Origin: Capitulum mitella
Lineage: Eukaryota > Arthropoda > Thecostraca > Pollicipedomorpha > Pollicipedidae
Length of the DNA stretch: 64,000 nt
Reading direction: 5' to 3'
NCBI GenBank assembly: GCA_030062745.1
Contig: CP099840.1
Location: 10,097,033 to 10,161,032 of the forward strand
Each line of letters opens with the position of its first letter. Position 1 is the stretch's first letter. The notes beneath the pieces are model-generated. The model did no database searches and had not been told where the DNA came from. It saw only the letters and a program-made list of their open reading frames with translations. A program made the translations under genes and the position numbers. Positions 1 to 64,000 of this stretch are shown one piece after another.

Positions 1-182
1 CGTCAGGGGCGGGACCGACTCGGCCGCTCCGGCGGCTGTTGGCGGAACGTCACGCTGCAGTGTGGCTGCCGCCGGCAGCTAACGGTCCGGCCAGCAGACA
101 TGCCGCGGACCGACCGCGTCAGCTGCGGGCAAGGGATCCACCTGCCCACACAGTCACCACGAGGCCCGGCGACAAGCCCTTC

Positions 183-520
183 AGCGAGACCTGTCGGAGG
201 TCCCCCAGACAGTCACAGCTACTGGCGACCCGGCCTCACAGCGAGACCTGTCGGAGGTCCCCGACAGGCAGTCACAGCTACCGGCGACCTGGTCTCTCAG
301 CGAGACCTGTCGGAGGTCCACGACACTCACATCTGCCGGCGACCTGGTCTCTCAGCGAGACCTGTCGGAGGTCCACGACACTCACATCTGCCGGCGACCC
401 GGTCTCACAGCGAGACCTGTCGGAGGTCCACGACACTCACATCTGCCGGCGACCCGGCCTCTCAGCGAGACCTGTCGGAGGTCCGCGACAGACAGTCACA
501 ACGGCCGGCAAATTTCGCCA
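183..520. repeat. 55-59 bp minisatellite, about 6 units
   Basis: Six units begin near 183, 241, 300, 355, 410 and 465, each starting with a GCGAGACCTGTCGGAGGTCC-like core; the last three are spaced exactly 55 bp. Long open frames run through both plus-strand phases only because the unit lacks stops. No splice sites or domain support coding. Confidence 0.85.
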
Positions 521-869
521 CGCAGTCACAACTACCGAGAGCCTCCGGCATTCCCAGCTGTCGCGAGGACCCACCAGATTACTGGAACCGTTGACAGTCT
601 TGCAGTACCGTTTCAACTTTCTCAGAACCCTTCAAACAGTCAGAAGTAGCAAGACCAATGCTGCCTTTTAGGAAATTACCCAAAAAGACACCGTTGGACA
701 GAAACCATGAGCGAGAATAATGATACCGTGTGATTCATTAACGTTCAAAACACTCAGTGTATTTTATTTCTATTTTCAGACGATATGACGCCAGCTATTT
801 TGTTCTCACCGACAGGACCAATGAAATTATACTGCCATCCACCTGGTCCTCCGCACACTTCTGGACATG

Positions 870-1460
870 TGCACTTCACCCAGGCGACTCCGCTCCAACC
901 CTGTCCTCCGCGCGGGCCGCTCCACTCCAACCCCATCCTCCGAGCGGCCCGCTCCATTCCATCCCTGTCCTCTGAGCGAGCCGCTCTGCCCCAACCGTAC
1001 TTCGCGTGGGCCGCTGCATTCTGAATTTCTCCTTTCCTGACCGGGCCGATGTAACCTCGGAGTTCAACACGAATCCCTGCTCCACTACAGGCCTCCCCCT
1101 GCTGCGCTGTTCGGCACTGCTCCGACCCTGCCTGAAGCGTGCCGCTCCGCTCGGCGCCATATGGTCGGCCGGCCAGGCCGTTCACCCCCCGGCAGTGCGG
1201 CGGAGTCGACCGGCGCTCACCTCTGGCCCGGCACGCAGACGGCCGGCCTGGCCGGCCGACAGCGGCGGCCGCCTGCCGGGCCGGCAGGGCGCCACACTGA
1301 CAGACCGGCAGACCCAGCAACTGGCATACTGACAGGTGAGCAGACTGGCTGACCGGCTGACCTGCAGACCGGCAGACCAGCAGACCAGCGGCCTGACGGG
1401 CCGGCAGTCCCACAGACTGGCAAACTCACAGGCCTACAGACCAGCACACAGACAGCTATA
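870..1460. repeat. GC-rich degenerate tandem repeats
   Basis: From 870 to 1010 a unit of about 35 bp (…GTCCTCCGAGCGGGCCGCTCCA…) recurs about four times. From about 1295 to 1460 short CAGACCGGC / CAGACCAGC motifs recur irregularly. Open frames here look like by-products of the repeats. Confidence 0.5.
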
Positions 1461-3660
1461 CGGCAGACGAACATAGTAGAAATCCGTCTGGAACTGTTTC
1501 TATCCGAAATCCGCCAACAACGCCACGCCACCGGACGGCGACGCTTCATGCCCGAGTTCCCGCCGCCCCGCTTTGTCTGAGCTGAAGCCTGCTGGGCGGA
1601 ACAGCTAACCAGGCACCGTCGCCCTCACTGTTCCTGCCGTCTGAGGCCGCCAACAGCCGACGCGTTCAGGAATGCAGAACTTCGCCGGCGTCTCGTACAC
1701 ACCGGCATCCACATCTGTTTTTCCCTCCCATTGTCAAAGAACGGTGGGAAGCCACAGACCAGGCACTCCCAAAGACGCATTGGTTGCGTGGTGCCGTGCT
1801 CCGTCCCATCCAAACAGTTCTGCAGCACCAAATGGGCTGTCCGTCAATCGCGTAAGCCGCAGGCACACTCAATCTGCCTTTCCTACCAATTCAAGGAACA
1901 AGCGTCGGCGTATATCGGCCAAACGGAATCCATCACGGAGCGGCTGCGCTCTCCAGACAGCGCCGTCAGGCTTCACATGTGGCATACATCTGCCGTCTGC
2001 AGGCTCGGAGCTGTACCACTTTGGCGGCGTCTCGTCTGTCGACAGAGAACTGACGACCGACACATGCGGCCCCGTCCGCAGACGGCGCGCCGGCCGGGCC
2101 GGGGACGGCAACCCGCCACAGCGGCAGGAGCGCTGCCGCCCGCGGCGGCGCGCCGGCGACACAGCGCTCACGGCTGAACCGAAACACAGCACAAACAAGA
2201 CACTGACCTGTCGGCGCCAAAATGCTCAAGAATGAGCCTAAACAGAGTACACAAGTGGCATTGACGTACTGGCCGGCACATCTAATTCCCAGTGTTTTGG
2301 TACAACTGAATGGCATAATTGCTCTTGATTTGAACAAATGCTTACTTGTGCTGATCGCGTGGCGTACAGAGCACATCAAAAACTGCCACGACACGAGAAG
2401 ATTCTAGAAAACGCACGACCCGAAGACAAAACTTTTTTAAAATACCGTAGGATGACTCCACAGTCCATAATGTCATACAACGAAGGGGAACATAACAGCA
2501 ATCTCTTAACGCGGAAATCTTCTCGATTGTCATCTTTTTTACTCCAACTGTCGACATCTAGACCTACACAAAACGTTCCTGCAGTTCTGTTCCGAAGGCA
2601 GTTTTCAAATGTTCTCCGGCTGTTTTCGAAACATCTATGCAGGTTTCTGCTGACGTTCTCTCAGTTCTTCGAGGTATCATTCGCTGTGGGATTACGATCT
2701 CACAAAATCGAGGCGGCAGGTTCAGGAGAATCGTCGCCGCTCTCTACCAGCAACTCCAGACGCCATAGCGCCATTCAACTTGTGCCGCTTGTCCTACTAT
2801 TGGAAAAGGTTATGACACAGGCTAGTGGCACCCACTACCGGTAGGCAGAGGCTATGTTTTTTTTCTCGGAGCTGACGGGATCTTATGTTTCAGAGATACA
2901 TAGTAACGAGCCGCCAGCACTGCATGGCGGCATCTCGCCGTGCGCGGCCCAGGCGGGCCGTTACCGGACGGCTCGGCCCGGACATTCGGGGCTCCGGTGG
3001 CGGTACCGCGGACGGCCAGCGAAACAACAAACACGGACCGGTGACTCACCGTCCAGTTCACGCCCCCCCCCCTTCCCCCTCCGCGGGCGGCCACAACCGG
3101 ATGGTGGATCGCCGTGTCGGGGTCGGCGGACCCCGTCCATTTCGTGTGGGCGGCCGGTAGCCACCGGCGGCGGTCAGCTGAGCGGCGGGCGGGGTCAGAG
3201 CAGGGAGGGGCCACCCGGCCCGGCCCAGCAGGCTGACGGGACAGGGCAGGGACTGTGTGACTCAGTCAGCCCGACAACGGGCAGTCAGTCGGAAATGCCG
3301 CACAGCCCGGGGCAAGGGCAAGGGCAGGGGACAGAAGACAAACGTTACTTGGTCTGCCGGTGGAGAAGGCCGGGGGTGGCAGACAATGTACGAAAACAAT
3401 GTGGTGTTTGCGTTTCACGCCACAAAGTCCATGAAAAAAACTGGCTAAGTCCCATGTGCCGACTTTAGCTTGAGCCAAATAAAGAAAACATATGTAAAGC
3501 TGCACGCCAAAACGCATCGCTCGAACGGAGACAGCAACGACACTAAACGTGCCGGCTCGCAGCCCTAAGGAGTGTTTGGGGGGGAGGGGGCAGAGAAATT
3601 ACCATACGCAAAATTTGGAAACAACCAGGGGTCACCATAGCCGCTTGCCCCTGGTCTGAT
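1461..3660. other. no gene seen
   Basis: Open frames on both strands are short or of low-complexity GC-rich composition, with no recognisable domain. If the myosin VI model is right, this lies in that gene's first coding intron, which would run past the left edge. Confidence 0.4.
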
Positions 3661-3699
3661 GACTGTTCGTGGTGGCGACGCTAATCCCCTGCACAGACA

Positions 3700-4320
3700 G
3701 GGCCGGGCCTAACGGATCAGCTGACATGGGGACGGCTGCATGGCGGGGGGGGGAGGGGCGTCGGCCGGCTGTGACGGCCGGGGGCGGGAGTAACGCTCTG
3801 GCGGCAGAGCCAGTCGGGGCGCCGGCACCGGCAGCTGGTGAGCGGCCCGACCGGAACGGCAGGCTGACGAGAATCGTCGGGAACAACGCCGACCGTAGGG
3901 ACACGGCCGACCACAGAGCACCCGCCCGGCACAGCACGGTACCTCCTCAGGTTGGACAGACAGGAACACACGACAACGAGAGTCCCGTCCATTCGGGGTG
4001 TCCTGCGCCTGTCACACATGACGTCACCGCAGCCTAAGGCCCCGGTGTGAGGGGCCATCGCCGACGGCTAGCGCGCCGCGCCTCTCCCCGCCCGGCACTG
4101 GCGGGCGGGGGGCGGGGGGCGTGTCCGGCCGGCTGGCGGCGTGTCAGCCGGCCGTGAGCCGGCGCCGGCCGGCGGCGGCGCCGGTCGTGAGCGGCCCGGC
4201 GTCACCCGGCCGTGACGTCAGGCGGACGCCATTGTTCCGGGCGGCGGGCCGCCGTGTGCAGAACGTGCGCCGGGCCAGGCCGGAGGCGGCGTAATGGCGG
4301 CCGATCGGCTGGACGCCAGC
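3700..4320. promoter_or_regulatory. CpG-rich block
   Basis: Very GC-rich and CpG-dense sequence with many CCGGCCGGC-type palindromes, densest at 4040-4310. It lies downstream of the first coding exon of the minus-strand myosin VI gene, so it could be an intronic CpG island or alternative promoter. No TATA box or start exon was identified. Confidence 0.35.
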
Positions 4321-4638
4321 CCGGCGCCCACGAGGGCCGTGGTTCTCTGGTTTCGCGGACGTTTATTGGCGATTCGCGGCTTCTTTCCAACATACCGGAA
4401 CAGGAGGGCTTCCCATTTAAGGCCGTCAAAGTGGACGGGCAGGTCAACACATAACCCAGACACACCGACACTTCACGAATACGCATGCATCTCGGCGCAG
4501 ACTCGAAACTGAGTAGTCGACTGAGGAGCAGCAGAGAGAAACTGGAGAGAGAGCAGGATGGTGGACAGGGGCCGGCCGGCAGCCAGTCCGGAGGGGCGAA
4601 CCGCGTGACAAACGGACAGCACTGAGCCAGGCACTCAC

Positions 4639-4822
4639 AGTTGTCGTCCACGTCCTTGCTGTCGTCTTGTTCGGCCGGGTACAGCCGGTCGTAGGAGACG
4701 GTGACAGCTGGCCGAGAGCGGTCCAGTGGCTGAACCATGACTCCATCATCAGCCAGGTCAGTGATCTTGCCCAGTATGAAGCCATCCACTGGGTGAGGCA
4801 CCCACACCTTCTGCTCCTCCAT
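4639..4822 (-). CDS. Myosin VI, first coding exon (partial gene)
   Basis: The exon encodes the N-terminus of an unconventional myosin VI, the minus-end-directed actin motor of endocytosis and cell-shape change. The product starts MEEQKVWVPHPVDGFILGKI and ends YPAEQDDSKDVDDN plus one base (61 codons + 1 nt). The WxPHPxDGFxxGxIxD opening and the PAExD(x)KDVxDNC end match the N-terminal SH3-like part of myosin VI proteins, including fly jaguar. The donor reads T|GTGAGT on the minus strand and an acceptor (TATGCAG) lies just before the ATG, so the 5' UTR is spliced. The next coding exon, which should open the motor domain, is not found at 1-4638 on this strand, so the intron is over 4.6 kb. Single-exon evidence, but the residue pattern is distinctive. 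Confidence 0.85.
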
Positions 4823-5254
4823 CCTGCATAGGCAGCCACCACGCATTACATACACATACAGGGGATGGCAAGCACAACTAATAGGATGCATCCATACAGC
4901 GTCACAAAGCCCTGAGACAACCAAAGGTCTCCTTAAGGGATCCATGATTAGTTAACTACTGTATAATGGGATTGTTATGCTCTTGCACATAACATGGAAC
5001 ACACAAACAGAGGTTCTGAATAAAATGATGGACCAAAATCAATGGCTAGTATTATGTACAGTAATGCATAAGTGTAAGCATGGTGCGACCATATTTTTTT
5101 ACATACAGCACATGGTTAATGTATAGGTGCCATACTATCCAAAAGGCATTTGGCACTGATGTTCATGCAAACTGAATCTGACTGCATCTTCATTATCAAC
5201 TTAACCATTAACAAGTCAGTTTGTGGTACATGTAAATTCAGTATTCTTGTTTCC

Positions 5255-5612
5255 GGCAATCCTTTAGAAGCGCACACCATAAACCAAGCACACTGGATGA
5301 CACATATACGGCGCACGTGGCAAAAGGAGACGTCAGCTGTTGCGAGAAACAACAACATTATGCACTGGAGCTCCAGGTCGTAGATCACCTACTATTCACT
5401 CTTGTTTTACACAGTAGGTTAGGTTAGGTTAGGTTAGGTTAGGTAAGGTTAGGTTAGGTTAGGTTAGCGAATAGTAGGTGATCCACGACCCTGGAGCTCC
5501 AGTGCATAATGTTGTTGTTTCTCGCAACAGCTGACATCTCCTTTTGCCACGCGCGCCGTATATGTGTCATCCAGTGTGCTTGGTTTATGGCGCACGCTTC
5601 TAAAGGATTACC
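5255..5612. mobile_element. Foldback/MITE element with (TTAGG)n loop
   Basis: Two arms of about 140-145 bp (about 5255-5400 and 5466-5612) are inverted copies of each other. The ends read GGCAATCCTTTAG and, on the other strand, GGTAATCCTTTAG. The same 9 bp, CTTGTTTCC, flank both sides (5246-5254 and 5613-5621), as expected of a target-site duplication; 9 bp is typical of Mutator-like elements. The loop is a telomere-type tract. It has no coding capacity. It sits in the 5' UTR intron of myosin VI. Confidence 0.75.
5415..5467. repeat. (TTAGG)n tract, about 10 units
   Basis: About ten 5-bp TTAGG units with one TAAGG variant fill the loop of the foldback element. TTAGG is the usual arthropod telomere repeat; here it is internal and enclosed by inverted arms, so it is not a chromosome end. 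Confidence 0.9.
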
Positions 5613-5945
5613 CTTGTTTCCTTTTAAGAACCACAAAAATGTCATGATCATACCACATTTAAAAAACAAATGTTAGGGTTCACAATGTTAGACCAAAATA
5701 CCATTCCAGCAACAGACAGTGCACACATGGGCCATGTTTAAAATTATAATTACTTATCAGTGTTTGGTATATGGTATGTGGGATTATCTGCAAAATGAAG
5801 AGTGCCTGCAGTTTTAGACAGTGACTTCAGACAGTTGCTGAAAAGCATTACATCATGACTCCAACACTACAGCTTACATTTCACATTTTGTTACAATGCT
5901 CACAAACAATGCATGCACACGACATTCTCTAAACAACGTGCTTAC

Positions 5946-6290
5946 CTTTATCAAAGTGAGAACGCCTGACGAAAGAACCCTCGATGGTGTCTTTGTCCCG
6001 AGCCCCAACGACGATTGTAGTACTGGAATCGAATGAGGGATAATACCAGTCTCGTAAAAAAACAATAATTTGGAGAGGGTCCTCACGGTAAGCCACCCGA
6101 ACGACCGCGCCCGTCACCAGACGTTTCACAGCCACCGACGACCACCGCAACCACGGACCCCCCCCTGCCCGTGCCGACACGACCGGGGAATTCTGGCACA
6201 CGTATCCGCAGCCGCTGCTAGCGTCCGACTCAGCTGACCGACGACAAACTGCTGTGAAGCTCATTCGCTGCTCACAACTTAGCACCATCA
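5946..6290 (-). promoter_or_regulatory. Likely 5' UTR exon and promoter region of myosin VI
   Basis: A CpG-rich patch (about 6080-6260) on the minus strand ends in a good donor, AAAG|GTAAGC, at 5946/5945, 1.1 kb upstream of the coding exon. No convincing coding frame is seen, so it is most likely the first, non-coding exon with the promoter at its upstream edge. Exact start unknown. Confidence 0.45.
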
Positions 6291-6909
6291 CGTGACCTAC
6301 AAATTTTCAGCTGTTCGATGAGATACACGTTGACCAAAGGCTGAAAAGTTTTCGTTTCTGTCATTTGGACAGTAAATTAAAACAAAATGAATAAAAACAT
6401 GACTTTTGAAAATACTTAGCAAATACAGAATATATCCAGGTAAAAGTGTTTCTTTCTTTGTCTTAAGCTGCGCCCCTAATTGCTTGAAACTTATGTATTG
6501 CTGACGTTATTTTCTAATGCCGAAAAACAATAATTCCTTTTTTGACTTAATTCCAATAATTCTGAAAAAAATTGGAGCTATTTGGCTTCTGACGCCATTT
6601 GACTCGATGATCAGCAGAAAAGGGCTCATCCTCAACACAGAACTACTCTCAAGTACTATTGGACTACGTAGATCTGGGCTGCAAAAGATGCGCAATATTT
6701 ACAATTGATTCGCGGCCCTTTCAATTCGACGTGATTTTTTTCGTCATTTCGCCGTCTTTCGCGTCAACCGGTTTCAGAGGCTGCGCCCGAAATAATCCTG
6801 GCCATGGGTGGAGAGTGCGGTGGGTCGAGTGTGGACTCAGCCACACCAACTTCAAAAGTTGTGTGGCATGTGTGATGCCACACTTACTTTTAACAGTGAG
6901 TGTTTCTAA

Positions 6910-7070
6910 AATTGGGCGCAGGGGCGCAGACAGGATTTCCTTGGGGGGGGGGGGGCGTGGGCGGACTTCAGATTAAACTGAAATCATACGAAAACCGCCT
7001 GCCAGGAAGATGATATGCAATGGTTTCACAAAAATGTGGGCCTAAGGCGGGGGCCAGTGCTCCCCTTGCA
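6910..7070 (+). repeat. Dispersed repeat, copy 1
   Basis: Shares a string of blocks in the same order with 39690-39870: a G-run, AACTGAAATCATACGAAAAC, a GCCTRCCRGGAAGAYGATRTG block, TGCAATGGTTT, and GGGCCTAAG. Probably a fragment of one transposon family; family not recognised. Confidence 0.7.
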
Positions 7071-7632
7071 TGCACGTGTGGTTGGGTGTGACATGGCATC
7101 ATCCACAACCAAAATTTTGCTTTTCTGCAAAATTATGGATTACAGAATGCAAAATAAACCATATGGCAGAAGCATACAGATTATGGAACAATGTCATAGA
7201 ACACATCAGTCCAGTAGGTGTGCAGTGTGTAGCATTTAGTTCATAGCACCCTTAAATGCTAGTTTACAGTGCTCCTGTGTAAATCAGTAAATGGCAGAAA
7301 AAAGGTTTCCAGCTCACTTCCATCAAAATTGGAACCAAGGAGGTTGAAATCAAGTGAGAAAGTAATGGGGGAGGATAAAACTGAGTATATGGGACTAGCC
7401 ATGCCAATGTTTGCCACACCAACTTTTACCAACACAACTCTGTACCCTTGACCCAGCCAATAGAGAGCATCACCAAATGACATAAGCAGAGGTTTCGGTG
7501 TCCATTAGGGAAGCAGATAGGGTATCAGACCCAACTGCAGGATTGTGTGCAATTTGCCATTAAAAGGTAGATCAGTGACACACAGGCATAGCCAGGGGGG
7601 TTGATAGGTGCCATGGCACCCCTTTGTCTGAG

Positions 7633-7670
7633 AATGGTGCACATTAACCCTATGGTTAATGTGCACCATT
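7633..7670. repeat. Perfect 17-bp inverted repeat
   Basis: The arms AATGGTGCACATTAACC and its exact complement are separated by four bases (CTAT). It lies next to a GGGGGGTTG…GGCACCCC stretch that looks like a transposon end. Confidence 0.85.
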
Positions 7671-8689
7671 ATGCACCATGCACGAGAAGAATCTACTCCA
7701 AAATTGGCTTTGGCACCCCAATGTCTTGAGACGTTCCTACACCTAAGGCGACGTGGCATGGATTGGATGCCAAGGCAGCACTGGACCCCAAGCTGGCTGC
7801 ATAACATGACCTACTCCAAATCAAATGTCAGTGTAGCAACCTTGCTGTCAACCAACCAACACTCCATCATGTTGCACTTGACTGACTGGACTAGTCTCAG
7901 GACAGCATATCAAGGTTTGAATGTCTGGATCCTCACACACAAGGCATGGTTTTGTTTGCATCTAAACACACAAGCAGGCATATCATTGTGTGTGATTCAG
8001 GAAAAATATGCCACACCTTGGATGAACCTAAAGCTTCACAATTAAAAGGGTATGTTAGCAGCACCCATAAAGTTGAGTAGAGGTTGATGTACCCTCTATG
8101 TTGCCAGTGGAGAACAGTAGTCCTGTACATTGGGCACTGTATCTGCCATCCAAAGATAAAAAAGGGTATGTTATGATTCCTGACTGAAAAAAATTGTGCA
8201 GGAGAACCATTTTGGCATTTGGATGGATTTTGGGGATTGTGATACATGTTAATGGGCAAATTACACCACTGAAATCAATAAAGCATAATAAATCTTATCC
8301 TGCTAACAGAAAGTTCCCAGTTCTGCTTAATTTTAAGAAAAAGCCATCTCCTTTTTTGCCATCATGGCTGATGTTCACAGTTGCCTGGGTACAAATAGGG
8401 TATGTTTCTTTTACCCATTTTCGAAGGGGTTTGTTGTTCTTTCGATAACTGCAGGAAAGGGTATGTTATGAGACACCCTTTTGTGACAGAACAGCCTGTC
8501 CTCTTAGCTACCTTGAGAAAAAGGTACATGCTTTACTACAGTGTTTTCTTGGGGAAAAATACCAGAAGTAAACAGCCTCTTTCACACAGAGATGTATGGC
8601 GAACGAGACTGGCGTCGTACGCCAACTTTCCTGAAACACCTTGTATGAAATGTAACACATGTTCCACTTGGAACAAAAGAAACCTATCC

Positions 8690-11244
8690 AGTTTGGTAAG
8701 TCATACGATGGGCCGTTGGACTGAGCGGGAGCTCTTCCTCTGTGACTCTTCCAACAGACGTTTCCAAAACAGTTGGCGATGTTCGGTAATGTGCAGGAGC
8801 AAAACCTGGCACAGGGTGCTGATTTTCCCTCTGTCAGCACCCCGCGCCACCTGCCTCTCGCCCATGGGCTCGTTGACGATGAACGTCGTTTTCGTGAGGT
8901 CATACGCCTTCCAAACTTTCTCTCCATAGGTTTTCTTCCTTAAAAATGCGCCGGGACCCTCGTCGCACCTGGATGATTTTCATGTCGCTCAAAAACGGAC
9001 GCTCATTGCCCTCCGACAGTTTCCTCAATTTTCCTTTGCTGATGCCATCTTCAGCTACGGCAATGTGATGGGGTTTCATGACCTGCGCCTTGACGCCTGT
9101 AGAGGCAACTAGAGTCACGAACTCCTGGATATCTTCCACGTTTTTCGCTCTCTTCATCGCCTTGCTGATCAGCTGATGAGTGGCGTCGGCCGACATCGAT
9201 GAATGCCCTCGTTCGAAGTACTTCATTGTGCCTAAGCGAGGGTCGTTTACAGTTTTAAGGAGTCCTGAAAGCAGGGTCCAACATGTATTTTGTCCACTGC
9301 AGTTGTCTGCAAATATTACCGCCTTCTCTACGTCCCTGCACTGCTTGAGAAAGAGGTGATAGGCAGCAGTGACGTCCTCGGCCTTTTGACCCGTGACGCC
9401 CTCGTGCCATAGTATGCAGGCCGAGTGAGCGTTCTGGAGGCTCTTCCGTTCCCTTCCGGGGGGGCCTTTTGGCATGACGACGCTGAATGTCTCGTATACC
9501 TGGAGCCGAGGAATGAAAAAAACACTCCTTGATGGGCAGTATGGACAGGACAACAACCTTCATCATATCGGCACTTACAGTCAGCTCCCCCTCCTCCCAC
9601 TGCCGATCAGCTTCTCTTCAGTATTCCATACGTGCCTCCACAGCTGCGTCCGTGTGCGCTTTGTGCTCTTTGCACAGCTGACATTCTTCGATGTGGTATT
9701 TACAATCCGGTCGAAGAATGTGATGCTGATCAGTCAGGTGTAGGTGAGCTTGGCAAACCGAGCATTCTTCTCGGCCAAGGGCTGTGAAGCCAATATTTAG
9801 CTTGTCCACGACTTTCCGGTACGTTTCCAAAGAGCATGTGATCCCATCCTTTATAAAGTCATCGTACATGAGTTGTATTGTCACGTCCGATGGTAGGTAC
9901 AGCCTTCGCGGTGCATGCTCATACCGATAATGAGGCGCCATGGGTTGGAATTTCTTTGTGTTCCCTCAATCCTGGAATGGTCCAGGCGGTTTGGAGGAGC
10001 ATGCTGTCCACGGCGATCACACGGAGCGCACAGATGTTCCGATGGACGGACAGCTGCTAGTATAGGACCATCGTTCGATGGCCCAAAACCAAGTGTGGCG
10101 AGGAAGAAGCCTTTGCACACCTTTTCGGCCTTTGTACCGACTGGGAGGTCCAGATATGCGTCCATTTCCTTCTGACATGTGTCTGGCTCCTGTTTTCCTT
10201 CCGTCGCGTTGCTGGGAGCACGGTGTGAGGTGTGACGTAAATACGATACCACTGCCTTCTTGTGTCCGGGTCCAGCTGGTTGACTGTTTTGTTGATGGCT
10301 TCGCGCATCGACTGAGTTACTTTCGCGCCACAACCTAGTCTGCATCGGTTGTTGCACGACGCTGGTGCAGGGAGCAGAGTGTGCTTGGTAGTATGCGTGT
10401 ATTTGTTCTTTCCGATTTCGAGCCCGTCTTACGTGAGCAGAGGCGCTTTTGTTTGAGTTGGCGCCTTCTGATGTCTCGTTCTCGTTTTCTTGGGCACCTT
10501 GTTGCGTAGATTCACGACTGTCAACAGACAAGCTAACTGCATCGCCGCTTCCCCCTGTCAGCTCCATCGATACGTCACTTGCAGTTACGCATGGGAAGTC
10601 GGTCATGTCATTCAGCAGATACACTGCCTCCGAGAAATTCATTGAGTCACCTGCACCACAACTTAACGAAGAATTTGCAGAACTTACTGCCAGCGGTTGT
10701 AGGCGCTCAGCAGCACTGGCCAATAGGCATTCACCGCGCATTTCTGTGGAGTTGGAAGGCGTGAACGACAGCTCGGCCGTTCGCTGGAGGCCGTCTTCGG
10801 TTGGATCCCTTGCGGACAGTTCGGCCGGTCGCTGGAGACCGTCTGCGGTTAGATCTCCTGTGTACCGTAGTTCGGCCGGTCGCTGGAGACCGTCTGCGGC
10901 TGGATCTTCCGTAGACAGCGCGGCCGGTCGCTGGAGGCCGTCTGCGGCTGGATTCCCCGTAGACAGCTCGGCCGGTCGCTGGAGGCCCTCTGTGGCTGGG
11001 TTCCCCGGAGACAGCTCGGTCGGTCGCTGGAGGCCGTCTGCGGCTGGATCTCCTACAGACATCTCGGCTGGTCGCTGGAGACCGTCTGCGGCTAGATCTC
11101 CTACAGACAGCTCGGCCGGTCGCTGGAGGCCGTCTGTGGCTGGATCCCCTGTATACGGTTCGGCCGGTCGCTGGCGGCCGTCTACGGCTGGATCTTCCGT
11201 AGACAGCTCGGCCGGCGGCTCACAGTCTCTTTTGCCAATATTTT
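8690..11244 (-). pseudogene. Broken DUF7869-like, transposase-derived gene, main exon
   Basis: Read right to left, this stretch encodes successive parts of the large DUF7869-like family common in invertebrates and fish, thought to be an RNase H-fold, transposase-derived protein. The order is: an acidic 16-residue repeat region; a Cys-containing part with KVCKGFFLATLGFG; a part with LYLPSDVTIQLMYDDF and CSVCQAHLHL; then FADNCSGQN and YFERGHSSMSADATHQLI, the family's most conserved motifs; and a C-terminal piece with HRQLFWKRLLEES. These parts lie in order but in different phases, with at least three frame changes, so the copy is inactive. The acceptor is at 11245-11246 and entry is in phase 1. 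A plain DNA transposon or a domesticated host gene are both possible. Confidence 0.65.
10770..11215 (-). repeat. In-frame 48-bp minisatellite (16-residue repeat)
   Basis: About nine units encode DPAADGLQRPAELSVG-like 16-residue repeats in the minus-strand gene; one unit has 17 residues. The open plus-strand frame over the same bases is antisense to it. Confidence 0.85.
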
Positions 11245-11559
11245 CTGTCAGAGAAAAAGAAAGAAACCAATAAGAAACCGCCTGAGCTCGGCTCTGTCAC
11301 AGCTATTGTTTAGTTTCTACTAAAATCAATGATTTATGAATGCTGTGTTTTTACCCGATGGATTTCAGTGTCCCTACTGATTCAGAATGAACATAGCACC
11401 ATATCTTCTTTTCTGCGTGCTTGCATGACCCTGTGCATGTGCGTGCGTGCGTGCGTGTGTGTGTGTTTGTGCGTGTGTGTGCGTGTGAGCAGTGGTGATC
11501 TCGTTGGGCGTGCTGCTGGCTGGTATTTTCATCAGTGGCTAGCTGATATTTATATCAGT

Positions 11560-11630
11560 GGCTGGCTGGTATTTTGCTAGAGGCTCATCATCTTCATCAC
11601 TTTCTCCCGTCTTCATCCTTTTTGTAGCTC
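11560..11630 (-). pseudogene. Tentative exon of the DUF7869-like gene
   Basis: After an acceptor (TTTGTCTGCAG) the phase-1 frame reads ATKRMKTGESDEDDEPLAKY, an acidic tail compatible with the preceding exon. No GT donor was found before an in-frame stop, so the end is uncertain. Confidence 0.3.
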
Positions 11631-11907
11631 CTGCAGACAAAGCGACGCTATAAACGGGCATAACTTTTGTAGTCACGCGTTTATATCATTCATACTTAAG
11701 TTTTATGAACGGAACGATAAAAACGAAACGATGTTTTCATATGCCGTGACACTGTATAGTTTGCATGTTTGTTCCCCATGACACTCGTGTGACCTTAGGT
11801 GCCGTAATTTTCTGCATGGACAATATTTTGTGAAACAGTCCTTTTATTTGTGAATTCAAAATACTTCAGTTCCACACGTTCTTCGCGCCGTCGCTTTTTG
11901 TGCTTAC

Positions 11908-11949
11908 CTTGATGCAATGAAGATCCATTAACTGATTCATCAGGCGCAT
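11908..11949 (-). pseudogene. 42-bp microexon of the DUF7869-like gene
   Basis: It is bounded by TTTTTTACAG and G|GTAAGC. Phase 1 at both ends gives DAPDESVNGSSLHQG. The phase matches the exons on either side. Confidence 0.45.
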
Positions 11950-12360
11950 CTGTAAAAAACGTAAATATTTTGATCGTTCTAAATATGACAAACTACTTGC
12001 AACGGAATAAAATTTAATTTACATGGCAGCCGGGCAAAGTTGGTTTCACTGTGATTTGTCTGCCGTTACTACAATCGTGCCTTGGCCATGGACGTGATGT
12101 GGAATCAGGAAACCAAACTGTAGTCTGGATGCTGTGTTGACGCTGCGTGGCTGCATGGTTCTTCGGTGCAAGACGCATAACAGCATAAGAAACGGAGAAC
12201 ATGCCTGGTCCTGCACGAAGAGTGCGGTAACACTTAACGAGAGGATGAAATAAAGGGTGATTTCCAAATTGTAAAGCAGGTTAACAAATGTAATTCGTCA
12301 CGGTATTGTGTGAGATGCTGGAAGTGTAATAAGGGATTAAAACGAAAAGCTAATTCTTAC

Positions 12361-12580
12361 CTTCAACAAGACTCCTCTTCGTGCTGACGACGCCGAACCA
12401 AAATGTATGTCCATATTTCAGAGCCACTCTTGAGCCCGCATCCACAGAACTGTCAGGATTACAGGCTCGGAGACTGGTCCGACGAACCCAGTACCACTCC
12501 CCTCGGCTTTTGTCATCCCATTCCACTTTCACGTGGAGAACACCATGCCTCTTCGTGGACACCCACGTTTTACGCATCTT
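12361..12580 (-). pseudogene. First coding exon of the DUF7869-like gene
   Basis: From MRKTWVSTKRHGVLHVKVEW to RSLVEG, ending at a donor G|GTAAG in phase 1, which fits the 42-bp microexon. The HVKVEWDD…GSRVALKYGHTFWFGVV pattern resembles the SH3/Tudor-like N-terminal region often found in front of such transposase-derived proteins. The start may be further upstream (frame open to 12718). Confidence 0.45.
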
Positions 12581-12749
12581 CTGAGTCTTAGGTGCAGGAA
12601 AAGCTGACACACCTTCACTTGATATAGCTCCGAACGATGTGTGTCTTGCTTCCAAAGACACGGACTTCTCTGATCTTGGTATTTTCAGGACCTGCCTACC
12701 CGAACCTGCCTGAACCAACTCAACCTACACGAGTAGCGGGCTTTTTAAT

Positions 12750-13140
12750 ACCCCCATTCCACACAACCGTTCTAGTTACCGTTCCCCCGCCGTTCATATC
12801 TGTCCTCAGAACGGTTGCCACGCTGTGGGAACGGCCGTTTTTTAGATTCTTGCACTCTAATAACGTTCTCCGAACGATAATAACAATGCCGCAAGGTTCT
12901 AACACGGATCAGGCACCGACCGTGCAAGGTCTTCACAGCGATTTGATAGCGATATCATAGCGTCCTTACCGTTCTCTACTCGTTCATTACCGTCCACGTA
13001 ACGTTCTAGTCCCACTCGATGCCGTTCTGTTACCGTTCTAGCCGATCTGTTCCGTTCTTAACATTCCTTTAACGGTCCTATAGCGACTGGACCGTGTAAT
13101 TACCGTCCTAATTGCGATCTATTAGCAATCTGCTACCATT
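12750..13140. repeat. Subterminal GTTCTAG/ACCGTTC repeats
   Basis: Around twenty variants of (T)ACCGTTCTAG or its relatives fill the left subterminal region. A few occur on the right (17630-17660: GAACGTTAGGACAG, GGAACGTTCTGG). Such clusters are usual transposase-binding sites in Harbinger elements. Confidence 0.55.
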
Positions 13141-13159
13141 CAAGTATGAATCTGGTGAT

Positions 13160-13168
13160 TATATAAAA
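13160..13168 (+). promoter_or_regulatory. TATA box of the Harbinger transposase
   Basis: TATATAAAA lies 48 bp before the ATG at 13216. Confidence 0.55.
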
Positions 13169-13215
13169 GCAGTTCAGGAATCTTGTCCGTTTGCAGTTGG
13201 TTTGGTGGAGCCAAA

Positions 13216-14511
13216 ATGGTAGGACCTAGATATTTGCTATTCTTGTTGTTATTGTTGCACCATAATAACTTGCACTTTCACCAGCTTGCATATGTGCAAG
13301 CATTGATTAAAAAAAGACGTAGACATCCAAGATTTTGGGTGAGGCCATGGCTGACTGCTACAAGAAGACTGACGCATGGACACTACCATCGTCTGATGCA
13401 AGAGCTGAGAATGGAAGACACGTCATCATTCGTCAACTTCATGCTTATGGAGCCCCAGATGTTCGACGAATTGGTTGCCAGGTTGTCTCCAAGAATTACT
13501 CGGCAGGACACCAACTGGAGAAAGGCTCTGGAACCAGGTCTCAAGGTTGCCGTTACCCTCAGGTATTTAGCCTCTGGGGATCGGTATTCTACCCTCTCCT
13601 ACTCCTTCCGAGTTTCACGCCACACCATTGCCAAGTTTCTTCCATTGGTCTGCCGGGCTATAGTGGACGAATTCAAGGATGAGGTTATAAGTTGTCCCAC
13701 CACCCATGAAGAATGGAAAGCTAAAGCCGGTGAATTTGAAAGAAAATGGAACATTCCTCATGCTGTAGGTGCACTTGACGGAAAGCACGTCGCCATTCGT
13801 AAGCCACCCCAGTCTGGAAGTCTGTACCATAATCACAAAGGCTTCTTTTCTATCATCCTACTTGCGTTGGTGGACGCTGATTATAAATTCCTATGGGCGG
13901 ACGTCGGATCCATGGGACATATGTCAGATGCACAGATCTTTAATGACTCTGAGCTGAGAGATTGTTTTGAAGATGGGACTATAAATCTGCCACCTCCAGA
14001 GCCAATGACAAATGATGACAAGCCCTTCCCCTACTTCATGCTGGCCGATGACGCCTTTGCTTTGCGGACATACCTGATGAAACCGTACAGTAAGCGTGGT
14101 ATGACTGATGAAGAACTAGTCACCAACTACAGGATATCCAGAGGCCGGAGGGTGGTTGAAAACGCGTTCGGAATTTTGGCCAGCAGATGGCAAGCTCTGC
14201 TCACCACGTTACAGCAATATCCAAAAGTGGTGGTAGTTGTGGTTGAAGCTGCAATATGTCTTCATAACCTCATGAGGATGAGGTACCCTGGACTGCAGAA
14301 CATGTAACTGGATGAAGACGATGCCAGCCACAAAATGGTCCCTGGAGAATGGAGAAAACATGCTCCATTGCATCAACTGCAACTTGTTCGTGGACCGAAT
14401 CAAGCTACCACCGAGGCTAAGAGGCAACGGGAGTATCTGAGGCTGTATTTCAACAGTCCTGCTGGTGCTGTTCCTTGGCAGCATGACATGATTCACGGAC
14501 GCCGCCAGTAG
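13216..14511 (+). pseudogene. Harbinger (HARBI1-like) transposase, one stop
   Basis: DDE_Tnp_4-type nuclease that cuts and joins transposon ends. It starts at ATG 13216 (context CAAAATGG) with MVGPRYLLF. A helical N-terminal region with FVNFMLMEPQMFDELVARL precedes the catalytic core: GALDGKHVAIRKPP (first Asp), SDAQIFNDSEL, FPYFMLADDAFAL (second Asp) and GRRVVENAFGILASRW (Glu), so all three acidic residues are present. The frame hits TAA at 14305-14307 after PGLQNM, but the same phase then stays open for 67 codons to the TAG at 14509-14511. TAA therefore probably replaced CAA. Partner: the MADF ORF at 15962-17554. Confidence 0.85.
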
Positions 14512-15961
14512 TTCAAGCGTATGTTGTTCATGTGAGGAAGCTGCATATTGATACGTGTGAATTGGGGTGATTTATATGGTACAATTTCATTTCTCCTAAA
14601 TATACACGTTCAAATATGTACTTGTATTTTTTGTCTGTTGCGGTCGCTGACAATTTTTTAATAAGAGGATAAGCCGAGGATCGTGTAAAGTGATACAGTA
14701 CTATCTTACTATATTACTGTGCAATCAAAAAGATAGTAAATATACTTCTAACTGCCATTCAACATTTGCTTGATTACCGACGACATTATGTGGAATTCGG
14801 CAGCTACAGGATACTTTCTACATTCATCATGTAGGGATTTGTGCCCTTATTAGACAAAACGCATTACGCAGTGACGCAGAATAATTGTTCATCGAGGGTG
14901 AAACCATATATTTACAGCCAGCTGAATTTGTTGTGGCGATCAGCGACCTTTTCTGTCGCGGCACACCAAAAGACGTAGCCATATTCTGGGTGATAGAATA
15001 CGTACAATACGTTTATTCAGACGGAGGCGAAGCGCCTCCGTCTGAATAAACGTATTGGTCAGTCTCTCAGGCGAAGAAAAACAGAGTTCGGGTTGTATAT
15101 ATGTATGTATGTAAGGTATTTGAGATAATCTCGTAAACTAGACCACGTAGAGCAACGAAAGTGGTACCAAACGAAAGGTCTTGGTGTCAGACATTGCTTA
15201 GGCATAGTTTTATTTTGGTACGATGTCCTTAGAGCGCGCGCCGCACGATTTTCTGCATTTTTTTCCGACTTTGCATCAAACACTTGATTCTTAACATCAA
15301 GGGATCCACCAGTTTTGAGATAGCTTTTCAAATTCCCCATGCCGTTTCAAAGGCCCCCATGCCGGCCGGGGGCGCTCTCTACTACTAGGGCGGAGAGGGC
15401 TTCCCCAGCTGGCGGGGTAGCGTACACGGCGGGCCACCCCGTGATACGTGGGATTTTATAGTTATGACTGGACATACCATCGAAACGTTTCTTATGCTGT
15501 ATGTGTCGATATTAGGTACAATGACGTGTTAAATTAGAACGACGTAGAATTCAGCGAAAAAGATTTAATGCATGTTTTCACTCTGCTTTATTTTGTCATT
15601 GACAAATGCAACGTCTTCTAAACAATCACACATTTGAACATAACTGAACAATGTTACCCACATCGCAGCTTCCATAAGTAATGAAAAGTTACTCCTTCTT
15701 TAAATTGGAAACCAACACGCGAGCATAGGAGTTATGCAACTCTTTTCTCTTGGCAAGCACGACTGTTTCTTTAAACGTGCACAACACACATGTGACACGT
15801 GAAACATGAAACACACATTTGGACTTTCCTGTATAATGAAAATCGCTTCATATTAAAACTTCAAATGTTAGATCTTCGTTGAGCACAGAATATGCACGTC
15901 GATTACATCTCCGAGCATAACTTGTCGCCTCAAAGAACCGATTCAGTTCCTCGCTTTCTGT
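14512..15961. other. Middle of the Harbinger element, no ORF
   Basis: It separates the convergent ORFs. It holds a perfect 25-bp inverted repeat (15005-15057) followed by a block of different composition up to about 15470, probably a nested insertion. Nothing else was recognised. Confidence 0.4.
15005..15057. repeat. Perfect 25-bp palindrome, 3-nt loop
   Basis: CAATACGTTTATTCAGACGG… (15005-15029) is exactly complementary to 15033-15057 across AAG. Confidence 0.9.
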
Positions 15962-17554
15962 TTACTCACCCTCCTCGTCCTTCTCCACATCTACTTCATC
16001 TCCTAGCTCGCGAAAGAAGCTTGAAATATTCGGCGGGTCTGGCTGGCTAGGAGTGGACCTTCCCGGGGCAGCTGACTGCGGCAGAGGCGCAGCGCTGGCG
16101 TACGGCTGGAGCTCTGTCACATGATGCTTCCTGGCCCAGTCAGCCTGCTGAGACCTCCAGACAGCGCTGAGATCCATCGGTTGTGAGCGCCACTGGCTAT
16201 GGGATGGCTGCCACTGGGAAGGAGGAGCAGGCGGCGTCATAAACTGCTGGTGATCAGGAGGCTGATACTGGGGAGGCTGAGACTGAGGATACTGGTACTG
16301 TTGCGGATGCCGAAGTGATGTGTGGACACTCTGCTGTTGCCCTTCACGTTCACGGCGGTCCACCTCGTCAAGGGCTTCATCAATAATGCCTTGAATTTGA
16401 CGGGAGGCACGACGGTACAGGTCGTTAGGGAGCTTGAGCATCACTGATTCGGTATACTGGCAAAAGCTGCGCCTCACCGGATCACCTTCCTGTGAGCGCT
16501 GGAAAAAATCCTTGGTGAGAAGGAGCAGTTGATTCTGCTGGTCCCCAGCCTGACGGAGCTGGTCAGCTAGCTGCTCCTGCCGAGACGCCTTCTTTTTGTC
16601 ATTTGTGGAAGGATCAGGCGTATCTTCTGTGGCGGACTGAGGGGCCACGGGAGTGCTGTTCGTAGGCTGGAAGTTGTACTGGTTGGATGTGTCTGACTCC
16701 TCGCTCGGACCTCCCAGGGTGGATGAGGTTGACGTACCGATCTTCTCTTTAATGGAGACGAGGGGCCTTGAACTGCGTCTGCTTGTGATGAAAGGCTGTA
16801 GGAAGTTGAGCTGAGCCATTATCCACTTATCGCGATCACTGTGCTCCTTGGCGCCCGACCCAGATTTCTTCATGTCCTTGAGGAGCTTTCCGTATCTAGT
16901 GCGGATTGAGTCATACCAGACCTCCAGGTCCTCTTTGGTACGGCTCAGCTTCGCTGCTTGTTTCGTCCAGGCGCTGTCTCTTAGATGACGATCGTGATAA
17001 AGTTTCCGCTTTTTGTCGTACAAGAACGCATTCTCACGCAAGAACTCGATCATCTCGTCTTCCTCTTGCTCGGAAAGCTGAGGGCGCGTGCGTGCTTTCT
17101 TCGCGAGTGGCGGGCCAGCCCCCATGGTGGCTGTTCTCTCGTCTGCTATGGCCTCCTACATGTCCGCTTGCCCAGATGAGCCGTCACCGCCACCGGAGTC
17201 AGATGGAGGAGGTGGTGGTGGTGGTGAGTTACAGGAGGAGGTTTTGGTCGCTCTCGTTAGATGACGATCGTGATAAAGTTTCCGCTTTTTGTCGTACAAG
17301 AACGCATTCTCACGCAAGAACTCGATCATCTCGTCTTCCTCTTGCTCGGAAAGCTGAGGGCGCGTGCGTGCTTTCTTCGCGAGTGGCGGGCCAGCCCCCA
17401 TGGTGGCTGTTCTCTCGTCTGCTATAGCCTCCTCCATGTCCGCTTGCCCAGATGAGCCGTCACCGCCACCGGAGTCAGATGGAGGAGGTGGTGGTGGTGA
17501 GTTACAGGAGGAGGTTTTGGTCGCTCTCGTCTTGCTTCTCTTCACCTTTGACAT
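15962..17554 (-). pseudogene. Harbinger MADF-type DNA-binding ORF, duplicated and interrupted
   Basis: Second Harbinger protein, which in this superfamily helps bring the transposase to DNA and into the nucleus. From 17554 it reads MSKVKRSKTRATKTSS, a Pro/Ser/Gly linker, then ARTRPQLSEQEEDEMIEFLR, which opens a MADF domain running through EVWYDSIRTRYGKLLKDMKK and KWIMAQLNFLQPF. A Gln/Pro-rich middle and an acidic tail (DEVDVEKDEEGE) follow. The N-terminal 92 codons are duplicated in tandem; the downstream copy has TAG for GAG at about 17153, after which a 387-codon frame can restart at the internal Met at 17125. The duplication keeps the phase, so the stop is the clear defect. Confidence 0.75.
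16981..17529. repeat. 276-bp tandem duplication
   Basis: 16981-17256 and 17257-17529 are nearly identical. They differ by two single bases and one GGT triplet in a GGT run. It is a recent in-frame duplication inside the MADF ORF. Confidence 0.92.
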
Positions 17555-17693
17555 TCTGATTGCTGGAAAGAAATGCGACAGCGAATTTGACCGATGCTCT
17601 CCCTCGGACTGTGGGAGGCAGACTGAACGTTAGGACAGTTTTTATGGGAACGTTCTGGAAGCAGGTTATGGAATGGTAGGGAAGGGAGGAGAA

Positions 17694-17748
17694 AAAAAAA
17701 GGGGGGGGGGGGGGGGGTCTTCAAAAAAAAAATTTTTTTTTTTTTTTG
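17694..17748. repeat. polyA / polyG / polyT tract
   Basis: Consecutive homopolymer runs (A9, G about 17, A9, T15) next to the right end of the Harbinger element. Run lengths may be unreliable. Confidence 0.8.
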
Positions 17749-17759
17749 ATACCTTTACT

Positions 17760-19760
17760 TACAAGGTACGCCCAAGTGAAAACTTCACGCCCAGTGACGT
17801 CATGGGTTTTTCTCCTTTATTTGGCAGTAATCTGGCAGTATTTGCGTTGTTTTATTTTTTGACGCACCATTGACATCCGACATTATATTTCATTCCACAA
17901 TTCTATTCAATGGAATTGAATGTATTGTTCCAAGAACGATTGCAGGGATGCCTATCATCTGCAAAGATTTGACGACGTTTCACCGCTGGAGCCCAAAGGC
18001 ATGTTTTGTTGTTGGGATTCAAAAGTTTTTAGCACTCAAAATGATGCGGAATCCAGCGCAGTACTGGCAAAATTGGGAAATGAATGGCAACTAGCTGCAG
18101 ACGACCGACGCCGGACGAGACACAAAACTTGACCCAAGACTTTGGACACCTGAGCCCAGGAGGCTGTGTGTCCTAACCCACATACAAACAAACAAACACA
18201 AGACTTTCCTCAAGACACGGATGCTTGAAACCAAAAGACTGCATGTCCTAAGTCACAACAAACAAGCAAACAATGAGCTGCTGCCACTGTTGTATGGCAA
18301 TAGCATAGCATGATGTATTGCAAGATAGTCTGAAAACTGTCACCTTGGATTAATGCATGTTTCCTTGCATTATTTTTACATGGAGCATGCATACTTTATT
18401 ACCCTACTCTTGTTGGTATTATATGATGTAATTACTTTAGCTGTTGTAGTTACCCCATTATGATTTTGTGTGGTTTTGCTCAGATGCAGTGCTTGGTATT
18501 CATGTTATGAAGATTTTGTGAAATTGTATAAAATTATGTGGGATTTTCCTTGCAATGATCAGCCATTTCAACTTCCCAGGAACCATTGTGAAAATGGTAC
18601 ATTACCTTGCAGGCTTGTCCTCAACAACACTGAAGAGGATGCAGAACTGCTGGTTTCATCTGAGATTATAATCAGCATTACTGTTAGAATTCAGGACTGA
18701 AGATTCATGATGCAAACAAATAGCAAGTGTCATATGACTTTCCAGTGATTGCATGTTTGGAAACTTTGGATATGAATGCTAAGTATTGTGATGTGATGCA
18801 AGTTCTGTGATGACATTGACACTGGTAGTAATATCTTGCTGAGCATGTTCATGCCTATTATGGTCTTGTGTACTTGCTGTGTATGTTTGCTTGCTTTTTT
18901 TCCTTGTGAAATGCATTTACCCTTCCTTCACCATTTCATCTTTACACCACTCAGAGAGTTACCTCACAAGCTTTCCCTGCTGGTTGAGAATACAGCATTT
19001 TGAAATTGTGAACAGTATTTGGATGGTGAAAAGTTACAGTCACAGTCAGCTAATGCAGGTGCAGCTCTGTGTTGCCTGATTGTATGCATTCTGCAATAAG
19101 TACTGATAGGAATAAATGCTGGCAGATGAATTAAGATGCATGTTTACCTGGGGGGTATACGGAACTTTCTCCAGTGAGTGGTGAATGTCTTCTTGTGCAT
19201 TTTTTACGTGCAACAGGTTGACTGGGCCTAAGAGCTGCAGAGCATCCTTGTGCCCTGTTGGAGTCACAAGGTGGCACTAGTCACTTTGATTGGCTGGGGC
19301 TGCAGACAAAAATCAGTGTGTTCAATTGTGGTGCATTAGGGGCGGAAAATGGCTCATCATTGTTGTATGATGTAGTGGTACAAGGTTGTAGCTGGCTGCA
19401 TTTGAACAGGCAATGACTCACATACTTTGTTGTATTCCTTTGTTGTTACTCTTTTCTTAGTCCTTGTATGGATGTGTATGTGAAACTAGGTCAATACCTT
19501 AGGTTTAACTGGAATTTTTAACAGAATGCTTGTCTGAAATGCCACAGGTCCATACGTGGGAGGACATTTTTGAGAATTTGTCTTCTAAATTTTGGAATTA
19601 CCTATCCAAATGTTTTGGTGTTAAAGCACATAAATTTGCCTGAATCCTGACACGATTGCCTGAATACCGTGGAGTCCATAAACAATATATGCCCTTTTTC
19701 ATGTTTCCAAACTGTGTTTTATAATGATTTTGTTATTTGTTTTGTGATGATTATTTTACT
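17760..19760. other. no gene seen
   Basis: AT-rich sequence with only short open frames and no recognisable domain or repeat boundary. Confidence 0.4.
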
Positions 19761-20086
19761 GATTTATCTTTGCAGGCAGAAAACATGCCACATGCAGATG
19801 AAGACCTAACAAGCAGGCCTGATTATGTTTCTGTGCCTGCAAACATTGCAAGTCCTGTCAGTATGCTATGCATTATGTTACTTCAAAAAATATCTTTTTT
19901 TGACCAGGCTGCATTTCAACTAGTCAGACTGTGTTGTGATGATTATTATCTCCAACATCTTTTCCAATATACTTTTTCTCGCAGCAGCAGTGGAACCTCT
20001 ATGCAGAGGGGGGGGGGGGAGTGTGACAGACACGATCTGGTCTGGTTCAGCCTGGTCCATTCCTACCACGCAATGTATCAGTCCTT

Positions 20087-20674
20087 TTCACTACAGTCAA
20101 GTACCGATAACGGTGCCCCCGCGTCCGGTGCTGGCGATGTGACTCCTCCCCGTGCAGTGCTTAAGGCACTGGCCGGTGGCGCCTCAACGTGCAACACTGG
20201 CGACAGCTCCTCCACGTCCGGTGCCGCTGTCACTACAACGGCGGAAGAGCTGGCTGGCACGGATCATGGTTTGAAATATGACGACTGGACTATTCGTCCA
20301 GTCCAGAGGACCTGATCGTCACGACATTGACCCACCTGCCAACGAGCAGAACTACCGACCTACCGTATACTATTACACACAAGTTCACGGCGCTGGTTGA
20401 GCAGGAGCAGGAGCAGCAGCAAACTTTCCATCAACTCGAGAGCGACTTTTGCGCCCACCATGCCCTGCAGCCGGACCATCTCAGCCGCGAGCTTGGCGTG
20501 GTGGCAGGGCTCACCCGTGTGCTGGAGAGCAAGCACCCAGACATGGTGAAGGACATTGTCCATTCTTTTGTCCGGACCCGCACATTTATTCGTTTGAGAC
20601 ATGTTAATGCCCGTCGACGGGAGGAGACGCTTCGGCGCAGGGAGATGCGCAAGCGTAAGGATTATGCCCTGTAG
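20087..20674 (+). pseudogene. Unrecognised coding fragment, C-terminal
   Basis: The GC and codon pattern differ from the AT-rich surroundings. One frame reads an Ala/Thr/Ser-rich stretch (GAPASGAGDVTPPRAVLKAL) to about 20315. The next, in another phase, gives a Gln-rich helix and a basic end (FIRLRHVNARRREETLRRRE) to the stop at 20674. The phase change implies a frameshift or an unseen intron. A possible small exon lies upstream (about 19777-19858). The basic C-terminus is like those of DNA-binding transposon ORFs, but no family is recognised. Confidence 0.3.
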
Positions 20675-20679
20675 GTGGC

Positions 20680-21474
20680 AGCAGAGGTCTTGGAGTGTTT
20701 TATTTAACTTATTTCATTTACTTATTTTATTCAGGCCATTTAAGTCAAATATATGGCAAAATGGGCACAAAATTTCTTTGCTGTTCACTTCTGACATGGC
20801 TTGGAAGGGGGACATTTCATGACATGATATTATTCATTCATTCATAACATTCATCCTCCCAGCCACACCAGAATCAGAAGCCATGATGAGACAGTGCACA
20901 AGACCTTTGGCATTTGGGTCAACAGCTCCAGACAACCAAAAACTGCTGTGGTTGGAGCACCAATAGTGGCATCGAGCCAGAGGCCTTTAAAATGTTTAAA
21001 TAAAAGTTGTAAATGTAGGACATTGTTTTTTTACATACATACTTGGTTTATCTCAGCTTAACAGGCATGGCTTTAAGTCTCTCAATCACCATTTGCCACA
21101 ATATTGTTATGCATAACCAAGTAAATACTTATATTCAAATCAAGGTCAAAGGCCTTGCCAATCACGTCTTTTCCAGTTATAAATTTGTTGTGTTCCCATT
21201 AACAATGGTATGTAATTTAGACGTGCAGTGCTTACTATTACCTTTATTCATTGTATCTTCCTTGATAATGGATCCCATAAAATTCCAGTGATCAAATGCT
21301 GTATTCATATGGAGGGCTGCATGAAGGAGCTGTCATATTAGTAGAACTGACTTGAGCATTAGATATGTGATTTGTTTTCATAAATTGTATTTTTCATTCC
21401 AAACAATGACTTGTTATCAGCCATTTTCAAGCAACAAATTTATATTTTATGTTTTTAAGGCCCATTCTTTTGTT

Positions 21475-21541
<67 letters not shown>

Positions 21542-23650
21542 AGTCATGCTTGGAGCAGTGTACACCAATCAAACCCCAGCTGTAATAATACATGTCAGTT
21601 ACTTTCATGTTTTATCACATGCAACAATTCTCAGTCTACTGCCCATTCCAGAATAGCATGATGATGTTTCTGAAGCCTCAGTTTAGGTTTGTACTATACA
21701 AATAAATCTGGATCCACATTTTGTAAATATTGTTCATAACATTGGCCTCTGCACACAACACAATTGTACCTGTCACTTTGATTGTTGTCATTTTTTGGTT
21801 TCGTTCTCATTCTTCAGGCTACTAAAGTTAAATTGTAACATGTAGCCACATGTTGCAATTCAACTTTGCTGGTTATCACATGCAATTATTAGACAACCAA
21901 ACACAAAACACAAGACACAAAAAGAAAACAAAAAGCATAGGACAACAAGTTCCCAAGGCAATAAATTGGCTTCATCACACCTGGCAACAGGAAACAAATG
22001 GCACACCATGTCCTTTTCAAACCAAATATTACTCTAAGAAACTATAATCTGATAGGAGCACCTGACACTGCTTACCCTGGTTTTGGCGCGAAATGTATAA
22101 AAATTTGTTTTGGCCTCATTTTTATTTGGTCAGCAGACATGAGAGATAATGGATATTGGAACACGCCTTATCTCCGATCTACAAAAAGCAGCCACAGGAG
22201 CGCGCTAAAATTCCTCAAGCAACACTGTATCAATGAACTGGACCCCCTCACGCGAAATCTTCTTTCCATAGGTGCACCAAAATTAGCTCTCATAAAACAC
22301 GCTTTTCTCATACTATCCGTAGGTCTGGAAATGGTAGCAATAATTGCGCAAACACAGAGAGGAATCTTCATATGGCAGCAAGCCTTTTCCAAAAGTACTT
22401 CGTATGCTGAAGGGATCCCTTTACTGGTATTTCGCTGTGTTGCAGATATTATGGAAACATCCTCTTCAGATATTTAGAAAAAAAATTAAGCCGTATTTTA
22501 TGCCACTTTTAAGGATTTCATGAGTTAAAAATTGTTATGAAGCTTACATCTCATTTAGAGACAGCCTAGTTTTCTGCCAACTGCCCTTCAAACATTGGCT
22601 TGATTCCAATAGTTTAGCATGGACGAAGGGATTTACTCATGCCCGGGTGACGTCACAGCTCGGAGAACGGTTGAACGGGGTATGCTATCACATACCCTTT
22701 TTAGACATCTTCCGCCCGTAGACGGAACGGGTACGTTTAGACATACTCTTTTTGGTCTTTGGTGTGCTTTAGTTTCTCGTCAACATACCCATTTTCGTAG
22801 TGACTGTATAATATACCTTCTTTTGCCTTTGGAAATAAATGTGACTTCCGCTACTTACCTGTTTTAGTTTTTCTTTTTTGATATAACTTCCTAATTTGAG
22901 CCAAGAGGAATTTTTTGTTGCTACCAGTAGATGCGCTTCGTCGTTACGAATCTAGTGATATAAAAATCATATTTTGGCCAAAAATTAAACGTACCCTTTT
23001 TACCTTTGGACGGCAAGTAAAGTGTGCCTTTGGTAGCTAATCATGCATGTGTAGTGACTGACAGCTGGGAAAAGGGAACATGAAAAAATTGTGATATCAT
23101 TAATCGTTGGGGAGCAGTGACCTATGCCTGGACTTTAGAGTATGCAGACTACCAGATGCATTTTGTTACAGGGCATGAAATCATGAAACCAAATGGTGTG
23201 ACACTCGGTAAGGTTCCATGTTAATGTATTTAATTTCATGGACCTTTATTATCAGACTGATTCATTTACTACTGTTTCCTCTTCATTTGTTATACATTTT
23301 CACTTCCCATACAGAACTGGTGGACAAGTTGCAGTTTTGTTTATGCTTGACGAGTTGAATAATGTTAAATATATGATAAATGATGTTGCCTTATTGCAGG
23401 TTTTGGAATGCAAAATGCCTACTTAATTAAAACATTAAATGCCAACAGACCAGAATTTGGAAGACACCAAATTCCTATGCAGGTGTCAAGGCTTGGCTTG
23501 ATAAGCTGGCTGACTGATTACATGCTATTGATTACTTACTTCTGCATACTTTTCATGGATTGTCTATTGCATATATCATATTGATGTCCTATGCTGGAGT
23601 AAGCATTACACACTATCTGGCCACTAGCTCCAAAACTGGTGGGGTGGGAC
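20680..23650. other. no gene; AT-rich repeats
   Basis: No exon is supported. It includes the (TA)n tract at 21478 and, near 22680-22800, ACATACCCTTTTT and ACATACCCATTTTCG motifs related to those at 8040-8480. Confidence 0.4.
21478..21537. repeat. (TA)n microsatellite
   Basis: About 30 uninterrupted TA units. Confidence 0.95.
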
Positions 23651-23689
23651 ACTTCGTCTGCTTTGAGAGTGAAGGCTAAGGTCTTATCA

Positions 23690-23985
23690 ATAGCTCAGCT
23701 GGTGGAGCGTCCATCACCGCTCCTCACCCTGGCGAGGTGACTCCGAGACGTCTGGCCACTCGCTGTTTCTCCTGCAGGCCACTTGACAACTGACCTTTAA
23801 AGGGAAGCTCTGACTACTGCGTGACCGTGTCGTTCATGTTGGCACTTTAAACTTTTGCGCTAAAATTATGCTGTTAATGTGGCATCGCGCGACTGGCTGT
23901 AGGGATCAGAGTCTGTGCAACAAGCACTCCTTAGGGCAGTCTCGGATTCTGAAGCACCTTAGCAAAGCACTCAGATCAAATAAAA
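23690..23985 (+). mobile_element. tRNA-related SINE, copy A
   Basis: The head has a tRNA A-box-like TAGCTCAGCTGGTGGAGCG and a degenerate B box (GAGGTGACTCCGAG). The body shares TTCTCCTGCAG, ACYTTAAAGGG, CTGACTAC and GATCRGAGTCTGTGCARCAAGC-like blocks, in order, with copy B on the opposite strand nearby. Confidence 0.5.
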
Positions 23986-24504
23986 AACAAGTTTAAGATA
24001 CAGCCAATAAAAAATTGTTAACATTTTCCGAAAAAATGAAAGTTTATGATAGAGCTGGTTCATGCCATTGCAAAAATCACGCTGTTAAGAAGTGCAGTCA
24101 GGTGGCGAAAAACCAGTTTGCTGCACTGTACACTTTAACTTGAACCCAACTGTAGGAAATGTTTAAGCCTTTCGTTCAACCCCATTTTTTTCAATACTTT
24201 CCAATATTCTGTCTGTGCATGTCAGCTGAATTTGCCCTTTTACGTATCTCTCGAAACACAAAGCATAGATCCATTTTGATGCGGCTTTTGAACTAAACTG
24301 TTGAAGCAGGGGTGCGTATGCTGTAAAATGAAGTCCCAAGAGTGTTCTGGGTCTTTTCATTCCTGCTGTGTAAAATTATCAGCAATCCCCAACGCATGCT
24401 TATGTTCGCACTGGCCCTGTGGTCGAGATGGAGTGCAAAAAACACGAAGAAGACATTGGAATGTTTAGCCATAATTCCCAGCAGTCTTGTCGCTTTTTAG
24501 TTTA

Positions 24505-24800
24505 TCTTATTCCATTTTATTTTATTTTATTGTTTTTGGTTTTATGCATTTCCGCCGAATGATTGCTGGGGGGGATGCCAGGAGTCGAAAGCCCGTGATA
24601 AGCAAAGCTTGCTGCACAGACTCCGACCCCGACACCTGATCGAGCAATCCCAGGTAACGGCTGACTCTGTGGCGAAAATTTAACGAGCCGCCTAAGGTGC
24701 GACACGACCGTGTGGTAGTCAGCTCGACCCTTTAAGTAGATAAACGGGAAAGGTGAGCGGGATCTAGCCTGTCACTGCAGGAGAAGAGTCTGTCACCAGT
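24505..24800 (-). mobile_element. tRNA-related SINE, copy B
   Basis: On the minus strand it shows the same blocks as copy A in order (TTCTCCTGCAG, ACTTAAAGGG, GCTGACTACCAC, CGGAGTCTGTGCAGCAAGC) and ends in an A-rich tail of AATAAAAT type at 24505-24540. The tail supports retroposition. The tRNA-like head is more decayed than in copy A. Confidence 0.5.
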
Positions 24801-24809
24801 CAGGCAATG

Positions 24810-26190
24810 TGCCACATCTTCCTGGCATCTGTCCAACTGTTATAATGTGTATTTAGAGTGTGAAGGGCCCCGATGCTATCTGAATAGTCTGTGTTTTATG
24901 TGGTGCAGTTATGCGATCAGAGAGAAAACTGGTCTGGTTGGTAATGAAGACTCCCCGTTCCCAGACGAAAATGTATCATGAAAATCTGTTGCAATCTTAG
25001 CCGTGCACCGGTGTCCTTTGAAGGTCAGCTGAGGTCACTGACCCCATTGACCTTGGATTACCTTTTCATGGCATCATTCATGGCTTTTTCTGAGCACTGA
25101 TTCTGAATTTCAGATACATTGTTCACCTACCGAAGTCCACACATCGAAGATTCCATTGGCTCTGATTTTTTTTTGTCACGACGCCATCCCCTGAATGTCG
25201 GAATAGTTGCAAATGACATAGCAATATGGTGTAGAAGTAGACCGAAGTGATAATTGAGGTACGTGCCAAGAAAAATCAGAAAATAGACTTTTATCTAGAA
25301 CATGGAATGAACATAAATGACTCATTGCCTGCGAAATGGACGAGAAATTCGAAATCAGCGCTTAAAAAAAAAACATGCAAATGAACCATTGTCAAAATAG
25401 GCCATTCAAGGTCGACGGATGTCAGTGACCTCCATACGCCCCGTTTCACGACCAGGATTATCTCAGCAGTTGGCTTTAGAGCCTAAGAACGACCGACAGA
25501 ATCACTTTCGTGCAAATGTAAAGAACGGTTATGTCAAATTTGGATGGCAGGGATCAACTGGTGGAGGTGTGTCATGAGCTTTGTCCTTGGTCAAGCAATT
25601 TGAAACTAAGCTTATATATTGCAGGCACGCAGGACATCGTGCACACCAAATTGCAGAAAAGTCGGACAGCTTAGGGGCATGAAATGAATCATTGCTCGTC
25701 AAACAGCCTTAGCACATATTTTCCATGCGTTTCTTAACAACACTAAATTCAAGGTATCTAAAAAGGTTTGAAATGGAAAAGGAATGTTTTTTTTTGCCAC
25801 GCTTCTTGTTAATATTTAGGGACATATTGCGCGACATTTTCGCGAAGATCGCGGAGGGCAAGCATGGTTCAGACAAAAAAAAAATGTTCCATGTGACCTA
25901 GTCAGGCTAAAGGCCAGCCCAAGGACACCGACAAAAATGAGCATTTTAATGAGAGATGGAATATTTATCTTTCGAATGGCGTTAATTGCACCTTTCTGTG
26001 ACAGTCTGTCACCATGTTATGGGGGCATTTAAATCATATCTTGTGTGTAAAAATCGGCTACTTTTCGTGACCTTTAACTTTGACCTCAGAGGTCACCCAG
26101 AGCTAAAAATTTACGGCTGGCCATTTTCAACAGGTCCTAAGAGCATGCCAAATTTCATCAAAATCGAAAGGGGCCGGGTCATTGGATTGT
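24810..26190. other. no gene; diffuse AAGGTCA-rich repeat
   Basis: No exon seen. AGGTCA / TGACCT words recur (about 25020-25070, 25405-25430, 26065-26100), resembling stretches at 31550, 33900-34140 and 51890-52150. Probably an old dispersed repeat. Confidence 0.35.
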
Positions 26191-26199
26191 GTGCTCCAG

Positions 26200-29100
26200 T
26201 GATCCGGCGGGCGGTCGGGGTTGCTCGTGGAGCTCCCCTTCCGGCCAAAGGGGAGGAGCCAGACGAAGCGTGCCTCACCGAAGGGCACTGGCTTCTGTCA
26301 GTGTAGGGAAGCATCGCCTCCTCGGTCCCCAGCTTCTGCAGGAACGCCACTGTTGGTGTGGGGTGTGACGAACCACCGACTCCCAGCCAAGGAATTCCTC
26401 TGACCTGTATCGATCCTAGCATCCCCTGCCCACGCCGACCCTGGTTGTCCCATAACCAATCCTCTCGTTCACCTCACCTCTGGTAGCAAGCAGCCCAGTT
26501 TCCCCTGGCTGCTCAGGCCTAGCAAACCTGCCAGTCCGCCAGCTCTCGGTTTTATCGGAGTAGCCGCGCTCCCTCGGCCCGTCCTCCGGGGTTGACGGAG
26601 TCCTGGGGGTTGAGGCCCCTCGCCTCACGGTGTTAGTTGTGACGGGGGGTCAACACGCCTCTTTGGTCCTAATATCCCGGAGGGGCGGGCGGGTCCGCAT
26701 GGCCCCATGCGGACCAAGTGGCTGGTCACCTTGGGCCGTCGAGCCCGGCTTTGCTCGGGTTCGTTCGGCCCGGCCGGCCGGGGTCAAGGGGTGGGCGGCG
26801 CTGGAACCCGGTCAGGACGGGGAGGGGTCTTGCGGGTTCCACCTGGGCGGGCAGAAGGCGTCGCCTATCCTGTATAGCACCGGGGTAGCCCTGGCGTCCC
26901 GCGTCCCGTTTTTTGTAGGGCCGGGCGTCCTCCAGTTGGGTTCCGAGGTGGGTGGAGAGCCCTGGTGCCGAAATCATAAACATCATTTGTGGAAAACTCA
27001 AACCAAACCCAACGCTCTGACATCTCCCACCACTGCGAGGGGCGGACCAGTCGGACCAGTCGCCTCTCGTTCCTTTAGAGGCGTTTTTACAGTGGAATTG
27101 TAGAGGGCTAAGGGCGAATGCGACTGATCTCCAGACTGTCATCAGCAGGCGCTGTCCTGTAGCCGTAGCACTACAGGAGACAAAGCTTGCGGCCGAACAC
27201 CAATGCACTTTGAAGGGATATGCAATGTTTCGCAAGGATGTATTGACTGACAGCATTCTACACGGTGGTGTCCTTGCAGTTTGCCATAGCGTGCCAGCCA
27301 GGAAGTTAAGCCTGCGGTCTACGCTTCAGGCTGTGGCCGCACGCCGATGTCTTGGTCACCGTCACATCACGCTTTGTTCGTTGCACATTCCACTAGACAT
27401 CGCCTTTCCGTCGGTACGTCGAGACGTTTAATATCTGAGCTCCCTGCACCACTTCTGCTTTTAGGCGATTTTAACGCTCATCACACTCCATGGGGCTGTG
27501 ATAATACGAACACTTGTGGGCGACTGTGAGAATTTTGTCAACGATGTTTCAATATGTATTTTAAACACAGGAACTCGTACGCATTTTACACTGTCGTCCG
27601 GTCAGACGTCCGCGCTGGACCTAAGCTTATGCAGTCCCCAGCTGATTCAGAACCTCAAATGGTGTGTGGCAGATGACCGTATGGGGAGCGACCACTTGCC
27701 GGTATGGCTTCCATACGAAAGGAGCGGAGCGTTAGGTGTGAGACCGCAACGCTGGAATTTGAAAAAAGCAAACTGGGGTGAGTTCGAAGCTCGGCTCGAG
27801 GCATCGTTCCTAACCGACCCTGAGGGCGCGCCGACCTCTGTTGAGGATTTTATACACAGGCTTCCAGATTGTGCCAGCGGTTGTAACCCACGCTCTTCTG
27901 GCGCTCCCCGCTGCACCCCTGTCCCGTGGTGGACGGGGAAGTGTCGGGACGCCATCCGCGCTCGTAAACGAGCATTCCGTGCTTTTGACGTTAGGAGTAG
28001 CATGGAGAACCTGATAGCCTTCAAGAAGGCGAGAGCTTTAGCTCGGCGCACGATGAGGGAAGCGAAACGTGTTTCCTGGCGTGCGTACGTAAGCACGTTC
28101 AGCCGATTCACGCCAACTTCGCAGATCTGGGCGCGGATCAAGCGTATTTCTGGGCAGTTTTCATCCGTGCCGCTTCCTGTGCCACGTGTGGACGGCCAGA
28201 CTGTGATGCAGTCATTGGATGTGGCTAACGAGATTGCACAAGCGTTGTCACACCGTAGCGAAAGTGGTAACACGAACCCACAGTTTTTACAGGACAGAGC
28301 ACGATGTGAGCAAACAGTGATAGATTTTTCCACGAGTAAATCGCAGGCATACAATGAGCCATTCACTTTGATGGAGCTGGAATCGGCAATTGCCAAGCTT
28401 CGCAGTATGTCACAAGGCCCTGAAACCTTACGCAACGACATGCTCAGACATCTGCCGCCCTGCGTACTTCGCGTGCTGTTGGTGGTTTTTAACTCATTGT
28501 GGATAAGAGGTGAATTCCCAGCTGCTTGGCGAGAAGCTGTTGTAGTTCCACTTCTGAAACCGGGCAAAAGTGGATTAGATCCTCTTCACTACAAACCTAT
28601 TGCACTTACATCATCACTTTGTAAGCTGATGGAAAAGCTGGTGAACGTCCGATTGACTTAGTTTTTGGAACAGCACCACGTTTTTACGAACGTGCAGTGC
28701 GGTTTTAGATAGAACCGGAGCACAGTGGACCATCTTAAAGCTCTGGACATTATGATTCGTACGGGTTTCAAAGAGAGCAGACATAACGGCACAGTCTTCT
28801 TTGACTATGAAGGCGCCTATGACACCACTTCGCGTCATGGTATTCTTATAAAACTGTTTAGATATGGTATACGTGGTCGTATGGGCACTTTTCTTCGACA
28901 CTTTTTGGCTGACCGTTTCTTCCGTTTCCGTGTTGGGAACACGCTCTCCGAAATGTTCCCACAAATAAACGGTGTACCCCAAGGCGGTATGTTAAGTGCA
29001 GCGTTGTTCGCAGTTATGGTAAACGACATCGGTGATGTGCTCCCCCAGTCTGTTGGCCGTGCTCTTTTTGTTGACGATTTTGCCATTTGGACGAGTGCAG

Positions 29101-30860
29101 TAACAGCACCATCAATGGAACGGCATCTCCAGCTGGCTGTGGACCGCGTGGAGAGGTGGAGCACTGTGAATGGGTTCCGTTTTTCAAAAAATAAGACCGT
29201 AGCCATGCATTTTTGTCGTCGTCGGCGATGCGGCGAAACTCTCCGTTTGTATGGACAGTGCATTCCAACGGAGTCTGTGGCCAGATACCTTGGGGTATAC
29301 TTTGACCGCCGCCTTACGTAAAAGACATCTTTAAACGTTACGCGATCACTGTTTGAAGTCTTTGAACATATTCAAATGTATGTCACGCACATCATATGAT
29401 GCGGATAGAAGCACGCTAATGCTCTTATATCGTTCACTCGTCCGCTCCAAGCTGGACTATACATGTTTTGTGTATGACAGCGCGTGTGAATCCAGCAAGC
29501 GCATTCTAGACACCATCAATGACACCGCTCTCCGCATCATCACAGGGGCCTTCCGCACATCACCCACTGTTAGCCTTATGGCAGAGTCACACGAGCCTCC
29601 ACTGTCGACAAGGAGGAAAATGCTCGGCATGTGTTATGCCCTGAAGTTACAATTGCCGTTACACACGTCGTATGACGCAGTTTTCTCACGGTCCACAGTG
29701 AGCTTCCTCCGTGGTGGACCGCAGCAGCGTACTCCCCTTTCGGCTTCCGAATGCGAGCTCTGTTGCAGGAGAGCGAAATTCCTCTTTGAGGGGTGAAGCA
29801 AGTAAGCCATCTGTCTACTCCTCCCTGGCATTTGACTTCAATAGACACTTCGTTTACAGGAATTAGGAAGAATGAAGCCATGCCAAATATAATGAGATCC
29901 AGGGCACTGGAGCGCATGGCGTCATATGACGGATAGACACTGGCGTACACGGACGGATCTAAGACCGCCGGTGGTGTTGGTTGTGCGTTTGTGAGCGGTT
30001 CTGTCACCCGATCGTTTTCGTTGCCTGCACACGCGTCTGTTTTTACATCGGAATTGACAGCAATCACCAAGGCGTTATGTTTCATCGAAGTTGGTGACGA
30101 ATCACTACAACTGATTTTAACGGACTTCGTCAGCAGTCTTATTGCTCTTCGATCTGTTATCCATCATGTCCCCTTGTACAGGACATTTTACTACGTCTGA
30201 CACAACTGGATCCGACTGGAAAGAAAATCATCCTGTGCTGGATACCCAGTCACGTGGGAATTACGGGCAACGAGTTGGCCGATGCCGCTGCCAGGTGAGC
30301 AGCGCTGGCACCATGTACGCGTTCTCTGCCAATCCCTGCCAGAGACTTTTATCCGGCAACTAGGAACTTCCTTTACAAGTGGCAGCGCTCTTGAGATGAG
30401 ACAGATGGCAGTAAACTCAGAACGGTAAAACCCCAGCTTGGTTCATGGTTATCCTGCTCTCGCAAGGCGAGGCGAGAGGAAATAATACTGTGCAGACTGC
30501 GTCTCGGGCACACTTATGCGACCCATGACTATCTGTTGCGTGGGGCTGACAGACCTCTCTGCCATCGATGTGGTGCCTTGCTTACTGTCAAGCACGTGAT
30601 CCTACCGTGTCCACACTTGGCTGAAGAGCGTTCACTTCACTTTATACAGCACGCTTCGTCTCTGACGCTCTGCGATGTACTTGGAGACAACTCGCGCTTT
30701 CTTGAATCCAAGCAGCTCTTTTTGTTTCTTAAAGATGCTGATTTCGAGGCTGTTTATTCACCTCACTAGTTAGGTAAAGCAACCTCGTTATGGGCGCAAA
30801 ATGACCTTAGTAGTCGGCCCGCCCGAAAACACTAAACAACAATCGCCTATGCCTGCATTA
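26200..30860 (+). mobile_element. Degraded LINE, I/Nimb-like
   Basis: A GC-rich 5' region (about 26200-27000) precedes a long second ORF with, in order, an apurinic endonuclease, a reverse transcriptase, an RNase H and a C-terminal Cys/His motif. Endonuclease plus RNase H in this order points to the I group. No first ORF (gag-like, CCHC knuckles) was found, so it may be lost. The 3' end is about 30780-30860, with no clear A-tail. Confidence 0.8.
27091..30768 (+). pseudogene. LINE ORF2 polyprotein, broken
   Basis: It would nick target DNA and copy LINE RNA. The endonuclease opens QWNCRGLRANATDLQ (27091), with VAVALQETKL, LLLGDFNAHHTPWG (about 27458) and MGSDHLPVWLPY. The reverse transcriptase has FFDYEGAYDT (about 28798), NGVPQGGMLSAALF (about 28970) and the catalytic LFVDDFAIW (about 29065). 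RNase H shows AYTDGSKTAGGVG (about 29945), TSELTAITKAL and WIPSHVGITGNELADAAAR (about 30240), though the usual TDS is TDF. The C-terminus has PLCHRCGALLTVKHVILPCPH. Two in-frame stops sit between the fingers and palm of the RT, and there are several frame changes, so it is inactive. Confidence 0.85.
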
Positions 30861-30869
30861 CACCAACAT

Positions 30870-33090
30870 CGTAATACGGCATATACATCTTCAGTATGAA
30901 ATTGCTAACAAAAGCTGGAAGATGTAGGCTTTCTATGTTAATTCGGCTTTCAAAAAATACTACTCATTTTTCAAGCTCTGTGAACGTCATGGATTTTCCC
31001 GAAATTCTTGACGCATGGGCCGAAGAGAAGAATCTCATCGATAAACCTTTGATTCAAAACTGCAACACCCTTTTTGACTTTTCCTATAGTTATTCATGTG
31101 CATATGGCTCGGGATTTGGCCAAAGCTTGATTAACCTTATCAATGCTTACCTTGTCTTTAGTTTCAGAGCCCTGAAACGACTAGAACTGATCATAAGTGT
31201 GATGCTCCTGTTCACGTCTGTGTCGGGCCATTCACAAAGAGGTGCTTCTCGGTTTCTTGCATTGTCGGGCGGATGAGACCCGACCGTCCCCAACTCACTC
31301 GGACAAGCACTGCCCGTGCTTGTGCACAAAGCCGCACTCAAACAATAAGTACTCCGATGTGCAGTTATCCGATAAGGTTCTGGTTTCACCTTAAACTCAA
31401 GTCTGGTGCGATTTTATCATAGTGGTAAATCCCTGAAAGTCGTGACGGACTCATATAAAATCCCGTGTGCCAGAGATGTTGCCCAAGGGTGATTATTCCG
31501 TGGAGTGGCCACTTCACGAAAAACGTTTTCGAATCTAATGACCCGAGACCAAGGTCAAACCTTGACCTTGAACGGGTCGATACCCAATAAATGACCTTCG
31601 TACGAAGTTCTCAAGTGAATGGTTCCAGATGACTTGCAAAGTTGTGGTCATGCGAAAAACAGACCGGGAATGTTGCCCTGAGATCAGCGTCAAACCGTAA
31701 CCCAAGTGACACAAATCTTTACGCAAGTATCTTTATTTTCATGTGCACGGGCCGTGGAGGTCGTGATCAGGGTGAATGAAAAGAATCGGACATCGTGACC
31801 CAAAAGATCAGTTCCGACCATTTCAAGGTAAAGACCGTCATATAATCTTGGCACGAGGCCGTTCGTGTGAATGGGTCAAAACGTGATACTCCAGATTCTT
31901 GACCTGGGCAAAACACAATGCCGAAGATTCTGGCCTTTACCGACGTACCTCCCTTGCTTATGTGATCTTCGGCACTCAGGTTTTGTCTTGGCACGTAATG
32001 CGACGAGTCGCAAAAAAAACTGGTGAAGGCCAACGAAAAGCCCAATTTGAAGTCGAAACCCAGGTGGCACCGCCTGGCACCCAGAACAGTCGCCCAGAGC
32101 ATTTGACGCTGCACCTCTCGCAATTTCAGTTCACCGCCTCTCGTTGGCTTTACTTGTACAGAATCGTTTCTGCGCGAACAGTCTACATAGGGTCTCCCGG
32201 CAGGCGTCTTCAGGGTGTGCTATCGTCGAATCCGTGCATTCTGTTAATCGCATTTGCGGGCGCAGGTTTATCACCTTGCTTTGATGCGCTGCTTTCATTG
32301 TTTGATGTCATATGACTTATTATGCTGCATACGTTTTGCTTTACTTTCAGAATGACGTGGTATTTAATACCCACCGCATGGATGTTCCAGACTGTAAAAT
32401 TATCCGAAATGAAGGGGACTGCAAATCGGTACATGATATTTTAACATGAGGTCAAGGGCAAGCTGTGGCCTGAGTCGAAATTGCAACCCGAAACATTACT
32501 TTGTCTCGACGAGTTTTGAAGCCTTACCCGTTTGTCTCACGTTGTATGATTCAGCCCGCTTAATTTTTTGATCAATACACTGGTTAAATTGGTTTTGCAG
32601 CCTTGGGAACATGAATGGAGCGCCGTATATACTGCGTACGATTTTGTCCTTTTACTCATGAGCATTGCCAGAAGAATTTTAAAACGAATGACTACGATCT
32701 TCACTAGACTTTTGAAGCGCTCAGAAATTAAATGACCGTTTTCACTGTTAGGACTGTTAGTCTGCTACGCCAATGTTTTTCTTGTGAACAAATAGTCATT
32801 TTTATTTAACAAGCGGCTTACCTGATTATTCATGGAAGCACTAGCAAAGAACATGCACGAGACACCTTTATTTAAGTCAGCTCCAATTCTCTTGCGCAAT
32901 TTCACTGCGATCGTCGCATAATTGCGTTCATGCATTACAGTGCGTTATAAAGAAAAATAATAATTGCATCTGGCGTAATATTGCAACCGGAACATTTTCA
33001 TAAGACGAAATGTGTACGTTCGCGGCAGCGACCGCCTGCATGTACTTTGAACGTCAGTTACGTGGATTTGACACGTAACCTGTCCCTTGT
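30870..33090. other. Intergenic, upstream of the EGF gene
   Basis: No supported exon or recognised element. AAGGTCA-type words occur at about 31545-31570. TATAAAG at 32946 lies about 145 bp before the EGF gene's ATG. Confidence 0.4.
32946..32952 (+). promoter_or_regulatory. Candidate TATA box of the EGF gene
   Basis: TATAAAG, followed after 140 bp by the signal-peptide ATG. No initiator was confirmed. Confidence 0.3.
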
Positions 33091-33091
33091 C

Positions 33092-33147
33092 ATGGTCAGA
33101 AACAAAGATTACATCGCGCTATCGGTTTTGTTGTTGTGGATCTCCCG
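33092..33147 (+). CDS. EGF gene exon 1: signal peptide
   Basis: ATG 33092, [18 protein letters not shown] plus two bases (CG), donor CCCG|GTAAGT. A short basic start and a hydrophobic core form a signal peptide. Chosen as the start because phase 2 joins exon 2 exactly and no upstream exon is needed. Confidence 0.75.
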
Positions 33148-36100
33148 GTAAGTTGTCCTGTTTGTTTTTGCTTTTTTCTGTTGTGTGGCTTTTTATTGCT
33201 CTTAGATGCTTGATGCTATGAGTGTACAGCGTACGATATAAAAATCCTAGCATCTTTCAACAGTTCGCTGTCGCTTGTCAGCACTTTTCCAGATGAAATC
33301 TACGGTACCTGCTCATCATCAGCATGCGACTCGGATCGCATTTTGTCGGAAAACTACACCCGCCGCCGAGAGCTGCGCTGCCCAGTGGACACTCCGAATT
33401 GCGCTGTCAAATACCAAGGGAGGGCAGAATGTGTCGTAAGTTGGGCAAACTGCACGAAAAACCTTTGCGCTAATGCCGGTGCTAGCTTTGAATCGTTGCT
33501 GTTATCAGCATATGTTTATACACGCAGTCCATTGTCTGTTTAATGTCTGGGATGTTGCTGGGAGAATCACTTTCACACGCGCAGCAGAAGGGGTTTCGCC
33601 CTAACGCGCACTGAAAGAGAGCACTTTTGTGCCGCTCCTCCAATCTCAGAAACAGAAAGAGCCAGAGACACGAAATTTTAAGGATAGAGTAGGGTCATAA
33701 AGATTTACATGGTGTGCAGTTTTCATGACCCTAGGTCAGTATCTCCAAGATCAAATGAGGGAGAAAAGGTTAACTTTGGACACTGGGCCTGTACAGGTCG
33801 TTCCGTACGGCGTTTCGAACGGAACGGAAGAAGACGCGTGTTAAAACATTAAAACGTGAGATGCGATTTCTGTTCATTTGGTGTCTTGAGTGAACATTTC
33901 GGAGCAAGATCGTTCCAGGTCACTGGCCTTTGACGTCATTTTTCATTTTTGGGGATCAGATTTTAAGCGACACGGGATACTGATGTAGCTTGAGTGTAAA
34001 AATGGGCGCTAAATGCACCATTTTGCGTACTTTCAGTTAATATAGCCAGCATCGGCACATTTGGTCACTTTCAGCGTCCACTGACCTCCGCAAAGTCCAA
34101 TGAAATGAAGCGGGGTCATTGGCCTTGGATGAAGTTTTTGACCCGGAGGAAGTTCTATGTCAACTGTCTACACTTAATTTATTTCGTTAATATGAACCTA
34201 ATTACATGATATGATTGTTGTAAAACGGAAACATTATATCTATGCATTTATGCATGTATGTGTGTATGGTCTTGACCTTCACTGACCTTGGTTTTGCTCT
34301 TGGTACATCCATCCTCCTCAGTTATCCCCAAATGCTGTCCTTCGCAAAATTCCCATTTGTCCACGACAACCGTTATTTTTGCAATGTTTGTTTCACTTCA
34401 AATGCTTCAAATTTAAAAAAAAATTCCGGCCGGTTTTCGATTTCTTTACGCTAGTCGACGAACTATGGAGTTGTCATAAATGCCAACAAGCAGCAGCGGC
34501 CAGCTCCGATCCGTCCTCGATGTTTCCAAGAAAAACAGGTGGGGGAGCACAAAAGTGCCGGGTCTCTTTCAGTGCACGTGGTAACTGCGTGATTTGGATA
34601 TGAAGCGCGATAAATGTGGCGAGTAGTCAGTGACAAGCGCGATTTTTGTTCTTTTCCAAACGCATTTCATGGCTCACACGTTTGGCAACAAGACGCCCGT
34701 GCTCATGAGGCGTTGATTGTTAGGCACTGATAAGAGTTAATTTTCGTCATCCGTTTATGGCTGTTTCGCTGATAATGTAACCTTTTGCCATGCGCAGTCT
34801 GTTCTTGTGACAGGTTGTTTTCATTGCGCTTTTCTGTGTGCCACGTCGGTCCGCTCCCGGTAGTGGTCGGTCCGCGCAGTCGGGCGTGGCTTACTGACGT
34901 GCCGTCCTCTGTCAGATGCTGGACACAGAGGCGGCCTATAGGAACTCGACAGGCGCCGGTGTGGAGGCCTCCTCCCACCAGCAGTGCCGCTGCCTGCCGG
35001 CCTGGACCGGCGCCGCCTGTCAGCTGGCGCGGGACCCGTGTGAGCAGCGGGACCCTTGCGGCCCGGGCTGGCGGTGCCGCCGTCAGCCGGCGCTGCGAGT
35101 CGGTCTCAGCTGCGGCTGCCCGCTCCGGCCCGGCTGGACCGTTGTCTCCGGTGAGAGGACACGTCTCTCCCATCAAATATCACGTGGGTACAAAATCACT
35201 CCAGACGGAGAGAAGGGGAAAAATTGTTTGGTTGATAATCTACTCTTATATCCGTGTTTTTGTGTGTGCCTGTGCTAGGACATATTTCGAGTCTGCAGTG
35301 ACGTGACTACTGCCTTTACGGTGTCAGAATAGTTACAGCCATCTTGCGGACATCCGTCAAGGGCTGGAACTGAGGACGACAACTGGTACTGGCGGTTTCC
35401 TTTTACAGACCTGATACCGACCTGCACGAGATCGCTGCGGAGAGACAAGCGTTCCAGCTCTCTGGACATGTGTGTTCGAATGAAGATCTGCAAGAACGGC
35501 GGCACCTGCCTGCCAGACGGCAAAGCCTTCAAGTGCCAGTGCGCTCCTGGCTGGAGGGGGTTCATGTGCGGAACACGGGACACGGGGACAAGAACAAACG
35601 TTGCTTTTCAGAACTGCAAGAAATTCGACGTTTGCAAAAATGGTGGGACTTGCCTGCCGTCCGGAAGGTCCTTCAAGTGTCAGTGCGCTCCTCAGTGGAG
35701 AGGCTTTTCGTGCACTACACCTGCTGCCGGCTCAGTGACCCTCGCCACGACGTCGGCCAACCCTGCGGTTAAGAACTGTCAGTCGTTTCGATTGTGTAAG
35801 AACGGTGGGACGTGCCTGCCGGATGGAATTGCTTTTAAATGTCAGTGTGCCTCTGGATGGCGTGGGATGATGTGCAAGACGCGTGCTCTGACAAAAACAA
35901 AATCCCCTGCTACAGCTGCGCCTGTGGATGTTTACCTGAAGAGTTGTCAGGTAAACCACTCCTGCAGGAACGGAGGTACCTGTCTGTCCGCTAAAAACGG
36001 GTTCAGGTGTCAGTGCAGCCCTGGTTGGACAGGACTCTTGTGTCGATCAAAAGTGAAAACCCCGTCCGCTCCTCCTGTGGATGTTTACCTGAAGAGTTGT

Positions 36101-39100
36101 CAGGTAAACCACTCCTGCAGAAACGGAGGTACCTGTCTGTCCGCTAAAAACGGGTTCAAGTGTCAGTGCAGCCCTGGTTGGACAGGACTCTTGTGTCGAT
36201 CAAAAGTGGAAACCCCGTCCGCTCCTCCTGTGGATGTTTACCTGAAGAGTTGTCAGGTAAACCACTCCTGCAGAAACGGAGGTACCTGTCTGTCCGCTAA
36301 AAACGGGTTCAAGTGTCAGTGCAGCCCTGGTTGGACAGGACTCTTGTGTCGATCAAAAGTGGAAACCCCGTCCGCTCCTCCTGTGGATGTTTACCTGAAG
36401 AGTTGTCAGGTAAACCACTCCTGCAGAAATGGAGGTACCTGTCTGTCCGCTAAAAATGGGTTCAAGTGTCAGTGCAGCCCTGGTTGGACAGGACTCATGT
36501 GCCGATCAAAAGTGAAAACCCCGTCCGCTCCTCCTGTGGATGTTTACCTGAAGAGTTGTCAGGTAAACCACTCCTGCAGAAACGGAGGTACCTGTCTGTC
36601 CGCTAAAAACGGGTTCAAATGTCAGTGCAGCTCTGGTTGGACAGGGCTCTTGTGTCGATCAAAAGTGAAAGCCCCGTCCGCTCCTCCTGTGGATGTTTAC
36701 CTGAAGAGTTGTCAGGTAAACCACTCCTGCAGGAACGGAGGTACCTGTCTGTCCGCTAAAAACGGGTTCAAATGTCAGTGCAGCTCTGGTTGGACAGGAC
36801 TCTTGTGTCGATCAAAAGTGGAAACCCCGTCCGCTCCACCTGTGGATGTTTACCTGAAGAGTTGTCAGGTAAACCACTCCTGCAGAAACGGAGGTACCTG
36901 TCTGTCCGCTAAAAACGGGTTCAAATGTCAGTGCAGCTCTGGTTGGACAGGACTCATGTGCCGATCAAAAGTGAAAACCCCGTCCGCTCCACCTGTGGAT
37001 GTTTACCTGAAGAGCTGTCAGGTAAACCACTCCTGCAGAAACGGAGGTACCTGTCTGTCCGCTAAAAACGGGTTTAAATGTCAGTGCAGCTCTGGATGGA
37101 CAGGGCTCTTGTGTCGATCAAAAGTAAAAACCCCGTCCGCTCCACCTGTGGATGTTTACCTGAAGAGCTGTCAGGTAAACCACTCCTGCAAAAACGGAGG
37201 TACCTGTCTGCCCGCTAGAAATGGATTCAAATGTCAATGCAGTCCTGGTTGGACGGGCGCCATGTGTCGGACGAAGAAAACGGTAAACGCTGCGTATCAG
37301 CAATGCGTGAAACGGCGCGTGTGCCTGAACGGCGGCTCGTGCGTGGAGGCGTCCAGCCAGACATACAAGTGCGCCTGCCCGCCAGGCTACCGAGGCCGGG
37401 TGTGCCAGACGCGACTGGCGTCAGCCGCGCCGCCGGCGCTGCGGGTCTGCCAGTCAGTGCGCGCCTGCAAAAACGGCGGAAAGTGCGCCGTCGACGGCCT
37501 GAGCTTCAAGTGCGAGTGCGCCGACGGCTGGGAGGGTCGCACCTGTCTGCGCCGCAAGAACCTGTGCACGGACACCGGACCGTGCCAGAACGGCGCGCTC
37601 TGCCGGTACGATTCGCAGCGCGGCTTCCTCTGTGTCTGCCGACACGCCTGGCAGGGCGAGACATGCCAGGTGAGACTGTCGGGCTGGGACAGACGCGACA
37701 GGTGAAACGTTCTCACTAAATGTACGAGCTAACAAAACGAATGTAGAGTCGACGTTTCAAACGGGTCATTTCGACGGAACAGACGTTTTAGCTGAAATGC
37801 TAGATGAAACGGTAGGTGAAGCATCATGGTAGGACAGATGTAGCAGTTGAGTCCGATGAGACGCCCAGAAAAGGTAGGCGTGCCAGGCAAGGCGTATCAG
37901 AGAAGACATCCTGACGGGATATGCGAGTGAGGGTTAATGTCTTGACAGGTTCTTCATGTCGGATGAGACTAGTGCAGATGGACGTCGGGAGCGAATGCTC
38001 ATTTTTTTATGTGCTTTTTGTGAAATAGCAATTGTCCTCTGGGGCGAGGGAAGTTATATTTCCTGGAATTAGCTGATTCAACCACCCATCAGTCGATTCT
38101 CCCATGGAGTCGGAGGTCATTGGATGGTCCCGGAAAAGCGGTGTCAGGGGATTTCTGGAACGCCTTTGGGATCTGAATGGCGTTACGTAGAACCTGGAAA
38201 GTCCTCTGCTGAAAGCGACGTTTGGAGGGACCTGGTCTGAGCGCGTTTGATGTTTCCATGAGCATCGACTTGTTACCTGACATGCACCCTGACCATGTCA
38301 TTAGAAGGGGGGGGGGCTGATTCCGGGCCAGACAGAGTAGTTCACCGCCAAGGTTTTAAAGATGCTCAGCGAATTTCCCCATCTCAAGCTATCCTGTCTC
38401 CATACTGCTAGCGTTTAGCGTGATGCAAGACCGTGATATCAGTAGTAATAACCCGCCTTTCTGGCACCAACGAGGCATTAAAGGACAACGCAACCGTTTG
38501 GTAGTCATGCCGACTGTCACATGGTGGTGTTAATACTTCCTACGCAAAATCAGCCGTTACCTGATGACGCTATCGGATAAGGGGTCGTAGTCTATTTAAC
38601 AAGCCTGAGAATTTAGCACGAAATCCGATCCTTAACATTACCCTAGCAAACTAATGACATCAGATCTACGAAAATATAAAATATATGTCACATCTCATTT
38701 GCCAGTCATTTCTGTTCGCAGTATATACCTCTCATATTGTGTGGCTGTTGGCTTGTTGCTGTCGCCGGTGCCTTTGAACTGTTGTCGTAACATTTTATAG
38801 TCTCTGATCTTCTAAACCCATCAGTGCCCCTACCACACTCTGCAGCTGGTTGTCTACCGCCGTTGCTGGCAGTTTTCGGCCGACTCTGTCGTCTGTCTGT
38901 GTCCAGTTCATGGTCGACTCTGCCGTCTGTCTGGGTTCAGTTCTCGGCCTACTCTGCAGTCTGTCTGTGGGCAGTTCTCGGCCGACTGGGGTCTGTCTGT
39001 GGGCAGTTCTCGGCCGACTGGGGTCTGTCTGTGGGCAGTTCTCGGCCGACTGGGGTCTGTCTGTGTCCAGTTCATGGTCGACTCTGCAGTCTGTCTGTGG

Positions 39101-42100
39101 GCAGTTCTCGGCCGACTCTGCAGTCTGTCTGTGGGCAGTTCTCGGCCGACTGGGGTCTGTCTGTGGACAGTTCATGGTCGACTCTGCAGTCTGTCTGTGG
39201 GCAGTTCTCGGCCGACTCTGCCGTCTGTCTGTGCAGGTCCCGCGGGATCCGTGCAAGCACGACCACAGCTGCGGACCTAACTTTAAATGCAGCCGGGACC
39301 CGACGTCGGAGGCCGGCTACGGCTGCGACTGCGAGACTCGGCCGGGCTGGGGTTCTGTCTCAGGTCAGGGGCTCGCCTCTGCGAGGAGCTCTAAAGAGTA
39401 TAAATAAAATGGAGGGCAGTTAAATTTTCAGAGGTTTCCGAACTTCCGAAATTGGGAAACAGCAAAGCGGGGTAAACCAGTGTGGACTCGGGATACAGGA
39501 GTGCCTTCAACTCTGTGTACGATAAGGTGTTTATTTGTGAAAAAACAAAAGACGCTGTTCTTGTCTAGCAAGTGGAAATATTGTTAGGAACGAATGTGCC
39601 ACATCAGTCATGGATCCAGCAATTGGAAAAAGATCATCGTACTGTTCTCCCGAATATCGCTGGCGTGACTGTTTTTTGCATTTACCATTGGAACCGCAAT
39701 GGACGTGACTGCGCAGCCAGGGTTTTCTTAAGGGGGCGGGGGGGGGAGCGGAACTCAGTGTGAACTGAAATCATACGAAAACTGCCTACCGGGAAGACGA
39801 TGTGCAATGGTTTTCACAAAAACGCGGGCCTAAGGGGGCGCCGACCCCTCCCCCCTCCTTGGCTGCGCCTGTGCATTGGAAAAATGTGTCAGTGAAGGGG
39901 GAGTGGCAACGCTTGTCCTTTGGATTGGCGCCGAGATATTTTCTTGCAGGTAAGACCCATCTGGTCGATGCTCTTCCGCCTGGTCGATGCTCATCCGATC
40001 GATGCTCTGTTCATCTCATTCGGCACATAACACTGATACATTTAAATAGAACGAGATCAAGTGAAGAACATCTTTTGTTTCGCAGAAAAGAATCCCAGTT
40101 GTGAAATAAAGAACTACTGCAAAACAAAAGGAGACCACTGCCGGAATGGAGGCACCTGTATCCCGGGCAACGGTGGTAAGTGTCTCCGTCTGGATCTGAC
40201 GAGGAGCTGACATGCGACGTCCTCCAACTACCGCAGCGTGTCACGTCGGCGCCTGCTGTAGACGTGGGTAAACCTTAACGGCAAAGAATGCATCTCCGGT
40301 TGGATGTGGCCCGGTTATTACTCACGTTTCATGCAAGGACCCTCCATTTTTGTCTTTATTGCAATGAAACACATTGTGGAATCGTTTGGCACTCTGCCTT
40401 GTAAATGGGGACGCGGGAACGAAGTGCGGTGATCATCTGATCCAAATTTGTGCCGGGCGAACCCACACCTTGGCGCATTTCGGTCTCCCATCATGCCTTC
40501 AGTCTGAGAAGGGGTCCGGCGTTTGCCGGCCCCAGTTTTGGGCTATGCCTAGTTTAGCGGACTCCACTTTTGGGGAGTTTAGGGAACTGGCAATTGTCTG
40601 TGGCGATAAAACTGGCTGGGCTCGTGCGTATAATGGCCAGTACCGTCGGGTACAGTCCGTCCCCAGGCATGCATTTCGTGTGCTTATCACGGGTCGCACC
40701 ATTCGCGTGTAGCTGTACAGCTGTGGGAGCTGCCTGGTGTCTGCCGGCCGTCTGTCTCTGGACGTCCAGGGTTGCGGCTGTGTCGTCACCACGTTGCGGC
40801 CTGCGTGGCGGTGTGCAGGACGGAGGCTGTTCCGGTGCCAGTGCCCCAGCGCGTGGTCGGGCGCCGCCTGCGAGCGGCCGCGCGACCCCTGCGGCCCGCG
40901 CTCTCGGCACGCCCGCCTCTGCGGCTCCGGCTTTGTCTGCACACGCCTGCCGACCTCCGTGGCTGGCTACAGCTGCAACTGTAAAGGCCGGCCCGGCTAC
41001 GCTGCCAAATCCGGTCAGCAGACAACGGCAGCAGCCAGTGTGCGGGACGGCTAGGAGGGCTGACTGTGCTAGAGAGACGTGCGGCAGCCCGTGTTAAAAC
41101 GGGTCAGATGGCGTCTGGTCACTTGGTTGTTCTGTGCTAAAGCTCAGGCTGTCCGCCCCTTCCCGTACTGGTCATTCTCCGGAATGTCGAGTATCATTTT
41201 AATCCGCGTTGTATTTGACGGCCCAGAGTACGAGTGACAGTTCTGTATACATCGTCCATGTTTGTACGCATTTTCGCAGCCGTTTGCTGCAGAAAGTATA
41301 TATTTGCAGTCCGTATATACCTATATGAAAACACCAGTGACCATGTGATTGAGCTGTTGAGTCTACCGGTTTTTCTTTCCTCACCTCATTATCGGTTGCA
41401 TGTACCATTGCCGTTGTTTTGCGGCCTGGCGCTGTCTCGTGAGCCCACCGTGGGATGTGCCTCAGCCACCGAGCCGCGCTGCGTGGTGAAGGACCGGTGC
41501 AAGGCCAAACGTCCTTGTCTGAACGGCGGCACGTGCTCCACCTCGCCGGAATCGGGCCGCGAATACACGTGCACGTGCAACCCGGCCTGGCGGGGCCAGA
41601 ACTGCGAGGTGAAGAACGACCCGTGCACCACGGCTCTCAACAGGTGGGACTTCTGCCGTCGTCGCTCCACCTCTCACCGGAGACGCCATTGGAACCGTGT
41701 GGTCTGATGTTAAACCAGGTGACACACTGGCGCCGGCGTCGGTGGCCTGCGTCTGCGGGCGTGATGTTTGGTCGGTAATGGTGGAATCTCGTGCTGACCA
41801 GGTGCGGAACCGGCTGGAAGTGTAGGCGAGACCCGAGCCACGCGTCCGGCCACAGTTGCGGCTGCGGCTCCCGGCCCGGCTGGACCGTCAAGTCAGGTAC
41901 CGATGTCCGGCTGTGCACGGCCTATCCGTGCCTCCGCCCCGTGCCTGCGAACCGTGATTGTGTGCTCGTGTTCGTCATGCACTGCTGGGTGGATTCGCTT
42001 GGTCGAAGGGATGCAGCCCAGAGCGTGCTTGAGAGGTCGCGGTTAGTGGAAAAACCGGGCCCGCCATATGGGTGCGACCTTCCCGGATATGTCGGACCAA

Positions 42101-45100
42101 ATGACAGGACCTTTCGAGAATCTTCGGGAGGCAACGTGTCGGGGCTAAATATCCATTATTCCTTCACATTATCTCATGGCTGGATCCCTGCACCAATCGT
42201 CAAACGGCTGTTTCCGATGAGTACGAGTGTGCGTATGCGTGCATATATGTACAGACAACGAAGGACTCAGTCTAACTAAATGCATACTGTTGTCCTGCTG
42301 ATGTGGGATTGAGACAAACTGACGGATGGTGTTGGGTTGGCTGACATCACACCGATGGCCACGTGTGAAAGGTATCCCGTGTCGCTCTCTCCGTGTTCCT
42401 GACGTTGCCATCGTGGACTAACAAATGCCTATCGGTTGAGCTGAATGAGGACGGAATCATTCGCTGTGTTTACTATAATGTTTTGGTTTTATGGTATCCG
42501 CTGCGGCCACCTGGGTAAATGCCTGTCACCTCTGAGTGTTTTTACGTTATCTGCCGTTCGGCTTTCGTTCGTTATTAATGCGTTACTGCTGAATGGGAAA
42601 ATGGTCAGTGGATGTTCATGCCATGATCCTTTGTCTTGATTGTTCTTGGTTCTTGTTTCTTTTCTTCGTTTCTTCTTGGACCATGAATGAAGATCCATGG
42701 TTCTTGATTTTATTTGTTTGCTTGTGTGTTTTTTTTTGCTTGATTTTGGTTTCTGAGCATATGCGGCGGGTAAATAGGTGATTGTGCTTTGCTCTTGGGA
42801 ATTTTTGCTATGATGATCAGTGGTCTGAAAACTGGCTTGTCTGCTTGTGTCCGGCGGTCGGCCGCAGTCTGTTATATTTGTCAGTCGGTTGCAGTATGTT
42901 GTGTCTGTCGGTCTACCTGCTGTGTGTGTCAGTTTGCCGTGGTCTGCTGCGTCCGTCTGCCAATTTGCTGTGTCCGTCGGTTTGTCTGGGCGTCCGTCGG
43001 TCTGTCTGTTGTGTCTGTCGATCTGTCTGCGGTGTCTGCCAGTCGGCCGTGGTCTGCTGTGTCCGTCTGTGTGCTGTATTTGTCGGTCGGCCGCCGTCTG
43101 CTGTTTCCGCCGCCTGCTGTGTTCGCCAGTCTGTCTGCCGACCGAGGCGGCAGACAGACTGTTTGCTGTGTCTGCCGATCTGTCTGCTGTGTATGTCGAT
43201 TTTTCTACTTTGTCCGTCGGTCGGCCGTGATCGCACTGTGTTTTGTGTTTATCTGCTATGTTTGCCAGTCTGTCTGTTGTGCCAGTGCCGGTCGGCCGTG
43301 GCGTTCCGTGTCCGTCAGTCTGTGTGCTGTGTCTGTCGGCCTGTCTACTGTGTTTGTCAGTCTGTCTGCTGGGTGTGTCGGTCGGTCGCAGCGCGGGCGC
43401 GGTGGCGCGCTCTCCCCGGCCGACTGAGCGCCGGCCTGTGTCCGCCGCCGCCAGACACGGAGCCGGCCTGCGTGGTGGCGGACGTGTGCGCCGCTCGCCG
43501 GCCCTGCCTGAACGGCGCCACCTGCCGGCGCGGCCCGGCCCGCTTCAGCTGCCTGTGCCGGCCGGCCTGGAGCGGCCGCCTGTGCCAGCTGGCTCGGGAC
43601 CCGTGTCCGCAGCAGCGCGACCTCTGCGGCCCCGGCTTCAACTGCACGCGCAGCGAACAGAGCGCCGCCGGCTACACCTGCCACTGCGGCCGGCGGCCCG
43701 GCTGGGCGCGTGTCTCCGGTACGCGGGACGGACTAGCGTCCCGCCCTCACTGCGGGCTGGGGTCGCTGGCTTTGAGTGAGCTTTAAGATAGGCGTATCAT
43801 CTAATTTGGTGCTTAGCCATATCTGCATTTAACACTGAGTTTGTTTGTTTGTGTCTTTTTTGGCCGGACTATGCAGTTTTAATGGAATGTGATACGTTAA
43901 ACTTGGATTGGACAATTAGTTTTATCACTGTTCCTTCTCTTTAGCCCTCAGCCCTGAATGTCACATCGAGGATATCTGTCTGGCGGACAACCCGTGCCAG
44001 AACGGCGGTACGTGCATCTCACGCGGCGGCACCATGTACGAGTGCAGCTGTCCGCCGGCCTGGCAGGGCAGCGTCTGCGCTGAGGAGCGGGACCCGTGCT
44101 CGGCCGGCCCGGCCACGCTCTGCCAGCCGCGCTTCCCCTGCTCCAGAGAGCCGCGGAAGGCGCTCGGCTACGTCTGCGACTGCGCCAGACCCGGCTGGAG
44201 GCCGCTGTCGGGTCTGTTCCGAGTTCGGCCCGTCTGCACTCCGTTTCGAAATGAGACGGGCCTTAGCTGACGTCTCAAACGAAATGAAGCTTTCCCTTTC
44301 TGACCTTTGAGTTTCCCTTAGATATTTTATTTAAATGCCGAATACTTTTTGCAAAGCCACCTTTTAGTAACATGTGAATATTTTGTTTCACTTTTTGATG
44401 AATTAAAGGAATCTTGATAACGCGTTTTTATGCATGACAGTGAGAATTTTAATGCAGTTTATATGTGTCTTTAGGCGTGATTGCTCTTCCGATGGCTTTG
44501 ATTATCTTCTGGTGGTTGTCAGCCTGCGGGGCTGCTGACAGTTCCTCGGCTGTTTGCAGACAGCAACCCGCGCTGCGTCGTGTCGGACGTCTGCCTGGCT
44601 CGCAGCCCGTGTCTGAACGGCGGCACGTGCTCGCCGCGGGACGGCGGCCTCTACACGTGCCGTTGCCGGCCGGCCTGGGACGGCGCCACGTGCCAGCGGC
44701 CGCGTAACCCGTGCGCCGACGGTCAGCCGTGCGGGATGGGGTTCACGTGCCGGCGCGAGCCGAGCTCTGTGGCCGGGTTTGCCTGCGACTGCCGGCGCCG
44801 GCCCGGCTGGGGCGCCAAATCCGGTGAGTCGGTCCGACTGACGCCTGCCGCTCACCATCAGCACCTGCCGGACATCCGGCGATTGGCGTTATGGTTAAAT
44901 TCTGTTGATGTAGGCCTGTTGTCTTACATTTAGGGTTCCTGTAGTGAGTAATTACTTTTCAACAGAAGAACTACATCATTTTTTCATCTGGACAGTGCTG
45001 ATAATCACAAAATACGGATGAGGAGCAGAGACAAGACGTTGGCGTTTATTCCTCATCCCTAATCTACCACTGAAGGAATCCATATTCTTATCCTGTGTGC

Positions 45101-48100
45101 ATCGTCGAAGAAAAACTTGCATCATCATTGCATACTTGCATCGCTGACTATAAATCATCGCTACTTATGTCGTAGTCCTAGTGGACCCTGGAAAGGCAGA
45201 GAAGGAGGATTTTGAGACGGTTTTGTCCAAAGGTGGCCGTAAACGATATGCTAGGAGTTGGACGTCCTTCAAACATAATAGCGAATCTCTTGAGATAGCT
45301 GGCAGGGGGTGACGATATGGATCTCGGCCTAGCCGCCGTGCGTGCCTGTCCCCAGACGAGGAGCCCGGCTGCGTGATCGTGGACCACTGCGTGGCGGAGG
45401 AGCCGTGCCAGAACGGCGCCACCTGCCAGTCGGGGCCGGGCGGCTTCAACTGCAGCTGCCCGACGGCCTGGGCCGGGCCGCGGTGCGCCGCCGAGGCGGA
45501 CCCGTGCTCAGAGGCCTCCACGGCCGCGCTGTGCGGCGGCGCCGGCTGGAGCTGCCTCCGAGATCCGGACAGCGCCGCCGGCTACAACTGCTCCTGCCAC
45601 CGGCGGCCCGGCTGGGCGGCCGTCTCCGGTCAGTGGGCGGCCGTTTCCGCGGTCAGTGGGCGGCCGCCTCCAGTCAGTGGGCGGCCGCCTCCAGTCAGTG
45701 GGTCTCCAGTCAGTGGGCGGCCGTCTTCGGTCAGTGGGCGGCCGCCTCCAGTCAGTGGGCAGCCGTCTCCGGTCAGTGGGCAGCCGTCTCCAGTCCGTGG
45801 GCGGCCGTCTCCGCGGTCAGTGGGCGGCCGTCTCCGCGGTCAGTGAGCGGTCGTCTCCGGTCAGTGGGCGGCTCTCTCCGGTCAGTGGGCGGCCATCTTC
45901 GGTCAGTGGGCGGCCGCCTCCAGTCAGTGGGCGGCTGTCTCTAGTCAGTGGGCAGCCGTCTCCAGTCCGTGGGCGGCTCTCTCCGTTGTCAGTGGGCGGC
46001 CGTCTCCAGTCAGTGGGCGGCCCTCTCCGTGGTCAGTGGGCGGACGTCTCCGGTCAGTGGGCGGCCGCCTCCAGTCAGTGGGCCTCCAGTCAGTGGGCCT
46101 CCAGTTAGTGAGCGGCCGTCTCCAGTCAGTGAGCGGTCGTCTCCGGCCAGTGGGCGGCCGTCTCCGGCCAGTGGACACACCAGCGTGTGTTAGTACTTAC
46201 TAGTAGGTTAGTGAACTAATGGTGTCCTCTTCCTTTCTGCTCGTAAAGCAGATTTTTTCGCAACACTGAGCGATTACTGGTGCCATAACTGGTTCGTTGC
46301 GTCTCGGTGTGCGCGGCAAGCAGACGGCCTTGCGTGCCTCACCTGCACGGACTCGGACCCGCGTGTGCCGGTGCCTGACCACGTGCCCCGTCGGCAGACT
46401 CTGAGCCTCGCTGCCACGTGGTGGACCCGTGCCTGGCGCACCAGCCGTGCAAGAACGGCGGCACGTGCAGCTGGAACAAGACCAGCGGCACGTCCTGCAG
46501 CTGTTTGCCGGCCTGGCGGGGCGCATCGTGCGAACAGCATGCCGACCCGTGTGCAGACACGCCCGCACTGTACGGAGGCCAGCAGGCGCAAAGGGGAGGG
46601 CCATAGGCTTTGCGTTGACACTATAAATAAGTCAGAGATGGGTGGCTGTGGCTGTTCATTTGTGGTGTAGGAAATTCTGACGTCGCTCGCGGTTGGGGGA
46701 AAGAATAAGAGGCAGCATGCCGTCATCGGGTTTAAGTTCGCGTAAGCTGTCCTTCGTCTGTGTAGAAGCATCAGAAAGCTGCATTGAAGTCCGCTGTCGT
46801 TTTGCACGTTGTTCTTCGTCGGCTGTTTTCTTCTTTGTGAGGACTAGGACTCGATCAAGATAAAAATAAATCTCAGACATATGATATGATGTGAATTAGC
46901 GGTAGTTATTTGCCCTTGTGCTCGTATTAAAGACGCGATGACATTTTGTGCTAGTTAGTCTGTATACCGTTGAACCGTTTACCTTATTCTGATACGACGC
47001 TGGTCTGACGCCGATTTGACGCTGGTCTGACGCTGATCTGACACTGGTCTGATGCCTGTGTCGACAGCCGTGGCCAGCGCTAGTCTGACGCTAATTTGGC
47101 GCTGGTCTGGCGCTGGTCTGACGTTGGTCTGACGTCTGTGTTGGCGACTGTGGCCAGCGTCAGTCTGGTGCTGGTGGTGTGGTGCTAGTCTGACGCCAGT
47201 CTGACGCTGATCTGACGCTGGTCTGACGCCCGTGTCGACAACTGGGGCCAGCGCTGATCTGACGCTAATCTGGTCTGACGCTGATCTGACGCTGGTCTGA
47301 CGCGCGTGTCGACAGCCGTGGCCGGCGCTGGTCTAACGCTACGCTGGTCTGACGCTGGTCTGACGCCCGTGTCGGCAGCTGTGGCCAGCGCTGGTCGTGT
47401 TTCCGGGACCCGATGTCGCCGGTCGGCTACAGCTGCGGCTGTAACGCCACTGCCGGCTACTCTGCCGTGTCGCCGCTGGAGCCACGCTGCCGCGTCAGCG
47501 ACATCTGCCGGGCGCGGCCGCCCTGCCTGCACGGCGGCCGGTGCCGGCTGGTCGGCCACTCCGGCGCCGCGTTCGTCTGCCGCTGCGGCCCGGCCTGGCG
47601 CGGCGAACGCTGCCAGCTGCGCCGCCAGCCGTGCCGGGAGGGCGGCAGCGCCGAGTGCGAGCCGTTCGCCTGCCGCCGCGACCCGCGGCGAGCGCGCGGC
47701 TTCAGCTGCTTCTGTGACCGGCCGGGCTACACTAACGGCACCGGTGAGCGCGGCTCTGGCCGCCGGAAACGGGACGCGAGAGGCGTTCAAAGGAACGGAG
47801 GATGAGAGAGGAGACTTCATGGGAAACTGAGCCTGCGAAGGTCTTCCGCAGAAGCAGGTCTTTCCAGAGGCTTGGAAGTGCAAGGTTTCCGATAAATGCT
47901 TCTGCATCACCAGGGGAACAGCTATGTGAGGTATTTCATAGGGAATTCTTGCGAGGGGTTTCAGCGGGAACCCTGGCATTCGAGGATGGCCGAGTCAGAG
48001 GAGCAGCAAGCACAGGGGTAAATTGAAAGCGTTCCTAAAATGTGCGGTAGAAATTGGACCAGCATCCGTGAGGAGTTGGCTATAGAGGTATTACCGTGCT

Positions 48101-51100
48101 TTTGCCATCATTGAGTAAGGACTAGGAGTAACCGGCCATGTTTTCTAGTGTCGACTGTATGTTGTTAACGGGCAAAGTTTTGTACATTACAAGTTGCTAT
48201 TGAGTTTGTGGCAGTGCAAAACAATGGCGTATAAGACTTCGATCACTAACATTCTTTCGTCGGTTTCCAAACCATTGGGGAGATGTCATAAATGCGCTTC
48301 TTGGGATCTGTTCGAAGCAGACATTATTTAAATCGTTGATCATGCATTATCGAAAGAACGGTGCTGTTTTGTGCGACCAGCGGTCACCATTAGGTGATTC
48401 ATGGACGCCTTGCAGCTGTTACCGCCGTGTGTCTAACGCTGTGTTGGTTGCGCAGACGAGCAGCCGAGGTGCGTCATCTCGGACCTCTGCCTGGCCAAGA
48501 GCCCGTGCCACAACGGCGGCAACTGTTCGGTGTCGGCCGGCCAGCCGGTGTGCGCCTGCAGCGCCGCCTGGCGGGGCGAACATTGCGAGCTGCCCGCGCA
48601 GCCGTGCGCCGGCGCCGAACGATGCGGCCACCAGTTCCAGTGTAGCCGCGAGCCGGAGACGGCAGCGGGCTTCAGCTGTGGCTGCCACAGACGGCCTGGC
48701 TGGCGGGCCCGCTCCGGTGAGGCGGGAGGGCCTCCCCTCCCCTCCCCGCGTAACGTCTTCCCTGACCCGACCAGGCGACTCGTGTGTCCGTGTGCCGATG
48801 AGTGTGAGTGTGAGTGTGAATACATGTGAGCGCGTGACGTGACGCATGCGAATCCACCCAGCCTGTGCGGTGTGACGCCGGGCGTCTGTGTCGGCGGCCG
48901 CCCGGTGAACGTCCTTGGCCGTTGCTTGGTCCGTGACGTGGCTCCCTGCCCGCAGAGAGCGACCCGCGCTGCGTGGTGAGCCAGCCCTGTCTGGCGCTGA
49001 GGCCGTGCCGCAACGGCGGCACGTGCCAGGCGGAGCGCGCCGGTTGGCGCTGCGCCTGTCCGCCGGCCTGGCAGGGCCAGCGGTGCCGCCAGCCGCGCGA
49101 CCCCTGCCTCCAGAAGCCGCCGCCCTGCGGCGACACCCGCTGGGGCTGCAAGAGGAGCCCGGAATCGGCCGCCGGATACGCGTGCGACTGCAACCAGAAA
49201 GGCTGGGGCTCCGAGAACGGTACGGACGGACGGTGTTTCGTCAGGCCGTCAGACGGTGATGTTCCGGGCCTGGGCTGGGGTCGGCTGATGCTCAGGGGCG
49301 GCGTCCTGGTAGACTTTTGTGGTGTCGGAATGTGGTCTGTTTCAATGACAACGAGGAGTAACTTTGTTTCGTGTTACAGCGTTAACTCCGAGTAACCACG
49401 ATGTGCAAAGAATTGACATTGGGATGTAGCATGGTGATTGTACTGGTCTTAAAATGATTGATTAGAAGTCTTATCTACTCATACATAATTAACCACGACA
49501 TGTCGGACCCCAGCTGTTATTGTTCCTGTTTTTCAGCCGCCAAGCCGCAGTGTGTGGTGGTGGACGCCTGCCTGGCGCAGAACCCCTGCCACAATGGCGG
49601 CACGTGCACGGGCGGCACGGGCTCGCTGCCGGTGCGGTGTCAGTGCACGCCGGCCTGGACGGGCGCCCGGTGTCAGCAGCCGCGCAACCCGTGCCAGGCG
49701 CCCGTCTGCGGCCGGCCCTGGAAGTGTTCCCGCGACCCGCTCTCGGCGGCCGGCTACAGCTGCGGCTGCGAAGCCCGGCCCGGCTTCAGGCCCGTCTCAG
49801 GTCGGACGGTCGCAGCGGACGCGGTGTCGATGCGTGGTGCCCTCAGATCGATTTGGTGCCGAGCATCCCAGATTCTGGTCATCGTCTTCGACGCCTGGTG
49901 AATGTCTCACGCAAAAAACGTAAAAAAACAAACCAGTTGTTTGGGTGCGTTATGCTGTTTCACCTATATCCAATGTACCAGTTTCCTGGTGGCTTGATAT
50001 TTCTAAGAAATGTTTTTATCGTATTCTTTTATGTACTATTGTGATTGTGCCTTGTTCCACCACTTTCCTCAACACGTGATGGAGTAAATCTGTCGGCGGT
50101 GTACTGACTGGTCGGTCTGTGACCTGTGCCCGCGGCCCGGCTGTCTGTCTCAGTCGCAGCTGGTCCGCCGGCAGCCAGCAACCCTCGCTGCACCGTCTCT
50201 GACCTGTGCCTGGCGCGGCCTCCGTGCCGTCACGGCGGCGTCTGTTCGGCCGGCGGCGGCGGCTCCTTCAGCTGCCGCTGCTCGGCCGCCTGGACGGGCG
50301 CCACCTGCCAGACGGCGCGGGACCCGTGCCGGACCGGCCAGCCGTGCGGGCCCGGCTGGCCGTGCTCCCGCGACCCGGCCTCCCGAGTCGGCTATAGCTG
50401 CGGCTGCCAGGGACGGCCCGGCTACCAGCCCACCTCCGGTACGGCGCCCGGTCGGCCACCCTGGTCTCAGCTCGCAGGGCCCGTCAGGCCGAGTCGGTGG
50501 CGTCAGAGGCAGTCTGGGGAACGCTACAGCTCCCTTTCGGAGTCCCCAGTTCAGATGAGGTCCACCCTTCGGCTGGGATTACGTGAAATGCTGTAAAAGA
50601 TGCGATATTATGTGATGTCGCATCCCCGGAAACGTTTCTTTCATCCGTTGCGGGATTGACGGAAAACTTTATCTAAGTAAGCTCGTGTCGTCGATGTTTT
50701 GCCGGTCGTTCGCCCCGGCTGCTGCAGTACCCCGCGTCAGTACCAGCTGTCCTCAGGCGTTCTCCTTCCCCAGACGATAACCCCAGCTGCCGGATCTCGG
50801 ACGTGTGCCTGGCCAAGCGGCCGTGCCAGAACGGCGGCACCTGCCAGCCCGGCGACGGCTCCCAGTTTATGTGCGCCTGCCGGGCGGCCTGGCGCGGCAC
50901 GCTCTGCGCCGAGGTGCGCGATCCGTGCTCGGACGGCGGCAACGTGTGCGGCGCCGACTGGAACTGCAGCCGCGACTCTGCGGCCGCCGCCGGCCTCAGC
51001 TGCGGCTGCGACGCCCGGCCCGGCTGGGCACCAAAGTCCGGTGAGACCCCTCCTGCCCCCCTCCCGCTGGGAATGATGTCTGCTGAGGCCCCTCCTGTCC

Positions 51101-54100
51101 CCCCGGCCCGGCTGGGCGGATATGTCCGGTGTGACCCCTCCTGCCTCCCCCTCTCCCGGCCCGGCTGGCAGTGTATGCCCGGTGAGGTCCCTACTGCCTC
51201 CCCCTCTCCCGGCCCGGCTAAGAGTGTATGTCCGGTGAGGCCTCTTCTGCCCTTCCCCTGGCTCGGCTGGAAGTGTTTGTCCGGTGAGGCCCTTCTTGGC
51301 CGAGGCCCTTCCCCCCTCCCCCGTCCCGGCTGGACGTGGAATCCCTCCCAAGCGATCCCTCCCAAGCCCTTTTACCGTATACATAACGCAAGCACGCATT
51401 CCCTTGCGGAGGAAGTTTATTCGGCCCTCCCCTGGGACCTTGGCGACCACCCGTACAATTTGGTCGCAACAGACGGCAGTCGATTCTTAGTGACGTAAAC
51501 TACATTTTTGTAAAAAGAAGTTTTGAAAATCTTATAACAAGTGGATATACGAAGGGGAAAAATGCAGAAAGGGGCATTTTTGACTTGTTATAATTGGCAT
51601 GAATCGAGAATTCAGCGAAGTGACTTTCCTCTTGGCCTATATGTTCAGAATTCAGAGAAAACTGTTTTGCGTTCACTGGGCTTGGAAAAAAGGGAAATAT
51701 ATGTCTTGAGCTGCACTGACATGAAAGTTCGAAATATTCTTGTTAAGCACTCATTAGTAATTCCGTACTTAAGAAGTGCAAATCGCAATACATTATTTGT
51801 ATAATGTTAGAATAGGCAGCGTTAGGGGCGTGAAAAAGAGAGAACTGTCATCGTCACAGGTGCATCTGGCCACCTTTCTAAATTTTGACCTGAAATGGCC
51901 TAAGATGACCTCATATTCACATAGCATGTCTTTGGGTTCATTTCGTAGTGTTTGAGAACGTCTGTAACCGTTTAAATCGATTATGTATAGGGCTCTTACA
52001 TTTTAAGTTGACCCGACCTGATGTCAACTTGAGACTTGAAATGGAAGTAAAAAACTGCTGAATCAAAATTTTTCCATCTTATTTGGAAAGCTAGCATGAA
52101 AATTTTTTACTTAAAAACACATTTTGACTCCTTGGGCCTTGATCTGACCCTGTAAAGTGTCTTCAGGTTAACAAAAATATGTTTTGTTTGCCCAGATATT
52201 TGACTATACAGTCATATAATGTTTTAAGTTTTAGTTAAACAACCATATTTTAAGTGGCCATTTTTCTTTTATCCTCAACAGTTCCAAAAATTGGTTGAGA
52301 TGCCTCCCAAAACAGGACCTATGTCTGCCCATGGCCAGATTGAAATTGTGAAAATTTGCCCTAATATGTGAAAGAGTAGAAAGAAAAAGTGACCAAACTT
52401 TGTGAATCTGCTCCAGAAACCCTGGAAATGGCAAGCAAAAACTAGGGGGGGGGGTCCTGAAGCTCCCCTGTATGGGAATGGAAGAGGGGCAACAACCTCA
52501 GTGTTTGTCCTCAGCAAAACCACAGTAAGCAAATCAAACTCTAAGATGAAGTGCTACATATCCCACATGGAGAGCCTGATCAGGGCATCATCCACATTGC
52601 AAGGAGTTGCCATATTTCTAGGTTGAACTTTTCTTACATAACGGTATCAATATTAATATCATTGTTTAATATTAATGCATGTCTGCTCACTCATGCTTTT
52701 GTGTCTTGTATGCTTTCAGTCCTTCCATTTGATCTGCTGCTCCATAGGATGGTTGTCTTGTGTGCTGTCAGTCCTTCCATTTGGTCTGCTTCTCAGGGTG
52801 GTCGCCTTGTGCGCTGTCAGTCCGTTCATTTGGTCCGCTTATCAGGAAGGTCGCTGTGTTTCAGCCAAAAAGCCGAGCTGCGTGATAACGGACATCTGCC
52901 AGGCGCGCAAGGTCTGCAAGAACGGCGGCACGTGCCACAAGACTGGCGGCGGCGGCGACCAGTTTCGCTGCACGTGTCCGCCGGCCTGGCGCGGCACCAC
53001 ATGCACGGAGCCTCGTGACCCGTGTCAGCAGGGCAACCCGTGCGGCCGGTTCAGGTGCGAGCGGGACGTCAACTCCACCGGGCACGGCTTCACGTGCAAT
53101 TGTGACGAGAAGCCCGGCTACAGACGCACCTCTCGTGAGTACTGTGAAGCCTTCTCTGAACAGGCGGGGCCTGTCGAGCGCGGCGTCTATTGTAACTGTC
53201 GCTAAGTAGCTGCCGCTCTAAAAAGACGCTTAATATCGGAAAGGTGTGTTCTGTTTGTTCATCTTGCTTGGTCTGTTCTTTCGCTTATTATTGAGTCTGT
53301 ATCGTCGACATGGGCACTCGTTATCCTTGCTGTGACTTACATTTTCGATGTTGGCGTTGAGGCTTCAGTGTACCACTGACCAGGCGGCGTTGCTGATGCT
53401 ATTTTTGCCGTGATGAGTATGGGTGAATTCTATGCGTGGTCTTCAAGCGGTCCTCAGCCCTGACTGGTGTGTCCGTGGGCCGGACTGTGTTCCAGTGACG
53501 GAGCCCAAGTGCCAGCTGTGGAACGTGTGCGCCATCAGGAACCACTGCTACAACGGCGGCGTGTGCTCGCCGGTGGCCAGCGCCCGGTTCCGGTGCCGGT
53601 GCGGGCCGGCGTGGCGCGGCAGCCGCTGCCGGCTGCCGGCCGACCCGTGCGCCGGCGCCGGCGGCGGCCGGCTCTGCGGCACGTTCCAGTGCTCGCGGGA
53701 GCCGCGCGCCACCGCCGGCTACTCCTGCAACTGCGAGCGGACGCCCGGCTACCGGGTTGAGTCAGCGCAGAAGCCCGGCTGCGTGGTGGAGGACGCCTGT
53801 CTGGCGCACCGTCCGTGCCAGCACGGCGGCTCGTGTCGGCCGCGGCCCGGCGCCGGCTACCGCTGCAGCTGCGCGCCGGCCTGGCTCGGCGAAACCTGCG
53901 CAGAGCCGGCCGACCCCTGCCGAAACGCGTCCGTGGTGTGCGCCCGCGGCTGGAAGTGTTCCCGCGACCCCAGCAGCCTGACCGGATACAACTGCGGCTG
54001 CGACGCCGCCCCCGGCTGGAATGCCACTTCCGGTGGGCGCCGCTCTTCCGCCGGCACGCAGAAACCCGTCGGAAACTTTCAGACGACTTTTTATTGGGGA

Positions 54101-57100
54101 TCTGTTTGCCTTTGTAGCTTTGTTGACGTTCTGTTGCAGCCATGCGGCGATTGGACAGTGATTTGAATTTATTAATCATATAATTCAACAGTCTGCACTA
54201 CATATTTTTGCACTTGATCCTGTAGTTGGCGCGTTTGGGTTTGAGTTGCGAACTGTGCGACATCCGTACCGACGCTAGTCCTCCCTCTGTCTGCCCGTCA
54301 GCCGAAAACCCCAAGTGTACAGTGTCCAACATCTGCTTGGCGGCGCGAGACGTGTGCCACCACGGCGGCACGTGCACCAGTCTGGGCGGCCGCCAGTACC
54401 GGTGCCAGTGCGCGCCGGCCTGGCGCGGCAAGCGGTGCACGTACCCTGCAGACCCGTGCGCCGGCGAGCCGCTGGCGCGACCGTGCGGCGCCGGCTGGCA
54501 GTGCCGGAGGGCGCCGGCCGCATCGCTCGGCTATAACTGCAGCTGCGACGCCAAGCCCGGCTGGCGCGCCAAGTCCAGTGAGTTCGGCGGCCGACCGTCG
54601 CCCCCCCCCCCCCGGCAGCTCTCTGTGTGGCAGCGTCTGGCGTGAAGCGCTGTCTCGTGGCTGGCCCTCGTTGTTACGACTTCCATCTGCATGTCGAGTG
54701 ATTATGCTGTATACCAGCGGAGGCTGATTGGTTATTATGACAATGACACCGATCGAACGCAGCCGACCACCTTATCCCGGGGCGGTCATCAGCGCTTGGC
54801 TGGCGCTGACGGCTGGTGTCTGGTCGTGGCCAGGGTCCGACCCGCGCTGCGTGGTGTACGACCGGTGCCAGGCGGAGAAGCCGTGCCTGAACGGCGGCTC
54901 GTGCACGCCCCGCCGCTCCGGCTTCGTCTGCACGTGTCCGCCGGCCTGGACGGGCGCCGTGTGCGCCGACACGCGCGACCCCTGCGACGCTGAGGAGCAG
55001 ATGTGCGGCCGAGACTGGCGCTGCGAGCGCGACCCCAAGGTGGCGATCGGCTTCAGCTGCGGCTGCTCGAGCAAGCCCGGCTGGCAGCCGGTTAGCGGTG
55101 AGCCCTGGCCTCTGCAGGCTTAGCTTCTGGATGAAACGGTAAAGGAAATTCGGGTTTTTTTGGGGTGTCTGTCTGATCCGCGCCTAGTATCTCCGGTCTT
55201 GTGTTCGCATGGCCGACAGAATACCCATCTCGCTTCAAGGGCGTGGTCGCTTGTGGTGTTTCGTTTGCGGAAACAGGCGTTGTTTCCCACGACCCCTGCG
55301 AGTCCGGGTGACGGCAGTTGGCCTGCTTGTCAACAGCCAGCGACCCTCGCTGTAAGATATCGGACGTGTGCCTGGCCCAGTCACCCTGCCAGAACGGCGG
55401 AACCTGCACATACCACGGGCAGGGCAACTACACCTGCAGGTGCGACTTCGGCGTCGACTTGTGTCCGGCGCTCCGCGCATGCCGACCGCACAGCTGGGGC
55501 GCCCTTAAGACCAGACAACCAAAACAGTACTGTGTCCTGATTCAAAAGCATGGTTGTGTTATGCCATTTGTCTTCGAGCTTCAGAACGGACGGAATACTC
55601 CTCATTATCATGCAGTCGGCGTTGTTTGTTACCTGACCTGACCTGACTTGTCCGCCAGCTGTTCTCCTGCCTGGGTCGGCCAGGACTGCACCACGCCCCA
55701 GTTTCCGTGCGCTGAGCAGCCGAACCCGTGCGGTGAAGAGTGGCCTTGCCAGCGTGACCCGGACTCTGAGGCGGGCCTCACCTGCTCCTGCCACACCCGG
55801 CCCGGTTACGTAGCCAAGTCAGGTCAGAGACGGCGGCAGGTCATAGCAGTTCACTGCCACGTCCCTGTGGCCAGAAATACGGTCTGTCGCCGCTCTGGAC
55901 GATATGAATTCACTTGCACTCTGCTCGCAGCCATCTGTCGAAACACGTAAGTCATAGGAAGTAAACTTTCCGTTTCTTGAGTCGACCCGCGTTATCTGAC
56001 GCTCTTCCCTTCAGACAGATATTTGATGGCCCGTTGCTCCTTCTGACAGACATGACGGCGCAGTGTGTGACGCCTGTCACGTCTGATGGTTCGGTGCTCC
56101 ATCTGGCAGACGAGGCACCGCGGTGTGTGACGTATGTCTGTCTGACGGCCTCGGTGCTGCGTCTGACAGAGAAAGAGCCGCAGTGTGTGGTCAGCGATGT
56201 CTGCCAAGCCACGTCTCCGTGCAAGAACGGCGCCACCTGCCGGCTGAGGGGCGACGGCCGAGAGTACGGCTGCGACTGTCTACCCGCCTGGACCGGCGTC
56301 AACTGCGAGCGCGAGCAGAACCCGTGCGACCGCGACCGCCAGCTCTGCGGCGACGGCTGGCAGTGCGGCCGCAACCCCAACAAGCCGGTGGGATACACCT
56401 GCGGCTGCAACACGCGGCCTGGCTGGCGCGCCACCTCAGGTGAGAGGGCACTGGCCGACGGAATCACCGGTGAACTGGCCTCTCCTTGGAGTTTGGCGGA
56501 GCTAACGACGCCTCTTGGCTACCTTTGTGCTTTTGGTCATTTGCAGAATTTAAGTCTCGTCAGAAAGCGCGATTTTGGTACCCGCCTTGATAACGCTTAC
56601 ATGATTGCTCGGTATATTTAAAATCACGTATACGCGGCATGCCCCAGTGAGCGTTCTGAATGCACACCTGTCTACACTGGCATTTCCCTCAGTCAAGATA
56701 TTAGTGAGCTGTTTTGTAGCGAACACTTAAAGTTGGAAGCTCTTGGTGTTGTATACGTAAACTGTGTTTGCACGTCGTTTGAGTGATGTGCGCGTGCGGC
56801 GTCCCGGCCGGAGGTGAGGCGGCACGGGTGCTGGTGTCGGCCGTGCCGCCGGTGACGCCGCCCGTGTCGGCAGACACGGAGCCGCGCTGCCAGATCAGCG
56901 ACGTCTGCCTGGCGACGCGGCCCTGCCAGAACTCGGGCGTCTGCACGGCCCGCTCCGGCGGCGGCTACAGCTGCAAATGTCTGCCGGCCTGGCGCGGCCA
57001 GAACTGCACCCGCACGGCCGACCCCTGCACTGCGGCTGGGGTCAGTCGGCCGGCCGGACGGCCCGCAGGGCCATGGCGGCGGCGGGCACCGGCAGGGGGA

Positions 57101-57979
57101 GGTCGGCAGACGGTTCTCCAGTGCCGCCGGATACGTCTGACTAGTAAAACAGCAGCACGGGTGATGTGGTCTGCCAGCTAACCTTTAGTGCGCAGAATGT
57201 GCTCACTCTTCCTGGGTGGCATTGTTGGGCTACTTCTCTCGAGTCCTGTCGGCCGTGGCTGGCCGAAAGTGGTACATTTCCCGGCTGACCGCGACGCTTT
57301 GTGACAGATTGACTGCGGCAAGGGGTTCCAATGCTCCAGAAACGTATCGTCGCCCGTTGGCTATAGCTGCAACTGTCCCATCAAGCCCGGCTGGAAGCAG
57401 CATTCAGGTATTCACACTCGTCAGTGGTCAAATAGTGGTAAATCTACGATCTAAAGTGCTAGATGTCAACTGCGCTATATACTCTGACGCACTGTGCGGT
57501 GATGTTTCAGTCCAGGCTTCCTGCTGTGTGCTGTGTTACGCGCTGTGTGGTGGCGTTTCAGTCCAGGCGCCCCGCTGTGCTGTGCGACGGGTTTTGTGGT
57601 GGTGTTTCAGCTCAGGCGCCCCGCTGTGTGCTGTACGACGCCTGCCTGGCCACCCAGCCCTGTGAGAATGGCGGCACGTGCACGCCGGCGCCGGGCGGAG
57701 CGTTCAGCTGCGAATGCAGTGGCGCCTGGAGCGGTCAGACCTGCAACGTACCCAGAGACGTCTGCGAAACAGGGGTCAGTGGTCGGCACCGCTGACGCGG
57801 AAGGACGCCTTTCTGCCGCCCGGGCAGTCAAAGGAAGCCGGTGAAAGTGCCTCGTTATCACAGTCTTCCTGCACTTTTGTGACTTTTGATACACCTACGT
57901 CGGTATCTGGTTTTGGCACAGTTTACGTTTCATTGGTTTTTCTTTGATATGAGTATTTGGCGCGTCGCGATATTTGTTT

Positions 57980-58015
<36 letters not shown>

Positions 58016-61000
58016 ATGTGTGTGTTACTGTTATGTTTGGTACATTTTTATTTCTACAGTTTTACTTTTGTCTGCATATTTGTCACTCACATTTTCACTT
58101 AGAAATACGAGACATGGAACTTTTTCCAAATATTTTTTCTTAGCTCGCTTTGTGCATTCCAGTCATTGTTACGCACGTGACACAGTCTAGCTATATATCT
58201 TGCAATTCTTTTTTGCAGTCACTGCGGCACTGTTCTCCCGTGTGACACTTCTGTAGTTAAATATGTTGCATTTCTGATTTGTTACCGCTGCCGAAATATT
58301 GTTTTTGCCTGTGTGGTGTGTCGATAGTGGTGTGTATGCCTGTCTGTGTCTGTCCCGGCAGCACGCGCTGTGTGGTGCCGAGTGGACGTGTGAGCGCGAC
58401 ACCAGCCGGCCAGTCGGCTACAGCTGCGGCTGCGAGAAAAAACCCGGCTGGAAGAGCGTCTCAGGTGGGCCCAGAGGCCGGCTGACGTCATGGCCGAGAG
58501 ACGGTGACCTGATCGTGTCGGGCCGGGTTTTGGTGCTCGTCAGGCAGTCGCGGCGGCGAGGCGCAGTTTACGGCGTTTTTTAGCTGACGTCAGTTCATCG
58601 TTTTTTGTCGATACAGAAAAACGAGGTTGGACTGTTATCGTTCCTTTCGCTGCTGTCAGTTTAGTTGTCACTACTGTGGCCTGCGCTGACGTCACAGCCC
58701 ATCCGTCACGCATTTAAAGGGTGCTCTTCCCCTCCCCCACACTGCTGACATCACGGTCGTCTTTCGGTCGACGGTCGGCAGGCAGCGAACCGCAGTGCGA
58801 GGTGGCCGACCCCTGCATAGCGCTTCAGCCCTGTCGCAACGGTGCCACGTGCCTGGCCACGGCCAGCGACACGTACCGCTGCACGTGCCTGCCGGCCTGG
58901 ACGGGCACCACGTGCGACCAGCCGCTGGACCCGTGCGTGGCGACCCCCTGCGGGGAGGGCTTCGAGTGCCAGCGCGACCCGACGGCGCTGGCCGGCTTTC
59001 TGTGCGGCTGCGACTCCAGGCCCGGCTGGGACGCCAAAGCAGGTGCGTGGCTGTCGCGGCGGCCCCCAGGCGCACGCGGACGGGTTCCGAAGGTCCGGGA
59101 TCCACGGCCCGGTTGCCGTGTGGTGGAGCAGCCGTGTGGTGATCCGTCTCGGCGTCCGATGGTTCAGCCGACTGGGGATCTGGTTGGCTCGTTGGCTCGT
59201 CGAGTCTGATGACAGTCTGATGTCTCTGCCGGCAGCGGACGATCCGCGCTGTATGATCCGGGACCAGTGTCTGGCCAGCAGCCCCTGCCAGAACGGCGGC
59301 ACTTGCGTACAGGGTGGCGCGCACGATTTCCAGTGTAACTGCGCCGGCGCCTGGACCGGTGCCACCTGCGAGTCGGCGCGCGACCCGTGCGAAACCGAGC
59401 AGACGGTCTGCGGCGCCGGCCGCGCCTGCACGCGCGATCCGGGCTCACCGGCCGGCTACAGCTGCAACTGCCACAGCACACCCGGCTGGCGGGCCAACTC
59501 AGGTCAGTTGCCGTGCCCCCCAGGGTGACCTGACCCAAGCGAAGCCTGCCACTGTGATGACCTGTCTCCGCAGCTAAGCATCACGCATTCGCGTCGATCA
59601 CTGTCCATTTGCATTTAGTGGACCCCGCACGAGCGGTGAATGGTAACCGTAGCCCGGGACCTGGACTATGTCCACAGCTGAAGACCCCATCTGCGTGGTG
59701 GACGACGTCTGTTTGGCGCGGACGCCCTGTCTGAATGACGGCATCTGCACCAGTCTGGAGGACGGACGGTTCAAGTGCACGTGTCGCGGGCTCTGGAAGG
59801 GCGTCACGTGCTCGGAGCCGCGCCATCCGTGCCGCGAACTTGCCCGCTGCGGCAAACATTTCACGTGCCAGCTCGCACCGCACTCCTCTGCCGGCTACAC
59901 GTGCAACTGTGAATCAGTACCGGGCTACTCAGCCAAGTCAGGTCAGTGGCCGACCCAGTCCCGCTGTCACAGCAGGTCATTGTCCATCCCAGTCGACCTC
60001 GATCAGGCCGGTAAACGTCCTAGTCTCCCTGGATCAGGTCAGTGGCCGACCCAGTCTCCTTGTCAGGTTAGTTTAGTTGCCGACCCAGTCCCCCGCCAGG
60101 TCAGGCCAGTGACCATCTCAGTCCTACTTGGTCAGATCACTCCAGCCCCAGCATCCAAGCGGCAAATATTTGTTGCAACGAATCAGTTGTTCCGTGTCTG
60201 CGCTCAAGTGAGGGGTGCTTAGTGTGATGTGGCGCGTGTGTTCTCCATACTTGGATCCTCTTCGTGAGGTGACGAACGTATGCCTGTCGTTTCCAGACTG
60301 AGCTCCTCAGCGTTAGGTGACGAACGTGTTCCTGTGTTCCCCTGACTGGGAGCCCCAGTGTGAGGTGGCGCCTGTGCTCCCAGATTCGGACCCCCAGTGC
60401 GAGGTGACAGACGTATGCCTGCAGCGGCAGCCCTGCCAGAACGGCGGCACCTGTGAAAGCCGACCGAATCTCCAGTACAAGTGCTCCTGTCCGCCCGCCT
60501 GGAAGGTCAGAGCAGCGCTATATTAATCTGCTCCGCTGCGGCCCACGTGATTGGTTCTGGTCTCATTCCTGGCATGGACATGCTTCAAACAACAAGATCA
60601 CTCAACGATTGGTCACATAACTCAGATTTTACGGACGGCTCGAAGTCACATTTCTAGGTACAAACGATGTGAAGTCTGCTCCTGTCTGCTGTGTCTAGTT
60701 TGTATTAATAGTGGTGTCTGGGAGCGGGTCAAGGCCCTTCACAAGTCACCTGTATATTCTTGAGACTGACACGAGGTGTACAGTCCACCTGGTGTCTTCG
60801 TTGGCTGATGATCCCCCACACCGTCCCCCGCCCTCACCCAACATTTGTACGTGTTTGATCCGTCGTGTTTGGCAGGGTCTGGACTGTCAGACGCCGGCCA
60901 ATCCGTGCGAGGGAGCCACAAATCTGTGCGGCGGCGGCGGCGCCGTCGGTACGTGCCAGAGAAACCCCAACAGCCCTCTAGGGTTCTCCTGCGGCTGCTC

Positions 61001-64000
61001 ACAGACCCCCGGTTGGGAGGCCAGTTCAGGTGAGCTGTTCACAGGCCCTCGGCTGAGAGGCCAGCTCAGGTGGTCTCCTGACAGACCCCGGCTGGGAGGC
61101 CAGTTCATGTGGTCCGCTGGCAGATCCCAGACTGAGTCCAGTTCAGGTGGCATGATATCACAATATCACCTCCCCCCGCTGGAGGCCGATTCAAGTTAGC
61201 ACACACGTGCCGCGAATGGGATTAGATCTTGCAGCGCATATCGTTTATTGGCGGCTCCGACAGACGTCATTTCGCCCTACAACCCATCACGACGGTTAAC
61301 GTAACGGAAGTGAAATGCCCCGATCAGCAAACTTTGTAATGCAGACCCTTCGATCCACAGTCGAGTGTGCCAGCTACCGGACTACGCATCCGCAACATAT
61401 CTTTAACAGCATGGCCGCTGTCGCAGTCTGGTCGCTATTCTGCGGCCTGCCGCCTTTTCAGACGCTGACCCTCACTGCGTCCTGGTGGACGAGTGTCTGG
61501 CAAACCAACCGTGCAAGAACGGCGCCACGTGCGCGGCTCGTGCCCGCGCCGGCCACACGTGCTCGTGCCGGCCGTCGTGGACAGGAGCCACGTGCGAGGA
61601 GCCGCGGGACCCGTGCGAGGCGGGCGCCGACCTGGTACGACGCGGTCGGAGGGTGGCGGCCTGTTCCGGTTGTAGTCCCGCGCGTCAGCGGGGGGATGCG
61701 GAGTGTCAGTGCCCGAGTCCTGAAACCCTCCCTGCGCAGACATTCAGCTGCCCCCCCGATGATTGGTGTCATTTTGAGCTGCACCGTCCCTTGCCGTTGA
61801 ATGGGCTTACAGACCCAGCCTGAGTTTGGCAATAAGCTTTGCTGAATGGCACGAGGACTCATTTGCTTCGTAGGTACTCGAGAGCGTCACTAGTTCTCAG
61901 TTCAACATGGAAATCGATGATGCTCTGGTAAATGCCGACGACGGCCGTGCGACCTGGCGGTTTGCAGCAGCCAGTCACTGTCTACAAATGCAATGCACTG
62001 GTAATTGCCTCATGGGAAATCCAAGAACAGCCGGCCATCTCCGTTCCTTCATTTCGGCAGTTCACCCCGGCCACGGAGACGGTCATGTGCCGTTGTGTTT
62101 TCAGTGCGGGGCCGAGTTCAAGTGTACGCGGGACGCCGAATCTGAGCTGGGCTACAGCTGCGGCTGCGACAGCCGGCCCGGCTACCAGCCTACGTCAGGT
62201 GGGCCGACCGGGCCCGGCGCCACCCCTCCCCCATCCTGCCGTATCCACCGTGCCGCCAGTGTCGGAGCACGCGTACAGAGTCCGGATATGTCAGCATCCG
62301 TCCACTGTATCACCCAGTGTTAACCTTGCACTTGTGGGAAAACGGTCCTGCGACCCCGCTTCCGTTCTTCATTGGTTTTCGACAGAAGGCTTTGGCGAGG
62401 CTTGCCACACTTTCGGCCACTATTCCCCGGTCGGTTGGGCGTTGTATGGTGCCAAAAAGTTTTCCCCAGATTGAAAAAGGTCAGCGTCAAAGGACAGGTC
62501 GTATAGTTACGTGGCAAAGTCACGCGTTCGTACAAGCATCCATATCCTCTAAAACGGTACCTAAAAATGAATTCCGCATTGTCCGTAAACGTTCTGGGCG
62601 AGTGTCCGTCTCAATCCACAGGTAAAGTCTTAATCGAGACTTTACCTGTAGTAATAATTCAATCTTTTTGGCAATAAAGTCTTACCCCACCCGGTGGAGT
62701 ACGACTTTATTTTTAGAAGCCTGTAGGAAAAAAGGAGTAAGTTCACGCTGTTAAGAGATTAATACATCACCTTAAGCGGGATAATGAGCAAATGTTTGCT
62801 TCTCATCATGGGATTAAAACATGAAGTACCTCGCTTCACTTCCAGGATATGTCGTCTTATAAGCAAGGGTGGTTCGGCTCACCCCACTCTCCCCTAATAT
62901 ACAGCTTTGTTCACTGTTGCCGGTAAAATACAACAGTTCTTACATCACTGAGCCTGCGCAGTTTATTAACCGGAGAAGCTGTCATCATTTCTAACATGAC
63001 ATCACTGTGCCGAAACTGGTGAAGCAACCATCACCATCTGTTACAAGAACGGTCACCGTTTCATGGCACATTTAGTGGTAGCAACATCAAACCATTTGGA
63101 AGAGAAGTGTTCTTCATAAAGCGTGGCCCATGGCACACAAAAACCTGGTGCAGCCGCGCGGACGGCGTTATTTTGTACGCAGGCGTCGGATGGTGAAAAA
63201 GGAAACTTCAGCCTCAATTTCCAAACATCGTCTCCAAATTTTTGCAATAATCGGACAATTCGGCGATGTGCGCGGCATCGCCGTCGTTTCATGCAATTCC
63301 GATGAGTGCACCAAAACACGGAATGGGGGGGATGGGGCTAGAAACTCCTCACCAAAGCCAGGGTTAAATGTAGTGCTACTACGGTGGTGACACGGGAAGC
63401 CTGGCGAAGGCTGTTGTTATAAACCCGTTCACTACGTGGTCTGGACTTGGACGCGTCCGCGCAAGTGATGGTGGAGCGCTTTGTGCTCGTGCGCCGACAG
63501 ATAGCAGTCCACGGTGCCGCGTGGTGGACCAATGCGTCGCGCTGAAACCCTGCCAGAACGGTGCCACCTGTACTCCAACGGTAGGTCACGTCCGTCCGCC
63601 TGCGGCACTCGCGGCCGAGCCGTCGCCGACTGCAGCGCTTAACGCCGCCCGCGTCACCGCCTCAGCGCTTACAGCCGCCTCAGGCGTCAGTGTGCGTCTT
63701 CAAATTGCCGCCCATGCCGCCGCTAACCACAATGTACAGCAGACGTGCTGATTACCTGTGTAGCGACAGTGGTGTTGGTCTGGCGTTGCAGGCGGACGGC
63801 CAGTTCAGCTGCGCATGCGCGGCCGGCTGGAGCGGCCAGACGTGCACCTCGGAGCGGGACCCATGCGTGCTGGAGCCGGCGCCGTGCGGCTCCGAGTGGC
63901 CGTGCAGCGCGCGGTCGGACTCCCCTGCCGGCTACAGCTGCGGCTGTGACAGCCGACCCGGCTGGGTGGCCCGCTCGGACGCCGATCCGCGCTGCGTGCC
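33092..64000 (+). CDS. Giant modular EGF-repeat protein gene (40 exons seen, 3' end outside)
   Basis: Secreted or membrane-exposed protein of at least about 3,450 residues. It starts with a signal peptide ([18 protein letters not shown]) and is then almost entirely EGF-like domains, about 74 in all. Its repeating module is a canonical EGF (C…PC.NGGTC…C.C.PAW.G..C) followed by an EGF-like variant (DPC…CG..W.C.RDP.S.AGY.C.C..RPGW…SG), whose sixth Cys is the 'P.C' at the start of the next exon. Most modules are one exon of 261-276 bp, phase 1 to phase 1. All exons listed below join without a stop or phase error. EGF arrays usually serve adhesion, matrix or ligand binding; I recognise no ortholog, and no transmembrane or other domain is in view. 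Coordinates span introns. Confidence 0.9.
33282..33435 (+). CDS. EGF gene exon 2
   Basis: Acceptor TCGCTTGTCAG, entry phase 2, exit phase 0 (TGTGTC|GTAAGT). It reads [18 protein letters not shown] and ends [14 protein letters not shown]. The cysteines RC, NC and EC serve as the first three of an EGF finished in exon 3. A second acceptor (CTTTTCCAG) 11 bp inside would be out of phase. Confidence 0.7.
34916..35150 (+). CDS. EGF gene exon 3
   Basis: Phase 0 in, phase 1 out. It ends the first EGF ([13 protein letters not shown]) and carries the variant EGF ([16 protein letters not shown]…RPGWTVVSG). Without exon 2 it looks like a module missing its first cysteines. Confidence 0.8.
35409..37669 (+). 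CDS. EGF gene exon 4: 15 EGF domains
   Basis: Phase 1 in (acceptor TTCCTTTTACAG), phase 0 out (GAGACATGCCAG|GTGAGA). DLIPTC gives the sixth Cys of the exon 3 domain. Then come three diverged EGFs, nine nearly identical ones of 51 residues each, two diverged ones ([16 protein letters not shown]) and a last one (PCQNGALC…ETCQ) whose variant partner is in exon 5. It is by far the largest exon and contains no introns, unlike the rest of the gene. The linkers are Thr/Ser/Pro-rich, for example [18 protein letters not shown]. Confidence 0.92.
35924..37300 (+). repeat. 153-bp coding tandem repeat, 9 units
   Basis: GTGGATGTTTACCTGAAGAG recurs at 35924, 36077, 36230, 36383, 36536, 36689, 36842, 36995 and 37148, exactly 153 bp apart. 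Units differ by only a few bases, many of them synonymous; the ninth is the most diverged. The order of LL/LM and KT/ET variants suggests a three-unit block was itself duplicated. Confidence 0.95.
38870..39236 (+). repeat. Acceptor-bearing minisatellite before exon 5
   Basis: Units of about 34 bp carrying CTGTCTGTGGGCAG, a pyrimidine tract plus CAG, run right up to the real acceptor (CTGTCTGTGCAG|GTCCCG). About nine units, so about nine acceptor-like sites. Confidence 0.85.
39237..39363 (+). CDS. EGF gene exon 5
   Basis: Phase 0 to 1. [18 protein letters not shown] to RPGWGSVSG: the variant EGF belonging to the last EGF of exon 4. Confidence 0.9.
39690..39870 (+). repeat. Dispersed repeat, copy 2 (in intron)
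   Basis: Same block order as 6910-7070, with a G-run at the left and CCCCTCCCCCCTCCTTGGCTGCGCC at the right; TGCGCAGCCAGGG before the G-run mirrors GGCTGCGC after the C-run, as in a terminal inverted repeat. Confidence 0.65.
40086..40175 (+). CDS. EGF gene exon 6
   Basis: Phase 1 to 1. [16 protein letters not shown] to [12 protein letters not shown]. First half of an EGF; the intron lies between the third and fourth cysteines. Confidence 0.8.
40819..41013 (+). CDS. EGF gene exon 7
   Basis: Phase 1 to 1. [18 protein letters not shown] completes the exon 6 EGF, followed by the variant EGF to RPGYAAKSG. Confidence 0.85.
41466..41643 (+). CDS. EGF gene exon 8
   Basis: Phase 1 to 2. [18 protein letters not shown] to DPCTTALN plus AG. 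The EGF and the first Cys of the variant EGF. Confidence 0.85.
41802..41896 (+). CDS. EGF gene exon 9
   Basis: Phase 2 to 1. [19 protein letters not shown] to RPGWTVKSG, the rest of the variant EGF begun in exon 8. Confidence 0.88.
42850..43400 (+). repeat. (CTGTCTGY)-rich minisatellite before exon 10
   Basis: Irregular units of about 20-30 bp built on CTGTCTGCTGTGTCTGTCGG fill the intron end. Long open frames through it come from the repeat and run into exon 10 by chance. Confidence 0.8.
43455..43718 (+). CDS. EGF gene exon 10 (full module)
   Basis: 264 bp, phase 1 to 1. [12 protein letters not shown] to RPGWARVSG: complete double-EGF module. Confidence 0.92.
43945..44211 (+). CDS. EGF gene exon 11 (full module)
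   Basis: 267 bp, phase 1 to 1. [18 protein letters not shown] to RPGWRPLSG. The donor GTCTGT is weak. Confidence 0.88.
44560..44823 (+). CDS. EGF gene exon 12 (full module)
   Basis: 264 bp, phase 1 to 1. [18 protein letters not shown] to RPGWGAKSG, donor GTGAGT. Confidence 0.93.
45356..45628 (+). CDS. EGF gene exon 13 (full module)
   Basis: 273 bp, phase 1 to 1. [18 protein letters not shown] to RPGWAAVSG. Its last bases and donor (GGCCGTCTCCG|GTCAGT) seed the long minisatellite that follows. Confidence 0.93.
45610..46175 (+). repeat. Donor-spanning minisatellite after exon 13, about 27 units
   Basis: Units of about 18-24 bp read GGGCGGCCGTCTCCGGTCAGT. The first unit is the exon 13 end and its own donor. 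About 23 of the units keep GTCAGTG, so the array is a ladder of possible 5' splice sites. Confidence 0.95.
46398..46569 (+). CDS. EGF gene exon 14
   Basis: Phase 1 to 2. [18 protein letters not shown] to DPCADTPA plus CT, donor GTACGG. It is joined by exon 15, which supplies CGQRW. Confidence 0.8.
46984..47400 (+). repeat. Acceptor/exon-start minisatellite before exon 15
   Basis: GCTGGTCTGACGC units are interleaved with about five copies of a GTGTCGACAGCCGTGGCCAG-like segment. The last copy is the true acceptor plus the first coding bases of exon 15. Confidence 0.85.
47379..47743 (+). CDS. EGF gene exon 15 (half module fused to a full module)
   Basis: 365 bp, phase 2 to 1. [19 protein letters not shown] ends the exon 14 module, then runs without an intron through [16 protein letters not shown] into a whole next module ending RPGYTNGTG. 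Confidence 0.88.
48456..48716 (+). CDS. EGF gene exon 16 (full module)
   Basis: 261 bp, phase 1 to 1. [18 protein letters not shown] to RPGWRARSG. Confidence 0.93.
48956..49219 (+). CDS. EGF gene exon 17 (full module)
   Basis: 264 bp, phase 1 to 1. [18 protein letters not shown] to KGWGSENG; the usual RPGW is replaced by KGW. Confidence 0.92.
49537..49800 (+). CDS. EGF gene exon 18 (full module)
   Basis: 264 bp, phase 1 to 1. [17 protein letters not shown] to RPGFRPVSG, acceptor with a long T tract. Confidence 0.93.
50175..50438 (+). CDS. EGF gene exon 19 (full module)
   Basis: 264 bp, phase 1 to 1. [18 protein letters not shown] to RPGYQPTSG. An in-frame alternative acceptor at 50153 (CTGTCTCAG) would add seven residues. 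Confidence 0.9.
50774..51040 (+). CDS. EGF gene exon 20 (full module)
   Basis: 267 bp, phase 1 to 1. [18 protein letters not shown] to RPGWAPKSG, donor GTGAGA, followed by copies of its own 3' end. Confidence 0.93.
51016..51300 (+). repeat. Donor-spanning repeat after exon 20, about 5-6 units
   Basis: CCCGGCTGG…TCCG|GTGAGG…CCTCCTGCC recurs with spacing of about 50 bp. The first copy is the end of exon 20; later ones keep the RPGW codons and GTGAGG or GTGTGA donors. Confidence 0.9.
51300..52690. other. Intron, AT-rich, no gene
   Basis: No exon seen. Contains TGACCTCA / TTGACCCGACC words like those at 25000-26100 and 34000, and a G-run at 52445. Confidence 0.4.
52700..52864 (+). repeat. Acceptor-region repeat before exon 21, 3 units
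   Basis: TGTGCTGTCAGTCCTTCCAT TTGGTCTGCTTCTCAGG-type units of about 50 bp recur three times up to the true acceptor (CGCTGTGTTTCAG). Each has a pyrimidine tract with CAG. Confidence 0.75.
52865..53134 (+). CDS. EGF gene exon 21 (full module)
   Basis: 270 bp, phase 1 to 1. [18 protein letters not shown] to KPGYRRTS plus C; the junction codon is not Gly here. Donor GTGAGT. Confidence 0.92.
53496..54032 (+). CDS. EGF gene exon 22 (two modules, no intron)
   Basis: 537 bp, phase 1 to 1. [17 protein letters not shown] to [14 protein letters not shown], then [12 protein letters not shown] to APGWNATSG. The link SAQKPGC stands where other modules have an intron. Confidence 0.92.
54302..54577 (+). 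CDS. EGF gene exon 23 (full module)
   Basis: 276 bp, phase 1 to 1. [19 protein letters not shown] to KPGWRAKS plus A, donor A|GTGAGT. Confidence 0.92.
54834..55097 (+). CDS. EGF gene exon 24 (full module)
   Basis: 264 bp, phase 1 to 1. [18 protein letters not shown] to KPGWQPVSG. Confidence 0.93.
55337..55439 (+). CDS. EGF gene exon 25
   Basis: Phase 1 to 2. [18 protein letters not shown] to GNYTC plus AG; the intron falls between the fourth and fifth cysteines of the EGF. Confidence 0.88.
55659..55822 (+). CDS. EGF gene exon 26
   Basis: Phase 2 to 1. [10 protein letters not shown] completes the EGF, then the variant EGF to RPGYVAKSG. Confidence 0.9.
56020..56169 (+). repeat. Acceptor plus exon-start repeat before exon 27, 3 units
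   Basis: CGGTGCTSC.TCTGACAG followed by a GARSCRCAGTGTGTG-like exon start appears three times about 65 bp apart; the last is used by exon 27. All three copies could encode the 'PQC V' opening. Confidence 0.85.
56170..56439 (+). CDS. EGF gene exon 27 (full module)
   Basis: 270 bp, phase 1 to 1. [18 protein letters not shown] to RPGWRATSG. Confidence 0.92.
56874..57040 (+). CDS. EGF gene exon 28
   Basis: Phase 1 to 0. [18 protein letters not shown] to ADPCTAAG, donor GTCAGT. Confidence 0.88.
57308..57407 (+). CDS. EGF gene exon 29
   Basis: Phase 0 to 1. [20 protein letters not shown] to KPGWKQHSG, second half of the variant EGF. Confidence 0.9.
57480..57640 (+). repeat. Acceptor plus exon-start repeat before exon 30, 3 units
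   Basis: GTGGTGGTGTTTCAGCTCAG and a GCGCCCCGCTGTGTGCTGTA-like exon start recur about 50-65 bp apart; the last copy is exon 30's true edge. Confidence 0.9.
57611..57774 (+). CDS. EGF gene exon 30
   Basis: Phase 1 to 0. [18 protein letters not shown] to RDVCETG, donor GTCAGT. Confidence 0.87.
57980..58010. repeat. (TA)n microsatellite in intron
   Basis: About 13 TA units followed by a TGTG run. Confidence 0.9.
58362..58464 (+). CDS. EGF gene exon 31
   Basis: Phase 0 to 1. [20 protein letters not shown] to KPGWKSVSG, completing exon 30's module. Confidence 0.9.
58782..59042 (+). CDS. EGF gene exon 32 (full module)
   Basis: 261 bp, phase 1 to 1. [18 protein letters not shown] to RPGWDAKAG. 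Confidence 0.92.
59236..59502 (+). CDS. EGF gene exon 33 (full module)
   Basis: 267 bp, phase 1 to 1. [18 protein letters not shown] to TPGWRANSG. Confidence 0.93.
59678..59941 (+). CDS. EGF gene exon 34 (full module)
   Basis: 264 bp, phase 1 to 1. [18 protein letters not shown] to VPGYSAKSG, donor GTCAGT followed by copies of itself. Confidence 0.92.
59935..60115 (+). repeat. Donor-spanning repeat after exon 34, about 4 units
   Basis: TCAGGTCAGTGGCCGACCCA recurs exactly once at about 60036 and in diverged form at about 60063 and 60098. Each contains a GTCAGT- or GTTAGT-like donor. Confidence 0.8.
60225..60420 (+). repeat. Acceptor plus exon-start repeat before exon 35
   Basis: The block CCCCAGTGYGAGGTGRC, with CCTGTGYTCCC before it, appears immediately upstream of and inside exon 35. 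More diverged GAGGTGACGAACGTATGCCT copies lie at about 60260 and 60315. Confidence 0.75.
60384..60505 (+). CDS. EGF gene exon 35
   Basis: Phase 1 to 0. [18 protein letters not shown] to CSCPPAWK; the intron falls between the fifth and sixth cysteines. Confidence 0.87.
60876..61029 (+). CDS. EGF gene exon 36
   Basis: Phase 0 to 1. [18 protein letters not shown] to TPGWEASSG. Confidence 0.9.
60990..61150 (+). repeat. Donor-spanning repeat after exon 36, 4 units
   Basis: CACAGACCCCCGGTTGGGAG GCCAGTTCAG|GTGAG is copied three more times about 40 bp apart with decaying donors (GTGGTC, ATGTGGTC, GTGGCA). Confidence 0.88.
61462..61634 (+). CDS. EGF gene exon 37
   Basis: Phase 1 to 0. [18 protein letters not shown] to [10 protein letters not shown], donor GTACGA. 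Confidence 0.87.
62105..62198 (+). CDS. EGF gene exon 38
   Basis: Phase 0 to 1. [19 protein letters not shown] to RPGYQPTSG. Confidence 0.9.
63501..63580 (+). CDS. EGF gene exon 39
   Basis: Phase 1 to 0. [18 protein letters not shown] to NGATCTPT; the intron falls after the third Cys of the EGF. Confidence 0.87.
63792..64000 (+). CDS. EGF gene exon 40 (runs off the edge)
   Basis: Phase 0 in. [18 protein letters not shown], then the variant EGF to [15 protein letters not shown] with no donor before the next module, so another fused two-module exon is starting. Confidence 0.9.

Follow-up and report, generated by a model that had tools for sequence, protein, structure and literature searches.

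The tandem EGF gene and its exons

The window, which is the whole 64,000-nucleotide stretch analysed here, carries on its plus strand a gene for a tandem EGF-like protein, with 39 exons running from 33293 to past position 64000 (Table 1). Exon ends were placed by hand from the spacing of Cys codons and from GT-AG sites and were then checked; the model begins at E1, and any exons 5' of it fall outside its scope. The translation is 3430 aa long, contains 446 Cys and 0 stops, and keeps its frame across all 39 exons. The product of E9-E11 matches the Pfam EGF family (PF00008, E 4.3e-16) and includes three EGF stretches.

The exons follow a modular plan. Nineteen of the 39 are of phase 1-1 and 16 of the 39 are 261-276 nt long, while an additional intron divides several other modules (e.g. 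E7/E8, E24/E25, E27/E28 and E29/E30). By reading of the translation, the phase-1 intron separates the fifth Cys of an EGF from the sixth. Two exons are built differently: E14 (47379-47743) holds the end of one module plus a whole second one, and E21 (53496-54032) holds two whole modules, layouts that look as if an intron had been lost. In E3 (35921-37254), about nine near-identical EGF units of 153 bp (51 aa) stand in tandem (TRF: 8.7 copies, 96% match), which points either to recent expansion of the coding sequence or to strong homogenisation of the array.

Repeats and mobile elements also occur elsewhere in the window. A 55-bp array of 5.5 copies (90% match) lies at its left end (181-490), and a (TAGGT)n tract at 5415-5467 is a repeat of the TTAGG type, which is found in arthropod telomeres and hints that the DNA comes from an arthropod. 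A 48-bp array of 9.3 copies (10767-11215) encodes 16-aa repeats in a 471-aa minus-strand ORF. The 382-aa ORF at 13159-14307 matches DDE_Tnp_4 (E 2.3e-26) and is presumably a Harbinger-like transposase. Two 276-bp tandem copies at 16977-17530 (97% match), a recent duplication, overlap the start of a minus-strand ORF. Non-LTR retrotransposon fragments at 27465-29796 include an endonuclease-like match to PF14529 (E 5e-6; 26.8 bits, just below the 27.4 cut-off), followed by ORFs read by eye as reverse-transcriptase-like.

Minisatellites at the exon-intron junctions

The sequence-only reading had proposed that at ten junctions of this gene the exon edge, together with its splice site, was copied in tandem into the intron. 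TRF places an array at or beside every one of these junctions. With the copies aligned in register, exon bases and the splice site lie inside the repeat unit at eight of the ten, four donors and four acceptors. At E4 and E20 the proposal does not hold, as 3 bp and 10 bp, respectively, separate the array from the exon.

Table 1. Host gene and tandem arrays in the window. Exons are numbered as in the present model, one lower than in the sequence-only reading. Extra copies are those beyond the one at the exon; at acceptors they lie upstream.
Feature	Exon in sequence-only reading	Position	Strand	Layout or repeat unit	GT or AG kept in extra copies
Host gene		33293..64000	+	E1 33293-33435 to E39 63792->64000, open at window end	
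E4 array	5	38868..39233	+	eleven 32/34-bp units; ends 3 bp before exon; no exon bases	
E9-upstream array		42845..43387	+	diverged 16-27-bp repeats; ends 67 bp short of acceptor; counter-example	
E12 donor array	13	45613..46174	+	27 copies of 21-bp unit (15/21/23-bp variants); 16 exon bases + GTCAG	GT 24/26 (copies selected with four donor hexamers, hence biased)
E14 acceptor array	15	46996..47396	+	11-bp sub-repeats in 36/63/74-bp higher-order unit; acceptor + 18 exon bases	AG 2/4, in register
E19 donor array	20	51014..51293	+	46-53-bp unit; 27 exon bases + donor	GT 4/5, in register
E20 array	21	52705..52854	+	three 49-bp units, CAG-bearing; ends 10 bp before exon; no exon bases	
E26 acceptor array	27	56024..56189	+	60-bp unit; acceptor + 20 exon bases	AG 2/2
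E29 acceptor array	30	57486..57641	+	51-bp unit; acceptor + about 30 exon bases	AG 2/2
E33 donor array	34	59938..60140	+	degenerate 31/96-bp unit; about 4-10 exon bases + donor	GT 1/3 in one alignment; donor-like GTs 5 bp off at 60067 and 60100
E34 acceptor array	35	60243..60431	+	about 4 diverged copies of 48-bp unit; acceptor + about 38 exon bases (by eye)	AG 1/3 (by eye)
E35 donor array	36	60995..61150	+	40-bp unit; exon end (about 20-35 bases) + donor	GT 3/3, in register; strong donor score in none

In structure these arrays are minisatellites: their units stand head to tail, with main periods of 21-60 bp (11-bp sub-repeats at E14), and the copies are not identical. The match between copies within an array is mostly 60-90% (TRF) and differs from array to array, so the arrays are probably of different ages. 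By reading of the TRF output, the main period is a multiple of 3 in four of the ten, close to the one third expected by chance, and a coding role of the units was rejected on this ground. The array upstream of E9 is a counter-example, with no copy of the junction (the junction scores 23, a value that 2% of null draws reach).

The relation of each array to its junction was assessed by local alignment of a 40-mer across each of the 76 junctions with the adjacent intron, against a null of 100 draws from other introns for each. For nine of the ten named junctions the score, 29-59, exceeds every one of their own null draws; only the E20 acceptor among them finds no match in its adjacent intron above the null. 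The E15 donor also passes this cut with a score of 19, which is regarded as chance given 76 tests. When the 76 junctions are ranked for each array, the array's own junction comes first for eight (E4 included) and 51st for E20; for E34 it comes second, and first (32 vs 29) with a longer exon stretch. Among the eight junction-spanning units, the own junction is thus first in seven and second in E34. Between arrays no clear resemblance is seen: the top score in 45 cross-array comparisons is 29, and 200 shuffled pairs reach at most 28. Because the units match their own junctions and not clearly each other, the arrays look like separate events rather than one family, and on this point the sequence-only reading, which saw a recurring process, is borne out. 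By the same scores, no related sequence shared among many introns, the mark of introner-like elements, was found.

These comparisons bear on two other origins. Inheritance of the arrays along with the exons, from one ancestral exon already carrying an array, would suit a gene whose exons are paralogous and whose boundaries correspond. This reading is largely contradicted, and we consider it exceedingly improbable: the units match their own junction well above others, the cross-array scores barely leave the shuffled range, and only 10 of 76 junctions carry arrays, donors and acceptors mixed. An assembly or sequencing artefact deserves thought since tandem arrays are error-prone in assemblies. 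It is nonetheless very improbable, as the copies differ and come in unit-length variants (15/21/23 bp at E12, 32/34 bp at E4), a pattern that mis-joining the same copy over and over would not produce.

Exons were searched for the mirror image of these arrays. In 74 junction tests (E3 left out) the best exon-side copy of a junction scores 28, close to the weakest accepted intron-side score of 29, and no clear mirror arrays were seen in exons.

On the intron side, the arrays make up 9-71% of their introns, and 2437 of 20417 intron bp overall. Median length is 606 bp among the eight introns that carry arrays and 342 bp among the remaining 30 (P 0.035, one-sided), in line with the earlier suggestion that the arrays lengthen introns.

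Placement of the arrays and the GC-rich halo of exons

All placement tests were devised post hoc, after the arrays had been seen. A first test used 20 TRF arrays (score 50, period at least 10, wholly exonic arrays dropped): seven overlap an exon edge where 2.8 are expected (P 0.018), and ten lie within 20 bp of one where 4.3 are expected (P 0.0065). At TRF scores of 40 and 30, overlap gives P 0.023 and 0.009. A second set comprised 14 arrays merged by hand, and unevenly so, with gaps of up to 94 bp joined upstream of E9 and a 47-bp gap after the E19 array left. Here, 7/14 whole arrays overlap an edge (2.3 expected, P 0.004), and 10 of the 11 that are at least 100 bp long lie within 20 bp of one (2.8 expected, P 1e-5). 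Placement within the arrays' own introns gives P 0.008 for overlap of the 14 and 7e-6 for the 11 within 20 bp. A seed test asked the same of single units, with unit lengths entered by hand from TRF: 8/14 span a junction, compared with 1.7 expected at random (P 6e-5). The E34 array, whose TRF end is 16 bp short of the exon, counts as non-overlapping in the whole-array test and as spanning in the seed test.

Base composition accounts for a good part of this pattern. GC content is 71% in exons (E3 left out), 50% in array-free intron and 62% in the arrays. Measured in steps of 30 nt, it is 67% and then 61% moving away from donors, and 60-61% in each of the two steps nearest to acceptors, so that boundary DNA resembles exon DNA. 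With GC-matched placement, overlap is no longer significant for all 14 arrays (P 0.13) and reaches P 0.047 for the 11 longer ones; proximity within 20 bp gives P 0.045 and 0.003, respectively. The seed test retains its excess, with 8/14 against 2.9-3.6 expected (P 0.002-0.008).

The simple notion that repeats concentrate at edges was also considered and is contradicted by the per-base repeat density, which has no edge peak (E3 left out): it is about 4-7% in the 30 bp next to an edge and 8-10% more than 60 bp away. This measure does not separate edge-anchored arrays from free ones. The sequence-only reading had called for a comparison with random placement; the arrays exceed it in overlap and in seeds, but not in GC-matched overlap of the full set or in base-level density. 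We read the anchoring at junctions as real, with a good part of it following the GC-rich halo of exons. The 2- to 3-fold excess that remains over GC-matched placement is suggestive, and post hoc.

That excess is what would be expected if a factor tied to the boundary, such as splicing-linked R-loops or repair guided by the AG|GT sequence, favoured tandem duplication at junctions. Eight separate events in one gene, split evenly between donors and acceptors, point the same way. We consider such junction-targeted mutation unlikely: the tests are post hoc, the repeat density lacks an edge peak, and GC-matched overlap of all 14 arrays is not significant. Selection may add to the excess as well, since an acceptor duplication that carries the whole signal would be less harmful than one that splits it.

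Of the GC-rich windows of 48 bp, 45% lie wholly within exons, but only one of 15 arrays is found there (P 0.0016). E3 and its coding 153-bp repeat had been removed beforehand, and no GC filter was applied to the 15 arrays. At TRF score 50 there are two exonic arrays, with periods of 18 and 153, both multiples of 3. Score 30 adds three short ones (periods 12, 10 and 10), which makes 4/31 exonic with E3 dropped. This fits a picture in which duplications arise in GC-rich DNA generally, those inside exons being mostly removed and those crossing an edge tolerated.

Copied splice signals and the origin of the arrays

The arrays multiply motifs that resemble strong splice sites, as had been anticipated. 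Donor-like sites number 25.6 per kb in donor arrays vs 2.8 in array-free intron, and acceptor-like sites 16.3 per kb in acceptor arrays vs 1.8, so that by motif score such sites are about nine times denser in arrays. Sites of the opposite type are more frequent too, at 7.7 per kb for donor-like sites in acceptor arrays and 7.3 per kb for acceptor-like sites in donor arrays; part of the enrichment is therefore a matter of composition. A hand count of 47 site-like copies puts 18 in frame, 11 of them also stop-free; most would therefore break the protein if used. The exon-side copy is taken to be the working splice site.

The position of Cys residues at the exon ends gives no sign of array copies in the protein. 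The first Cys is residue 5 in all 26 phase-1 starts tested (E1, E3 and E6 left out). Of 27 phase-1 ends (E5 left out), 24 have their last Cys 10 residues before the exon end, and the remaining three have it 9 residues before. Only phase 1 is counted, and the test is partly circular, since this pattern guided the placing of the exon ends. It shows that each of these exons has an in-frame splice site at that spacing. The length-variable exon ends envisaged in the sequence-only reading thus find no echo in the model.

Such variability would follow if the arrays were a functional ladder, their copied sites being used in alternative splicing to vary exon ends, or to tune output through the destruction of frame-shifted transcripts. 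The density of site-like motifs speaks for this, as do individual copies: four at E12 score equal to the true donor (10.9), and at E26 an upstream acceptor scores 11.2 vs 8.7 for the one in the model, the two upstream acceptors giving in-frame, stop-free extensions of 60 and 120 nt. E26 is accordingly the best candidate for real variation, with two in-frame open upstream acceptors, one of them predicted to be stronger than that modelled. As an account of the arrays in general, the functional ladder is unlikely, given the small share of copies that are in frame and stop-free, the constancy of exon ends across paralogous exons (with the same circularity) and the loss of GT or AG in some copies.

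These losses amount to 2/26 copies at E12, 1/5 at E19, 2/4 at E14, 2/3 at E34 (by eye) and 2/3 at E33 (in one alignment), and to none of the extra copies in register at E35 (3), E26 (2) and E29 (2). Overall they seem about what decay without selection would give. At E12 the donor hexamer has 5/163 changes vs 26/245 in other non-CpG columns (hand sums; insertions not counted), in copies that are not independent of one another; this could be a weak hint of constraint, and the other arrays are mixed.

Taken together, the arrays are probably ordinary minisatellites, born independently at the exon-intron boundaries of a GC-rich, exon-duplicated EGF gene whose protein they leave unaffected. A short segment straddling a boundary would be duplicated by slippage or unequal exchange, and the array would then grow into the intron. 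The exon-side splice site would still join the correct exon, so the protein would stay unchanged and the mutation survive, as the constant exon ends support; boundary arrays would be tolerated because that site survives. Like duplications inside exons would mostly be removed by selection, as their scarcity suggests. Later decay of the extra copies would leave decoy splice sites behind as a by-product. Two observations count against this explanation: GC alone leaves an excess of junction-spanning seeds, and the splice signal is less changed in the E12 hexamer and keeps its GT or AG in every register copy at E35, E26 and E29.

Relatives of the junction arrays and their significance

A 1995 paper, cited in PMC2572611, reports a minisatellite that provides multiple splice donors in an interferon-induced transcript. 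The likeness lies in tandem repeats carrying a splice donor; that case is a single transcript with splice use claimed, whereas here the DNA shows eight junctions, donors and acceptors. The transcript reportedly belongs to the IFI6 / 6-16 gene.

In human duplicated genes, variable internal tandem repeats at exon-intron boundaries, with units averaging 30 bp and about 4 copies, can change splicing (PMC2812944). They share with the present arrays minisatellite-type units at boundaries and a setting of recently duplicated genes; they are described from many genes, with RNA support and variation among paralogues, whereas ours cluster in one gene. A tandem duplication across a boundary, with the splice signals copied along, made a new intron in potato, as shown by RNA-seq (PMC4974935). 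That case involved one duplication; the present arrays hold many copies, and no new intron is apparent. Novel Drosophila introns likewise have direct repeats or tandem duplication at their splice sites (PMC2809761), so that repeats overlap splice sites in both systems. Those introns are new; the present ones sit at positions common to paralogous exons, which argues against a new-intron origin, and have only grown. Intron minisatellites of an earthworm metallothionein gene were set aside as kin, since in the excerpts of PMC12783039 the repeats lie within intron 1 and copying of splice sites is not mentioned.

A literature search of open-licence papers brought up no case in which one gene carries many junction-spanning minisatellites. 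Junction minisatellites are thus known as a kind, and eight in a single gene looks unusual.

The gene offers about ten natural copies of the same experiment, in which a splice site was duplicated in place from a few to 27 times. The arrays allow a direct test of how the splicing machinery chooses among near-identical sites, and a test of exon-edge tandem duplication as a steady source of intron growth. If the GC-matched excess held genome-wide, it would point to a mutation process linked to boundaries. On present evidence it is unlikely that junctions in this genome seed tandem duplication preferentially, over and above the effect of their GC content, and that genes with duplicated exons keep sprouting spare splice sites. 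If true, such a boundary-linked mutational process would feed intron lengthening, intron sliding and new exon ends.
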